From a virus: DNA of 38,312 bases. The stretch lies in IMG/VR virus record IMGVR_UViG_3300034092_001507, positions 1-38,312 of that record; one strand, given 5' to 3'. Shown here piece after piece: positions 1-38,312 of the stretch; within the stretch, counting starts at the first letter, position 1, and every line of letters starts with the position of its first letter. Under the pieces are notes generated by a model. That model saw only the letters and a list, made by a program, of their open reading frames with translations. It was not told the DNA's origin and ran no database searches. A program made the position numbers and the translations under genes.

Positions 1-2
1 AC

Positions 3-89
3 TGCAAGAAGTGTAACTACCTGAGTATGTATCAAAACTGCTCCCCGCAAGGGCCCTTGACAATTGTCAGTGGCACCCAGTATAATTAA
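3..89 (+). CDS. Possible 3' end of an upstream zinc-ribbon-type gene (partial)
   Basis: Frame 3 is open from the left edge to a TAA at 87-89 and would encode a 28-residue tail starting CKKCNYLSMYQNC. A CxxC pair plus a later Cys resembles the many zinc-ribbon mini-proteins further right. It overlaps the promoter of the next gene and a degenerate copy of the CTGAGCA stem-loop. There is no start in the window, so the reading is tentative. Confidence 0.35.
   Translation, partial: CKKCNYLSMYQNCSPQGPLTIVSGTQYN
22..44 (+). repeat. Degenerate copy of the CTGAGCA/TGCTCA stem-loop element
   Basis: TGAGTA at 22-27 and TGCTCC at 39-44 flank an 11-nt loop ending in AAAAC. It matches three better copies at 556-578, 1789-1811 and 10855-10879. 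Confidence 0.45.
57..86 (+). promoter_or_regulatory. Sigma-70/SigA-type promoter of the first gene
   Basis: TTGACA at 57-62 and TATAAT at 81-86 are separated by 18 bp. Both hexamers are consensus. Transcription should begin near 93 and leave a short leader containing the purine-rich site AAAGAGG before the ATG at 119. Confidence 0.7.
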
Positions 90-118
90 TGTAAACCAAC
101 TAACAGAAAGAGGCCCCC

Positions 119-535
119 ATGGACCAACCAGTAATAGATAACCACTACATGACACGAGAATTTCTTGAGTCACAGTTAGTACAAAACAAAGAACGCATTC
201 AGCAACTTGAAGAGCACATCCAAAAGGTAACCCAGCGCTCCTACGGCGAGGCTGCAGAGCGTAACCGTATGCGTAACGAAATGCAAGAGTGGACCTTAGA
301 GCAAATGAACGACGGTACCATTTCAGAAGATACTGCACAAGAGATTGCAGATATTTGCGGCTTTGAGTTAACAAAAGAATTTGAATTAGAAGTTACAGTT
401 CAATATTCAATTACAGTCAATGCACGTGATGAAGAGTCTGCACAAAACGCAATTCACGATATTGATTTTGATTCTGTATCATATGGTGAAGAAGTAACTT
501 ACTTGTCATCTACTGTTGACAGAATAGATATTTAG
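119..535 (+). CDS. Hypothetical acidic protein with N-terminal coiled coil
   Basis: 138 residues. Residues 10-60 are rich in Glu, Gln, Arg and Leu with heptad-like spacing and probably form a coiled coil. The C-terminal half (about 85-138) alternates hydrophobic and polar residues around VQYSITVNARDEESAQ, suggesting a small beta-alpha fold. The ATG follows AAAGAGG and its own consensus promoter. It precedes the DUF932 gene, from which it is separated by a 228-bp control region. I do not recognise a specific function. Confidence 0.8.
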   Translation: MDQPVIDNHYMTREFLESQLVQNKERIQQLEEHIQKVTQRSYGEAAERNRMRNEMQEWTLEQMNDGTISEDTAQEIADICGFELTKEFELEVTVQYSITVNARDEESAQNAIHDIDFDSVSYGEEVTYLSSTVDRIDI

Positions 536-555
536 TAGGGGGCTACTAATAAACC

Positions 556-578
556 TGAGCATGTTTAAAAACTGCTCA
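556..578 (+). repeat. CTGAGCA/TGCTCA stem-loop element, copy 2
   Basis: Perfect 6-bp inverted repeat TGAGCA (556-561) / TGCTCA (573-578) around an 11-nt loop ending AAAAAC. It sits 20 bp after the stop of the first gene. There is no T-run, so it is not a canonical intrinsic terminator. Confidence 0.7.
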
Positions 579-612
579 CTTTAAATTCCTTGAAAAATTT
601 CCCCGAGGGCCC

Positions 613-621
613 TGTGGATAA
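613..621 (-). promoter_or_regulatory. Isolated perfect DnaA box
   Basis: TGTGGATAA on the + strand is the exact complement of the TTATCCACA DnaA box. It lies in the 536-763 gap between the first gene and the DUF932 gene, which otherwise holds a stem-loop repeat, a CCCCGAGGG motif, a Crp-like half-conserved palindrome (653-668) and a promoter. Confidence 0.5.
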
Positions 622-652
622 CTTTTGTCAAATCGACACGCCGTTACGATGG

Positions 653-668
653 TGTGATCTTTGCCACA
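653..668 (+). promoter_or_regulatory. Imperfect Crp/GlxR-like site upstream of the DUF932 gene
   Basis: TGTGA-N6-CCACA differs by one base from TGTGA-N6-TCACA. Its centre is about 76 bp before the predicted start of the DUF932 transcript. A perfect version is found at 1918-1933. Confidence 0.35.
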
Positions 669-701
669 ATGTCCAATTTATCCCAATCTAACTATCCTGA
701 T

Positions 702-730
702 TTGCATATGTCAGTCAGTCCTGCTATACT
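702..730 (+). promoter_or_regulatory. Promoter of the DUF932 gene
   Basis: TTGCAT (702-707), 17-bp spacer, TATACT (725-730). The same TTGCAT(A/T)TGTCA stretch forms the -35 region of the promoter at 2020-2048, indicating a shared promoter family. Confidence 0.65.
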
Positions 731-763
731 TGAAATATCAACACAACAGAAAGAAGGAATATC

Positions 764-1777
764 GTGGCTCACGATTTAGAAACACAAAATGGCAAGACCT
801 CATTCGCATCATTCCGTGAACCTGCTTGGCACGGATTGGGTACTGTATTCACAGAAGAAAAAACTACAAAAGAAATGTTAGATTTGGCTAACCTTTCTAA
901 TTGGAATGTTCGCCTTGAAGATTTGGAAACCCCATCACATCTAACAAGCGATAAAAACTATCAGTACGTTTTGCGTACTAATCCTACAGATTCAACACAG
1001 ACAGACATTCTTGGTGTCGTTGGTGAACGTTATCACGTTATGCAGAATGAAGATTTGTTCTCATTTGGAGATAACATTCTAGATGGTGGCGGACGTTGGG
1101 AAACGGCTGGAGCAATTAAGGGTGGACGTGTAGTATTTGGTGCATTAGCACTAGAGCGTGAAACTGTCCTAGACCCTAGCGGTGTTGCAGATAAGGTAAA
1201 AACTTATTTGCTCATCAACACATCACACGATGGCTCAATCGCTATTCAAGCAAGCATTACACCTGTTCGTGTAGTGTGCGCTAACACTCTTAATCTTGCG
1301 CTTAATACAACACGCAAGAAGAATGGTGTCAAGCAATCTTTCAAGATTCGTCATACACAAACTGCAAGCGGTAAGGTTGCGGTTGCTCGTGAGACTCTTG
1401 GTCTTGCTCATAAGTACATGGATTCTTTTGACCTTATGGCTAACGCTATGATTCAAAAAGAAGTTTCTGCACAAATGTTTAACGACATTATTCTTGCTGC
1501 ATACCCAAAGCCTGAAAAGGATTCTAAGGGTGCTTTCAAGAAGTGGGAAAATAAAGTTGATGTTATCAACGATATTTACACAGGCGAATTTAACGGAATG
1601 ATTGCTGGTAATGCGTGGGGTGCTTTCAATGCACTAACAGAACGCCTTGACTGGTATCGTTCTGCTCGTGGTGGTTCTAACGAATCTATCCTTGCAAGCG
1701 CAAGCGGATTTGACCCTGCAATTAACGCAGAAAAAAATCGTCTGCTAAAAATTGTGCGTGAATTAACAAACGCATAA
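764..1777 (+). CDS. DUF932 / phage-plasmid-like protein (TIGR03299 type)
   Basis: 337 residues, close to the family's usual 300-350. The start is the GTG at 764, preceded by AAGAAGGA, a good ribosome site. Family-typical stretches include FREPAWHGLG near residue 17, DILGVVGERYHVMQNED near 82, the GGGRWETAG segment, and VRVVCANTLNLAL around 170. DUF932 proteins are common in phages and plasmids of actinobacteria and proteobacteria, and their biochemical role is unknown to me. It stands alone between two regulatory gaps and is followed by a stem-loop repeat and tRNA-Asp, so it is probably a strongly and separately expressed early gene. Confidence 0.9.
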   Translation: MAHDLETQNGKTSFASFREPAWHGLGTVFTEEKTTKEMLDLANLSNWNVRLEDLETPSHLTSDKNYQYVLRTNPTDSTQTDILGVVGERYHVMQNEDLFSFGDNILDGGGRWETAGAIKGGRVVFGALALERETVLDPSGVADKVKTYLLINTSHDGSIAIQASITPVRVVCANTLNLALNTTRKKNGVKQSFKIRHTQTASGKVAVARETLGLAHKYMDSFDLMANAMIQKEVSAQMFNDIILAAYPKPEKDSKGAFKKWENKVDVINDIYTGEFNGMIAGNAWGAFNALTERLDWYRSARGGSNESILASASGFDPAINAEKNRLLKIVRELTNA

Positions 1778-1788
1778 ATAAAAATTCC

Positions 1789-1811
1789 TGAGCAAGAATA
1801 AAAACTGCTCA
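1789..1811 (+). repeat. CTGAGCA/TGCTCA stem-loop element, copy 3
   Basis: Perfect TGAGCA (1789-1794) / TGCTCA (1806-1811) arms with an 11-nt loop ending AAAAAC. It lies 11 bp after the DUF932 stop and 6 bp before tRNA-Asp, so it could mark the end of one transcript or act as a processing signal for the tRNA. Confidence 0.7.
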
Positions 1812-1817
1812 CCATTA

Positions 1818-1891
1818 GGTCCGTTAGAATAGTTGGTTAGTTCGCCACCCTGTCACGGTGGAGGTCATGGGTTCAAGTCCCATACGGATCG
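1818..1891 (+). tRNA. tRNA-Asp (anticodon GUC)
   Basis: Acceptor arms GGTCCGT and ACGGATC pair over seven positions (one G-U), with discriminator G1891. The anticodon stem CCACC/GGTGG closes the loop CTGTCAC with GTC at 1852-1854. The T-arm contains GGTTCAAGTCC. No encoded CCA. Confidence 0.95.
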
Positions 1892-1917
1892 CAAGCGTAA
1901 ATGGGGCCCCGAGGGAA

Positions 1918-1933
1918 TGTGATGTAGGTCACA
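1918..1933 (+). promoter_or_regulatory. Perfect Crp/GlxR-type palindrome
   Basis: TGTGATGTAGGTCACA is an exact match to TGTGA-N6-TCACA, and its central bases also fit the actinobacterial GlxR/Crp form TGTGANNTANNTCACA. It lies between tRNA-Asp and the paired TTACGA/TTTTCCCC repeats, about 130 bp before the predicted start of the small-gene operon at 2055. Confidence 0.55.
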
Positions 1934-1953
1934 TGAGATTTCTAATAAAATAA

Positions 1954-2018
1954 CTTTACGATAGCCATAATATTTTCCCCAAAATTTCTTTACGATAGGA
2001 AATATTTTTTTCCCAAAC
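1954..2018 (+). repeat. Pair of TTACGA...TTTTCCCC direct repeats, 34-bp period
   Basis: CTTTACGATAG occurs at 1954-1964 and again at 1988-1998. Each copy is followed 17-18 bases later by a T-run and CCC(C)AAA. The same arrangement with the same 34-bp period recurs at 4736-4803, also directly upstream of a leaderless promoter. Confidence 0.65.
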
Positions 2019-2019
2019 C

Positions 2020-2048
2020 TTGCATTTGTCAGACCCCTGCGCTATAAT
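2020..2048 (+). promoter_or_regulatory. Promoter of the 2.0 kb small-gene operon (leaderless)
   Basis: TTGCAT (2020-2025), 17 bp, TATAAT (2043-2048). The -10 ends exactly 6 nt before the ATG at 2055, so the predicted first transcribed base is the start codon. No Shine-Dalgarno is present. Confidence 0.7.
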
Positions 2049-2054
2049 TAATAT

Positions 2055-2219
2055 ATGACCCAAACAATGAGAACGATTGACGAACTAGTCAATGAGATGT
2101 ATATGGACAATGAGCAACATCTCGAATACATGGAAAATATGAACGGTGGGGATTGTGATTGTGCAATTCACACTACCTTGAATACAATTGTCAAATACTG
2201 GTGGGATGAGGAGAACTGA
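2055..2219 (+). CDS. Small acidic hypothetical protein (54 aa)
   Basis: Starts MTQTMRTIDELVNEMY and ends WWDEEN. It is rich in Asp, Glu, Asn and Met, with a CDC motif near residue 34. The ATG is placed exactly where transcription from the TATAAT at 2043 should begin. Its stop overlaps the next start (ATGA), so the two are translationally coupled. Function unknown. Confidence 0.65.
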   Translation: MTQTMRTIDELVNEMYMDNEQHLEYMENMNGGDCDCAIHTTLNTIVKYWWDEEN

Positions 2220-2377
2220 TGCTAGGCTATGAAAGAGATGATTTAGATAACATGGTTCTTGCTATTGATTCTGCTTTAACTACCGTGAATCCTGACGATG
2301 ACCCCTGGTTACACAGAAACCTAACACAAGCCTCAGACTTCCTGTCAGGGCTATGGGCAGAAGGGTACTTTGACTAA
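2219..2377 (+). CDS. Small acidic hypothetical protein (52 aa)
   Basis: Begins MLGYERDDLDNMVLAID and ends LSGLWAEGYFD. The ATG overlaps the upstream TGA and its TAA overlaps the next ATG (TAATG), giving strong operon context for a real gene. Predicted short helical, acidic protein. No recognised family. Confidence 0.65.
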   Translation: MLGYERDDLDNMVLAIDSALTTVNPDDDPWLHRNLTQASDFLSGLWAEGYFD

Positions 2378-2616
2378 TGTGGACTAAGTTTACTTATCTT
2401 TGTACTGACTGTGATGCTCTTATAGAGATTACCGCATCAGTTGAGCCTCAGATTGATCCCGCCTGCATTTGCCATGCATCATCTCATGTAATCCTATTAA
2501 GCAAATGGGATGCTACTGTTACTCATGTAGATGAAGATCCAACCCCTGACTATGAGCCTGTGATTAAGGTCACACCCCGTGAAGTTGTAAAAATCAACAC
2601 TAACCCCTATAATTAA
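2377..2616 (+). CDS. Small Cys/His-containing hypothetical protein (79 aa)
   Basis: CTDC at residues 9-12 and CICH at 30-33 could form a Cys4 or Cys3His metal site in the N-terminal half. The C-terminal half is acidic and Pro-rich. Translationally coupled to the preceding gene by TAATG. The last codons overlap the -10 of the following gene. Function unknown. Confidence 0.75.
   Translation: MWTKFTYLCTDCDALIEITASVEPQIDPACICHASSHVILLSKWDATVTHVDEDPTPDYEPVIKVTPREVVKINTNPYN
2585..2613 (+). promoter_or_regulatory. Internal leaderless promoter
   Basis: TTGTAA (2585-2590), 17 bp, TATAAT (2608-2613), then TAATAT and the ATG at 2620. The 15-mer TATAATTAATATATG is identical to that at 2043-2057. It lies wholly inside the end of the previous gene. 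Confidence 0.6.
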
Positions 2617-2619
2617 TAT

Positions 2620-2775
2620 ATGGACCTAAACACATTTATCGAATACATCAAACTACATCTGATTAGTCTTGAACAAGACCTTGAAGAGAACCCTGCCTCT
2701 ATCCACGTGGTAGACATTGAGGGACAAATCTATGCTACTAAACATCTTTTGTCAGTGGCAGAGGGTAGAATATAA
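2620..2775 (+). CDS. Small hypothetical protein (51 aa)
   Basis: MDLNTFIEYIKLHLI... ends LLSVAEGRI. Predicted two-helix protein resembling small phage proteins of the form length-plus-library helix pairs, but no family is recognised. The start is fixed by the -10 six bases upstream. There is no Shine-Dalgarno. Confidence 0.65.
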   Translation: MDLNTFIEYIKLHLISLEQDLEENPASIHVVDIEGQIYATKHLLSVAEGRI

Positions 2776-2777
2776 CT

Positions 2778-3056
2778 ATGATGAACACACAACTAGACCC
2801 AAGACTACAAAAACTTGTTGACCTAGGGGAGTCAGGCACAGACATCCTACACGGTGAACTTAAAAACCTAATGCTAGAAGCAGAGAACGATTATATTGAG
2901 ATTGAGAAAGAAGAGCGTGAGGGTGGATACTCTGACGCAATGCTTTCTATGGACAGAACTAGAGCAGAAGGAAGAATGGACGCTCTTGTAGAAGTCTATG
3001 CCCTTACCTATCAACTAGCATTTGCTATCAATGACAGGATAAAGAACAATGAGTAA
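2778..3056 (+). CDS. Hypothetical helical acidic protein (92 aa)
   Basis: Almost entirely predicted helix, with many Glu, Asp and Arg residues (for example EIEKEEREGGYSDAM). ATG at 2778 or 2781. Its end overlaps the next gene by 8 nt, as in the rest of the operon. Function unknown. Confidence 0.75.
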   Translation: MMNTQLDPRLQKLVDLGESGTDILHGELKNLMLEAENDYIEIEKEEREGGYSDAMLSMDRTRAEGRMDALVEVYALTYQLAFAINDRIKNNE

Positions 3057-3414
3057 CTTTATTGAAATGACTGAGGATGAATGGTTTGATACATACAAGC
3101 CTATCCTTAATCACATTGACGACAACGCTTCTTTTAATGGCCATATGTTTGAGACTTATGGAGCAGAGGTAGAGTTTGTTAAGTCTCAATCCCCTGCCAA
3201 TATATGGATGTTTGGGGATGGCGATGACGGAGGCCTATACATATGGAATGGCTGGGGATTCGTTAATAGAATAGGATACTTTGTCACTGAGGTCCCCTGC
3301 CCAGATGGTCTGACCATTCAGGTACAGGTGGGAGAGCCTGACTTGACTTGTGATTTCTGTGGTGATACACTTGATGAGGAACTAACCCACAACTGCGAAG
3401 GAATAAATGTATGA
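3049..3414 (+). CDS. Hypothetical protein with C-terminal zinc ribbon (121 aa)
   Basis: A Trp/Gly/Asp-rich N-terminal domain (YIWNGWGF near residue 65) is followed by a short C-terminal C-F-C element, CDFCGDTLDEELTHNC, which has two CxxC-type cysteines plus His and Cys and probably binds zinc. It overlaps its neighbours on both sides by 4-8 nt. Function unknown. Confidence 0.75.
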   Translation: MSNFIEMTEDEWFDTYKPILNHIDDNASFNGHMFETYGAEVEFVKSQSPANIWMFGDGDDGGLYIWNGWGFVNRIGYFVTEVPCPDGLTIQVQVGEPDLTCDFCGDTLDEELTHNCEGINV

Positions 3415-3533
3415 CAGATAATGATGATGTAGAGACAATCATCTCTTGCCCTAACTGTGACAACGAGATTGGCTATGACGACAAATGTCCTTGTGGCTTT
3501 GATGATGACTTTAACGGAAGGATAAGCGAGTGA
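3411..3533 (+). CDS. Zinc-ribbon mini-protein (40 aa)
   Basis: Acidic peptide with CPNC at residues 13-16 and CPC at 27-29 (CPNCDNEIGYDDKCPCGF), a compact zinc-ribbon pattern. ATGA overlap with the preceding stop and GTGA overlap with the next gene support translation. Probably a small nucleic-acid or protein-binding module, but its target is unknown. Confidence 0.65.
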   Translation: MTDNDDVETIISCPNCDNEIGYDDKCPCGFDDDFNGRISE

Positions 3534-3676
3534 ACGAATACAAAGTAGAAATCATCTTTGAGCCCACTGGTGACTACATGACATTTAGATACGAGGCTGA
3601 ATCAGATAATGAAGCGGACCTCTGCAATGAAATTTTAAATCAACTATCAATTGTATCTTGGAAGGAAGAAGAGTAA
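3530..3676 (+). CDS. Small hypothetical protein (48 aa, GTG start)
   Basis: VNEYKVEIIFEPTGDYMTF..., a beta-strand then helix pattern. Coupled by GTGA to the zinc-ribbon gene and by TAATG to the following gene. Acidic. Function unknown. Confidence 0.6.
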   Translation: MNEYKVEIIFEPTGDYMTFRYEAESDNEADLCNEILNQLSIVSWKEEE

Positions 3677-4041
3677 TGGGAGCACGTATTAACTTTGTAT
3701 TTAAAGACGTTGAGGATGAGGCTCACGTAGTACTCTATAGCCACTGGGGTGAGACTGAATGGCAGCGGGACCTAGCAATGGCCCTGCAGCATGCAAAGCC
3801 TAGGTGGAAAGACTATTCCTATTTTAACCGTATGGTGATTAGTTATCTTATGCAAGATTCGATCTTAGATGAAACAGGGTTTGGAATTTATTCTATCACT
3901 GGTACCAACTTTGAACTAGGTGAGACCACTGTGGTCATAGATATTGCCAAAGAAACTATCTATGAGGCTGGCAGAGACCTACAGGTTGACTGGCAAATGT
4001 TTATTAATGCATACCTACCAAGTTTGGCTGAGCAAATCTAG
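3676..4041 (+). CDS. Hypothetical protein (121 aa)
   Basis: Begins MGARINFVFKDVEDEAHVVLYSHWGETEW. I take the ATG at 3676 because it overlaps the upstream TAA as TAATG; the frame extends to a TTG at 3658 that has no support. The SHWGE stretch and following helices recall small conserved phage proteins of unknown role. Last gene of the 2.0 kb operon, followed by hairpins. Confidence 0.75.
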   Translation: MGARINFVFKDVEDEAHVVLYSHWGETEWQRDLAMALQHAKPRWKDYSYFNRMVISYLMQDSILDETGFGIYSITGTNFELGETTVVIDIAKETIYEAGRDLQVDWQMFINAYLPSLAEQI

Positions 4042-4110
4042 GGAGTGGGTCCCCTAGACTAACAGGGTGGAGCGTAGGTTTTCGTAGGCTTGCGCTCCCC
4101 CTTACTTTTT
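4037..4110 (+). terminator. Double stem-loop, candidate terminator of the 2.0 kb operon
   Basis: TCTAGGG (4037-4043) pairs with CCCTAGA (4052-4058) across the stop codon. GGAGCG (4069-4074) pairs with CGCTCC (4093-4098) and is followed by a T-rich run ending in TTTTT at 4106-4110. Confidence 0.5.
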
Positions 4111-4118
4111 GATACAAT
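4090..4118 (+). promoter_or_regulatory. Candidate promoter of the 4.1 kb gene pair
   Basis: TTGCGC (4090-4095), 17 bp, TACAAT (4113-4118). A leader of about 12 nt would carry AAGAGGAG before the ATG at 4137. The -35 is weak. Confidence 0.4.
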
Positions 4119-4136
4119 GGACAAGAGGAGATACCT

Positions 4137-4376
4137 ATGGCTTATTCAATAAGACGAACGGCAACCCATAATAAAGAAACAAAAATGGCAGAACAGTTAG
4201 GCAGACTCCTTACCCAAGATTTTGCGGTAGACTTAGAAAGAGTAGGATACTATGTAGTAAGAAACCTACCACTAATAAATTACCACAGACTAGAGGTTTT
4301 GAGTTTGACATCTATGGAAGAGTATGATAAACTTATGTTAGAGATGAAAGGACCCAATAATGGACTTCGCAGATAA
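4137..4376 (+). CDS. Hypothetical basic protein (79 aa)
   Basis: MAYSIRRTATHNKET... with a basic N-terminus and a helical remainder. The AGAGGAG ribosome site sits 7 nt before the ATG. The 3' end overlaps the next gene by 17 nt. Function unknown. Confidence 0.75.
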   Translation: MAYSIRRTATHNKETKMAEQLGRLLTQDFAVDLERVGYYVVRNLPLINYHRLEVLSLTSMEEYDKLMLEMKGPNNGLRR

Positions 4377-4662
4377 GACAGGCATACTAGGTCAACTATG
4401 GATTGATTTCCGTGATGATGATAACTTTAGTGCCTTTATGGATTACAATGACATTGGTGTTCCAATGGCATACTATGTAGCAGAAGGCCTGGTTAATGGT
4501 TTGACAGATCTTGGTAAACAATATGTTGAAGAGAGCATCGATATGATGTTTAAACTATTAGAGATCACAGAGGCAGAGGTTGAGGAACTAGATGAAATTA
4601 ATCTAACAGAAGTTCTTAACCTGGCCTATGAAAAGAAAAACTCTGGTGGGTCTCTGGGCTAA
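4360..4662 (+). CDS. Hypothetical acidic phage protein (100 aa)
   Basis: Contains GILGQLWIDFRDDDNFSAFM and a helical, very acidic C-terminus (ITEAEVEELDEI). The first 70 residues look like a conserved small domain seen in actinophage early regions, without an assigned function as far as I know. Translationally coupled to the preceding gene. Confidence 0.8.
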   Translation: MDFADKTGILGQLWIDFRDDDNFSAFMDYNDIGVPMAYYVAEGLVNGLTDLGKQYVEESIDMMFKLLEITEAEVEELDEINLTEVLNLAYEKKNSGGSLG

Positions 4663-4735
4663 AGCCCCTGAGATTTCCCCCGAGGGCAAATCATATCAAA
4701 TTGGACATATTGGACAAACCATATTTCCAGAATAA

Positions 4736-4803
4736 GATTACGATCAAACCTTTATTTTCCCCAGAATTAGATTACGAAGGACAAATTCTTTTCCCCAAAC
4801 CTT
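4736..4803 (+). repeat. Second pair of TTACGA...TTTTCCCC direct repeats, 34-bp period
   Basis: GATTACGA at 4736-4743 and 4770-4777 (34 bp apart), each followed by TTTTCCCC (4755-4762 and 4789-4796). CAAACCTTT and CCAAACCTTA are interleaved. A third single unit lies at 5031-5063. Same layout as 1954-2018. Confidence 0.7.
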
Positions 4804-4822
4804 ATACCATACAAACCTTTAT

Positions 4823-4851
4823 TTGTCAAACCTTAATATCAGGTGTATAAT
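4823..4851 (+). promoter_or_regulatory. Leaderless promoter of the 4.86 kb gene
   Basis: TTGTCA (4823-4828), 17 bp, TATAAT (4846-4851), then six bases and ATG at 4858. It is directly downstream of the paired 34-bp repeats. Confidence 0.75.
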
Positions 4852-4857
4852 GTATCT

Positions 4858-5046
4858 ATGAGCCCAAGACACTTTGCAGCATATCAACAAAGAGATCCTA
4901 AAGGCTATCAAGCATTCTCAGATAACATGTGGAATGGTTTTGTATCTATCACTAAGCATGTTCCTATAGTTAATAGGTTCTTCTCTTTCTCTCCCGCCGA
5001 GTTTCAGGTGGATCAAGAAACTGAAAATAAGATTACGAACGCCTAA
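4858..5046 (+). CDS. Small hypothetical protein (62 aa)
   Basis: MSPRHFAAYQQRDPKGYQAFSD... I choose ATG 4858 rather than GTG 4843 because the GTG lies inside the promoter, whereas ATG 4858 is where transcription should start. The C-terminal codons overlap the third GATTACGA repeat. Helical, unknown function. Confidence 0.65.
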   Translation: MSPRHFAAYQQRDPKGYQAFSDNMWNGFVSITKHVPIVNRFFSFSPAEFQVDQETENKITNA

Positions 5047-5195
5047 AAATTTTTCCCCAAACCTGGCCGTTTTTGCCAGGGGATAAAGAGATTATATACC
5101 AAACCACTAGTACTAAAACATATACAAACCTTTTATCCTGATTTTTAAATATTTATCAAACCTTTATATATTTTTATTACGATTTATCGACAATT

Positions 5196-5220
5196 TCTCC
5201 TGATTTTGGGAGATTTTTTT
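5196..5220 (+). terminator. Candidate intrinsic terminator
   Basis: TCTCC (5196-5200) and GGAGA (5209-5213) form a 5-bp stem followed immediately by seven T residues (5214-5220). The stem is short, so strength is uncertain. Confidence 0.45.
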
Positions 5221-5235
5221 ATGCATAAAATGGGC

Positions 5236-5264
5236 TTGACAAACCATAATTTATAGGTTATAAT
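5236..5264 (+). promoter_or_regulatory. Full-consensus promoter, P1 of a tandem pair
   Basis: TTGACA (5236-5241), 17 bp, TATAAT (5259-5264): a perfect sigma-70/SigA consensus. The only immediate frame is a 5-codon ORF at 5274, so it may produce an untranslated RNA or an origin transcript. Confidence 0.75.
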
Positions 5265-5287
5265 GCCCAAACCATGCATATAAAGGT

Positions 5288-5316
5288 TTGACAGATATAA
5301 AGGTTTGTGGTAAAAT
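5288..5316 (+). promoter_or_regulatory. Near-consensus promoter, P2 of a tandem pair
   Basis: TTGACA (5288-5293), 17 bp, TAAAAT (5311-5316), 52 bp after P1. Both -35 and spacer carry AAAGGTTTG repeats, so a protein binding these 9-mers would control it. Confidence 0.6.
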
Positions 5317-5454
5317 GCGGCTATAAAGGTTTGGAGATATGAAGGTTTGGCCGCTAGAGATTACGACCCCATCTATAAAAGGGCTCCCTAACCCACTATC
5401 CTCCACTTCACTCCACTTCTAGAATGTCTAACAACATAATCAGTAACATTTAAT

Positions 5455-5508
5455 TGTGGATAACATGTGGATAACTATGACATTTTTAGCCTATCAGGGT
5501 GTGGATAA
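5455..5508 (-). promoter_or_regulatory. Cluster of three perfect DnaA boxes
   Basis: TGTGGATAA (complement of TTATCCACA) occurs at 5455-5463, 5466-5474 and 5500-5508, all in the same orientation, with starts 11 and 34 bp apart. It lies next to an AT-rich tract, as in bacterial and plasmid origins. Confidence 0.65.
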
Positions 5509-5537
5509 CTATCAAACCATCATGCTATACTTGATAT

Positions 5538-5624
5538 ATGAAACCTTTCCTAATCATCATGCTTGGCCTATTCATATTTCTTAACTATATGGCCTACCTA
5601 CAACAGATAAGGATGACTGGATAA
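5538..5624 (+). CDS. Tiny membrane peptide (28 aa)
   Basis: MKPFLIIMLGLFIFLNYMAY... is one predicted membrane helix with a short polar tail. TATACT at 5526-5531 ends six bases before the ATG (leaderless pattern) and the stop couples by TAATG to the next gene. Function unknown. Confidence 0.55.
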   Translation: MKPFLIIMLGLFIFLNYMAYLQQIRMTG

Positions 5625-5731
5625 TGTTAGATGTCCTATGCTTTAACTGTGGTGGTATGTATCAAGTACCTTATGGGGTATCAAACCCTACATCCAAGTG
5701 TCCAAAATGCCAGGGTATCAAACCTCTTTAA
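5624..5731 (+). CDS. Zinc-ribbon mini-protein (35 aa)
   Basis: MLDVLCFNCGGMYQVPYGV... with CFNC at residues 6-9 and CPKC at 26-29: a minimal Cys4 zinc ribbon. TAATG-coupled to the membrane peptide. Its 3' end overlaps the convergent GIY-YIG-like gene by 14 bp. Confidence 0.65.
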   Translation: MLDVLCFNCGGMYQVPYGVSNPTSKCPKCQGIKPL

Positions 5732-6035
5732 TTGCTTTATTGACCATACGGATCAAGGCCCTACGAGTTATCTTTGAGGCATCAAAGGTCTCTGTGTATC
5801 CGCTTTGAGGCATATCTGCCTTATCCAGAAAATGTCCATATCTTTCCCTTAGTGTTCTTAGTACTAGGGTTTCGACCTTTCTTGCCTTATCCCGTTCGAA
5901 AAAATGCCAATACTTAATTAGTATCCAACCCTTGGTCCTATGGCTTGCAAACCTTCTTCCGCTTATATCTGATATACCTACCTTGACAGCCTTATGTAGT
6001 GGGCTGTATAGTATATATAAGACTGCTTCATCCAT
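5718..6035 (-). CDS. GIY-YIG / T5orf172-like nuclease-type protein
   Basis: 105 residues from the ATG at 6035. The N-terminus AVLYILYSPLHKAVKVGIS carries the family's Y...Y/KVG strands. It is followed by an Arg-rich segment (RRFASHRTKGW), a Glu in VETLVLRTLRERYG, and the GYTETF motif typical of T5orf172/Mug113 relatives. Such domains cut DNA in homing endonucleases, but many phage forms are uncharacterised. It is the only leftward gene in the left 11.7 kb, pointing to insertion of an autonomous unit. The upstream extension of the frame to 6119 is rejected because TATAAT lies six bases before this ATG. Confidence 0.7.
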   Translation of the reverse strand: MDEAVLYILYSPLHKAVKVGISDISGRRFASHRTKGWILIKYWHFFERDKARKVETLVLRTLRERYGHFLDKADMPQSGYTETFDASKITRRALIRMVNKAIKEV

Positions 6036-6041
6036 AGGTTC

Positions 6042-6047
6042 ATTATA
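6042..6047 (-). promoter_or_regulatory. Leaderless -10 element of the GIY-YIG-like gene
   Basis: TATAAT on the minus strand ends six bases before the ATG at 6035. No good -35. It lies immediately beside the divergent -35 TTGACA at 6049-6054, so the two promoters must compete for RNA polymerase. Confidence 0.55.
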
Positions 6048-6048
6048 C

Positions 6049-6077
6049 TTGACATACCGTGGCAAATTTGATATGAT
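6049..6077 (+). promoter_or_regulatory. Leaderless promoter of the 6.08 kb gene
   Basis: TTGACA (6049-6054), 17 bp, TATGAT (6072-6077), then six bases and the ATG at 6084. Confidence 0.65.
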
Positions 6078-6083
6078 TGGTTT

Positions 6084-6317
6084 ATGATTACTAAAAAAAA
6101 TAAGAAGCAAATGCACCAATACGAAGAGGATTTTGTCTTTGTCCTAGAAAACCTCAAAAATGATATCACTAGATATCTTCAGGTTGCCAAGTCTGAGGAT
6201 GTATCACATAATGATATTACCAGAACCATATCTTTGATTAATTGGACTGCCAGAACAGTTGCAGAAAATAGGGATGAGTTAGAGTTTAAGATTATGTACG
6301 CTAAGGAGCAGTCATGA
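6084..6317 (+). CDS. Hypothetical helical protein (77 aa)
   Basis: Basic N-terminus MITKKNKKQMHQYEED followed by mixed-charge helices. The start is set by the leaderless promoter. The stop overlaps the next ATG (ATGA). Function unknown. Confidence 0.75.
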   Translation: MITKKNKKQMHQYEEDFVFVLENLKNDITRYLQVAKSEDVSHNDITRTISLINWTARTVAENRDELEFKIMYAKEQS

Positions 6318-6529
6318 AAAGTTCACTTTGTGCTTATAAGCGTGGAGAGCCTTACTTTACCAGTTACCATTGGTGTAATGAATGCCCACCTTCTGATGAA
6401 TACCGTGCTCTTGAAAAGCAACAAAAACTAGATTGGGCTAAGGCCAATAAGGAAAGAGATGCTGCTTGGAAGACAAAGAATGCACGAAGGATCAAGCATG
6501 ACAAGTCATTGGCGGACAAGGGTTTCTAA
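6314..6529 (+). CDS. Small Cys-containing basic protein (71 aa)
   Basis: Three Cys in the first 25 residues (C6, then CNEC) could bind metal. The C-terminal half is Lys/Arg-rich (KTKNARRIKHDKSLADKG) and probably contacts nucleic acid. ATGA-coupled to its predecessor. A GCCCC/GGGGC stem (CCCCTGTGGGGC) follows at 6540-6550. Function unknown. Confidence 0.7.
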   Translation: MKSSLCAYKRGEPYFTSYHWCNECPPSDEYRALEKQQKLDWAKANKERDAAWKTKNARRIKHDKSLADKGF

Positions 6530-6596
6530 CCAATATTGCCCCTGTGGGGCATGTGGGGGTTTGTTACCTCTATTTTTCGCCGAACTCTAAACGTGA

Positions 6597-6602
6597 TATA
6601 AT
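6597..6602 (+). promoter_or_regulatory. Leaderless -10 element of the 6.6 kb gene
   Basis: TATAAT ends six bases before the ATG at 6609. The -35 position holds only TTTCGC. Confidence 0.5.
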
Positions 6603-6608
6603 AATTAG

Positions 6609-6734
6609 ATGGAAAAGTCTAAATGTTATTTTTGCGAAAAAGAGGCAACTCATTACGATATTGTCGTAAATCACGCTAACTGGATAGTCGCTGATGTGTG
6701 TATGACCCACCTATCTATGGGTCTTGTTTCCTAA
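6609..6734 (+). CDS. Zinc-binding mini-protein (41 aa)
   Basis: MEKSKCYFCEKEATHYDIV... with CYFC, then HANW and CMTH, a Cys/His pattern for one zinc ion resembling DUF7455-like half-domains. The start is fixed by the TATAAT six bases upstream, with no Shine-Dalgarno. Confidence 0.6.
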   Translation: MEKSKCYFCEKEATHYDIVVNHANWIVADVCMTHLSMGLVS

Positions 6735-6737
6735 GAC

Positions 6738-6766
6738 TTGACACTCATGCCCACATAGGGTATTAT
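6738..6766 (+). promoter_or_regulatory. Leaderless promoter of the 6.77 kb gene
   Basis: TTGACA (6738-6743), 17 bp, TATTAT (6761-6766), six bases, then ATG at 6773. It begins 4 bp after the previous stop codon. Confidence 0.7.
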
Positions 6767-6772
6767 TATAGT

Positions 6773-6916
6773 ATGACCAATCAAGAAATATCTGATCTAT
6801 TAAACCAGGAATCCTATCGTATTTGGGACACAACTAAGGTTATTAAGAACCAAGACTATCATGATGGCCTTGTTAAGGGTCTAAAAATGGCTGCTCAATA
6901 TGTGGCTAAACTATGA
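6773..6916 (+). CDS. Small hypothetical protein (47 aa)
   Basis: MTNQEISDLLNQESYRIWD..., an amphipathic helical protein. The frame is open further upstream to 6698, but that part covers the promoter, so the ATG at 6773 is chosen. ATGA-coupled to the next gene. Function unknown. Confidence 0.65.
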   Translation: MTNQEISDLLNQESYRIWDTTKVIKNQDYHDGLVKGLKMAAQYVAKL

Positions 6917-7122
6917 TTACTAACATGGAAATCCCAGATCCATTTCAAACCTTTGTAGCCAAGAAGTATGCTAACGCTAAGGGTGCTGTGTATGACTTCT
7001 TTAGTGGTGAATGGTCTTTTAGATGTTCTACATGTAAGGAAGACTTGTTTGCTCCCTCCCGCAAAATTATGACAAAAATTCGTTTATACCATACAAGAAA
7101 TGAGTGCCTAGGTGGATACTGA
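6913..7122 (+). CDS. Small zinc-finger-like protein (69 aa)
   Basis: CSTC at about residues 38-41 and HTRNEC near the C-terminus fit a C2HC-type zinc site. Preceded by an aromatic segment (YDFFSGEWSFR). ATGA overlap with the upstream gene. Function unknown. Confidence 0.7.
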   Translation: MITNMEIPDPFQTFVAKKYANAKGAVYDFFSGEWSFRCSTCKEDLFAPSRKIMTKIRLYHTRNECLGGY

Positions 7123-7234
7123 ACAAACCTTCGACCAAGAGTTTAGTGTTGAAGAGATTACGAACGCTATAGTTAATCAGGCTAAGGCTGAGGTCAAGTC
7201 TAAGTTTGGCAACAAGAAGAGGCATAGGCAATGA
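7112..7234 (+). CDS. Small hypothetical protein (40 aa, GTG start)
   Basis: VDTEQTFDQEFSVEEITNAIV... acidic first half and basic end (KSKFGNKKRHRQ). It overlaps the preceding gene by 11 nt and couples to the next through ATGA. The start codon is the least certain part. Confidence 0.5.
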   Translation: MDTEQTFDQEFSVEEITNAIVNQAKAEVKSKFGNKKRHRQ

Positions 7235-7332
7235 TCTGCAAAACCTGCGGGATGAACAAAGAAAACATTGAGTACTGGGATACCCATCAAACTATGAGTG
7301 ATTACAGGGTGTGGTGTGCCAAAAGAGTGTAG
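7231..7332 (+). CDS. Small Cys-containing peptide (33 aa)
   Basis: MICKTCGMNKENIEYW... with CKTC at residues 3-6 and a single later Cys. ATGA-coupled to the previous gene. It may be half of a zinc-ribbon unit. Function unknown. Confidence 0.5.
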   Translation: MICKTCGMNKENIEYWDTHQTMSDYRVWCAKRV

Positions 7333-7345
7333 TCATACTTGGTAT

Positions 7346-7417
7346 ATGCGTGAGAATGGTATACAATGTACTAAATGCTTAATTTTATGGGATAGGAGTA
7401 TGGATGAAAGAGCCTAA
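7346..7417 (+). CDS. Possible 23-aa Cys-pair peptide
   Basis: MRENGIQCTKCLILWDRSMDERA has one CxxC and follows a weak -10-like CATACT with the same six-base gap seen at leaderless genes. It is so short that translation is doubtful. It could be the remnant of a longer zinc-ribbon gene. Confidence 0.3.
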   Translation: MRENGIQCTKCLILWDRSMDERA

Positions 7418-7529
7418 GATAGCCCAAATGGACTGGCGTAGCCTTGGCTATTGGCCTGTATGGAAAGATGGAAAGAAAGTGTGGGTGCCTAAAGATGATA
7501 AATCATTCAACCAAGACAGAAAGAACTAA
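7404..7529 (+). CDS. Small Trp/Lys-rich protein (41 aa)
   Basis: MKEPKIAQMDWRSLGYWPVW... ends FNQDRKN. A clear ribosome site (AGGAG at 7395-7399) sits five bases before the ATG. It overlaps the start of the following gene by 35 nt in another frame. Function unknown. Confidence 0.6.
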   Translation: MKEPKIAQMDWRSLGYWPVWKDGKKVWVPKDDKSFNQDRKN

Positions 7530-7818
7530 GATACTTCCATTACGATGGATCGGTAATATTTCTGGAGAGTTTGCTGGGAATCATTTAGTTAAGTGTGTTA
7601 ATATGGATGAACATCAGGAGCATGGGTGGCAATATAAATACCACGCAAAAATGTGGAAGTATCTTAACAAACCTTACGAGTGGTGGGGAACCTATTACAC
7701 CATAGACATGGAGGCTTGGAAAAAAGAGTTGGATCAGATCAAAATTGATATGTCTGATTCAGGATGGGACGATTATGATGAATTTGGTAAAGCATATTGG
7801 GATAAGGATAAAGAATGA
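7495..7818 (+). CDS. Hypothetical protein rich in aromatic residues (107 aa)
   Basis: MINHSTKTERTKILPLRWIG... with HGWQYKYHAKMWKY and YEWWGTYYTID. I choose the ATG at 7495; the frame extends to 7444 but then overlaps the preceding gene deeply. Acidic C-terminus. ATGA-coupled to the next gene. No family recognised. Confidence 0.7.
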   Translation: MINHSTKTERTKILPLRWIGNISGEFAGNHLVKCVNMDEHQEHGWQYKYHAKMWKYLNKPYEWWGTYYTIDMEAWKKELDQIKIDMSDSGWDDYDEFGKAYWDKDKE

Positions 7819-7988
7819 GTATAGATGAAATGGTATTGAGAGAGGAGATTGCAAAGGCTATTGAGTCTCTTCCTATTGAAGAGTCTGTAACTAATGCAAT
7901 TGGTATGAGAATGCTTGCAGCAAAGATTGCAAGAGGAGAAGATAATTATATGACAAGTATGTTTGAAAGACAGGAGGACTTCGAATGA
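7815..7988 (+). CDS. Small acidic helical protein (57 aa)
   Basis: MSIDEMVLREEIAKAIESLP... mostly helical. ATGA overlaps at both ends place it firmly in the 7.5-8.5 kb translational chain. Function unknown. Confidence 0.65.
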   Translation: MSIDEMVLREEIAKAIESLPIEESVTNAIGMRMLAAKIARGEDNYMTSMFERQEDFE

Positions 7989-8074
7989 TTAGTGCACTAT
8001 TTTTAATTCCAGCATTTATTTTAGGGTATGCTGCCTGCTATTTTATTATGACTTATAATGTTAATCAAGATTGA
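7985..8074 (+). CDS. Tiny membrane peptide (29 aa)
   Basis: MISALFLIPAFILGYAACYF... one membrane helix and a short polar tail. ATGA-coupled to the upstream gene and overlapping the HAD gene by 17 nt. Function unknown. Confidence 0.6.
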   Translation: MISALFLIPAFILGYAACYFIMTYNVNQD

Positions 8075-8525
8075 TAACAGGCCAACCGCCTACATATTTG
8101 ATGTAGATGGTACTCTAGCCAATGTAGATCCCTACCTGCACCATGTTCGTGGCTCTAATAGGGACTACGATGCCTTTCATGAGGCTTCTATAGATGCCCT
8201 GCCAAATTTGGAAGTAGTTGAGATGTTAAATAATGCTGTTGCAGATCAGCATGCTATTCTTATTGTAACTTCTCGTAAAGATAAGTGGCGTGGGCTAACA
8301 TCTATGTGGCTTGCAAAAAATAATCTAAGGTCTCATGCTTTATTTATGAGATCAGACGAAGACAACAGACCAGACTATGAGGTTAAAAGAGATATACTTC
8401 ACAAGATTAATAATCATTGGAAAGTTCTTCATGCGGTAGATGACAACCCAAATGTTATCAGGTTATGGGAAGATAACCAAATTCCTACTACTAAGATTGG
8501 TACGTGGGATGGAGATAAGTCTTGA
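8058..8525 (+). CDS. HAD-superfamily phosphatase (polynucleotide kinase 3'-phosphatase-like)
   Basis: 155 residues. Motif I FDVDGTLA places the nucleophile at D15 and the acid/base at D17. Motif II is the Thr/Ser in IVTSRKDK near residue 72. Motif III/IV is the Lys region YEVKRDIL plus HAVDDNPNVI, giving acidic Mg ligands. This spacing and the RKDKWR segment match the phosphatase domain of T4 Pnkp and related phage proteins; the kinase half is absent. A role in DNA/RNA end repair or nucleotide salvage is an inference. The start overlaps the membrane-peptide gene. Confidence 0.8.
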   Translation: MLIKIDNRPTAYIFDVDGTLANVDPYLHHVRGSNRDYDAFHEASIDALPNLEVVEMLNNAVADQHAILIVTSRKDKWRGLTSMWLAKNNLRSHALFMRSDEDNRPDYEVKRDILHKINNHWKVLHAVDDNPNVIRLWEDNQIPTTKIGTWDGDKS

Positions 8526-8550
8526 CTTACAGAATAGAAAGTGGTATCAT
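8522..8550 (+). promoter_or_regulatory. Leaderless promoter of the 8.56 kb gene
   Basis: TTGACT (8522-8527), 17 bp, TATCAT (8545-8550), six bases, then the ATG at 8557. The -35 overlaps the stop of the HAD gene. Confidence 0.65.
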
Positions 8551-8556
8551 TAGTAT

Positions 8557-8691
8557 ATGAGCAAACGAATTAAAAAAGTATACAAGTGTAATGAATGTGA
8601 AACTATGATCACTATTGTTACAAAGGTTCATGAACTTCCAGAATCAATTATTTGTCCATGTGACAATATATCAGAAAGTCAGGGGCAGTAA
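8557..8691 (+). CDS. Zinc-ribbon mini-protein (44 aa)
   Basis: MSKRIKKVYKCNECETMI... with CNEC at residues 11-14 and CPC at 33-35: another minimal zinc ribbon with a basic head. Leaderless start; TAATG couples it to the next gene. Confidence 0.65.
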   Translation: MSKRIKKVYKCNECETMITIVTKVHELPESIICPCDNISESQGQ

Positions 8692-8843
8692 TGAAGAAGT
8701 CTAACAACAAAGTATCTCAGCACAAGATCAAAAGAGCAAACAAAAACAAAAAAAGAATACAGGCTAAGCCATACCTATCAAGGTTTGAGCGTAAGCAAAA
8801 GTCAATTAGAGAAGGAATCATATTTTCTGCTTTAAACTCTTAA
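8691..8843 (+). CDS. Very basic small protein (50 aa)
   Basis: MKKSNNKVSQHKIKRANKNK..., with Lys and Arg making up about a third of the chain, suggests RNA or DNA binding. TAATG-coupled to the zinc-ribbon gene. Function unknown. Confidence 0.6.
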   Translation: MKKSNNKVSQHKIKRANKNKKRIQAKPYLSRFERKQKSIREGIIFSALNS

Positions 8844-8866
8844 CTAAATAAAGATTAGGAAGTGCT

Positions 8867-9010
8867 ATGGTTGATTACGATAAGTTAAAAAAAATTCCAG
8901 ATGATTTAAAGCATCACATAATTAAAGAACATATGAAAACCTACTACCATTGGACAGTTGGGTTTTTATGCTTTTTAATTGGAACATTTTTTGGATTACT
9001 AATTAAATAA
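8867..9010 (+). CDS. Small single-pass membrane protein (47 aa)
   Basis: A charged N-terminal half (MVDYDKLKKIPDDLKHH) precedes one membrane helix (WTVGFLCFLIGTFFGLLI). Ribosome site TAGGAAG lies upstream of the ATG. It ends just before a tRNA. Function unknown. Confidence 0.65.
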   Translation: MVDYDKLKKIPDDLKHHIIKEHMKTYYHWTVGFLCFLIGTFFGLLIK

Positions 9011-9016
9011 GGTCTA

Positions 9017-9091
9017 GCACCAGTAGCCAAGTTGGTTAAGGCACCGAACTCATAATTCGGCTATTCGTAGGTTCAAGTCCTACCTGGTGTA
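9017..9091 (+). tRNA. tRNA with anticodon CAU (elongator Met, or Ile2)
   Basis: Acceptor GCACCAG / CTGGTGT pairs with one terminal G-U. The anticodon stem CCGAA/TTCGG encloses CTCATAA. The paired first base argues against an initiator. Methionine is preferred because a separate tRNA-Ile(UAU) is present, but a lysidine-type Ile2 cannot be excluded by eye. Confidence 0.9.
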
Positions 9092-9092
9092 C

Positions 9093-9121
9093 TTGACATA
9101 CCGTGCAGAATTCGGTATACT
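9093..9121 (+). promoter_or_regulatory. Promoter of the secreted-protein gene
   Basis: TTGACA (9093-9098), 17 bp, TATACT (9116-9121), starting two bases after the tRNA. The leader carries AAAGGA before the ATG at 9151. Confidence 0.75.
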
Positions 9122-9150
9122 TATAACATAACTACTAACAAAGGATTAAA

Positions 9151-9927
9151 ATGAAGAAAATTGCTTTCATACTATCACTACTTGTATTTTCTGGGGGTTT
9201 TACTCCAGCACATGCAAATGAAATTTCAAAGTATGTTAACTTTATTACACCAATTACCACAACTCAGTATGAACTTCCTTCTGCACAAGGCATATCAGAA
9301 AGAAAAGAATATGAGTTTTTAATTAGATTCTCCGATCCTGTAGGAGAGGTTAGCGTTATTAATTTAGGCCTCTACGATGCAAGCAATAAAGAAATTAGTT
9401 TTGATCAACATATGAACCTAACATTTTGGCGAGAAGCATACTCTGTAGTAGAAAGCAAAGAGTTCAGAATCTATGGATATGAGTCAAAAGAAATTAAACT
9501 TCCACTAACATTAAAAATTCAAGTAAAGTTTCTTGACTCTGCTGGAAAGTTAAGTCTGCATCAGTCATATCCAATGAATTTTATACCTAATCAGTCTGAT
9601 GTCATTAAGGCTGCTGAAGAGGCAAAAGCCAAGGCAGAGGCAGAGGCAAAAGCAATTGCAGATGCTGCTGCAAAAGCAGCAATTGATGCAAAGATTGTTG
9701 CTGATGCAAAGGCTGCAGGAGATGCTGCTGCTGCTTTTTGGAACAAGGCTGCCGAAGAACTAAAGGCTAAGCAAGAAGAGCAATTAAGGATTGCGCTTGA
9801 GGCTGCTATTAAGAAAGCGATTGTTGGTAAATCATGCAGTAAGTTAAGACAAAAGCAGGTGTATGGTGGAGCAAAGTTCACATGCGTTAAGTCTGGAAAG
9901 AAGTTGGTTTGGAAACGAACCTACTAA
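9151..9927 (+). CDS. Secreted Ala/Lys-rich coiled-coil protein
   Basis: 258 residues. A Sec signal peptide (MKKIAFILSLLVF...TPAHA) is followed by a beta-rich domain to about 150, an Ala/Lys/Glu coiled coil (about 150-220), and a C-terminal module with two Cys (C229 and C245 region, ending KSGKKLVWKRTY). That last module resembles the repeated Cys/Lys/Trp tails of surface proteins in Nanopelagicales actinobacteria, which I recall as frequent there. It may have been taken from a host and displayed on the host surface, for example for superinfection exclusion (inference). It has its own promoter and ribosome site. Confidence 0.7.
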   Translation: MKKIAFILSLLVFSGGFTPAHANEISKYVNFITPITTTQYELPSAQGISERKEYEFLIRFSDPVGEVSVINLGLYDASNKEISFDQHMNLTFWREAYSVVESKEFRIYGYESKEIKLPLTLKIQVKFLDSAGKLSLHQSYPMNFIPNQSDVIKAAEEAKAKAEAEAKAIADAAAKAAIDAKIVADAKAAGDAAAAFWNKAAEELKAKQEEQLRIALEAAIKKAIVGKSCSKLRQKQVYGGAKFTCVKSGKKLVWKRTY

Positions 9928-9962
9928 ATATTTCCTAAAATCCTGCGGGATATAAAAGGTTT

Positions 9963-10036
9963 ACATCTGTAACTCAGTTGGTTAGAGTACCTGCCTTATA
10001 TGCAGAGAGCCGAAGGTTCAAGTCCTTCCAGATGTA
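9963..10036 (+). tRNA. tRNA-Ile (anticodon UAU, reads AUA)
   Basis: Acceptor ACATCTG/CAGATGT pairs perfectly. D-stem ACTC/GAGT. The anticodon loop CTTATAT is closed by CCTGC/GCAGA (outer pair C-A mismatched), giving UAU at 9997-9999. T-arm GGTTCAAGTCC. Confidence 0.85.
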
Positions 10037-10040
10037 CGAT

Positions 10041-10111
10041 GCGGATGTTGCATATTGGTAGTGCCTCTGCCTTCCAAGCAGAAGGGGTGAGTTCGATTCT
10101 CATCATCCGCT
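10041..10111 (+). tRNA. tRNA-Gly (anticodon UCC)
   Basis: Acceptor GCGGATG/CATCCGC, perfect seven pairs. The anticodon stem TCTGC/GCAGA encloses CTTCCAA with UCC. T-arm includes GTTCGATTC. 71 nt with a short D-loop. Confidence 0.93.
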
Positions 10112-10115
10112 CCAA

Positions 10116-10188
10116 GTCTCCATCGTCTAGTGGCCCAGGACTCTGCCCTTTCACGGCAGCAACACGGATTCGAATTCCGTTGGAGATG
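10116..10188 (+). tRNA. tRNA-Glu (anticodon UUC)
   Basis: Acceptor GTCTCCA/TGGAGAT (one G-U). The anticodon stem CTGCC/GGCAG encloses CTTTCAC with UUC. T-arm contains ATTCGAATTC. Confidence 0.93.
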
Positions 10189-10192
10189 CTTT

Positions 10193-10265
10193 ACCTCTGT
10201 AGTTCAGTGGACAGAACGATGGACTTCTAAGCCATGCGTCGCAAGTTCGATTCTTGCCAGGGGTA
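10193..10265 (+). tRNA. tRNA-Arg (anticodon UCU)
   Basis: Acceptor ACCTCTG/CAGGGGT (one G-U). Anticodon loop CTTCTAA with UCU, stem ATGGA/GCCAT with one inner mismatch. It reads AGA, a codon expected to be common in an AT-rich phage. Confidence 0.9.
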
Positions 10266-10335
10266 CTTTATGATATAATATATTTACCTGCCCAAATGGG
10301 GGGTAATTAACTTATTCGCTTGAAAGGGGAATAAC

Positions 10336-10752
10336 ATGGTAACAAAGTACGCTATGGATCTGTTCAATGATCCTTTTTTTATTGGCTTTAACAGAGAGTT
10401 AAATCGCCTAAACACTGCACATAAAACAAACTCACAATCATATCCTCCGTATGATCTTATCAAACTAGATGAAGATACATATAAGATTTCACTTGCTGTC
10501 GCTGGGTTTTCTAAGGAAGATATTGATGTATCCGTAGACAATGGAACACTCATTATTAAGGGTGACATTGTTGAAGTCACAGATGCAGAGATAGTCCACA
10601 AGGGTATCGCAGGAAGAAAGTTCGTAAGATCTTTTGCACTGGGAGAATATATGGAAGTAACATCTGCAGAACTTAAGGACGGCATGCTACATGTCAATGT
10701 GGTTCGTATCGTTCCTGAAGAAAAGAAGCCTAAATCTATTAAAATTAAGTAG
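10336..10752 (+). CDS. Hsp20 / small heat-shock protein
   Basis: 138 residues, usual for the family. After a Phe-rich N-terminus (DLFNDPFFIGFNR) the alpha-crystallin domain runs from about 37 to 125: PYDLIKLDEDTYKISLAVAG, the KEDIDVSV strand, GTLIIKG, and the conserved FVRSFAL and LKDGMLHV segments. A C-terminal SIKIK carries the I-x-I anchor. Small heat-shock proteins hold unfolded proteins in soluble form; homologues are common in T4-like cyanophages and may assist virion assembly. AAAGGGGA precedes the ATG and TATAAT lies at 10274-10279 after the tRNA cluster. Confidence 0.92.
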   Translation: MVTKYAMDLFNDPFFIGFNRELNRLNTAHKTNSQSYPPYDLIKLDEDTYKISLAVAGFSKEDIDVSVDNGTLIIKGDIVEVTDAEIVHKGIAGRKFVRSFALGEYMEVTSAELKDGMLHVNVVRIVPEEKKPKSIKIK

Positions 10753-10854
10753 TATAATAGATAACATTCCGATATAAGACTTTAAAAGGTTTTACAACGG
10801 ATGCTCCTATGAGTGGAGAGTTAGCAGGAGTTGAATCTTCGTGGCTAATAGACC

Positions 10855-10879
10855 TGAGCAGTCGTCTATAAACTGCTCA
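10855..10879 (+). repeat. CTGAGCA/TGCTCA stem-loop element, copy 4
   Basis: TGAGCA (10855-10860) / TGCTCA (10874-10879), 13-nt loop ending AAAC. It lies in the 260-bp gap after Hsp20 and directly upstream of the TATAAT that may drive the structured RNA at 10904. Confidence 0.65.
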
Positions 10880-10894
10880 TTTCCTATGCTACAA

Positions 10895-10984
10895 TATAAT
10901 TGTCCCACACAGGACCTTAGTGATGGATTAGTTACCCATTGGATAGAGACCGTGGCGCAAGTCAGGTGAATTGCCTGTGTGGGG
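10895..10984 (+). ncRNA. Candidate structured RNA with three-way-junction fold
   Basis: TATAAT at 10895-10900 predicts a start near 10907. CCCACACAGG (10904-10913) pairs perfectly with CCTGTGTGGG (10974-10983). Inside, ACCT (10914-10917) pairs with AGGT (10964-10967), ATGG (10923-10926) with CCAT (10936-10939), and GAC (10948-10950) with GTC (10961-10963). No riboswitch or ncRNA family is recognised. It immediately precedes the HNH gene. Confidence 0.5.
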
Positions 10985-11012
10985 CCTAACATTTGGCGGT
11001 ATAATAATATCA

Positions 11013-11279
11013 ATGACTGACAAAGAGTTGGACCATTATAATAAGCAGCAGTATAAGAAGATGCTTGCTAAGATAAAAGAGGATTCTGGCTGTGTAGATT
11101 GTGGTGTTGGTAACCATATAATCCTAGACTTTGATCACATAAGAGACAAGAAATACAACATATCAAGAATGATCCATGATGGTTTTTCATGGAAGGCTAT
11201 AAAAAAAGAGATTGAAAAATGCGAAGTAGTTTGTGCCAACTGCCATAGGATAAGAACTCATAACCGTCTTGCTAGTTAA
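11013..11279 (+). CDS. HNH endonuclease-like protein
   Basis: 88 residues from ATG 11013; the in-frame extension upstream would run through the RNA stem. C27xxC30 and C74xxC77 form the structural zinc site. LDFDH (D41-H42) and the ANCH segment (N76, H78) supply HNH catalytic residues. The fold IILDFDHIRDKK...CEVVCANCHRIRT is the classic small phage HNH. It could be a free-standing homing nuclease or a packaging-associated HNH, but no terminase is nearby. TATAAT at 11000-11005 gives a nearly leaderless start. Confidence 0.85.
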   Translation: MTDKELDHYNKQQYKKMLAKIKEDSGCVDCGVGNHIILDFDHIRDKKYNISRMIHDGFSWKAIKKEIEKCEVVCANCHRIRTHNRLAS

Positions 11280-11285
11280 ATATGG

Positions 11286-11291
11286 TATACT
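11286..11291 (+). promoter_or_regulatory. Leaderless -10 element of the 11.3 kb gene
   Basis: TATACT ends six bases before the ATG at 11298. No recognisable -35. Confidence 0.45.
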
Positions 11292-11297
11292 GATAGT

Positions 11298-11615
11298 ATG
11301 AGTGATGATTCAATGATGCCAACAAGTACATACCAAGGATGCGACTGTGAGACCTGTAAACAACTCAATGTAGACTGTCCAGACTGTCCAGTGTGCTCTT
11401 CAGATAACGACTCAGAGGTTGCTATGGCTATGTATGACTCATCAATAGGTAAGGCTGATCCATGTTGGGAAGGCTACGTTCAAAGAGGAATGAAGCCAGG
11501 AGCAGATGGTAATCCAGTTCCAAACTGCATACCTGTTACAAAAACAGAGTCAATATTCTTTTCAGCAAAAGATTACTCAAAACAAACAAGAGTTACCAAT
11601 CTATTTAAGGACTAA
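11298..11615 (+). CDS. Cys-rich hypothetical protein (105 aa)
   Basis: Cysteines cluster at residues 15-33 (CDCETC, then CPDCPVC), likely binding one or two metal ions. A second conserved segment, DPCWEGYVQRGMKPG...VPNC, resembles a short motif found at the ends of several phage head or scaffold-type proteins. The role is unknown. No Shine-Dalgarno; the -10 is six bases from the ATG. Confidence 0.75.
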   Translation: MSDDSMMPTSTYQGCDCETCKQLNVDCPDCPVCSSDNDSEVAMAMYDSSIGKADPCWEGYVQRGMKPGADGNPVPNCIPVTKTESIFFSAKDYSKQTRVTNLFKD

Positions 11616-11617
11616 TT

Positions 11618-11746
11618 ATGCCAAAGAAAAAAGCATCAGCATTCAACCCTATTCAGATTAAAGATGGCTGGATTGTAAGACTATACAAAGATGGTCGCAT
11701 TAAATCTAAAATTGCACCATATGAAGTAAAGCATAAAAAGAACTAA
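11618..11746 (+). CDS. Small basic protein (42 aa)
   Basis: MPKKKASAFNPIQIKDGWIV... ends KHKKN. Lys-rich ends flank a short beta segment. It starts two bases after the preceding stop and its TAA overlaps the stop of the convergent methyltransferase gene. Function unknown. Confidence 0.65.
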   Translation: MPKKKASAFNPIQIKDGWIVRLYKDGRIKSKIAPYEVKHKKN

Positions 11747-12513
11747 GCAACTGCAACCTTTTTATCTTTTCCATCAACAACTATGCACATCTTATGTAAC
11801 TTAGTTGGGTTGTTATCTATATATTCTTTTATTGTTTTTAGTGTTCCTCTAAGTACATACTCATTAGGGTAGGTAAGGTTTGTACAAAAGACTGCATTTC
11901 TGTTCTCCCCAAATTTTTCAACAGCCTTATTAATAAAGTAGAAAGCACTATTTGTAGGCCAAACTTTATTAATCTTCTCCTCATTGTCTGAAGGCAGATG
12001 TAGAGGATTTTGTAATAAGAAGATCATTGGGTTATCTTTTTGAAGAAGTCTCTCCCACAAAATTTCTTCATGACCCTGCTCATTATGAGGAGGAAACTGC
12101 TCAAAAGAAAATCCATTTCCAACATTTGCAGTAATTGCAGCAGCAATAATTGTTGATGGTCCAGGAGAAACTTTTACTGGTATATTCTTTTTAACTGCTA
12201 GATAGGCAAGTGTATGTCCTGGATCACACACTCCTGGCATTCCTTCATCAGAAATAATATGAACATCTTCTCCTGACAATAGTTTATTTATGATTAAATC
12301 TTTATTGTTAAACTCACGATCATTTCCAACGGAATACGATATGTCAACAATATCTGCAGTATAGGTTAAGTTATTTTCTCTACAAAATTCAGAGAATCTG
12401 CCCTCATCTTCAACACAAATAGTTGTTGCATTTGTTACAGCATTGATAAGCCTATCGCTTATATCTTCAGGGTTTCCAATTGGAGATCCTATTAAGTATA
12501 ATGTACCACTCAT
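11743..12513 (-). CDS. RsmI-like tetrapyrrole-methylase-family SAM methyltransferase
   Basis: 256 residues, slightly shorter than bacterial RsmI (about 280). N-terminal GTLYLIGSPIGNPEDIS is the RsmI signature (GTLYxVATPIGNLxDI). VEDEGRF replaces the usual AEDTR. ISDEGMPGVCDPG (87-99) corresponds to SDAGTPxISDPG, and VSPGPSTIIAA (115-125) to the SAM-binding IPGPSA loop. RsmI 2'-O-methylates C1402 of 16S rRNA. Changes at the usually invariant positions suggest another substrate, or phage tuning of ribosomes (inference). Convergent with the small basic gene, with overlapping stops. Confidence 0.82.
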   Translation of the reverse strand: MSGTLYLIGSPIGNPEDISDRLINAVTNATTICVEDEGRFSEFCRENNLTYTADIVDISYSVGNDREFNNKDLIINKLLSGEDVHIISDEGMPGVCDPGHTLAYLAVKKNIPVKVSPGPSTIIAAAITANVGNGFSFEQFPPHNEQGHEEILWERLLQKDNPMIFLLQNPLHLPSDNEEKINKVWPTNSAFYFINKAVEKFGENRNAVFCTNLTYPNEYVLRGTLKTIKEYIDNNPTKLHKMCIVVDGKDKKVAVA

Positions 12514-12573
12514 TAGTATATAAACTTCCTATCTTTGTTTAATTCTTTTAGAATTTTTTTCATCCTATATCTC

Positions 12574-13614
12574 CTAATTATTTTTTTTATGATTTTCATT
12601 TAACAATCCCCTATCTTTTATAAATTTAATAAATTGATTCTTCCAGTTAAGTTGTACTAAAAACCCTGGATGTCCATCTCTTGCATCCATATCTCCATCT
12701 TCTAACTTACCATCTTTTCTAAACTCTTCTATAAAGGACTCTGTTACACTATATAGTCGTACATAAGATTGTAAGAATATATCACAGTTTGTTAAACTTA
12801 CCTGGCCAGATCCATCCCACATACCCCAAACAACTTTTGTATTTTTAGAATTACAGTACTCAAGGAATAGGTTCCAAGCAGTTAGCCATACTGGGAAAGC
12901 ACGTCTGTATTCATCTAATGTTGGAAAAACATTGATATTTATTCCATGATAAGGATGACCTTCTCTTAAGGTCTTAGCCTCTTCTAGTTCTTCTTCTGTT
13001 CCTTCTGCAGCATATGGATACTGCTGAGCATATATCCATCTATCCTGTTTACTGTCCCAGTAATAGTCTCTTAAGATATTTGGATGATTTACAACAAATA
13101 TGTCTGGAGATCCAAATCTTTTTTCATAATCAAGATAGGAGGATATTATTTTATGCCATCCATACCCACCCTTTCCTAGATTAAAATATCCAGAAACTTT
13201 ATAATCTTTAGATAGTTCTTCATATAGCATATGGGACCAAGTTTTCTCTATTGGAGCCCCAACTCCTTCTGTATTAGAACAACCTCCAAAAACAATGTGC
13301 AACCCGTCATGATTTTTTTTAAAGTTGTCTGATCTAAAAAATTCTTTATTATATTTATAGTCAACCTTCCAGTCTTCTCTACCATCAAGAATTCTTTCTG
13401 GAGGAATCTTGTTAAAGTTGTGATACTCACCATCAAAGAAGTAACCGTATGACCTATAGTATTCATCTAAATCTCTTTTTAGGTTTACATGCTGGCTAGA
13501 CCTTCCCCATGTCCCGTCTAATTCTCCAATTAGTAAATCATTTATAGCATCTTCTGAAAACTCGACATCTATCATCTTGCTATCATTTCTGGCTCTTCTT
13601 TTATGTAGGTCCAT
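12574..13614 (-). CDS. SGNH/GDSL-hydrolase-like protein, paralogue 1
   Basis: 346 residues. Block I-like FGGCSNTEGVG supplies the candidate nucleophile Ser. The YFNLGKGGYGW segment could be the block II Gly, VVNHPNILR block III with Asn, and DARDGHPG the block V Asp-x-His. Preceded by FRSDNFKKNH, which is shared with two other window proteins (26690 and 34543). SGNH enzymes are esterases or acyltransferases acting on sugars and lipids. AAAGG five bases before the ATG supports this start, which overlaps the upstream methyltransferase gene by 14 nt. Confidence 0.7.
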   Translation of the reverse strand: MDLHKRRARNDSKMIDVEFSEDAINDLLIGELDGTWGRSSQHVNLKRDLDEYYRSYGYFFDGEYHNFNKIPPERILDGREDWKVDYKYNKEFFRSDNFKKNHDGLHIVFGGCSNTEGVGAPIEKTWSHMLYEELSKDYKVSGYFNLGKGGYGWHKIISSYLDYEKRFGSPDIFVVNHPNILRDYYWDSKQDRWIYAQQYPYAAEGTEEELEEAKTLREGHPYHGININVFPTLDEYRRAFPVWLTAWNLFLEYCNSKNTKVVWGMWDGSGQVSLTNCDIFLQSYVRLYSVTESFIEEFRKDGKLEDGDMDARDGHPGFLVQLNWKNQFIKFIKDRGLLNENHKKNN

Positions 13615-14311
13615 GACTACCTTTCCTTATGTATATATCGTAAAACCCTAGATTGTGTAGGGCAATAGCATCTACTTCCCAGTCTGGATTATCGTGTAAG
13701 AACTCGTTTACTGTTTGAAATGTACCGTATGGGGTATCTTCTATTATACCATCGTAGATAAGATAATCATTTAGACCAATAACTCCTCCTTCTTCTACAA
13801 GCAAAGAACAATGTTTGAGAACCTCTCTTGTCAGAAACCTATCATTTGAAACATCTATATAGATTAAGTTATATTTATTTTTTAATTCTGGAATAACCTT
13901 TGTTGCATCTCCTTTTATTGTTCTAACATTTTTATAAGAACTAAACTTATCAATAATATACTGTTCATGTGTATCTGGGGTATATAGAAGTTCATGCTTA
14001 AAACCATTACACTGGCATGATCCAAACTTTCTCCATGACCAGCACTTTAGGTCCTGGTTATACAAGTCCACAAGGTCTGCTGATTGTGCTTCAGTAGCGT
14101 CAAGGAACATCTGAACAGAGTATCCCCAAGCAACCCCTACCTCCATGTACTTTATACCTTTAGGAAGGCTTTTAGCGTACTCTTCCCTTGAAGAAAATAG
14201 TCTTGCATTGTTTAATTGCTTTTGACTAATTTTTTCAGAATCTTCTATTTCATCTATATTAATAGACCTTATAGCATCGTCTGACATAGGCCTGACAGGT
14301 CTTCTAGCCAT
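13601..14311 (-). CDS. Class I SAM-dependent methyltransferase (Methyltransf_24-like)
   Basis: 236 residues. Motif I is YMEVGVAWGYSVQMFLD (about 55-71). IKGDATKVIPEL marks the motif II acidic region and NLIYIDVSNDR (about 148) the metal- or substrate-proximal strand, with LLVEEGGVIGLNDY after it. This pattern matches Methyltransf_24 enzymes that often sit in sugar and surface-polymer clusters. A Cys/Trp insertion (CWSWRKFGSCQC) is unusual. It overlaps the sulfotransferase by 8 nt and SGNH paralogue 1 by 14 nt, so the three are translated together. Confidence 0.8.
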   Translation of the reverse strand: MARRPVRPMSDDAIRSINIDEIEDSEKISQKQLNNARLFSSREEYAKSLPKGIKYMEVGVAWGYSVQMFLDATEAQSADLVDLYNQDLKCWSWRKFGSCQCNGFKHELLYTPDTHEQYIIDKFSSYKNVRTIKGDATKVIPELKNKYNLIYIDVSNDRFLTREVLKHCSLLVEEGGVIGLNDYLIYDGIIEDTPYGTFQTVNEFLHDNPDWEVDAIALHNLGFYDIYIRKGSHGPT

Positions 14312-15011
14312 TTATCTGTCCCTGCTTTTTGTATATTTCATCTTTGGCTAACTCAAAAAGTTCAATAGATTCTTGAAGTCTTCTGTTGTTCTTTACAATA
14401 TCTAATGCTTCATAGTATATGTCTGGTTTCTTTCCTATTGGTAATGGATTATTAAATCCTGGATTACCTTTATCATGTTGGCTTATTCCCTGCCGTGCTT
14501 CTTTTAACAAGGTTGGCAAGTCTATATTCTTTACCTTAAAATATTCATATTGGAAGTTTGCCATTATGCTATCTACAACAAATTCTGGATTATCACATAC
14601 CTGGTCAAAGGTGAAGGCTTCCAAGTTTTCAATATTTTTAATAATTGAACCAGACCACCTTTTATAAACATTAAACTCACCGTCTACAAGTTGATCTAAT
14701 GATGGCAAACTGTTATTTTCATGTGGCATAGACACACCCATAGTCCTTGTGTTTCCAAATCCACCAATAGTTTTTGTTACAACTGAAGGTATTATCTCTA
14801 GAGGGCTTCTAAGTATTGTTGTTTGAACCACATCTGGGAACTTAGCAAGAAGTGTAACAGGAACATTCTCACGTATTATGAATTGACTGTGAATCTCTCC
14901 CATTGAAATATTATTATCAAAATTAACTGACTTTAATAGCAAATACTGAAGCCAGGCATGACCAGACCTTGGGGCACTATTTATTAAAACTCTTATATTT
15001 TTCATTTTCAC
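14304..15011 (-). CDS. Sulfotransferase-like protein 1
   Basis: 235 residues. The PAPS 5'-phosphosulfate loop is visible as NSAPRSGHAWLQYLL (11-25), with R15-S16-G17 in place of the usual (K/R)SG(T/S). The 3'-phosphate motif is TTILRSPLEIIPS (about 65-77). Between and after are the helical segments expected for the P-loop fold. Such enzymes move sulfate from PAPS to sugars or tyrosines. Another member lies next door at 15022, and an APS-kinase-like protein at 24471 could supply PAPS (inference). Confidence 0.75.
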   Translation of the reverse strand: MKMKNIRVLINSAPRSGHAWLQYLLLKSVNFDNNISMGEIHSQFIIRENVPVTLLAKFPDVVQTTILRSPLEIIPSVVTKTIGGFGNTRTMGVSMPHENNSLPSLDQLVDGEFNVYKRWSGSIIKNIENLEAFTFDQVCDNPEFVVDSIMANFQYEYFKVKNIDLPTLLKEARQGISQHDKGNPGFNNPLPIGKKPDIYYEALDIVKNNRRLQESIELFELAKDEIYKKQGQING

Positions 15012-15021
15012 AATTCTTTAA

Positions 15022-15591
15022 TTAGATACTTTTCTTGGCAAGCATCTCATAATACCTATCATAATGAGCAGACAGATCTACCCAAGACACATCCATATCT
15101 TCATAATATGGAGATGTTTTACTTGAAACAAGGTACTCTTGACCAGGAATATCCTCTAAAACCTGAATATAGTCTTCTTTTGACTTAACTCGTAAACCAA
15201 TATAGTCTCCTAAAAATTTACAAACATCGTAAGGCCTTTCAATCAAAGTATTGTAGTCTATAAAGACATCAGCATGCTCTGTCATATAATCAAAGAAATA
15301 GTTATATCCAGTTATATTCGTTAAGGCTCTTTCGTGTTTATGCTCTTCCCAGTCAAAGTCTTTTATTCGGTTAACTGCGTGATGCTTTGACATTGTGAAT
15401 CCTGATTTTAAAGTTTCTTTTGGATCTCTTATTATTGTGATTACCTTTTTATCCCCAGACCATCTTGGAAAATGTGTTTTTTTAATTTCAAATCCTGTTA
15501 ATTGCTTTAAATAACGGTGCAAAAAATGTGATCCAGTTCTTGGATAGGTGATTAGCAAAAAGTTATCGTCGAATTGTTTATTTCCTAGCAT
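15022..15591 (-). CDS. Sulfotransferase-like protein 2
   Basis: 189 residues from ATG 15591, chosen because TATACT lies six bases upstream; the frame continues to 15741 but that crosses the divergent promoter. The phosphosulfate loop is LLITYPRTGSHFLHRYL (12-28) and the 3'-phosphate motif is TIIRDPKETLKSG (53-65). Shorter than typical sulfotransferases (about 250-300), so the C-terminal cap may be reduced. Divergent from a 2OG oxygenase gene. Confidence 0.8.
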   Translation of the reverse strand: MLGNKQFDDNFLLITYPRTGSHFLHRYLKQLTGFEIKKTHFPRWSGDKKVITIIRDPKETLKSGFTMSKHHAVNRIKDFDWEEHKHERALTNITGYNYFFDYMTEHADVFIDYNTLIERPYDVCKFLGDYIGLRVKSKEDYIQVLEDIPGQEYLVSSKTSPYYEDMDVSWVDLSAHYDRYYEMLAKKSI

Positions 15592-15597
15592 ATATAT

Positions 15598-15620
15598 AGT
15601 ATACCATAGCATGGTATAAT
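15598..15620. promoter_or_regulatory. Overlapping divergent -10 elements within a palindrome
   Basis: TATACCAT-AGC-ATGGTATA (15600-15618) is a perfect 8-bp inverted repeat. It contains or touches the leftward -10 TATACT (15603-15598) and the rightward -10 TATAAT (15615-15620). RNA polymerase or one dimeric regulator can occupy it, not both. Confidence 0.6.
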
Positions 15621-15645
15621 TGAATACGGAAGGTTGGTAAACACA

Positions 15646-16350
15646 ATGGATCAACAAAGAATGCAAAACGCTGCTGAAGGATTTACTCAAGACCAGGAAG
15701 GCAATAGATACGCTTTTGAAAGCGTTGCGCCTGGAGTTCACCTATATAGAAATGTATGGCCAAACTCAATGGAGACAATGAATAGACTTTTAGACAAAGA
15801 TTTTTGGGAAGACAAAGATGGTAAAGATGGAGCAAAGAAGTGGGTACGTGAAGATTTTTTTGATGACCTAGAATATACTAAGGAAAATGGAAAGCAGTCA
15901 GACACATGCTGGCTGTGGCAACATGAAGAAGCCAATGATGCTTTTCGTGGAATACTCGACTCCTATTGTTTTCACTGGAATATTGATCCAAAAAGTAGAG
16001 AGTCTCTAAGAATTTCAAGATTTTCCAATGGCGAGTTTTTTGGTGCACATAGCGACGACTCATATGCAACACCAAGAACTGTCTCTTTAGTGTATTATCC
16101 AAATGATGATTACGAAGGAGGAGAACTAGAGTTTATTCACTTTGGAGTTACAATAAAACCAAAGGCTGGAGATCTTCTCGTTTTCCCCTCTGGATATTCA
16201 TACGAACATAAAATTCATGAAATTAAAAGTGGCAATCCAAGATGGACAATTGTTTCATTTTTATTCTTTGGAGAAGATGATGAGTCTGCACTTAGAAGAT
16301 CAAAACTAAAAGTGTTTCCATATAAACCAGAATTTAAAAAACTTTTTTAA
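15646..16350 (+). CDS. 2OG-Fe(II) oxygenase (prolyl 4-hydroxylase-like) 1
   Basis: 234 residues from ATG 15646; the TTG at 15634 is rejected. Iron ligands H135-x-D137 lie in FFGAHSDDSY, with the distal His in SYEHKIHE (H188 or H191) and R199 for 2-oxoglutarate in PRWTIVSF. YEGGELEF and KAGDLLVFPS are P4H-type strands. It hydroxylates an unactivated carbon, perhaps proline. It is the only rightward gene in the right half, has its own promoter, and ends at a strong terminator. Confidence 0.88.
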   Translation: MDQQRMQNAAEGFTQDQEGNRYAFESVAPGVHLYRNVWPNSMETMNRLLDKDFWEDKDGKDGAKKWVREDFFDDLEYTKENGKQSDTCWLWQHEEANDAFRGILDSYCFHWNIDPKSRESLRISRFSNGEFFGAHSDDSYATPRTVSLVYYPNDDYEGGELEFIHFGVTIKPKAGDLLVFPSGYSYEHKIHEIKSGNPRWTIVSFLFFGEDDESALRRSKLKVFPYKPEFKKLF

Positions 16351-16354
16351 ATAG

Positions 16355-16388
16355 AAAAAGGGGGCCGAAAGGCCCCCTAATTCTTTTT
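16355..16388. terminator. Strong bidirectional intrinsic terminator
   Basis: GGGGGCC (16360-16366), GAAA tetraloop, GGCCCCC (16371-16377), with an A-run before and CTTTTT after. It separates the converging oxygenase and holin-candidate genes and can serve both strands. Confidence 0.92.
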
Positions 16389-16391
16389 AAA

Positions 16392-16691
16392 CTACTTTAC
16401 TTGGTTAGTTGTCTTGCCTCCGCCAGATGACTTCTTTGCAGGAGCCTTCTTTGCGGTCTTCTTAACAACCTTTGCAGACTTAACTGCTGCATCTACCTCA
16501 TCTACTGAAGGCATCTTTCCAAATGCAGTATCTGAAGGGTTGGCTGCTCTCAATACAACGGGCACAAGTGCTCCAAGTAGTGAGTATGCTAGTGTCTGTG
16601 GATCTGTAACTCCAGATGCATACATTGCTGTTGCTGCTCCAAGAACTGATCTTCCGTATGACGCTAGTGCTGCTTTAATTTGTTCATTCAT
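16392..16691 (-). CDS. Holin-like membrane protein with Lys/Gly-rich tail
   Basis: 99 residues. SYGRSVLGAATAMYASGV (about 12-29) and a second hydrophobic helix around LAYSLLGALVPVVLRAA (35-51) are followed by NPSDTAFG, a combination common in small actinophage membrane proteins. The C-terminus KKTAKKAPAKKSSGGGK is very basic and repeats the tail of the endolysin (25992). A holin is therefore plausible, but two better-placed candidates are at 35945 and 36232. Excellent ribosome site AGGAGG upstream. Confidence 0.65.
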   Translation of the reverse strand: MNEQIKAALASYGRSVLGAATAMYASGVTDPQTLAYSLLGALVPVVLRAANPSDTAFGKMPSVDEVDAAVKSAKVVKKTAKKAPAKKSSGGGKTTNQVK

Positions 16692-16851
16692 TTTTTCCTC
16701 CTAGGAATTGTGTTGCTTGACTATAATGTAAATCACACAGATCAACTATTCTACTTTCAGAACTTGCCCAAATCTGCGTACTTTCGTCCTCGCACAACTC
16801 TTCCTCACACATAAACATGTTGAGGTTTTTAGTATGCTTTAGGGCGATCAT
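16684..16851 (-). CDS. Small Cys/acidic protein (55 aa)
   Basis: MIALKHTKNLNMFMCEEELC... with CEEELC, a later CDLH and an acidic middle. The ATG overlaps the previous stop as TAATG and the end overlaps the holin-like start by 8 nt, so it belongs to the operon. It may bind metal. It is nearly hidden because both ends overlap neighbours. Confidence 0.6.
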   Translation of the reverse strand: MIALKHTKNLNMFMCEEELCEDESTQIWASSESRIVDLCDLHYSQATQFLGGKNE

Positions 16852-17276
16852 TACTCTATTCTATCATAGTCTTCTGGTAGCAGTTTCTTTAGTTCTTTGT
16901 ATGCCCCAGAAATTTTCTTCATTGCGTTATAGTTTGGCTCAGCACCCATAAGGTCCCCATAAGTATCAAAATATAATATCTCAGGCTCTACATCACTAAC
17001 AAACTTATTTAATGATGACTGGACATCATCTATATATTGGTAAGCCCAATCTCTTGAGTCTGAAATAAATTTTAAGAAAGCCTCCTGATCCAGATTGCTC
17101 CTATTTTTATTTATTTCTTGCAACTCTGTCAACTTTTCTGACACTATTGTTTTATCTAGGTGTGCTTTTATCAACTCTAATGTTACTGAAGATATCTTAA
17201 GCCTTAGTTTAATGTTTTTATAAACCAAAAAGAAAAATACAAAAATAAAAATTACAAATGCAAAAAAATCAAACAT
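16851..17276 (-). CDS. Membrane-anchored phage protein
   Basis: 141 residues from ATG 17276 (the longer frame overlaps its neighbour). One N-terminal membrane helix (MFDFFAFVIFIFVFFFLVY) then a charged cytoplasmic domain. The segment FLKFISDSRDWAYQYIDDVQ resembles a conserved stretch in phage proteins of unknown role. TAATG leads into the next small gene. Confidence 0.75.
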   Translation of the reverse strand: MFDFFAFVIFIFVFFFLVYKNIKLRLKISSVTLELIKAHLDKTIVSEKLTELQEINKNRSNLDQEAFLKFISDSRDWAYQYIDDVQSSLNKFVSDVEPEILYFDTYGDLMGAEPNYNAMKKISGAYKELKKLLPEDYDRIE

Positions 17277-17278
17277 TT

Positions 17279-17863
17279 TTAATTTATCTCCCTTACTTCG
17301 AAGTTGCCCCATTTTGCTGCCCTAACAAAAACAACATCTCTCAAATGTTCATCTGTGTCTTCTAGGTGATGCCAATCATTTATGTGATAATTTTTTGACT
17401 TTTCTAAAGCATCCTCTTCTGATTCTGCGTTTACTGGCAATTCATATACATCTCTTATTGTTGATGTAACTATATACTTCTTGCTTCCAGTTCCAAAACC
17501 GTCCAATCCATCTTTATACTTAAATGTTTCAACTAAAAATTCACCATCTACAAGTTTGTAATTTTCGTTTCCAATAAACATAATTATAAACCTTTTTTCT
17601 AAAGTATGTGTACTTCCAAGCATCTCTATTTTGCAGACATCTGAAAGACAGACAATAGAAGTTATCCCAGAATCAGAAGGTTCATCTGTTATTGTGATAT
17701 TTTTTTTATATTTAAATTTTGCCTTAACAAGTGTTAGTAGTCTTTCTCTTATATCTTTTTTATTGCTAATGTCTATGTCTTCAAGTGGTAAACTAGATAC
17801 TAAAAATAAATCATCAGTGATCCAGGTTCCAGCACTTCCATATTTTAGAATAAACTCTTTCAA
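17279..17863 (-). CDS. Hypothetical protein (194 aa)
   Basis: Begins MKEFILKYGSAGTWITDDLFLVSSLP. The centre is beta-rich; the C-terminal part (YELPVNAESEEDALEKS...) is reminiscent of DpnD/PcfM-like small domains that follow Ala-Glu-Ser-Glu-Glu patterns. ATGA overlap with the upstream gene. No family assigned. Confidence 0.75.
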   Translation of the reverse strand: MKEFILKYGSAGTWITDDLFLVSSLPLEDIDISNKKDIRERLLTLVKAKFKYKKNITITDEPSDSGITSIVCLSDVCKIEMLGSTHTLEKRFIIMFIGNENYKLVDGEFLVETFKYKDGLDGFGTGSKKYIVTSTIRDVYELPVNAESEEDALEKSKNYHINDWHHLEDTDEHLRDVVFVRAAKWGNFEVREIN

Positions 17864-18096
17864 AGGTCTTTGCCACCATCTCTTACTAATAATACGATTG
17901 CGCCGTTGTCTTCTAATGCTTTTTTTACACGAATCATATACTCTACGGCAACCTTCCTATCTTCACCAGGCAACTTCATAAATTGATCCTCACTTGCCTT
18001 CACTGTTAAGAAGTTATCATTATCAATTATCTGTAATGAAAAATTTTTTGGAGGTGTTATTGAACGAAAAGCCTTTTTCATGTTTATTGTATACAT
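17860..18096 (-). CDS. Hypothetical protein (78 aa)
   Basis: MYTINMKKAFRSITPPKNFS... The start at 18096 is chosen for its TAATG overlap with the preceding gene; the frame extends to 18135 without support. Strand-strand-helix composition. Function unknown. Confidence 0.7.
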   Translation of the reverse strand: MYTINMKKAFRSITPPKNFSLQIIDNDNFLTVKASEDQFMKLPGEDRKVAVEYMIRVKKALEDNGAIVLLVRDGGKDL

Positions 18097-18266
18097 TATC
18101 TTTTGCCTTTTTCTACTGGATCTAATCTGTCCCAAAACCCACCAGAATTTCCCTGGTAAACTTCCCCAGTTTCACGATCAATCAGGAGCCATTTATTGGG
18201 AGATTTTGTATGAATCACTAGGTCAACGGTAGAGTCTAAGTCTTCGTACTCTTTATGACTTCTCAT
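18096..18266 (-). CDS. Small hypothetical protein (56 aa)
   Basis: MRSHKEYEDLDSTVDLVIHT... ends WDRLDPVEKGKR. The ribosome site GGAGGAG precedes ATG 18266. The DRETGEVYQGN(S/T) segment is a motif recurring in small phage proteins. It overlaps the membrane protein upstream by 14 nt. Confidence 0.7.
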   Translation of the reverse strand: MRSHKEYEDLDSTVDLVIHTKSPNKWLLIDRETGEVYQGNSGGFWDRLDPVEKGKR

Positions 18267-18471
18267 CTTCTCTCCTCCAATGCAAGTATGATTTAATATA
18301 AACGGCTGCATATGCTAGAGCACTAAATATGAACCCATACTGGTCTGTATATAAGGCATAGGCTATCCACAGCACTTCATTAAATAAAAGTACGATCCAA
18401 CCCCAGATAGTCTTTCGACCTACAAAAAATATACCAGTTACGCCTATTACGGCAAGAATCCATGACCACAT
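18253..18471 (-). CDS. Small multi-pass membrane protein (72 aa)
   Basis: Three hydrophobic stretches (MWSWILAVIGVTGIFFVG, WIVLLFNEVLWIAYALY, FIFSALAYAAVYI) and a charged C-terminus. TATAAT (minus strand, at 18495-18500) and TAGGTAACT precede the ATG. Possibly a lysis or immunity membrane protein. Function unknown. Confidence 0.7.
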   Translation of the reverse strand: MWSWILAVIGVTGIFFVGRKTIWGWIVLLFNEVLWIAYALYTDQYGFIFSALAYAAVYIKSYLHWRREDEKS

Positions 18472-18495
18472 AGTTACCTATTTCTTTAAACTCTA

Positions 18496-18933
18496 TTATA
18501 CCAGAAAGTCGCTACAGATTGCAAATGGCTTTGTTTCAAAATCATCTTCGTTAAACTCCTCTAAATGAACAAGTATAGTATTACTTACTATTTCTTTTCC
18601 AGGATATGTCCATATATGCTTACTGCTTGTAAGAGTAAATGAGTCTTCTTGATGCCAAAAAAATCTTGCATGTGAATAATCATTTATAAATTTTTCAAGA
18701 GACAGGAGGTCTTTGCAGTGAAACCATGCATGAGGATTGACCGCACCTATAAAATCTTCATCTATTTTATACTTAGGATAGTCATGTCCAAGAAAGAATC
18801 CTTCACCATCTTGAAACCAGATATCTATTTCAACCTCAAAGCCATCTTCTATAGCCTTAGAAATATACTCTGGGCTATTCTCTAACTCTGGTTTTGGTCC
18901 TCGTGTATTTCCACGATGTGCTATTTTAATCAT
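18496..18933 (-). CDS. Short GDPD-like (glycerophosphodiester phosphodiesterase fold) protein
   Basis: 145 residues against about 230 for full GDPD enzymes. IAHRGNTRGPKPELENSP gives catalytic H6-R7 and the conserved Glu-Asn. FEVEIDIW matches the metal-binding E-x-D. FLGHDY has the second catalytic His. The C-terminal half of the barrel is much shortened, so activity is uncertain. It overlaps the upstream HAD-nucleotidyltransferase gene by 8 nt. Confidence 0.75.
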   Translation of the reverse strand: MIKIAHRGNTRGPKPELENSPEYISKAIEDGFEVEIDIWFQDGEGFFLGHDYPKYKIDEDFIGAVNPHAWFHCKDLLSLEKFINDYSHARFFWHQEDSFTLTSSKHIWTYPGKEIVSNTILVHLEEFNEDDFETKPFAICSDFLV

Positions 18934-20290
18934 TATCTCTCCTATAGTTGTAGTTATTTAAATCTTCTGGGGTTCCTACCCCCCACATTTTTTTAATATT
19001 GCTTGCAAACACCCTCTTATTGTCCGCAATCGCCTCATTAAAAACAGGGCAAACATAAAACTCATTGTTTGTTCTAATGTCTTTATCTATCATCTGCTCA
19101 GCATATTTAACAAAGTCTGATCCATGTTTCCAATAATAAATCCCAACTGTTGCTATATTGCTAATTGGTTTTTTCTCTGCAACCTCTGTAACTAAACCAT
19201 CTGAATTAACTTTTGCATAAGACCATTTTGGATGTGTGGACTCAAATGTAGCAATTCCTCCATCTGCATTTTTTGTCATTAAATCATAGATAAACTGCCT
19301 ACTATTCCATTCAACTATCTGATCAGAATTAGCCAAGATTAATGGGCTCTCGTTATCTATATATTCTTTTGCTAATAGACAAGTAACTGCTGCTCCTTCT
19401 GTTATCCCATCTACCTGCACAATATTGCAGTCTGGAGTTATAAGGTTAAGTAGGTAAGACAGATTATATTTCTCATAATGTTCTTTTTGAACTATGTAGG
19501 TGTATGTTGCATTTACCCCTATAGACTCCACTACAGCCTGAATCATGGGCTTTCCGTCTACTTCCACTAACGGCTTAGGGAATACATATCCAGCATCCTT
19601 AAAACGGCTTCCAAGGCCTGCCATTGGTATTAAAACATTAAGTCCCTGATCTTTCCATGTACCTTTTCCAGATTGCAAAAGACTAATAGCCTTATTAATC
19701 TTATCCTCTGTAAGGTCTGCTCTATTTTTAATTTCAATCAGGGTAGCCTTACTATCTCTTGCAGCAAGTTTACCAACAAGGCTATCCTCAAAAATAACAG
19801 TCTCATCTGCAATCACACCAAAGTAAGACATAGCCTTCCAGTACATTTCTGGGTGAGGCTTTGGATGCTTTACGTCTTCATTACTTACAACATGGTCTAT
19901 TAAGTGTACGATACCTAGCCCCTCTAAGCAATCAAACACAGTATTACGAATACTATTACTTGCTACCGCTATATTAATCTTATTGTCTTTAATTATTGTA
20001 AGTAGTCCAATTAGTTCTTTATCTTCTGGAATATTTGAAAACATAGTACTTGTTATGTCTTGCTTAAGTCTCCAGACACTATCAAAACTTTCTTCTGGAA
20101 GACCCTTATATTTATTCAAAAGACTTAGTTTAGCCTTTGTTGGAAGCCCCTCATATATGTTTTCCTGTTCCTCTTTAGTAATTATATAGTCAGGACTTAG
20201 TGCTCTCAAAGCATCGTTAAGTGCATCAAAGTGAATAGTCTTGCTATCAACAAGAACTCCATCTAAGTCAAAAACTATTAGGCTAGTCAT
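18926..20290 (-). CDS. Fusion of HAD phosphatase and sugar-nucleotidyltransferase
   Basis: 454 residues. N-terminal HAD domain (1 to about 210): FDLDGVLVDS with D8/D10, VASNS and EDSLVG motifs, beta-phosphoglucomutase-like. C-terminal nucleotidyltransferase (from about 218): LIPMAGLGSRFKDAGY is the nucleotide-binding loop, KPLVEVDGKPM follows, and ANSDQIVEW is the metal-binding region. Such enzymes make NDP-sugars or NDP-polyols from phosphates; having a phosphatase on the same chain suggests processing of a phosphorylated precursor. It lies between the GDPD-like gene and two GT61-like glycosyltransferases. Confidence 0.87.
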   Translation of the reverse strand: MTSLIVFDLDGVLVDSKTIHFDALNDALRALSPDYIITKEEQENIYEGLPTKAKLSLLNKYKGLPEESFDSVWRLKQDITSTMFSNIPEDKELIGLLTIIKDNKINIAVASNSIRNTVFDCLEGLGIVHLIDHVVSNEDVKHPKPHPEMYWKAMSYFGVIADETVIFEDSLVGKLAARDSKATLIEIKNRADLTEDKINKAISLLQSGKGTWKDQGLNVLIPMAGLGSRFKDAGYVFPKPLVEVDGKPMIQAVVESIGVNATYTYIVQKEHYEKYNLSYLLNLITPDCNIVQVDGITEGAAVTCLLAKEYIDNESPLILANSDQIVEWNSRQFIYDLMTKNADGGIATFESTHPKWSYAKVNSDGLVTEVAEKKPISNIATVGIYYWKHGSDFVKYAEQMIDKDIRTNNEFYVCPVFNEAIADNKRVFASNIKKMWGVGTPEDLNNYNYRRDND

Positions 20291-21245
20291 TTAAAATCCC
20301 CATTATGTATTTATTTAATTTTATTTTATTTATAATTTCTGTGCTATTTCTAAGACTTGGAATCATTATAAAGATATGACCCATATTAAATAAAAGACCT
20401 GGGTATAGGGAGTGCAGAGTTTCTTTTCCTCTTGAAACCATTGGTACCTCTAACTCAATAATAGTTTGATTTTTTTTCATTAGTAGTCCATTTACAAGTC
20501 CAGCACTAGTTGGTGAAACTAACGTCTTTACTGAATTAAAATACTCTATTTGATCTTCAAAAGAAAGAAAGTCTTCTGGACAAACTATTTCAAAACCCAT
20601 AGAGTAAAAATACTCAGACAACCTTTGTTCAGAATCTACTCTGTCATCATTGAAAAAATTAAAGTTTTTTGGATCTCTGCCACCAAACAGTCCGTTATTC
20701 TTTCTTTTTCTTGTTTTTGCTCTACTTAAAAAAACTTTTCTATATGGATCTACAGATTCTTGAGGACGATATTTTTCTATAAGTTCTGATACAGCCTTAA
20801 CTCCTTCTTCAAACACAGCCATAGATTCTATGTATGAAATATTGTTTATCTTTAGTGCGGTTCTTTTATCAATATATATTGATTCATAGTTTATTCCTTC
20901 GGCAACTAAAGCATCAAAGAAAAACTTGTAGAAAGAGTTTAGGCCTTCTGACACATCTTTTTCAAAACAGTTGATGATAAATTTTGTTGAAGGATACTTT
21001 TTGTTATGCACAAGTATATGTGATAAAGTATCTGCTACCGCATGATAGTAGGATGTAGGCAAGTTTATAAAAAATTTATTTTCATTTGAGCATAAGTCTA
21101 ACTTATAATAAAAAAGTTTATCTTCTTCTTCTGACAGTTCTTTTTTAAGGTATATGTCGTTATCGTCATCTTTAGAAATTAGAAGATATACTGTATCTGG
21201 TTCATATTTTAGGATATTCCTACTATCGTTAAAGAATACTAGCAT
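20283..21245 (-). CDS. GT61-like (DUF563) glycosyltransferase 1
   Basis: 320 residues. The C-terminal family signature is clear: RKVFLSRAKTR, then SEYFYSMGFEIVCPEDF, SFEDQIEYFNSVKTLVSPTS, AGLVNGLLM and IELEVPM. ADTLSHIL in the N-terminal part corresponds to the H...E-type conserved region (YYHAVADTL). It overlaps the NTP-transferase gene by 8 nt and paralogue 2 by 7 nt. The donor and acceptor cannot be read from sequence. Confidence 0.85.
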   Translation of the reverse strand: MLVFFNDSRNILKYEPDTVYLLISKDDDNDIYLKKELSEEEDKLFYYKLDLCSNENKFFINLPTSYYHAVADTLSHILVHNKKYPSTKFIINCFEKDVSEGLNSFYKFFFDALVAEGINYESIYIDKRTALKINNISYIESMAVFEEGVKAVSELIEKYRPQESVDPYRKVFLSRAKTRKRKNNGLFGGRDPKNFNFFNDDRVDSEQRLSEYFYSMGFEIVCPEDFLSFEDQIEYFNSVKTLVSPTSAGLVNGLLMKKNQTIIELEVPMVSRGKETLHSLYPGLLFNMGHIFIMIPSLRNSTEIINKIKLNKYIMGILND

Positions 21246-22192
21246 GTCTCCTCCATTATAAGTCCTTTTATTATACTGTTTGAGTCCATTATCTTTAAAA
21301 CATCTTCTGACGATCTCATTGACGGAATAGAAAAATAAACCAGACCCTTAGCCCAGGCAATTGGTGCATAGTGTTGGTGTATAGTGCTCTCTCCCTGAAC
21401 CATCATAGGTATGGTTAGTTCAACGACCTGACATCCATCCTTCATAAAGCACATGTTGATTAGCCCTGCTCCCGTAGGAGATATCAATGTCTTAACTGAA
21501 CTAAAGTATTTTATCTGATCCTCAAAAGAGTCAAAGTCTTCTGGATAAACAATCTCAAATCCATTAGATTTTAAGTATGATTCAAGTGCTAACTCATCCG
21601 ACATTCTCGCAGAATCATCTTTTATTTTTAATGTCTCTGGGTCCCTATCTCCAGTTATCCAAGATCCAGTTTTATACTTTGTCTTTCCTCTACTACAGTA
21701 TACCTTTCTAAATGGACTACCTTCAAAATGATAAGGACTTGAAACACTATACAAGTTGGTGACAAAATTATCTGTTAACTTTGGAGATGAATAATAATAA
21801 AAATCTTTTATTAAAAACCTTTTATCCATAACTTTATATTCTAAAAGATCTACAAATGTATGCTTTACTTTATTCATTTTTAAAACTTTAATAAAAAATA
21901 GAACATGTTCTTGTAGCATGTTCTCAGGTGGTGCACCGCTTAGGATAAAGAAGTGAGTCTCTTTATTCTTATTAAACTCTTGAAGTATAATTCCTAACGA
22001 CTCCATGAATGTATGATAATATCTGTCAGATAGTATAACTACACATTTACTTTCTGTATTATCAAAAACTTCATAGTTTTCAAAGTCTTCTGTTTTTTCT
22101 ATATTTGGTGGAGAATAATAGGTGCCAGAAAACTCTAAGGAATAAACCCCCTCAAAGATTTCTGGCCTTGTTTCTTGTCCTAGAACTAACAC
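21239..22192 (-). CDS. GT61-like (DUF563) glycosyltransferase 2
   Basis: 317 residues, clearly a tandem duplicate of the downstream gene: RKVYCSRGKTK, LKSNGFEIVYPEDF, SFEDQIKYFSSVKTLISPTG, AGLINMCFM and VELTIPM match block by block, while the N-terminal halves have diverged. It starts one base after the WhiB gene, suggesting co-transcription. Confidence 0.85.
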   Translation of the reverse strand: MLVLGQETRPEIFEGVYSLEFSGTYYSPPNIEKTEDFENYEVFDNTESKCVVILSDRYYHTFMESLGIILQEFNKNKETHFFILSGAPPENMLQEHVLFFIKVLKMNKVKHTFVDLLEYKVMDKRFLIKDFYYYSSPKLTDNFVTNLYSVSSPYHFEGSPFRKVYCSRGKTKYKTGSWITGDRDPETLKIKDDSARMSDELALESYLKSNGFEIVYPEDFDSFEDQIKYFSSVKTLISPTGAGLINMCFMKDGCQVVELTIPMMVQGESTIHQHYAPIAWAKGLVYFSIPSMRSSEDVLKIMDSNSIIKGLIMEETC

Positions 22193-22480
22193 CTATTGAG
22201 ACTCCATTGTAAGGTATTGCCAGGTATTGGCCCAATCAGACTTACTCTTGTGTCGTGAAAACTCTTTAGACATTTGTCCATTTTCTAGGTATACCCCACC
22301 CCAAACACCCCACTCTTTTTGAGAAACTCCAACAGCAAAACACATTTTTGCAACAGGACAACCAGAACATAGTTTATCTATTGCTGGTCTAAGTAATTCA
22401 TCTTCTTCATACTTATCAAAGAACAAGTTTGTATCATAGTCCAAACAAATTGCATCATCTTTCCATTCATGCTTTGGCAT
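22193..22480 (-). CDS. WhiB-like Fe-S regulatory protein
   Basis: 95 residues. C12 plus C38xxC41xxxxxC47 are the four [4Fe-4S] ligands. GVWGGV (58-63) is the WhiB turn that contacts sigma A. A short basic tail (SRHKSKS) follows. WhiB proteins occur only in Actinobacteria and their phages, so this is the best host marker in the window. Phage WhiB proteins can bind the major sigma factor and change host transcription, as for mycobacteriophage TM4 WhiBTM4. It precedes the GT61 pair. Confidence 0.93.
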   Translation of the reverse strand: MPKHEWKDDAICLDYDTNLFFDKYEEDELLRPAIDKLCSGCPVAKMCFAVGVSQKEWGVWGGVYLENGQMSKEFSRHKSKSDWANTWQYLTMESQ

Positions 22481-22481
22481 A

Positions 22482-22691
22482 TTAACTCACAAACTTGTCT
22501 GGTATGTCCCATCCACTCTTTGAAGGTACAAAACGACGCTGTAGGTGCCACTTGCCATTAACAAATGCTCCCTGCTGTGATGTTCTTCCCTTCTCAGAAG
22601 GATAAGAATTGACCACAGTCCATCCATCCCAAACTAGTGACTTGTTTGAATTTACAATTGTTTCCATTTGTTCTAATGATTTGATCTGCAT
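22482..22691 (-). CDS. Small conserved actinophage-type protein (69 aa)
   Basis: VWDGWTVVNSYPSEKGRTSQ and GKWHLQRRFVPSKSGWDIP form a compact beta-rich domain whose pattern I recall from actinophage early regions. No function known. It ends one base before the WhiB gene. Confidence 0.75.
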   Translation of the reverse strand: MQIKSLEQMETIVNSNKSLVWDGWTVVNSYPSEKGRTSQQGAFVNGKWHLQRRFVPSKSGWDIPDKFVS

Positions 22692-22705
22692 TGTTATTCT
22701 TTCTG

Positions 22706-23056
22706 TTAGTATCTGAAAATGCCGTATTCGACATTATTGTTTTTTGCTTCATCAACAAGTTTTGAAACCTGTTCTCTTTCTTTACTTAAAAACGCAAAGT
22801 AGTTTATATCTGAAATATTTTCTGTAATCCACCAAGGTGGTACTGGCTTGTATTTAATTTTTTTACCACGAGCCTTAAGCCCACGCTCTGAAAGATTTGC
22901 AAACTCCATAGCCATTGCATTGATGTTTGCTGGTCCTGCAGAGTAAAGATAAAAGAATGGGTCCTCGTCTTTTAAAGAAGACATGGTGACTGCCATGGCT
23001 CTAAGAAATACCTGGTAGTCATCAAAACCACTAGTTCCTTGAATCCCCACTATCAT
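22706..23056 (-). CDS. SLOG/DUF2493-like nucleotide-binding-fold protein
   Basis: 116 residues from ATG 23056 (GGGAAG just upstream); ATG 23068 is an alternative. MIVGIQGTSGFDDYQVFLRA resembles the first strand and loop of YspA/DUF2493 SLOG domains (GxRxFxDY), and FYLYSAGPANINAMAMEFA their second Gly-containing loop and helix. SLOG domains bind nucleotide ligands. Assignment is by pattern only. Confidence 0.65.
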   Translation of the reverse strand: MIVGIQGTSGFDDYQVFLRAMAVTMSSLKDEDPFFYLYSAGPANINAMAMEFANLSERGLKARGKKIKYKPVPPWWITENISDINYFAFLSKEREQVSKLVDEAKNNNVEYGIFRY

Positions 23057-23450
23057 TTTTCTTCCCATCTCTAAGTTGATCCATTATAAATAGCATCTTG
23101 TCTAATTGTACCTTATCCATACCCATCGTGTCAACTAGGGTAGCATTGGCTCCGTCTATCTCTGTTCCGTGCATTTCTGCACAATAAAAGGTTCCATCTT
23201 TAACAAAATAAGCCTTGTTGTCAAAAATAACAACCTTTATATTTGTTCTTTCTTCTTGCTTATCTGATTGACGATCTTTCTTTTTCTTGTACAACTTTAT
23301 ATCTGGCACCAACGGAGATATTATTTCGTGGATATGGCTTTGACTGTATCTAAAAGGACTCTTAACTATAGTATTTGTTTTTGAAGATACCAATTTTGTT
23401 GTGACAAACATGGCTAATAGGGTTAGCAAAGATCCCAAAAAATATTCCAT
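23031..23450 (-). CDS. Membrane-anchored hypothetical protein (139 aa)
   Basis: N-terminal membrane helix (MEYFLGSLLTLLAMFVTTKLV), then SPFRYSQSHIHEIISPLVP, a basic linker and a C-terminal cytoplasmic domain with DKVQLDKMLFIMDQLRDG. The excellent site AGGAGG and TATAAT (minus, 23466-23471) precede it. Function unknown. Confidence 0.75.
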   Translation of the reverse strand: MEYFLGSLLTLLAMFVTTKLVSSKTNTIVKSPFRYSQSHIHEIISPLVPDIKLYKKKKDRQSDKQEERTNIKVVIFDNKAYFVKDGTFYCAEMHGTEIDGANATLVDTMGMDKVQLDKMLFIMDQLRDGKKNDSGDSRN

Positions 23451-23471
23451 AGTTCCTCCTAAACAATTATA

Positions 23472-23849
23472 CTACCTATCTAATGAAATAATTCTTATTA
23501 TTTCTTTTAGAGTGTACTGCTTATCCTTGTTTAGATTTGCTACCTCTATCTCGTCTAATGCTTTTTGAGTTAGCCTAACTATTGGATTTTTTTCAGTTAT
23601 GTCCATATCTAAAAAACCTTCTTGCCATAAAGCCATAGTCTCACGAGAAAAATATGTTGATACCTCATTATGAAGTTCTGGATTTACGTCAATTAGTTTT
23701 TCTGTAAAATTATAAACTGGCTCTCCAGTATCTATGTCTATACCAGCAACCTCCAGCGCTCCCGCAAGTATCAGTTTTTCAATAGCATCGTCCTCGTCTT
23801 TAAACTCCAAATTACTTACCAGACTTCTTTCTAGCCTTTGCAAGAGCAT
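23472..23849 (-). CDS. Hypothetical helical protein (about 125 aa)
   Basis: I choose ATG 23849 (MLLQRLERSLVSNLEF...), which overlaps the thermonuclease gene by 38 nt. The frame is open to 23900, and a TTG at 23810 directly after the nuclease stop is also possible. Mostly helical and acidic; function unknown. Confidence 0.65.
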   Translation of the reverse strand: MLLQRLERSLVSNLEFKDEDDAIEKLILAGALEVAGIDIDTGEPVYNFTEKLIDVNPELHNEVSTYFSRETMALWQEGFLDMDITEKNPIVRLTQKALDEIEVANLNKDKQYTLKEIIRIISLDR

Positions 23850-24219
23850 CAAAGTCTTTAACCTTTGTGTCACCCATATATCCCCAGGCATATCCGTCAT
23901 TAATCATCTTATCATTAAGAGACTCTGTATCGCCATCTAAATAAACCCAACCAAGAATGCGACCATATTTTTCAGATGAGTTAATTTTCTCAGTCTTAAT
24001 AACCACACTCTTAGCGTTGTCGATAGCATGCTTCAAATAAGCCTTTGATTCCAGCCCTAAAGCCTTTTCAGCCTTGTCTGTAGTGCGAGACTCAGGGGTA
24101 TCAATACCAGCCAGCCTCACTCTTGAACTAAAAGAAATGTCAAACCCTAAATCAATATCGACATCAATGGTATCTCCATCAACGACCTTTGTTACTTTCT
24201 TTACATAATATTCAAACAT
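23812..24219 (-). CDS. Thermonuclease (SNase/Nuc-like)
   Basis: 135 residues. VTKVVDGDTIDVDIDLG contains the Ca-binding Asp pair. VRLAGIDTPESR carries the catalytic Arg and Glu region. EKYGRILGWVYL supplies the second catalytic Arg (YGR), and NDGYAW follows. No signal peptide is seen, so it would act inside the cell, for example in host DNA breakdown. ATG 24219 overlaps the DUF2061 stop as TAATG and follows GGGGGAG. Confidence 0.9.
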   Translation of the reverse strand: MFEYYVKKVTKVVDGDTIDVDIDLGFDISFSSRVRLAGIDTPESRTTDKAEKALGLESKAYLKHAIDNAKSVVIKTEKINSSEKYGRILGWVYLDGDTESLNDKMINDGYAWGYMGDTKVKDFDALAKARKKSGK

Positions 24220-24422
24220 TATTTTCTCCCCCATTTAACTTTATTCCAACCACGCTCATGGAAGTAATAAAGGATTGTTTTTGTAACTACCTCGAAACTT
24301 GCGATTGCACCTGCTGTAACTGGCTCTTTGGTTATAAGCCAAGCAATAGCAAATGTATCTGCTGTTCCAATTATACGCCAGGTAATAGCCTTTAGTGCTG
24401 ATCTTTGTTTAGATACATTCAT
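24219..24422 (-). CDS. DUF2061 membrane protein 1
   Basis: 67 residues. KAITWRIIGTADTFAIAWLI, then AGAIASFEVVTKTILYYFHERGWNK is the DUF2061 signature: two short membrane helices and an HERxW ending. ATG 24422 is preferred to GTG 24431 because GGAG lies 8 nt upstream. A second family member lies at 25792. Function unknown in the family. Confidence 0.85.
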   Translation of the reverse strand: MNVSKQRSALKAITWRIIGTADTFAIAWLITKEPVTAGAIASFEVVTKTILYYFHERGWNKVKWGRK

Positions 24423-24514
24423 GCTGGCCACTCCATATTTTTAGGACCTTTACTGATTATGTTCCAAACCTTAGATACCCATCTCTTTACGCTTTTGCGT
24501 AGCCGAAATAGCAT
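24419..24514 (-). CDS. Possible small basic peptide (31 aa)
   Basis: MLFRLRKSVKRWVSKVWNII... in the +1 frame over the end of the kinase-nucleotidyltransferase gene. It ends with a TGA that overlaps the DUF2061 start (ATGA). Basic amphipathic composition. Overlap geometry is the only support. Confidence 0.3.
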   Translation of the reverse strand: MLFRLRKSVKRWVSKVWNIISKGPKNMEWPA

Positions 24515-25232
24515 GAATGTCTGCCCCCAAATCTACTTGCTCAATCTTATATCCTACATCACGACCATATACAATATTGGTAATGTTAGGTAGTCTTAAT
24601 ACTAATGCACCATCCATAAAGTCGTCCTTGGCAATATATTCTTTTACCTGATCAAACTTAAGAGGATCTTTTTCGCTTGTGTTGTAGGTATTGCGGACTC
24701 CAAGAAGTACTTGGTCAGTTCTCTTGCCAGCCTCCTTATAAAGGGCGTGGTGACCTTCGTGCCATGGCTGGTACCTACCCAGCATAAGTGTTGTAGGGGC
24801 AGACCAATCATGAAGACTAAACTTATCAATGATGTGTGATGCCTTTGCTTCAGCATCTAGGTTGTGACTAATAAATGATACATCTGCATTGTCTGGTCGT
24901 TCAAACATCTTGTTTGTATCTTCAAACCTGCCCTCAGCAATTGTATCCATAAACACCAAGATATCTGGCTTACCAAATGCTGCACGAGTTAAATCTGTAG
25001 GACATACAAAGTCTACAATTACTGGAGCAACACCTTGCTTAGAGATAAGACGAGCCATCTCTCCCATACGTCGTGCTTGCTCAATACGATCCTCTGGCGT
25101 AAACCCAAGGTCTGAATTAACTGTTGCACGAACTTCATCTGCATTGAGATGAATAGCGTTAATGCGTTCTTTTAGGGCCTTAGCCAGTTCTGTTTTACCA
25201 GAACCAGGTAGGCCAATAATCTGAATAATCAT
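24471..25232 (-). CDS. Fusion of APS-kinase-like P-loop kinase and HIGH-type nucleotidyltransferase
   Basis: 253 residues. Walker A GLPGSGKTELA (7-17); LNADEVRATVNSDLGFTPEDR then IEQARRMGEMARL follows the APS kinase pattern (DxDxxRxxLxxDLGFSxEDR, ENxRR). The second half has GRYQPWHEGHHAL (HxGH nucleotide-binding motif) and ISATQKR (ISxTxxR). The family includes NMN, FAD and cytidylyl transferases. The kinase could make PAPS for the two sulfotransferases, but other small-molecule kinase roles (nicotinamide riboside, nucleoside) remain open. Starts overlap the DUF7455 gene by ATGA. Confidence 0.85.
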   Translation of the reverse strand: MIIQIIGLPGSGKTELAKALKERINAIHLNADEVRATVNSDLGFTPEDRIEQARRMGEMARLISKQGVAPVIVDFVCPTDLTRAAFGKPDILVFMDTIAEGRFEDTNKMFERPDNADVSFISHNLDAEAKASHIIDKFSLHDWSAPTTLMLGRYQPWHEGHHALYKEAGKRTDQVLLGVRNTYNTSEKDPLKFDQVKEYIAKDDFMDGALVLRLPNITNIVYGRDVGYKIEQVDLGADIHAISATQKRKEMGI

Positions 25233-25486
25233 GCGTGTGGTGCTTCCTTTGCCTTGTTTTCAATAAGTTTATCTCGTTCATCAATCAAAGTAATCATAAA
25301 AGACATCATTTTTTTGTATCCTTCTGGATTATTCATGATTTTGTTGTAGTGGTGACCACAAAAAAGAAGGTCTCCGTTTAATCCAGTAATCTGAACCAAT
25401 GCTTCTGCTGCACATGAATCACATCTGTCAGTTGCCTTAAGTACCCACTCTTTAACTTCTACAGGTGTATCAATCATAGTACTCAT
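25229..25486 (-). CDS. DUF7455-like zinc protein
   Basis: 85 residues. DRCDSCAAEALVQI, then LLFCGHHYNKI is the DUF7455 pattern (DRCDxCgAxA...LxFCgHH), a small Cys/His domain nearly confined to Actinobacteria and their phages. The C-terminal helix is charged. ATG 25486 lies 8 bp after the FmdB-like stop; ATG 25477 is an alternative. Function unknown. Confidence 0.82.
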   Translation of the reverse strand: MSTMIDTPVEVKEWVLKATDRCDSCAAEALVQITGLNGDLLFCGHHYNKIMNNPEGYKKMMSFMITLIDERDKLIENKAKEAPHA

Positions 25487-25494
25487 AGTATACT

Positions 25495-25680
25495 CTACTT
25501 CTTTCTATTATCGGTGGAATAAAATCCACTACCGTTGAAAACTGCTCCTACATTAGAGTATACACGAACCAGCGGTAGATTGCAAGTTTCACAATCATAC
25601 CCTGGATCGTTGTCTTTAATTGATCTTTCTTTTGTATACCGCTGACCGCAAGGCATACAATCGTATTCGTACAACGCCAT
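25495..25680 (-). CDS. FmdB-type zinc-ribbon protein
   Basis: 61 residues. MALYEYDCMPCGQRYTKERS matches the FmdB/CxxC_CxxC start (PxYEYxCxxCG). A second CETC at about 30-33 completes the zinc ribbon, and GAVFNGSGFYSTD is the usual FKGxGFYxTD ending. Such proteins occur in bacteria and actinophages; role uncertain. Confidence 0.9.
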   Translation of the reverse strand: MALYEYDCMPCGQRYTKERSIKDNDPGYDCETCNLPLVRVYSNVGAVFNGSGFYSTDNRKK

Positions 25681-25684
25681 TGTG

Positions 25685-25792
25685 CTATTTCTTTTTCTTT
25701 TCTTTTACATACCAAACTGGCAGTTTGAGTTCATCTCCAGACCATTCGTATCCAAGTGCTTTTACAACAAAACGAATAATCTTAATACGCAT
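25685..25792 (-). CDS. Small basic protein (35 aa)
   Basis: MRIKIIRFVVKALGYEWSGD... ends VKEKKKK. Its ATG overlaps the DUF2061 stop as TAATG, which makes translation likely. It fills the only gap between the FmdB-like and DUF2061 genes. Function unknown. Confidence 0.6.
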   Translation of the reverse strand: MRIKIIRFVVKALGYEWSGDELKLPVWYVKEKKKK

Positions 25793-25992
25793 TACTTGAT
25801 CCTCTTTCCAAATTTAGCCCAGACTCTTTCATGCAAGAAATATCCCAGTGCTTCCCAACCTATATAAATAAGAGCACCAAGACTTGCATACTCCCATTCA
25901 CCAGTGAAAAGATAAATTACTCCAGCGACACCAACAAGGTGAAAAGTCTCCCAACTTGCTGTTTTTAATAGTGTTCTTTTGGTTGACTCCAT
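25792..25992 (-). CDS. DUF2061 membrane protein 2
   Basis: 66 residues. LLKTASWETFHLVGVAGVIYLFTG then GALIYIGWEALGYFLHERVWAKFG is a divergent DUF2061 signature. It shares HERxW with the copy at 24219. It starts on the last base of the endolysin stop and sits immediately downstream of it, so a lysis-related membrane role is possible. Confidence 0.82.
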   Translation of the reverse strand: MESTKRTLLKTASWETFHLVGVAGVIYLFTGEWEYASLGALIYIGWEALGYFLHERVWAKFGKRIK

Positions 25993-26642
25993 TATAGTGC
26001 CACCGAACCTTTTCCTCCGCCACCAGATGATTTCTTAACCGCTGGCTTTACAGACTTCTTTGCTGCATCTGCTGAAGTTGTTTTAACTGGTGTAGGTGTT
26101 GCTGCCAACTTGTTTAGTAGTGGAGCATTTTCTTCACCAGTATAAACTGGACGGCCCCAACCAACAACAGCATTAACTAACTTCTTCTTGTTGTTCTTAA
26201 CATATGCACGAGTCTTCTCAACACACATTCCTCCATTGCGCTGATCTCCCTTTGCAGTTCCTGAAGTATTTCCTTCAATAACTTGGATTGTTCCATCGCC
26301 ATTGTTCTTAATGCAAAGACCAACATGTGAAATACGATTTACACCATCGTCTGGGAAATCAAAATAGATCCAGTCTCCTGCTTGTGGATCATCATTACGA
26401 GCATCTGACCATCGCTCATTCTTCTTAAACCAGTCTGCTGCTTGAACTGTTGATGCAGACTTAGGGAATGACTTTACTCCCGAAGTAAATGCACACCAAG
26501 AAACAAATGACTGGCACCATGGTTGGAAGTTTACCTTAATCCAAGCGCCGTACTTTGTTTCATTATCCTTTGGGCCTTCAATTGTGCCCACTTCCTTCTT
26601 TGCAACCTCAATGATTGCTTCTAGACTACCTTTTGCTGCCAT
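25992..26642 (-). CDS. CHAP-domain endolysin
   Basis: 216 residues. The CHAP Cys-His pair is C43 (QPWCQSFVSWCA) and H106 (RISHVGLC), with polar E123/N125 in VIEGNTSG. GDWIYFDFP is the family strand. CHAP enzymes cut peptidoglycan peptide or amide bonds. From about 165 a low-complexity Ala/Thr/Lys linker ends KKSSGGGGKGSVAL, similar to the tail of the holin-like protein at 16392. No signal peptide, so release needs a holin. Strong AAAGGAGG site and own promoter. Confidence 0.9.
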   Translation of the reverse strand: MAAKGSLEAIIEVAKKEVGTIEGPKDNETKYGAWIKVNFQPWCQSFVSWCAFTSGVKSFPKSASTVQAADWFKKNERWSDARNDDPQAGDWIYFDFPDDGVNRISHVGLCIKNNGDGTIQVIEGNTSGTAKGDQRNGGMCVEKTRAYVKNNKKKLVNAVVGWGRPVYTGEENAPLLNKLAATPTPVKTTSADAAKKSVKPAVKKSSGGGGKGSVAL

Positions 26643-26668
26643 GTCTGGCCTCCTTTGTTTATTGTTCT

Positions 26669-26697
26669 AGTATACCACTAATCTGCCATTTAGTCAA
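26669..26697 (-). promoter_or_regulatory. Promoter of the endolysin operon
   Basis: On the minus strand TTGACT (26697-26692), 17 bp, TATACT (26674-26669), then a leader with AAAGGAGG. The -35 overlaps the stop region of SGNH paralogue 2. Confidence 0.75.
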
Positions 26698-27559
26698 AAT
26701 TTATTTGACTATAAAATTTTTCACACCAGGATAAATGAAGAAGGTATCCAGCATGCCCATCTCTTTTTGACCCCCAGTCTTTACGGTCTTTTGAGATTTT
26801 TAAAAGATAGTCTTCTTTTTCTTTATAAAAATCAGTGCAATTCATAGGGATATATCTCTTAAAAGTATTAACCTTCTCTAAATTTTTTAAATCATAACTA
26901 TTCCATGTGGACCAAAACAATTCTATACCAGAAGAAGAACAATACTCTTCAAATATTTTTAATATCATTGTAAATGAAATAAAAAGTTTTCTATGATCTC
27001 CTATATTTAAATCTTTTTTGTGCTTGGGATATATTTTTTTTTCTTCGTCGTCAATTTCTGGAGGTATTGATGAAGAATACTCAAAAACTTCTAGATATTT
27101 TGATTGAGCCCCATCCCAATTATAAAATCTACCAATGTTTGGGAAAAGAATAAATATTTTATCTGGCTTTCCATAAGAATCTATATAGGACATAATATTT
27201 GAAATTATCCTATCATAACCCCATCCAGCCCGTCCTATATTAAAAAATCCAGACAGTTCCACTTCTTTTAAAATCTTAGAATAAAGCATATGTGCCCAAG
27301 CCGAATCCAGGTTGCCACCAATCCCTTCTGTTTCTGAACAGCCAGCAAAAAGTATGTGCTCCTTTTCATGATCCTTTTTAAATTCATCTGAGCGAAAACC
27401 AAAACTATTATACAGATATTCAACATCTGTATTTGCTTTATCTTTTTTAGTTATATTTTCTGTTCTGTGAACAAATCTTTCACTTTCTGTTCTTTCTATT
27501 TTTTCTAAATTATTAAAAAACAAAGACTCGACAATATCGTTTTTTAAAATACTACTCAT
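26690..27559 (-). CDS. SGNH/GDSL-hydrolase-like protein, paralogue 2
   Basis: 289 residues from ATG 27559 (8-nt overlap with the carbamoyltransferase; a longer frame to 27640 is rejected). FRSDEFKKDH, FAGCSETEGIG, FFNIGRAGWGYD, LFPNIGRFY and KRDGHAGYLLHL match paralogue 1 block by block: candidate Ser, Gly, Asn and Asp/His of an SGNH site. Coupled to the carbamoyltransferase, suggesting action on the same sugar or polymer. Confidence 0.7.
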   Translation of the reverse strand: MSSILKNDIVESLFFNNLEKIERTESERFVHRTENITKKDKANTDVEYLYNSFGFRSDEFKKDHEKEHILFAGCSETEGIGGNLDSAWAHMLYSKILKEVELSGFFNIGRAGWGYDRIISNIMSYIDSYGKPDKIFILFPNIGRFYNWDGAQSKYLEVFEYSSSIPPEIDDEEKKIYPKHKKDLNIGDHRKLFISFTMILKIFEEYCSSSGIELFWSTWNSYDLKNLEKVNTFKRYIPMNCTDFYKEKEDYLLKISKDRKDWGSKRDGHAGYLLHLSWCEKFYSQINFD

Positions 27560-29015
27560 CAAATAATGTTCTGACACCCTTGTCTCCCAATATATTAAAA
27601 TTATATTCTTTTTCCCACTTAATAATATCATTTTCATCATTAAGCAATGGCTGTCCTTTAATATTAAGACTTGTATTTAAAAGAACTGGAACACCAGTTT
27701 GAAGGTAGAACTTGTTTATTGCTCTATATAATCCTGGGTGCTGATCTTTAGTGACCGTCTGTACCCTGGAGGTTCCATCTTTGTGCACTACAGAAGGTAT
27801 CTTTTCTGGTTGCAAACATTTTACTGTATATTGCATGTATGGGCTTTCAAAATCCATATCAAACCATTTATGTGCATGTTCAGCCAAAACAACTGGGGCA
27901 AAGGGCCTAAAAAGTTCTCTTTGTTTAATTAGGTTTACTTTGTCTTTGATGAGTGGATCTCTTGGATCGGCAAGGATAGATCTATTTCCTAATGCTCTTG
28001 GGCCATACTCTGCTTTGCCTGATGCTACTGCAACGATTCCATCTTTTAATATACCGTCCACAATTTGCTGAACAGGATACTCTCCTCCAAGATCATAGCC
28101 AAGATATGGAGTCTTCCAGTCAAGGTGTTTTCCGTATAAGGCTGCTGCTGCACCTAAAGAACTACCAGCATCTCCAGGGTTGGGCATGATCCAAATCATA
28201 TCGAAAAGTGTCCACAGGGCTGTATTTGCTGATGAGTTAAGAGCACAACCACCCATAAAGACTAAGTTCTTTTTACCTGTATTAGACTTTGCTTGCGACA
28301 TAAACTCCAATAGCCTTCTTTCATATACATACTGAACGGCTGCTGCTATATCAAATCTGTCTTGTTCATTTTCAATAACACCCCAGTCTTGAATGCCCTT
28401 GTGAAAGTTATACTTTTGATAGATTGTAGATTCAAAGTATGCATTAACTTTTAGATAATGCTTCTTCCAGTCCCCATAGGCAGCCATACCCATCATGATA
28501 TATTCCTCTTGGTTTGGCATTAGACCTATTAGTTGTGTAAATGCTGAATAAAACAAGCCAAAACTAAAAGGGTAACTATCAGAGTAAACATGTTTTATCT
28601 TTTCTCCTTCACCAACCCAGACACTGCAAGTTTCCCACTCACCAATAGCATCTAACACTACAATTACAGCATCATCAAAACTACTTGTATAGTATCCTGC
28701 TGCTGCATGAGAGTAGTGATGCTTAAAGTTTTTTCTTGGCAGTTTTCCAAGTTCTGTTGTTTCAAACCATGGTCTACCTCCACCGAATCCGCCTTTTAAT
28801 AACAACCTTGTTTTTTTTAGTAATGGCTTTTCATAGTATGCAATTTGATCTGGATAACCGTATTGAAGAGCATCTTTAATAAGTTCTCTATTTGTAAACC
28901 AATCATTTTTTTCCTTGCTGTATCTTTCTGCATGACCAGCAAAAAGTATCTCTCCATCTTTAATTAAAGATACTGATGCATCATGTGTGGTTTCGTTAAT
29001 ACCAAGAATTATCAT
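27552..29015 (-). CDS. NodU/CmcH/TobZ-family carbamoyltransferase
   Basis: 487 residues, shorter than the usual 550-600. ILGINETTHDASVSL is the N-terminal ASKHA nucleotide site. HYSHAAAGYYTS gives the metal-binding histidines, VVLDAIGEWET the DGxGE-like loop, and GGCALNSSAN plus NPGDAGSSLGAA the phosphate region. GPRALGNRSILADPRD and GVPVLLNTSLNIKG belong to the C-terminal carbamoyl-transfer domain. These enzymes use carbamoyl phosphate and ATP to carbamoylate sugar hydroxyls. The start overlaps the 2OG oxygenase by 4 nt. Confidence 0.93.
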   Translation of the reverse strand: MIILGINETTHDASVSLIKDGEILFAGHAERYSKEKNDWFTNRELIKDALQYGYPDQIAYYEKPLLKKTRLLLKGGFGGGRPWFETTELGKLPRKNFKHHYSHAAAGYYTSSFDDAVIVVLDAIGEWETCSVWVGEGEKIKHVYSDSYPFSFGLFYSAFTQLIGLMPNQEEYIMMGMAAYGDWKKHYLKVNAYFESTIYQKYNFHKGIQDWGVIENEQDRFDIAAAVQYVYERRLLEFMSQAKSNTGKKNLVFMGGCALNSSANTALWTLFDMIWIMPNPGDAGSSLGAAAALYGKHLDWKTPYLGYDLGGEYPVQQIVDGILKDGIVAVASGKAEYGPRALGNRSILADPRDPLIKDKVNLIKQRELFRPFAPVVLAEHAHKWFDMDFESPYMQYTVKCLQPEKIPSVVHKDGTSRVQTVTKDQHPGLYRAINKFYLQTGVPVLLNTSLNIKGQPLLNDENDIIKWEKEYNFNILGDKGVRTLFDE

Positions 29016-29680
29016 TCATCACCTGTTGAGTCTCTCTTAAACTCAAGTGGGACATTATGGTACCAATTTGGTAGTGCATACCTTGGACCCTTTGTGACTG
29101 GGTACACCTCATGAACATATAAGAAGTTTGATGGAAAAAACAGTACGCTTCCTGCCTCTGGCTTAAACTTTAACCCAGAATGTCTAAACTCAATTTCTCC
29201 ACCCTCGTAGTCATCATTTAGATATAAAAGAACAGATAAAACTCTTGTACTAATTCCTTGATCCTGATGTGCTGGTAGGTGTCCAGTTTTATCATATTTA
29301 AGCAGATGCATGGTCTTTTCTCTAGACTTTATGTTTTTTTCAGCAAAAGGATAAAGTTCAGTTGAGTAGTGACTAAGTGTTCTATCAAGTGCCCCGAACA
29401 GTTCATTTGATATAAAAGTTTGTTGGTTTAAATAGATATCTGTTTTTGAAATATCTTTAACTTGTGGTATAAACTTTTGCATATTAAAAGTAACCTTATT
29501 TGAACCTTCTCCATACGTCCATGGAATCCATGGCTTTACTGATGTCATAAAGGGTGCTGGCTTTTCCTCTTGATATCTTGAATCAAGTTCTTCGATCTTT
29601 TTAATCAGACCCTGTGGATCATTTACTACATTTTTATAATAAACTAAACCAAGATCTAAAATTTCAAAATCATTCATCAT
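29012..29680 (-). CDS. 2OG-Fe(II) oxygenase (prolyl 4-hydroxylase-like) 2
   Basis: 222 residues. H138-x-D140 in LPAHQDQGIS, H190 in YVHEV and R200 in GPRYAL form the iron and 2-oxoglutarate site. YEGGEIEF and PEAGSVLFFPS are nearly identical in pattern to the oxygenase at 15646. It sits between the carbamoyltransferase and another oxygenase with 4- and 11-nt overlaps. Confidence 0.9.
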   Translation of the reverse strand: MMNDFEILDLGLVYYKNVVNDPQGLIKKIEELDSRYQEEKPAPFMTSVKPWIPWTYGEGSNKVTFNMQKFIPQVKDISKTDIYLNQQTFISNELFGALDRTLSHYSTELYPFAEKNIKSREKTMHLLKYDKTGHLPAHQDQGISTRVLSVLLYLNDDYEGGEIEFRHSGLKFKPEAGSVLFFPSNFLYVHEVYPVTKGPRYALPNWYHNVPLEFKRDSTGDE

Positions 29681-30362
29681 TTAATGGGTATCCCATAGCC
29701 TTCCATTTTGGAACAACCCCTGGCTTAATAAAATCTGGATCGGCGTGGGTAGGAAGACTTGTATGCATATATAATGCTGTATGTCTGTTACCAGATAGAA
29801 CCTTAGTTATTCCATGAATGTACTCTGTTCCAGCGCTAGGGAAAAATACTGCAGAATATCTTCTTGGCTCATATACATAGTTTTGGTTTGGGAAATAAAT
29901 TCTTCCACCAGTAAACTCTAGGTCTGGACTTATTGTTTGCCCATCTTCTTCTTCTTGTGGATTTAAGTTACCGTTTAAGTAGATAATTGTACTCCACTCA
30001 ATAAATGGTTCAGGGTCTTGTGCGTCTATATGTAGGCCACCCTTTGTTCCCTCAGTCCACCAAGAGCCAAAAGCCTTAAAGACATAGATATCATTATAAA
30101 AAGCATTCTGTTCTTTATGAACCTCATTTGCTTTTTCTCCATACTTCTTTAAGATATCCATTACACGATCATTATATGGAAAAGAGGTTCCTCCGAATCT
30201 CTTCTTATAGTATTCTGGATAAGGGTTTGTTGATGATGGATTTCTTTGCTCATCAATAAGGGTTTGTGCGTCTTCTGGTGTTATGAAATTCTTAATTACG
30301 TGGATTCTATGTCCACCTTTTAGGTCTGCCCTGCGCTCTGCAGGCATATCTGAGTCTGTCAT
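29670..30362 (-). CDS. 2OG-Fe(II) oxygenase 3
   Basis: 230 residues. H111-x-D113 (GGLHIDAQDP), H183 (EYIHGIT) and R193 (GNRHTALYM) supply the site; FTGGRIYFP and AVFFPSAG are the beta-strand signatures. An extra acidic loop (NPQEEEDGQTISP) separates it from the other two copies. AAGGAG and TATAAT (minus, 30380-30385) precede it. Confidence 0.88.
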   Translation of the reverse strand: MTDSDMPAERRADLKGGHRIHVIKNFITPEDAQTLIDEQRNPSSTNPYPEYYKKRFGGTSFPYNDRVMDILKKYGEKANEVHKEQNAFYNDIYVFKAFGSWWTEGTKGGLHIDAQDPEPFIEWSTIIYLNGNLNPQEEEDGQTISPDLEFTGGRIYFPNQNYVYEPRRYSAVFFPSAGTEYIHGITKVLSGNRHTALYMHTSLPTHADPDFIKPGVVPKWKAMGYPLNDE

Positions 30363-30388
30363 ATTTTCTCCTTTATATAATTATACCA

Positions 30389-31249
30389 TTAATGGATTGC
30401 TTTTGTGTTGCCTAGATATCTTCTTGCATCTACCTTATTAAAAGAAAGGGCTTGTGGATCATACTCAACATCGTTAGTGTGAAATGGTAAATTATTTAGA
30501 TGCTGAAATATATTTCCGTGAAAAATATTAAAATCTTCTACACTTCTTTCTAGTCCATTGATATTTTCAAAGGAATTAGACCCATTTTGCAAAAGGCTTA
30601 TTGCCTCATTATAGTTATGATTTAAAGAAAATGGGACATATATTTCACCTATAAGATTTTCTGAAACTTTTTTATAGTAGTTTGATGGGGCAGAATATAT
30701 ATCAACACCCTTTGTAAAAATCTTAACAGACAGGGATTCTTCTTCTCCGTTATATTTTAGATAGGTTGGATATTTAACTTCTGATAAAAAAGATGTTAGC
30801 CCAAAGATAAAATCTCTGTCTATGTATTGTGTAACTGAAAAACTATCACTATGTATGTTTTCTTTCTTTAAAAAGAAAAGGCTCTCTATCCCTAAAACAG
30901 TTTTGCCAGATCCAGAAATAACGCAATTGTTTTCTTCTACAAGACTAACAAGATCATCATCCCAATTTTTTGGAACCATAACTGAGTCTCCCAAAATTAA
31001 AGAATACTTAGATAGGTTTGTCCTTATAAAAGAATTTTTATGATGGCATGGACTTGTTATAAAATCCCAAAATATATGAAAGTAACTGCAGTCTATGCTA
31101 GAGAAGGTGTCTCTTCTGTTTAGTGGGTGTTGGTCTGATACTATAACCTTTATTTTTCTTTTACCGCTAGAATTTTTAAAAACATTGTCAACAACATCTT
31201 TAAGATTTTTACCTTTGTAGGAATAAATCAAAACTAATATATCATTCAT
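30389..31249 (-). CDS. GT60-like (GlcNAc-type) glycosyltransferase
   Basis: 286 residues. ILVLIYSYKGKNLKDVVDNV and IKVIVSDQHPLNRRD match the first GT-A strands. LILGDSVMVPKNWDDDLV stands where the GT60 DSDxxxxxxWD metal motif lies, with the DxD partly altered. YNGEEESLSVKIFTKGVDIYSAP corresponds closely to the GEExxLxxRxWTxGxDxYxP stretch of GT60. It may add GlcNAc to a hydroxylated protein, as in the eukaryotic Skp1 pathway (inference). 8-nt overlap with the next gene upstream. Confidence 0.7.
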   Translation of the reverse strand: MNDILVLIYSYKGKNLKDVVDNVFKNSSGKRKIKVIVSDQHPLNRRDTFSSIDCSYFHIFWDFITSPCHHKNSFIRTNLSKYSLILGDSVMVPKNWDDDLVSLVEENNCVISGSGKTVLGIESLFFLKKENIHSDSFSVTQYIDRDFIFGLTSFLSEVKYPTYLKYNGEEESLSVKIFTKGVDIYSAPSNYYKKVSENLIGEIYVPFSLNHNYNEAISLLQNGSNSFENINGLERSVEDFNIFHGNIFQHLNNLPFHTNDVEYDPQALSFNKVDARRYLGNTKAIH

Positions 31250-32015
31250 CGTCGTGTGAAACTTCTTTTATTTTAGAATTTTTTACACCAAACATCTTTT
31301 TTCTCCAGGCTGTTTGTTTGTAGTATCCATAAAGTCGTGATCTTCTATTCTCTGCTGCTAGTTCATGTCTATCAAGTGCCTCGTCTGTCTCGATGCACTC
31401 AGACTCCCAGGAATCTCTTTTAATTGGAACAATCTGGAATATTGGAGTTCCTTTTGGTATTACTCCTATAAAGTTTCTTTTTAAAAAGAAGGCTGTAAAA
31501 ACTGGAAGCCCCCATATATCTGACTCAACGATACCAGACATTGTGTAAAATGGAAGGTCATACCTATTCATTGGGTGTGTAATCAATACTGAATATCCTG
31601 GAGGAGTTTCGTAGAACCAATTCATTCTCCAGCCATAGTGTATTGGATGACAATTGTCTGGTACTGGTAATTCTATCGTTGGTCTTTTATCTACCATCAT
31701 TACCTGGCCTTTCCATGAAATGATTGGCTTTCCATCTTTATCTAAGTCAACATATACATCATCTTCTAGAACATACTGATATCCAGCAGTTAGTGCATCA
31801 AAAAATGGCATACACATTTTTGTTGCTACCATTGCTCCATCAGTACCTACATTATTATTTACCCCAAGAGTTATATCGTCATTTGATCTATCAAAACGTG
31901 CAAGACTTCTGTACCATTCTGGAACCTTAGACACCGCTGGTACTGGCATAGTAAGCATTCCAGAGTGACCTAAGAATGTTGGGGTAAATTTTATAGGAAG
32001 TGGGACATCACTCAC
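31242..32015 (-). CDS. Hypothetical phage protein, WY-rich family member 1 (DUF6065-like)
   Basis: 257 residues. SKVPEWYRSLARF, KMCMPFFDALTAGYQYVLEDDVYVD, ETPPGYSVLITHPMNR, and GTPIFQIVPIKRDSWESE align segment by segment with the protein encoded at 32012. Such proteins are frequent in aquatic phages, beta-rich, and without a known activity. It ends overlapping the GT60-like gene and starts overlapping its paralogue by 4 nt. Confidence 0.75.
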   Translation of the reverse strand: MSDVPLPIKFTPTFLGHSGMLTMPVPAVSKVPEWYRSLARFDRSNDDITLGVNNNVGTDGAMVATKMCMPFFDALTAGYQYVLEDDVYVDLDKDGKPIISWKGQVMMVDKRPTIELPVPDNCHPIHYGWRMNWFYETPPGYSVLITHPMNRYDLPFYTMSGIVESDIWGLPVFTAFFLKRNFIGVIPKGTPIFQIVPIKRDSWESECIETDEALDRHELAAENRRSRLYGYYKQTAWRKKMFGVKNSKIKEVSHDDE

Positions 32016-32734
32016 TTAAAATCCTTTTTTGATCTCATTTTGTTCTTATATCCAAAAGAAAAAGTACTACGAAGAGATAATCTTTGTGCAGTTATTTCTT
32101 TTTGTGCAACTTCTGGGTCAACCAGTTCCATCTCCCAGTCTTCTCTTTGAAAGGGAAGTACCTGAATAAAAGGTGTTCCTTGCTTTATAACACCCTTAAA
32201 ATCTTTTTCAATTAACATAGAAACATGTCCATCTGTAATAAAATTATCAGTGTCTATTATTGCTTCTATTGTTAGGAAAGGTACTGGATCTTTATGTGTT
32301 GGATGAAGAAACAAACAACTATATCCTGGCTCTGTTTTTACTGACCAGAAAGGTAAAATTCTAAACAGTTGCTTATGGTATTTATCTTTATCTATAGGAA
32401 AATGAGAATACTGCTCTTCAGCATGTGAGGCTATCATGCTTATCGCAAATGTCTTCATAGGTTGTGGAACTGACCATTCTAGTTTTTCTGGATTGGTAGC
32501 ATCAATATATATATCACATGGGATAGATAGTATGTATCCCGCAGTTATGTAGTCAAATATTGGCATGCATCTCTTAATTGTTGAAGTAGAAAACCCCTGT
32601 GCAAGAGATTCTTTCTCATTCATTACTGATGGCTGACTTTTATACCAGTCTGGAATAGCCTTTAAAGCAGGATATGGCTTTGGGGTAAACTCTGTTGTTG
32701 ACTGGCTAAATGGGTAAAACTTGATCTTGTTCAT
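32012..32734 (-). CDS. Hypothetical phage protein, WY-rich family member 2 (DUF6065-like)
   Basis: 240 residues. KAIPDWYKSQPS, KRCMPIFDYITAGYILSIPCDIYID, TEPGYSCLFLHPTH and GTPFIQVLPFQREDWEME are the shared blocks with its neighbour. ATG 32734 is chosen because TAGGAAC lies just upstream; a longer frame begins at 32758. Confidence 0.75.
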   Translation of the reverse strand: MNKIKFYPFSQSTTEFTPKPYPALKAIPDWYKSQPSVMNEKESLAQGFSTSTIKRCMPIFDYITAGYILSIPCDIYIDATNPEKLEWSVPQPMKTFAISMIASHAEEQYSHFPIDKDKYHKQLFRILPFWSVKTEPGYSCLFLHPTHKDPVPFLTIEAIIDTDNFITDGHVSMLIEKDFKGVIKQGTPFIQVLPFQREDWEMELVDPEVAQKEITAQRLSLRSTFSFGYKNKMRSKKDFK

Positions 32735-33389
32735 AAAAGTTCCTAACTTTCTCTTCAATTATACCATCTACTTTAAATACTATATCAAACATCGCTGAAT
32801 ACCTTTTTATTTTGCCAAACCTATGGTCAACCATATGAGGGCCAACTCTCTTAAATTTAAAGGGTATAAAGTCTGGCTCTAAATATATTAATTCTTTATC
32901 TATCTTTTTATGAACTGATGAGTCTGGGCTTATGACAAAAGGAGAGTCCTCTTGTGGAGTTTCATAAAAGACCTCAACGTCTAAATCTATATACCATGGT
33001 GCGTAAAACTTAAAGACATCATCAAAACATTCTTTGTCTTTTGCCATTTTAAAGTCTGTGTTATAGTATTGCCTCATCCAGGGTCTGTCAATATTTCTTA
33101 GCCTTGTAGATGTCTCAAGCAAAAAGAACTCCGCATGGTTTCTTTGTCTAAGCCTAACAACACCATTTTCTATACTTACTAAAGTTGGTGCTGGGTAGAG
33201 TGCCTGAACATATGTGTTGATTGGTTTAATTACACTGTCTTTATATTTGCCCTTGGCTACAGTATCAAACCTAACCCACCTATCTGGAAGCCTTGACTTT
33301 AAACTTAGATCAGAAAAAACGGGATCTTTAGTCTTGTACCATATATCAAAGTCATCAGTGATATTGTTTAAAATTGATGGGTATTCCAC
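32706..33389 (-). CDS. Hypothetical phage protein, possible third family member
   Basis: 227 residues, GTG start at 33389 after GGAG. IWYKTKDPVFSD, LPDRWVRF, FYAPWYIDLDVEVFYETP and FIPFKFKRVGPHMVDHRFG share the aromatic style, position and probable fold of the two proteins downstream but are too diverged for firm grouping by eye. TATAAT (minus, 33420-33425) is close to the tRNA-Asn end. Confidence 0.7.
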   Translation of the reverse strand: MEYPSILNNITDDFDIWYKTKDPVFSDLSLKSRLPDRWVRFDTVAKGKYKDSVIKPINTYVQALYPAPTLVSIENGVVRLRQRNHAEFFLLETSTRLRNIDRPWMRQYYNTDFKMAKDKECFDDVFKFYAPWYIDLDVEVFYETPQEDSPFVISPDSSVHKKIDKELIYLEPDFIPFKFKRVGPHMVDHRFGKIKRYSAMFDIVFKVDGIIEEKVRNFYEQDQVLPI

Positions 33390-33444
33390 GCTGCTCCATT
33401 CTTCTCAATTACTAAAACAATTATACACCATATAACTTACTTTG

Positions 33445-33517
33445 CTGGGCTGGCAGGTATCGATCCTGCGACATCCGAATTAACAGTTCGGCACTCTACC
33501 ATCTGAGTTACAGCCCA
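33445..33517 (-). tRNA. tRNA-Asn (anticodon GUU)
   Basis: Minus strand. Acceptor TGGGCTG/CAGCCCA with discriminator G. Anticodon stem CCGAA/TTCGG encloses CTGTTAA. D-arm ACTC...GAGT. It sits between two leftward protein genes. Confidence 0.93.
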
Positions 33518-33524
33518 ATCCTAA

Positions 33525-34304
33525 TTAAGGAAGCAATACTCTTGTTCTTCCGTTAGGAACAAATGAGATCTTGTCGTACATCGCTGCTGCTAAAGTAGCA
33601 GTTGCAGATGTTGTCATAAAAACCTGCTTTGTATTGACACCAGTTAAAGATACAACCTTTAATGATCCAGCAGACAATAGGATATCTGTGTACTCATTGA
33701 CCCCATCTGTCTTTTGTCTTGACAGCGTTGTTACGGCTGTTACATTTGGCAAGCATGCTGGATACTCAAGACTTCCAACCTTGTTTGTGTTTCCAGTAGA
33801 GGCATACACCTTTACTCCAGACGAAGACAGTAAATCTACATTCACAATCGTCTTTGCCTTTAGAACATTCCTGTCAGTGTGATGTGTTGGCATGCACCCA
33901 GTAGACGTATTAGACGCTGCACCTGATCCACGAGCAAATGATACAGACTTGATATTCTTTGTCTTTAGGTTTGCAATAACCCAAGACAAAGCAGTGTTAA
34001 AATCATCTCCATTTACGATTCCAGTTGGAGTAGTTGCAGCCTTAATTAGAATAAGGTTTGCGGTTGGATTTGCAGTTCTTGCAACCTCTGCCATGATAGT
34101 TCCATGCATTGACTCTGTTGTTTTACCAGACTGAGGAACAGAGCAGTTGGATGTGTATAGGCAAACTACTTCACGGCTTCCTGAAATAAAAGACTCGTTA
34201 AAATTGCTATCAATAATTACAACAGAACCAACTGTGTTTGCATTTGCATTAATTGGAACTACTACTGAAAACAGTACTGCGATTAGTGCGATTAACTTTT
34301 TCAT
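33525..34304 (-). CDS. Secreted subtilase-like (S8) protein
   Basis: 259 residues from ATG 34304, giving a Sec signal peptide MKKLIALIAVLFSVVVPINANA. Subtilisin order is visible: D32 in VVIIDSNF, H67 in MHGTIMAEVA (HGT motif), oxyanion Asn in YASTGNTNKVGSLEYPA, and S233 in FMTTSATATLAAAM (GTSxATP-like). The usual DTG and GTSMAxP are altered, so activity is not certain. Mature size is small and no prodomain is seen. It may act outside the host or on the virion. tRNA-Asn follows 7 bp later. Confidence 0.75.
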   Translation of the reverse strand: MKKLIALIAVLFSVVVPINANANTVGSVVIIDSNFNESFISGSREVVCLYTSNCSVPQSGKTTESMHGTIMAEVARTANPTANLILIKAATTPTGIVNGDDFNTALSWVIANLKTKNIKSVSFARGSGAASNTSTGCMPTHHTDRNVLKAKTIVNVDLLSSSGVKVYASTGNTNKVGSLEYPACLPNVTAVTTLSRQKTDGVNEYTDILLSAGSLKVVSLTGVNTKQVFMTTSATATLAAAMYDKISFVPNGRTRVLLP

Positions 34305-34306
34305 AT

Positions 34307-34528
34307 TTATATACCCTTTATCTTGATTACTAGTTGACATGGGTCGCCACCTGCTTCCCACTCTTGTTGCTCTTCTTCACTCATATAAGGATCGCCTTCA
34401 TGAGTATTACAGAACGGTTCTGTTATCCATCCCCGTTCAATTCCGTTTTCAAGCCAGATCTCAAACTCATTAAAATCTGCCTCTGTATTTTGAATATCTT
34501 TTAAGATTTCTTCAAATTCTTCGCTCAT
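34307..34528 (-). CDS. Small acidic hypothetical protein (73 aa)
   Basis: MSEEFEEILKDIQNTEADFNEFE, then GWITEPFCNTHEGDPYMSEEE and GDPCQLVI. The FCxTHEG(D)P segment with a later Cys recurs in actinophage proteins and could bind metal. The start is fixed by a leaderless promoter; the end is 2 bp from the subtilase start. Confidence 0.75.
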   Translation of the reverse strand: MSEEFEEILKDIQNTEADFNEFEIWLENGIERGWITEPFCNTHEGDPYMSEEEQQEWEAGGDPCQLVIKIKGI

Positions 34529-34534
34529 ATATAA

Positions 34535-34563
34535 AGTGTATCCTATTCTTGTTTGGATGTCAA
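34535..34563 (-). promoter_or_regulatory. Leaderless promoter of the 34.5 kb gene
   Basis: Minus strand TTGACA (34563-34558), 17 bp, TACACT (34540-34535), six bases, ATG at 34528. It is embedded in the end of SGNH paralogue 3. Confidence 0.75.
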
Positions 34564-35346
34564 GTTTAAATATTTTTCTACCATAAACTTTGCAGTAGCG
34601 TGATGCATAGCAATACCCATATGCTTTTTATCTCTAGCAACCAAGAGATACTCTTCATGGCTGTTTTTTTCCATAAAATCATTAATATCTTTAGCATAAT
34701 CCTGTATATTTATTTTGTAAAATGTGTCAAACATTCCATCAAAAAAATCATTTAAACTCTGATCATTATTATTAGGTCTCCTAATATCCCAAGTAGATGA
34801 AATAAGATTAATATTGTTTATCTTGCAGTAAATTTCTAATATTTGATAAAACTGTATTGCTCTTAATTGAGCCAACTCTAATACTGGCTCAAAGCCACGA
34901 TGTATGTCTGGCATTAAAAAAAACACTGTTCCTGGATTATCATATATATTACAATATTTAAAAAAATTATAAATAATTTCTTCTATTGCTCCTGAAACAA
35001 GAGACAAATTATTTAGGTTATTGTTTGGTGCAATAGAATCTAGTACAACTTTTGGCCAAGTAAAATTTTGTGCAATACCAACTCCAAAAGTTTGTGAACA
35101 ACCTAAAAAAACAATATCGTTTTCTGTATTTTTTTTAAAGTTGTCAGACCTATACCCATCAATATTCATGAACTGCAGGGTGGGCCAATCCCAGTTATTA
35201 TACCCACCAAGAATAACTTTTTTATCATTTATTACGCATGGATAAAGTTTGTCATTAAGGTTGCCAAAAACTTCTTTATACGCTCCAACTAGATTCCAAG
35301 AAGTTTTATTGATAATATTATTTGTGTCAGTGCGAAACTCTCTCAT
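34543..35346 (-). CDS. SGNH/GDSL-hydrolase-like protein, paralogue 3
   Basis: 267 residues. YRSDNFKKNT, FLGCSQTFGVG and FTWPKVV correspond to the same blocks in paralogues 1 and 2. FLMPDIHRGF replaces the Asn-bearing block III, and ARDKKHMGIAMHH replaces the DGHPG block, so its candidate catalytic Asp/His is displaced. It may be an inactive or re-specialised copy. ATG overlaps the Ntn-hydrolase stop by 4 nt. Confidence 0.65.
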   Translation of the reverse strand: MREFRTDTNNIINKTSWNLVGAYKEVFGNLNDKLYPCVINDKKVILGGYNNWDWPTLQFMNIDGYRSDNFKKNTENDIVFLGCSQTFGVGIAQNFTWPKVVLDSIAPNNNLNNLSLVSGAIEEIIYNFFKYCNIYDNPGTVFFLMPDIHRGFEPVLELAQLRAIQFYQILEIYCKINNINLISSTWDIRRPNNNDQSLNDFFDGMFDTFYKINIQDYAKDINDFMEKNSHEEYLLVARDKKHMGIAMHHATAKFMVEKYLNLTSKQE

Positions 35347-35867
35347 AAACTAACTACATCTACTGGCCCCATGCAAGAAGGATTAAACTTGATAGCAGCG
35401 TTAACTGCTTGAACAACCCTATTTCTTGCATTTTTTTGTTTATCAGTTGCATACAAAACCCCATAAGCATACTCTGCTCCAGAGCCCATTGCAAGATAAG
35501 GAAGTATGTACTTAGATAAAGACATATCCCCAGAACTGTGTTCATAGATTTCTCCACGAACTGCAATGATCAAACCAAGGTCTCCGTCTTTGGATGTGTC
35601 AACCCAGAACTCATTATAGAATTCCTTTAGTTCTTTAATAAACCTTGTCTGCATAAACTTATCTGTATCTTTAATGTTAGGAGCACTTGGCTTAAAGTTA
35701 AAACGGATTCTTTCTCCGTCCATTGATCCAGCATAGCCAATAAGATAAGGACCTATCTTCCAAACCTTTGGTGCATCAAGTGCTAGAATAGTCCCATCGT
35801 CTGATGCTCCACGATCTCCAGCCATGTAGATTTTATCTTCATGTTTTACTACAGCAATACAGGTCAT
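35343..35867 (-). CDS. Proteasome beta / HslV-like Ntn hydrolase
   Basis: 174 residues, the size of HslV. After loss of Met1 the N-terminal Thr is exposed (M-TCIAVV). Counting Thr as 1, D17 lies in MAGDRGAS and K33 in APKVWKIG, exactly the proteasome/HslV catalytic spacing. YLIGYAGSMDG and AMGSGAEYAYGVLYA are family strands (SGG and GSG regions). It could form a self-compartmentalised peptidase or act on a single substrate such as a head protein. A hairpin may cover its ribosome site (35873-35923). Confidence 0.88.
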   Translation of the reverse strand: MTCIAVVKHEDKIYMAGDRGASDDGTILALDAPKVWKIGPYLIGYAGSMDGERIRFNFKPSAPNIKDTDKFMQTRFIKELKEFYNEFWVDTSKDGDLGLIIAVRGEIYEHSSGDMSLSKYILPYLAMGSGAEYAYGVLYATDKQKNARNRVVQAVNAAIKFNPSCMGPVDVVSL

Positions 35868-35872
35868 GACAA

Positions 35873-35923
35873 AGCCCTCTCCAGATAGGTGATACTTAAG
35901 TATACCATTGCCCAGAGAGGGCT
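35873..35923 (-). promoter_or_regulatory. Inverted repeat covering the Ntn-hydrolase ribosome site
   Basis: AGCCCTCTC (35873-35881 on +) and GAGAGGGCT (35915-35923) are perfect 9-bp complements. In leftward RNA the 3' arm contains the GGAGAGGG ribosome site. Between the arms lies the 12-bp palindrome ATACTTAAGTAT (35892-35903). Confidence 0.6.
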
Positions 35924-35928
35924 GTCAA
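35899..35928 (-). promoter_or_regulatory. Promoter of the Ntn-hydrolase gene
   Basis: Minus strand TTGACA (35928-35923), 18 bp, TATACT (35904-35899). Its transcript would start near 35892, inside the hairpin loop, so it lacks the 5' arm of the inverted repeat. Confidence 0.7.
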
Positions 35929-35944
35929 CTAACGTTAATAATGA

Positions 35945-36229
35945 CTAATTAGCCTTTTTGTCTACCGTTTTAAACGCATCATTGATCTCTGCCAATGTGA
36001 GTTTTCCATCGTCCAAAAAAGCCCTTGCCAGTCTTTCAATGACTGTTGCTACGCCTAATAGTCCTGCTAAGAATACTGCCTGAACTGTGTCAATTCCTAC
36101 AACTGCTCCAGCACCAAGTACTGATAGACCAGATGCTGCAAAGACTGCTACGATTCTCATCAATATATTAGTAATTGCCTTTTGTGGGTGCTCCTTCTTA
36201 GGAGGCTCTACTACCTTTTTAGTTGCCAT
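35945..36229 (-). CDS. Holin candidate A (94 aa)
   Basis: MATKKVVEPPKKEHPQK basic head, then two hydrophobic stretches (MRIVAVFAASGLSVLGAGAV and VQAVFLAGLLGVATVIERLARAF), then GKLTLAEINDAF. This layout matches a common actinophage holin family that follows tail genes. ATG 36229 has the site AAGGAGG. The longer frame to 36334 overlaps holin candidate B and is rejected. Confidence 0.7.
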   Translation of the reverse strand: MATKKVVEPPKKEHPQKAITNILMRIVAVFAASGLSVLGAGAVVGIDTVQAVFLAGLLGVATVIERLARAFLDDGKLTLAEINDAFKTVDKKAN

Positions 36230-36231
36230 AT

Positions 36232-36438
36232 TTAGTCCTCCTTTCTTAGTGGGATTGTAATAAGCCAGATTACTGTAGTTGCAAGTACTGCAATACCAAC
36301 AATGTCTCTTGCTGATCCCGTCAAAGTTAGCCATGCGATGAAGAAGCCAAGGAGAGTAAAGGCCTGTGCAATCACTTCCACCCCTGCATCTTTAAGCCAT
36401 GTGAAGAATCCCTTCACAACCTTTTTGATTATTTTCAT
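36232..36438 (-). CDS. Holin / antiholin candidate B (68 aa)
   Basis: Basic amphipathic head (MKIIKKVVKGFFTWLKDAG), a helix EVIAQAFTLLGFFIAWLTLTG and a second IVGIAVLATTVIWLITIPL, then a charged tail. Two overlapping small membrane genes directly after a tail-fibre gene is the usual holin arrangement. GAGG lies 5 nt before the ATG. Confidence 0.68.
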   Translation of the reverse strand: MKIIKKVVKGFFTWLKDAGVEVIAQAFTLLGFFIAWLTLTGSARDIVGIAVLATTVIWLITIPLRKED

Positions 36439-36440
36439 TT

Positions 36441-38312
36441 TTACCTCCTCATCCCAATCATTACATTTGCAATCTGTGAAACAATGATTACTGGGATAAT
36501 GACTTCTTGGGCTTTTTCTCTCTGATCATCTGTCATATCCATACCCAACTCAGAGAAATTGGATAGGAGTTCTGTAACATCCACTTCAAATACTGCACCA
36601 AGTGGGTCTGCTAAAAATGCTTCTGTCTGTACTTCTGTTACTGCATCTGCTAATGTAAATGGCATTGGGGTTTCTCCTGCATCCCCTGCTCTTTCTGCGA
36701 ACTCAACAAATGCTGAGGCAAGTTCTGGGTTAGACTTCATCTGCTCAGCAATCTGTGCAACTTCTGACGGCTTAATGCCAAGGTCTTCTGCAACTTCTAC
36801 TTTTGCTTCTTGCGTCAATGCTTTGAGTGTTTGACTTACTGCTGTAATTTGTTCAGGGGAAAGAGTAACTAACTTATTATCTTTGCTTGTAAGGTTAGCA
36901 ATAACTCCAGATAAATCTTCTGATGTACCAGTTCCCTTTTCAGGAATGAGGGCTTCTAATACTTCATCTTTGATTTCTACATCTGGTTCAGTCCAAGGAT
37001 TATCTTCTGGTTCTGGATCTGGTCCAGGTTCTGGTGAAGGTTCTGGGGTAGGTTCTTCAGTAGGCTCTACAACTGGCTCCTCAGTTGGTTCTGGATCTGG
37101 TGTAACCTCTGGGGTAGGTTCAGGTGTAGGCTCATCTGTAGGGTCTACTGTAGGCTCTGGAGATGGTTCTGGTGTAGGTTCTTCAGTTGGTTCCTCTGTA
37201 GGCTCTGGTGAGGGCTCTGGGCTTGGTTCATCTGTTGGCTCTTCAGTTGGTTCTGGAGAAGGTTCTGGTGTTGGTTCTGGGGTAGGCTGATTGGCTGCAG
37301 CATTGGCTGCTGCCTGAGCAATAGCAGCATTAAGTTCTCTTTGTGCCTGCTCAAAATAATAAGTCCATGCATCTTCAATAGCAGCATTTAAATCAATTAT
37401 AGATTGATTATATGTGTTGATTCTATTATTTTTTAATTCTAAAGCAGATGTTAGGTTTTGTTGTGCGATTGTTAGGTTTTGTATTGCTGTTGTGAGGTTT
37501 GATGTGAGATTTTGTAAGACTTGTACTTCTTGATTGTAAACATTTAGTTTGTCATTATATACTGCTAATTTATTATTATAGATTGTTTGTGCTATAGCCT
37601 GTGCTTCAACAGCATCATTGTAAGCATTGATCTGTTCCTGTGTTGGTCCTGAGCCAGAAGAAAATGTATTAAGATTACAACTAAAGTTTTGTCCCCATAC
37701 TCGTGGATCTCCAGCATAGTCGCATCCTACTCCAGTCCAGCCTCCAGGAATTGCCCATCCAAGATGATAAGATCCAGGACCTCCGCCGTTATACCACCAA
37801 ATTTCTACACCCAATGTTTTGTCTTCACTAACATCATATACTGGTGAATAATCACTCCAAGTAGTGCCTTGCTCTTGCCAGTTATCAACTGCAAGAACTC
37901 CGTCTACATACATTCTAAATCCATCATCTGTATATCCTGCAAAATATGTTGTTGTAAACCATGATGGGACAGTAATCGTTCCAGTAAATTTAACTATAAA
38001 ATTTTCATACCTGTTGCCACAAACTGGAAGATACATAGAGTTTGAGTTCCAAGTGCCAGAACAAAGCACAGATCCTGGGGTAGCGACATTTCCTTGTCTG
38101 ACAAGAGTATAAACCGTATAGGCTAACCCTGTTCCTCCAGCAGCCTGCATATTAGACTGTGTGGTTTGAACATTTATGTTGGCTATGCTGAGAGCATCCT
38201 GTGCATCGTTTCTTTCTTCAAGAGCGTTGTCTTTATGTTCAAGGGCCAAGGCTACTGTGGCTGTCTGACCATCCACATTTGACTGGGCAAGATTTTTTGC
38301 TTCTAAGGCTGT
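36441..38312 (-). CDS. PA14-domain tail fibre / adhesin with Pro-Glu-Thr stalk (5' end outside window)
   Basis: 623 codons are visible; the frame is open through the right edge, so the true start lies beyond it. Order: coiled coil (TALEAKNLAQSN and on), PA14 sugar-binding domain (about 38.13-37.73 kb; FTGTITVPSWF, AGYTDDGFRMYVDGVLAVDNW), a long coiled coil (to about 37.3 kb), a Pro/Glu/Thr/Ser repeat stalk (36.99-37.29 kb), and a C-terminal helical domain (SPEQITAVSQTLKALTQ...). PA14 often binds glycans, so receptor recognition is likely. No signal peptide can be judged. It precedes the two holin candidates. Confidence 0.85.
   Translation of the reverse strand, partial: TALEAKNLAQSNVDGQTATVALALEHKDNALEERNDAQDALSIANINVQTTQSNMQAAGGTGLAYTVYTLVRQGNVATPGSVLCSGTWNSNSMYLPVCGNRYENFIVKFTGTITVPSWFTTTYFAGYTDDGFRMYVDGVLAVDNWQEQGTTWSDYSPVYDVSEDKTLGVEIWWYNGGGPGSYHLGWAIPGGWTGVGCDYAGDPRVWGQNFSCNLNTFSSGSGPTQEQINAYNDAVEAQAIAQTIYNNKLAVYNDKLNVYNQEVQVLQNLTSNLTTAIQNLTIAQQNLTSALELKNNRINTYNQSIIDLNAAIEDAWTYYFEQAQRELNAAIAQAAANAAANQPTPEPTPEPSPEPTEEPTDEPSPEPSPEPTEEPTEEPTPEPSPEPTVDPTDEPTPEPTPEVTPDPEPTEEPVVEPTEEPTPEPSPEPGPDPEPEDNPWTEPDVEIKDEVLEALIPEKGTGTSEDLSGVIANLTSKDNKLVTLSPEQITAVSQTLKALTQEAKVEVAEDLGIKPSEVAQIAEQMKSNPELASAFVEFAERAGDAGETPMPFTLADAVTEVQTEAFLADPLGAVFEVDVTELLSNFSELGMDMTDDQREKAQEVIIPVIIVSQIANVMIGMRR
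36990..37290 (-). repeat. Low-complexity PEPT/PEPS coding repeat
   Basis: About 100 codons of PTPEPSPEPTEEPT-like units built from a degenerate 6-bp/12-bp DNA repeat (GG(T/C)TC(T/A/C) on the + strand). It should be prone to length change by slippage. The rightward frame through it (Gly-Ser-Val repeats) is a shadow. Confidence 0.85.

Follow-up and report, generated by a model that had tools for sequence, protein, structure and literature searches.

Candidate leaderless gene starts with a conserved promoter spacing in an accessory arm of a phage related to the Stanwilliamsviridae

Leaderless mRNAs without Shine-Dalgarno (SD) pairing are known in actinobacteria. RNA-seq together with ribosome profiling has mapped the leaderless genes of the host chromosome in mycobacteria (Shell et al. 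2015, PMC4633059), and the introduction of that paper also names leaderless genes of the phages lambda and P2. For Streptomyces avermitilis, 22.2% of the mRNAs are reported to have a 5' UTR of <9 nt, while the leadered class lies mostly at 30-39 nt and AUG is preferred (PMC8780764). In the Cluster O mycobacteriophages (the Corndog group), three promoters are named, PL1, PR2 and PL2, of which PL2 is described as 'similarly organized' (PMC4351075). The phage described here and the mycobacterial genes, as presented in PMC4633059, have in common a similar -10 composition and spacing, a start that coincides with the first codon, no SD enrichment, an RTG start and small proteins, but here it is a phage clade that is concerned, and one read from sequence alone. 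Lambda and P2 genes are phage-borne too, but appear in that introduction as isolated cases and not as a clade-wide arrangement. A divergent pair is found both in the Corndog group and here, and compared with the three promoters named in PMC4351075, there are 56 families with at least three members in the best related loci. Leaderless starts are already known in actinobacteria, but here they look unusually widespread and well conserved.

The stretch of DNA that was analysed, the window, comprises 38,312 nt with 37% GC (IMG/VR virus record IMGVR_UViG_3300034092_001507, positions 1-38,312) and is an accessory arm of a phage with relatives of 103-112 kb. The genomes of these relatives run collinear with those of Stanwilliamsviridae phages that infect Streptomyces, and the order RNR, portal, protease, capsid, TMP, helicase, primase, DnaE, RecA, Cas4, RuvC, terL is common to the kin genomes G001-G003 and to Samisti12, with identities of 52-54% for terL, 43-44% for the capsid and 27% for RNR. 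Of the genes that were sought, the window carries only DUF932 (52%) and WhiB (33%), the latter a possible pointer to an actinobacterial host. The phage is presumably a freshwater actinophage related to the Stanwilliamsviridae; a single scan of genome contigs for a host link gave 3 loci, all of them non-actinobacterial. The related set used below consists of 166 IMG/VR loci (~2.6 Mb), which are neither a random sample nor fully independent of each other, as they are the top 80 out of 411 in one search, the top 80 out of 147 in another and 6 of 6 in a third, and partly overlap. Contexts of identical sequence were tallied once in the counts of kin loci and orthologs.

An initial sequence-only reading had claimed that twelve genes of the window have a -10 element exactly 6 nt before their ATG, and all twelve indeed read, letter by letter, as TANNNT-N6-ATG, followed by open frames of 28-189 aa. 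The -10 is TATAAT in five of them, and six have an extended -10 with TGn (5538, 6084, 6609, 8557, 11298 and 15591); the weakest, TACACT of 34528, has four of six consensus matches. A -35 with at least 4/6 matches and a 17-nt spacer is present in six (2620, 4858, 6084, 6773, 8557 and 34528), and the original count of seven was slightly too generous, because 2055 reaches only 3/6 at 17 nt and 5538 reaches 4/6 at 18 nt. The claimed lack of SD sequences applies to eleven starts, which have no SD-like word, and at 34528 there is one, AGGA, within the promoter. That such promoters are used even inside other genes can be said in so far as those of 2620, 8557 and 34528 overlap the 3' end of an upstream ORF.

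On the plus strand, the unit 2043..2219 has TATAAT at 2043-2048, a weak -35 (TTGCAT) and ATG 2055, and encodes 54 aa; 26 of 57 ortholog contexts have the 6-nt spacing, 4 have 7 nt and 7 an SD, and in the four listed exceptions the -10 fails at its first base only. In the unit 2585..2775 (51 aa), TTGTAA and the TATAAT at 2608-2613, within the end of the upstream ORF, precede ATG 2620, and of the 65 ortholog contexts of this start, 41 have the 6-nt spacing, 11 have 7 nt and 5 an SD. The -35 (TTGTCA) of unit 4823..5046 overlaps a CAAACCTT repeat and is followed by TATAAT and ATG 4858 (62 aa; 19/20 ortholog contexts at 6 nt). TGC-TATACT leads to ATG 5538 in 5526..5624, which encodes 28 aa and whose orthologs are at 6 nt in 12 of 16 contexts, three of the remainder having an SD, and TTGACA with TGA-TATGAT leads to ATG 6084 in 6049..6317 (77 aa; 2/2 orthologs at 6 nt). 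Two short units follow, 6597..6734 with TGA-TATAAT, ATG 6609 and a 41-aa CxxC product (47/54 contexts at 6 nt), and 6738..6916 with TTGACA, TATTAT, ATG 6773 and 47 aa, where 8/18 contexts are at 6 nt and 3 of 4 listed exceptions have GATACT near the same place. The -35 (TTGACT) of unit 8522..8691 overlaps the stop of ORF 8058-8525 and is followed by TGG-TATCAT and ATG 8557 (44 aa with CxxC; 41/46 contexts at 6 nt), and the last plus-strand unit, 11286..11615, has TGG-TATACT before ATG 11298 (105 aa; 5/6 orthologs at 6 nt).

On the minus strand, the unit 5718..6047, divergent from that of 6084, has TATAAT at 6047-6042 and ATG 6035, and its 105-aa product is T5orf172/endonuclease-like with a Pfam match below the cut-off of that family; 47/48 ortholog contexts are at 6 nt. 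Unit 15022..15603 has TGG-TATACT and ATG 15591 and encodes 189 aa with a sulfotransferase domain (2/2 orthologs at 6 nt). The least supported of the set is 34307..34563, with TTGACA, TACACT, ATG 34528 and 73 aa, as its -10 is weak and no ortholog start was found in the related loci searched; other weaker members are 5538 with its mere 28 aa, and 2055 and 6773 with their low retention of 6 nt. A probable further unit, 11000..11279 (+), with TATAAT, 7 nt and ATG 11013 (88 aa; 29/29 ortholog contexts at 7 nt), had been overlooked initially. Two more sites are ambiguous. In 2766..3056 (+), TAGAAT stands 6 nt before ATG 2778 but an SD-like GAGGG precedes as well, and such a word is present in all 28 of the 28 ortholog contexts, out of 46, that have 6 nt. 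In 16684..16863 (-), TAGAAT is 6 nt from ATG 16851, which overlaps an upstream stop, so that translational coupling to the upstream gene is possible; 14/15 ortholog contexts are at 6 nt, none with an SD.

As a check, it had been predicted that the TANNNT-to-ATG distances in related phages would peak sharply at 6 nt, and such a peak was obtained. In the ~2.6 Mb of best related loci there are 459 placements of TATAAT-N6-ATG, 86% of them with open frames of at least 40 aa, whereas any other spacing in the range 0-39 gives 23-85 placements, and in the 166 loci 56 protein families with at least three members have 6 nt versus 2-16 families per spacing elsewhere between 0 and 30. A point against is that, with a looser -10 (4/6), the 6-nt peak is weak in G001 (P 0.011) and G003 (P 0.0028). 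The best reading, with a probability of about 0.88, is that the sites are leaderless transcription units read by a SigA-like polymerase of the host; the spacing peak in the kin, the orthologs, the codon periodicity and the controls with unrelated phages all point to leaderless starts. For the 5' end, the sigma factor and the mechanism at the ribosome, we infer a host-type sigma-70/SigA promoter, suggested by its consensus, in which TTGACA, a 17-nt spacer (or an extended TGn -10) and TATAAT would be placed such that the A of the ATG is the transcription start, so that the mRNA would open with the start codon and be initiated without SD pairing. Sigma-70 region 4 (PF04545), the only region sought, was over the cut-off in none of 12 related records, which may be fragments, and sub-threshold in two.

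RNA polymerase might instead begin transcription 1-3 nt away from the A. The mRNAs would then carry tiny leaders or lack the A, and the 6-nt spacing would be only approximate. A spacing of 7 nt indeed occurs in 18 of 334 ortholog contexts, in all 29 of 11013 and in 15 kin families, but the 6-nt peak far exceeds those at 5, 7 and 8 nt, and a T is found at -1 in 70% of the family profile, which makes such near-leaderless starts improbable. RNA polymerase prefers a pyrimidine-purine start, and a T at -1 before the A fits this. Besides the -1 position, the -35 and the extended -10 are conserved upstream in the families, the family-weighted profile of the 56 families having a TTGAC-like -35 and TG at -15/-14, where the -10 itself served as selection criterion.

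Another, even less probable alternative is that the ATGs are served by upstream promoters in polycistronic mRNAs and that the -10 words belong to internal promoters serving another purpose. It could account for the overlap of 2620, 8557 and 34528 with an upstream gene and for the 18 of 334 ortholog contexts that have an SD instead, but among the 250 of 334 distinct contexts that hold the 6-nt spacing, none has an SD, and periodic substitution starts at the ATG: mismatch by codon position is 0.127/0.082/0.305 after it and flat upstream (54 families pooled). Substitution of the codon type that begins there is indirect evidence consistent with translation starting at these ATGs. In four SD-led control genes of the window (119, 764, 9151 and 10336) and their orthologs, the 6-nt spacing is found in 0/125 contexts and an SD in 115/125.

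Chance has been considered in the window itself. When every ATG is counted without a filter, TANNNT has no peak (48 at 6 nt vs 29-51 elsewhere) and TATAAT only a mild one (5 vs 0-3); the signal emerges only once a strong -10 is required together with an open frame. With a -10 of at least 5/6 and frames of at least 28 aa there are 14 sites at 6 nt, and none of 200 dinucleotide shuffles reached this number (mean 1.46, max 5). They comprise eleven of the twelve starts (34528 is absent), 2778, 16851(-) and 22006(-), the last lying inside a longer ORF and probably spurious. For frames of at least 40 aa, with ATG and GTG taken in, 13 sites at 6 nt compare with 2.95 per spacing (max 6; Poisson P 1.3e-5, assuming independent positions). 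Three Streptomyces phages of the Stanwilliamsviridae have the same 6-nt peak. In Samisti12, 16 of 205 annotated CDS starts are at 6 nt, including structural-region genes such as the capsid maturation protease, and an SD is found at 0/16 of them vs 111/189 of the others; this count leaves out right-hand terminal-repeat copies and the last CDS (21 CDS by our count), and the pairs 36334, 47281 and 57981, internal to longer genes, were left out of the listing for the Streptomyces phages. In the GC-rich actinophages Dewdrop, Jollymon, Appa, Martha, BrownCNA and D29, strong TANNNT words are too few for a comparison. That TATATATG-like strings of AT-rich DNA yield TANNNT by chance may apply to individual sites like 22006, and the 37% GC, the flat unfiltered count and the 7-nt excess in the non-actinophage control P-SSM2 (11 vs a mean of 3.45, max 9 elsewhere), by which AT-rich phages can have spacing excesses, are in line with it, but as a general explanation it is refuted by the shuffles, by the conservation across orthologs and by the lack of a 6-nt excess in the parts analysed of four AT-rich phages of other hosts (T4, P-SSM2, HTVC008M and a crAss-like phage).

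Leaderless initiation had also been proposed as a design rule, and dozens of conserved families agree with this, but it is one of two modes and not universal. Implied leader lengths at strong kin promoters are 0 in 77 families, 1 in 15 and 2-11 in 1-6 per position, with a second, broad mode at ~21-28 nt; spacing, conservation, codon periodicity, SD absence and these bimodal distances were directly computed. The bacterium Lactococcus cremoris, a host of another phylum, offers a parallel. There, measured 5' ends give leaders of <5 nt or ~40 nt (PMC10986495), and the gap between short and long leaders is alike in the computed ones of the phage kin, whose leadered mode appears shorter than that measured in S. 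avermitilis (PMC8780764). In three kin genomes the sites crowd the accessory arms, and the structural and replication core (RNR to terL, boundaries chosen by us) is near background; the leaderless mode would serve mainly small and accessory arm genes, and SD-led mRNAs the others. Terminator-insulated cassettes were considered and rejected, as a few units directly follow a hairpin but without enrichment (0.009 vs 0.007).

It is conceivable, though unlikely, that this is a two-tier translation programme with leaderless arm genes and SD-led core genes, in which the phage shifts the balance via ribosomes or initiation factors and leaderless starts act as a switch for timing or host takeover. In the window's own species, an RsmI-like 16S rRNA methylase homolog (80.4 bits, under the curated RsmI cut-off of 167.9) adjoins the cluster and could, speculatively, be such a ribosome-acting factor; as a general cofactor it was rejected, with 12 matches in the best related loci, mostly locus pairs on one contig. 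For annotation, the signature of -10, 6 nt and ATG can call start codons and very small genes, which may escape gene callers guided by length or codon usage; our own simple codon-usage caller recovered 3 of the 12 starts. Most studies of leaderless initiation concern bacteria or single phage genes. This clade, in which tens of leaderless families are conserved and which has cultured Streptomyces cousins, would be a system for direct tests.

All twelve starts listed by the sequence-only reading (2055, 2620, 4858, 5538, 6084, 6609, 6773, 8557 and 11298 on the plus strand; 6035, 15591 and 34528 on the minus strand) indeed have a TANNNT hexamer ending six nucleotides before an ATG. The claim that seven of them possess a good -35 element at a 17-bp spacer has to be lowered to six, if at least 4/6 matches at 17 nt are demanded, and the claimed lack of Shine-Dalgarno (SD) sequences holds for eleven, the twelfth having one SD-like word inside its own promoter. 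Six of the twelve sites have a TGn extended -10. The excess over chance depends on what is counted: there is no TANNNT peak at 6 nt when all ATGs of the window are taken unfiltered, but 14 sites are found at this spacing once a strong -10 and at least 28 aa of open frame are required, compared to 1.46 on average and at most 5 in shuffled sequences, and none of 200 shuffles reached 14. This set includes the ambiguous 2778 and 16851 as well as 22006, a probably spurious site within a longer ORF; 34528, the -10 of which matches only 4/6, is outside the set.

A survey of the distance distribution in related phages had been proposed as a check, and it gave a sharp peak at 6 nt in 166 partly overlapping loci (about 2.6 Mb) among the matches listed in three viral scans (6 of 6, the best 80 of 411, and the best 80 of 147). 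In these loci, counted together with the window and one locus cut from it, TATAAT is followed by ATG at 6 nt in 459 cases, versus 23-85 for any of the other spacings between 0 and 39, and 86% of the 6-nt placements open frames of at least 40 aa. Grouped by protein family, the 6-nt spacing yields 121 families, 56 with at least three members, whereas any other spacing between 0 and 30 yields 2-16 families of that size. With stricter promoters, the leader lengths in the listed loci become bimodal, with 77 families at 0, 15 at 1, only 1-6 per position at 2-11, and a broad second mode at about 21-28 nt. A similar gap between leader classes is reported as measured in Lactococcus (PMC10986495), whereas in the phage kin it is read from sequence.

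Also the orthologs of the twelve starts keep the spacing. Among the listed matches, they have 334 distinct upstream contexts, 250 with 6 nt, 18 with 7 nt, 3 with 5 or 8 nt, 18 with an SD, and 45 with neither, some examples of which carry near-miss -10 elements such as GATAAT. None of the 250 contexts with 6-nt spacing has an SD, and four other window genes, taken as control, show the reverse in the same loci, with an SD in 115/125 contexts and the 6-nt spacing in 0/125. Conservation in the listed loci is highest for 6035 (47/48), 4858 (19/20), 8557 (41/46) and 6609 (47/54), and lower for 2055 (26/57) and 6773 (8/18); 34528 has no ortholog there. In 54 families, mismatches follow the codon positions downstream of the ATG (0.127/0.082/0.305) and are flat upstream, where conservation is seen at the -35, the extended -10 and -1. 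The selection of sites dictates positions -12, -11 and -7, which were not counted, and limits -10 to -8. Weighted by family, the profile reads TTGAC, spacer, TGn, TATAAT, six mostly A/T bases and ATG, with T at -1 in 70%.

At 38,312 bases, the window spans a complete virus record of IMG/VR; a comparison of its bases 1-25000 with 50,697 phage records gave no near match. It encodes a WhiB protein, a DUF932 protein, a PNKP-type phosphatase, Hsp20 and seven tRNAs. It corresponds, in reversed orientation, to the right part of the related 103-kb freshwater genome G001, in which ten units (4858 to 15591) recur at 92476-103209 with identical upstream letters, the 15591 protein being 100% identical. 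G001 and two further freshwater genomes, G002 (112 kb) and G003 (109 kb), share their gene order with the Streptomyces phage Samisti12 (Stanwilliamsviridae), at identities of 52-54% for terL, 43-44% for the capsid and 27% for RNR. Because of this correspondence and gene order, the window is, as judged from sequence comparison, an accessory arm of an actinophage of the 103-112 kb class. Publications on whiB-bearing freshwater phages suggest a putative freshwater host such as 'Ca. Nanopelagicales' (PMC10202952, PMC6802176).

With a -10 of at least 5/6, the 6-nt peak is seen in the window, G001-G003, and the cultured Streptomyces phages Samisti12, Yaboi and Forrest of two subfamilies (Poisson P 7.4e-5 to 1.8e-9); a looser -10 (4/6) weakens it (P 0.011 in G001, 0.0028 in G003). 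The parts of T4, P-SSM2, HTVC008M, a crAss-like phage and a Stenotrophomonas phage that were used lack this 6-nt peak, and six GC-rich actinophages were uninformative. In the cyanophage control P-SSM2 (1-50000), strong -10 words are instead in excess at a spacing of exactly 7 nt from ATG/GTG frames (11 versus a mean of 3.45; maximum outside spacings 5-7, 9). In Samisti12, 16 of 205 annotated CDS starts are at 6 nt (background 1.8 per spacing and at most 9, reached at 24 nt), with an SD in none of the 16 versus 111/189 other starts, and at 28580, 31436 and 116329 the spacing is kept in Forrest orthologs of 53%, 32% and 24% protein identity. The arms of the three freshwater genomes have 15, 24 and 20 sites (background 2.9-3.9), their RNR-to-terL cores 3, 4 and 2 (background 2.0-2.8); the cores of Samisti12 and Yaboi also have sites (7 and 10; background 1.7 and 2.0). 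In the structural region of Samisti12 (26180-45591), several leaderless starts share, by eye, a -35-like TTTGCT/TTTGCA/TTTTGC in place of TTGACA, which suggests another promoter class.

The window also contains repeats. CAAACCTT occurs 20 times (2.32 expected), ten copies lying at 4745-5349 in both orientations, adjoined by three minus-strand words TTATCCACA (5463, 5474, 5508), the DnaA-box consensus; 4745-5510 is a candidate replication origin, and the triplet accompanies the cluster also in G001-G003 at somewhat different spacing. ATTACGA occurs 12 times (2.36 expected), nine of them at 4737-8880 on the plus strand. Since -35 boxes overlap CAAACCTT/AAGGTTTG repeats at the 4858 unit (4823-4834) and at a promoter-like site at 5288 (5283-5293), these repeats could double as operators. 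An identical -35 block, CTTGACATACCGTG, precedes leaderless 6084 (6048-6061) and SD-led 9151 (9092-9105). An inverted repeat, TATACCAT-GCT-ATGGTATA (15598-15661, minus strand), separates the leaderless sulfotransferase-like 15591 from a divergent plus-strand gene with TATAAT and a longer leader. At 11743-12513, a homolog of the 16S rRNA C1402 methylase RsmI is encoded (best model TIGR00096, below cut-off, 80.4 versus 167.9 bits), with close copies among the listed loci only in the nearest kin, plus one at 25% identity.

In sigma-70 promoters, the -10 hexamer stops 6 nt short of +1, and therefore +1 would be the A of the ATG, with transcription starting on it and the mRNA being initiated without SD pairing. 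The promoter consensus points to use of the host's polymerase, and so does a scan of 12 kin records in which no sigma-70 region 4 exceeded the cut-off. An RTG at +1 is reportedly both required and enough in mycobacteria (PMC4633059), in S. avermitilis 22.2% of mRNAs are reported as leaderless (PMC8780764), and for mycobacteriophages of Cluster O there are predictions of leaderless promoters (PMC4351075). By title or abstract start, none of the publications among the matches listed, which cover subscription journals poorly, deals with leaderless genes in Stanwilliamsviridae or Nanopelagicales phages. Our search gave no enrichment of terminators before the units. Leaderless actinobacterial genes are well known, and the probable instance in this phage clade is unusual in scale and conservation. 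An ORF with a promoter of about 36 bp makes a small unit, and single genes in this form might pass from one arm to another with no need of a ribosome-binding leader.
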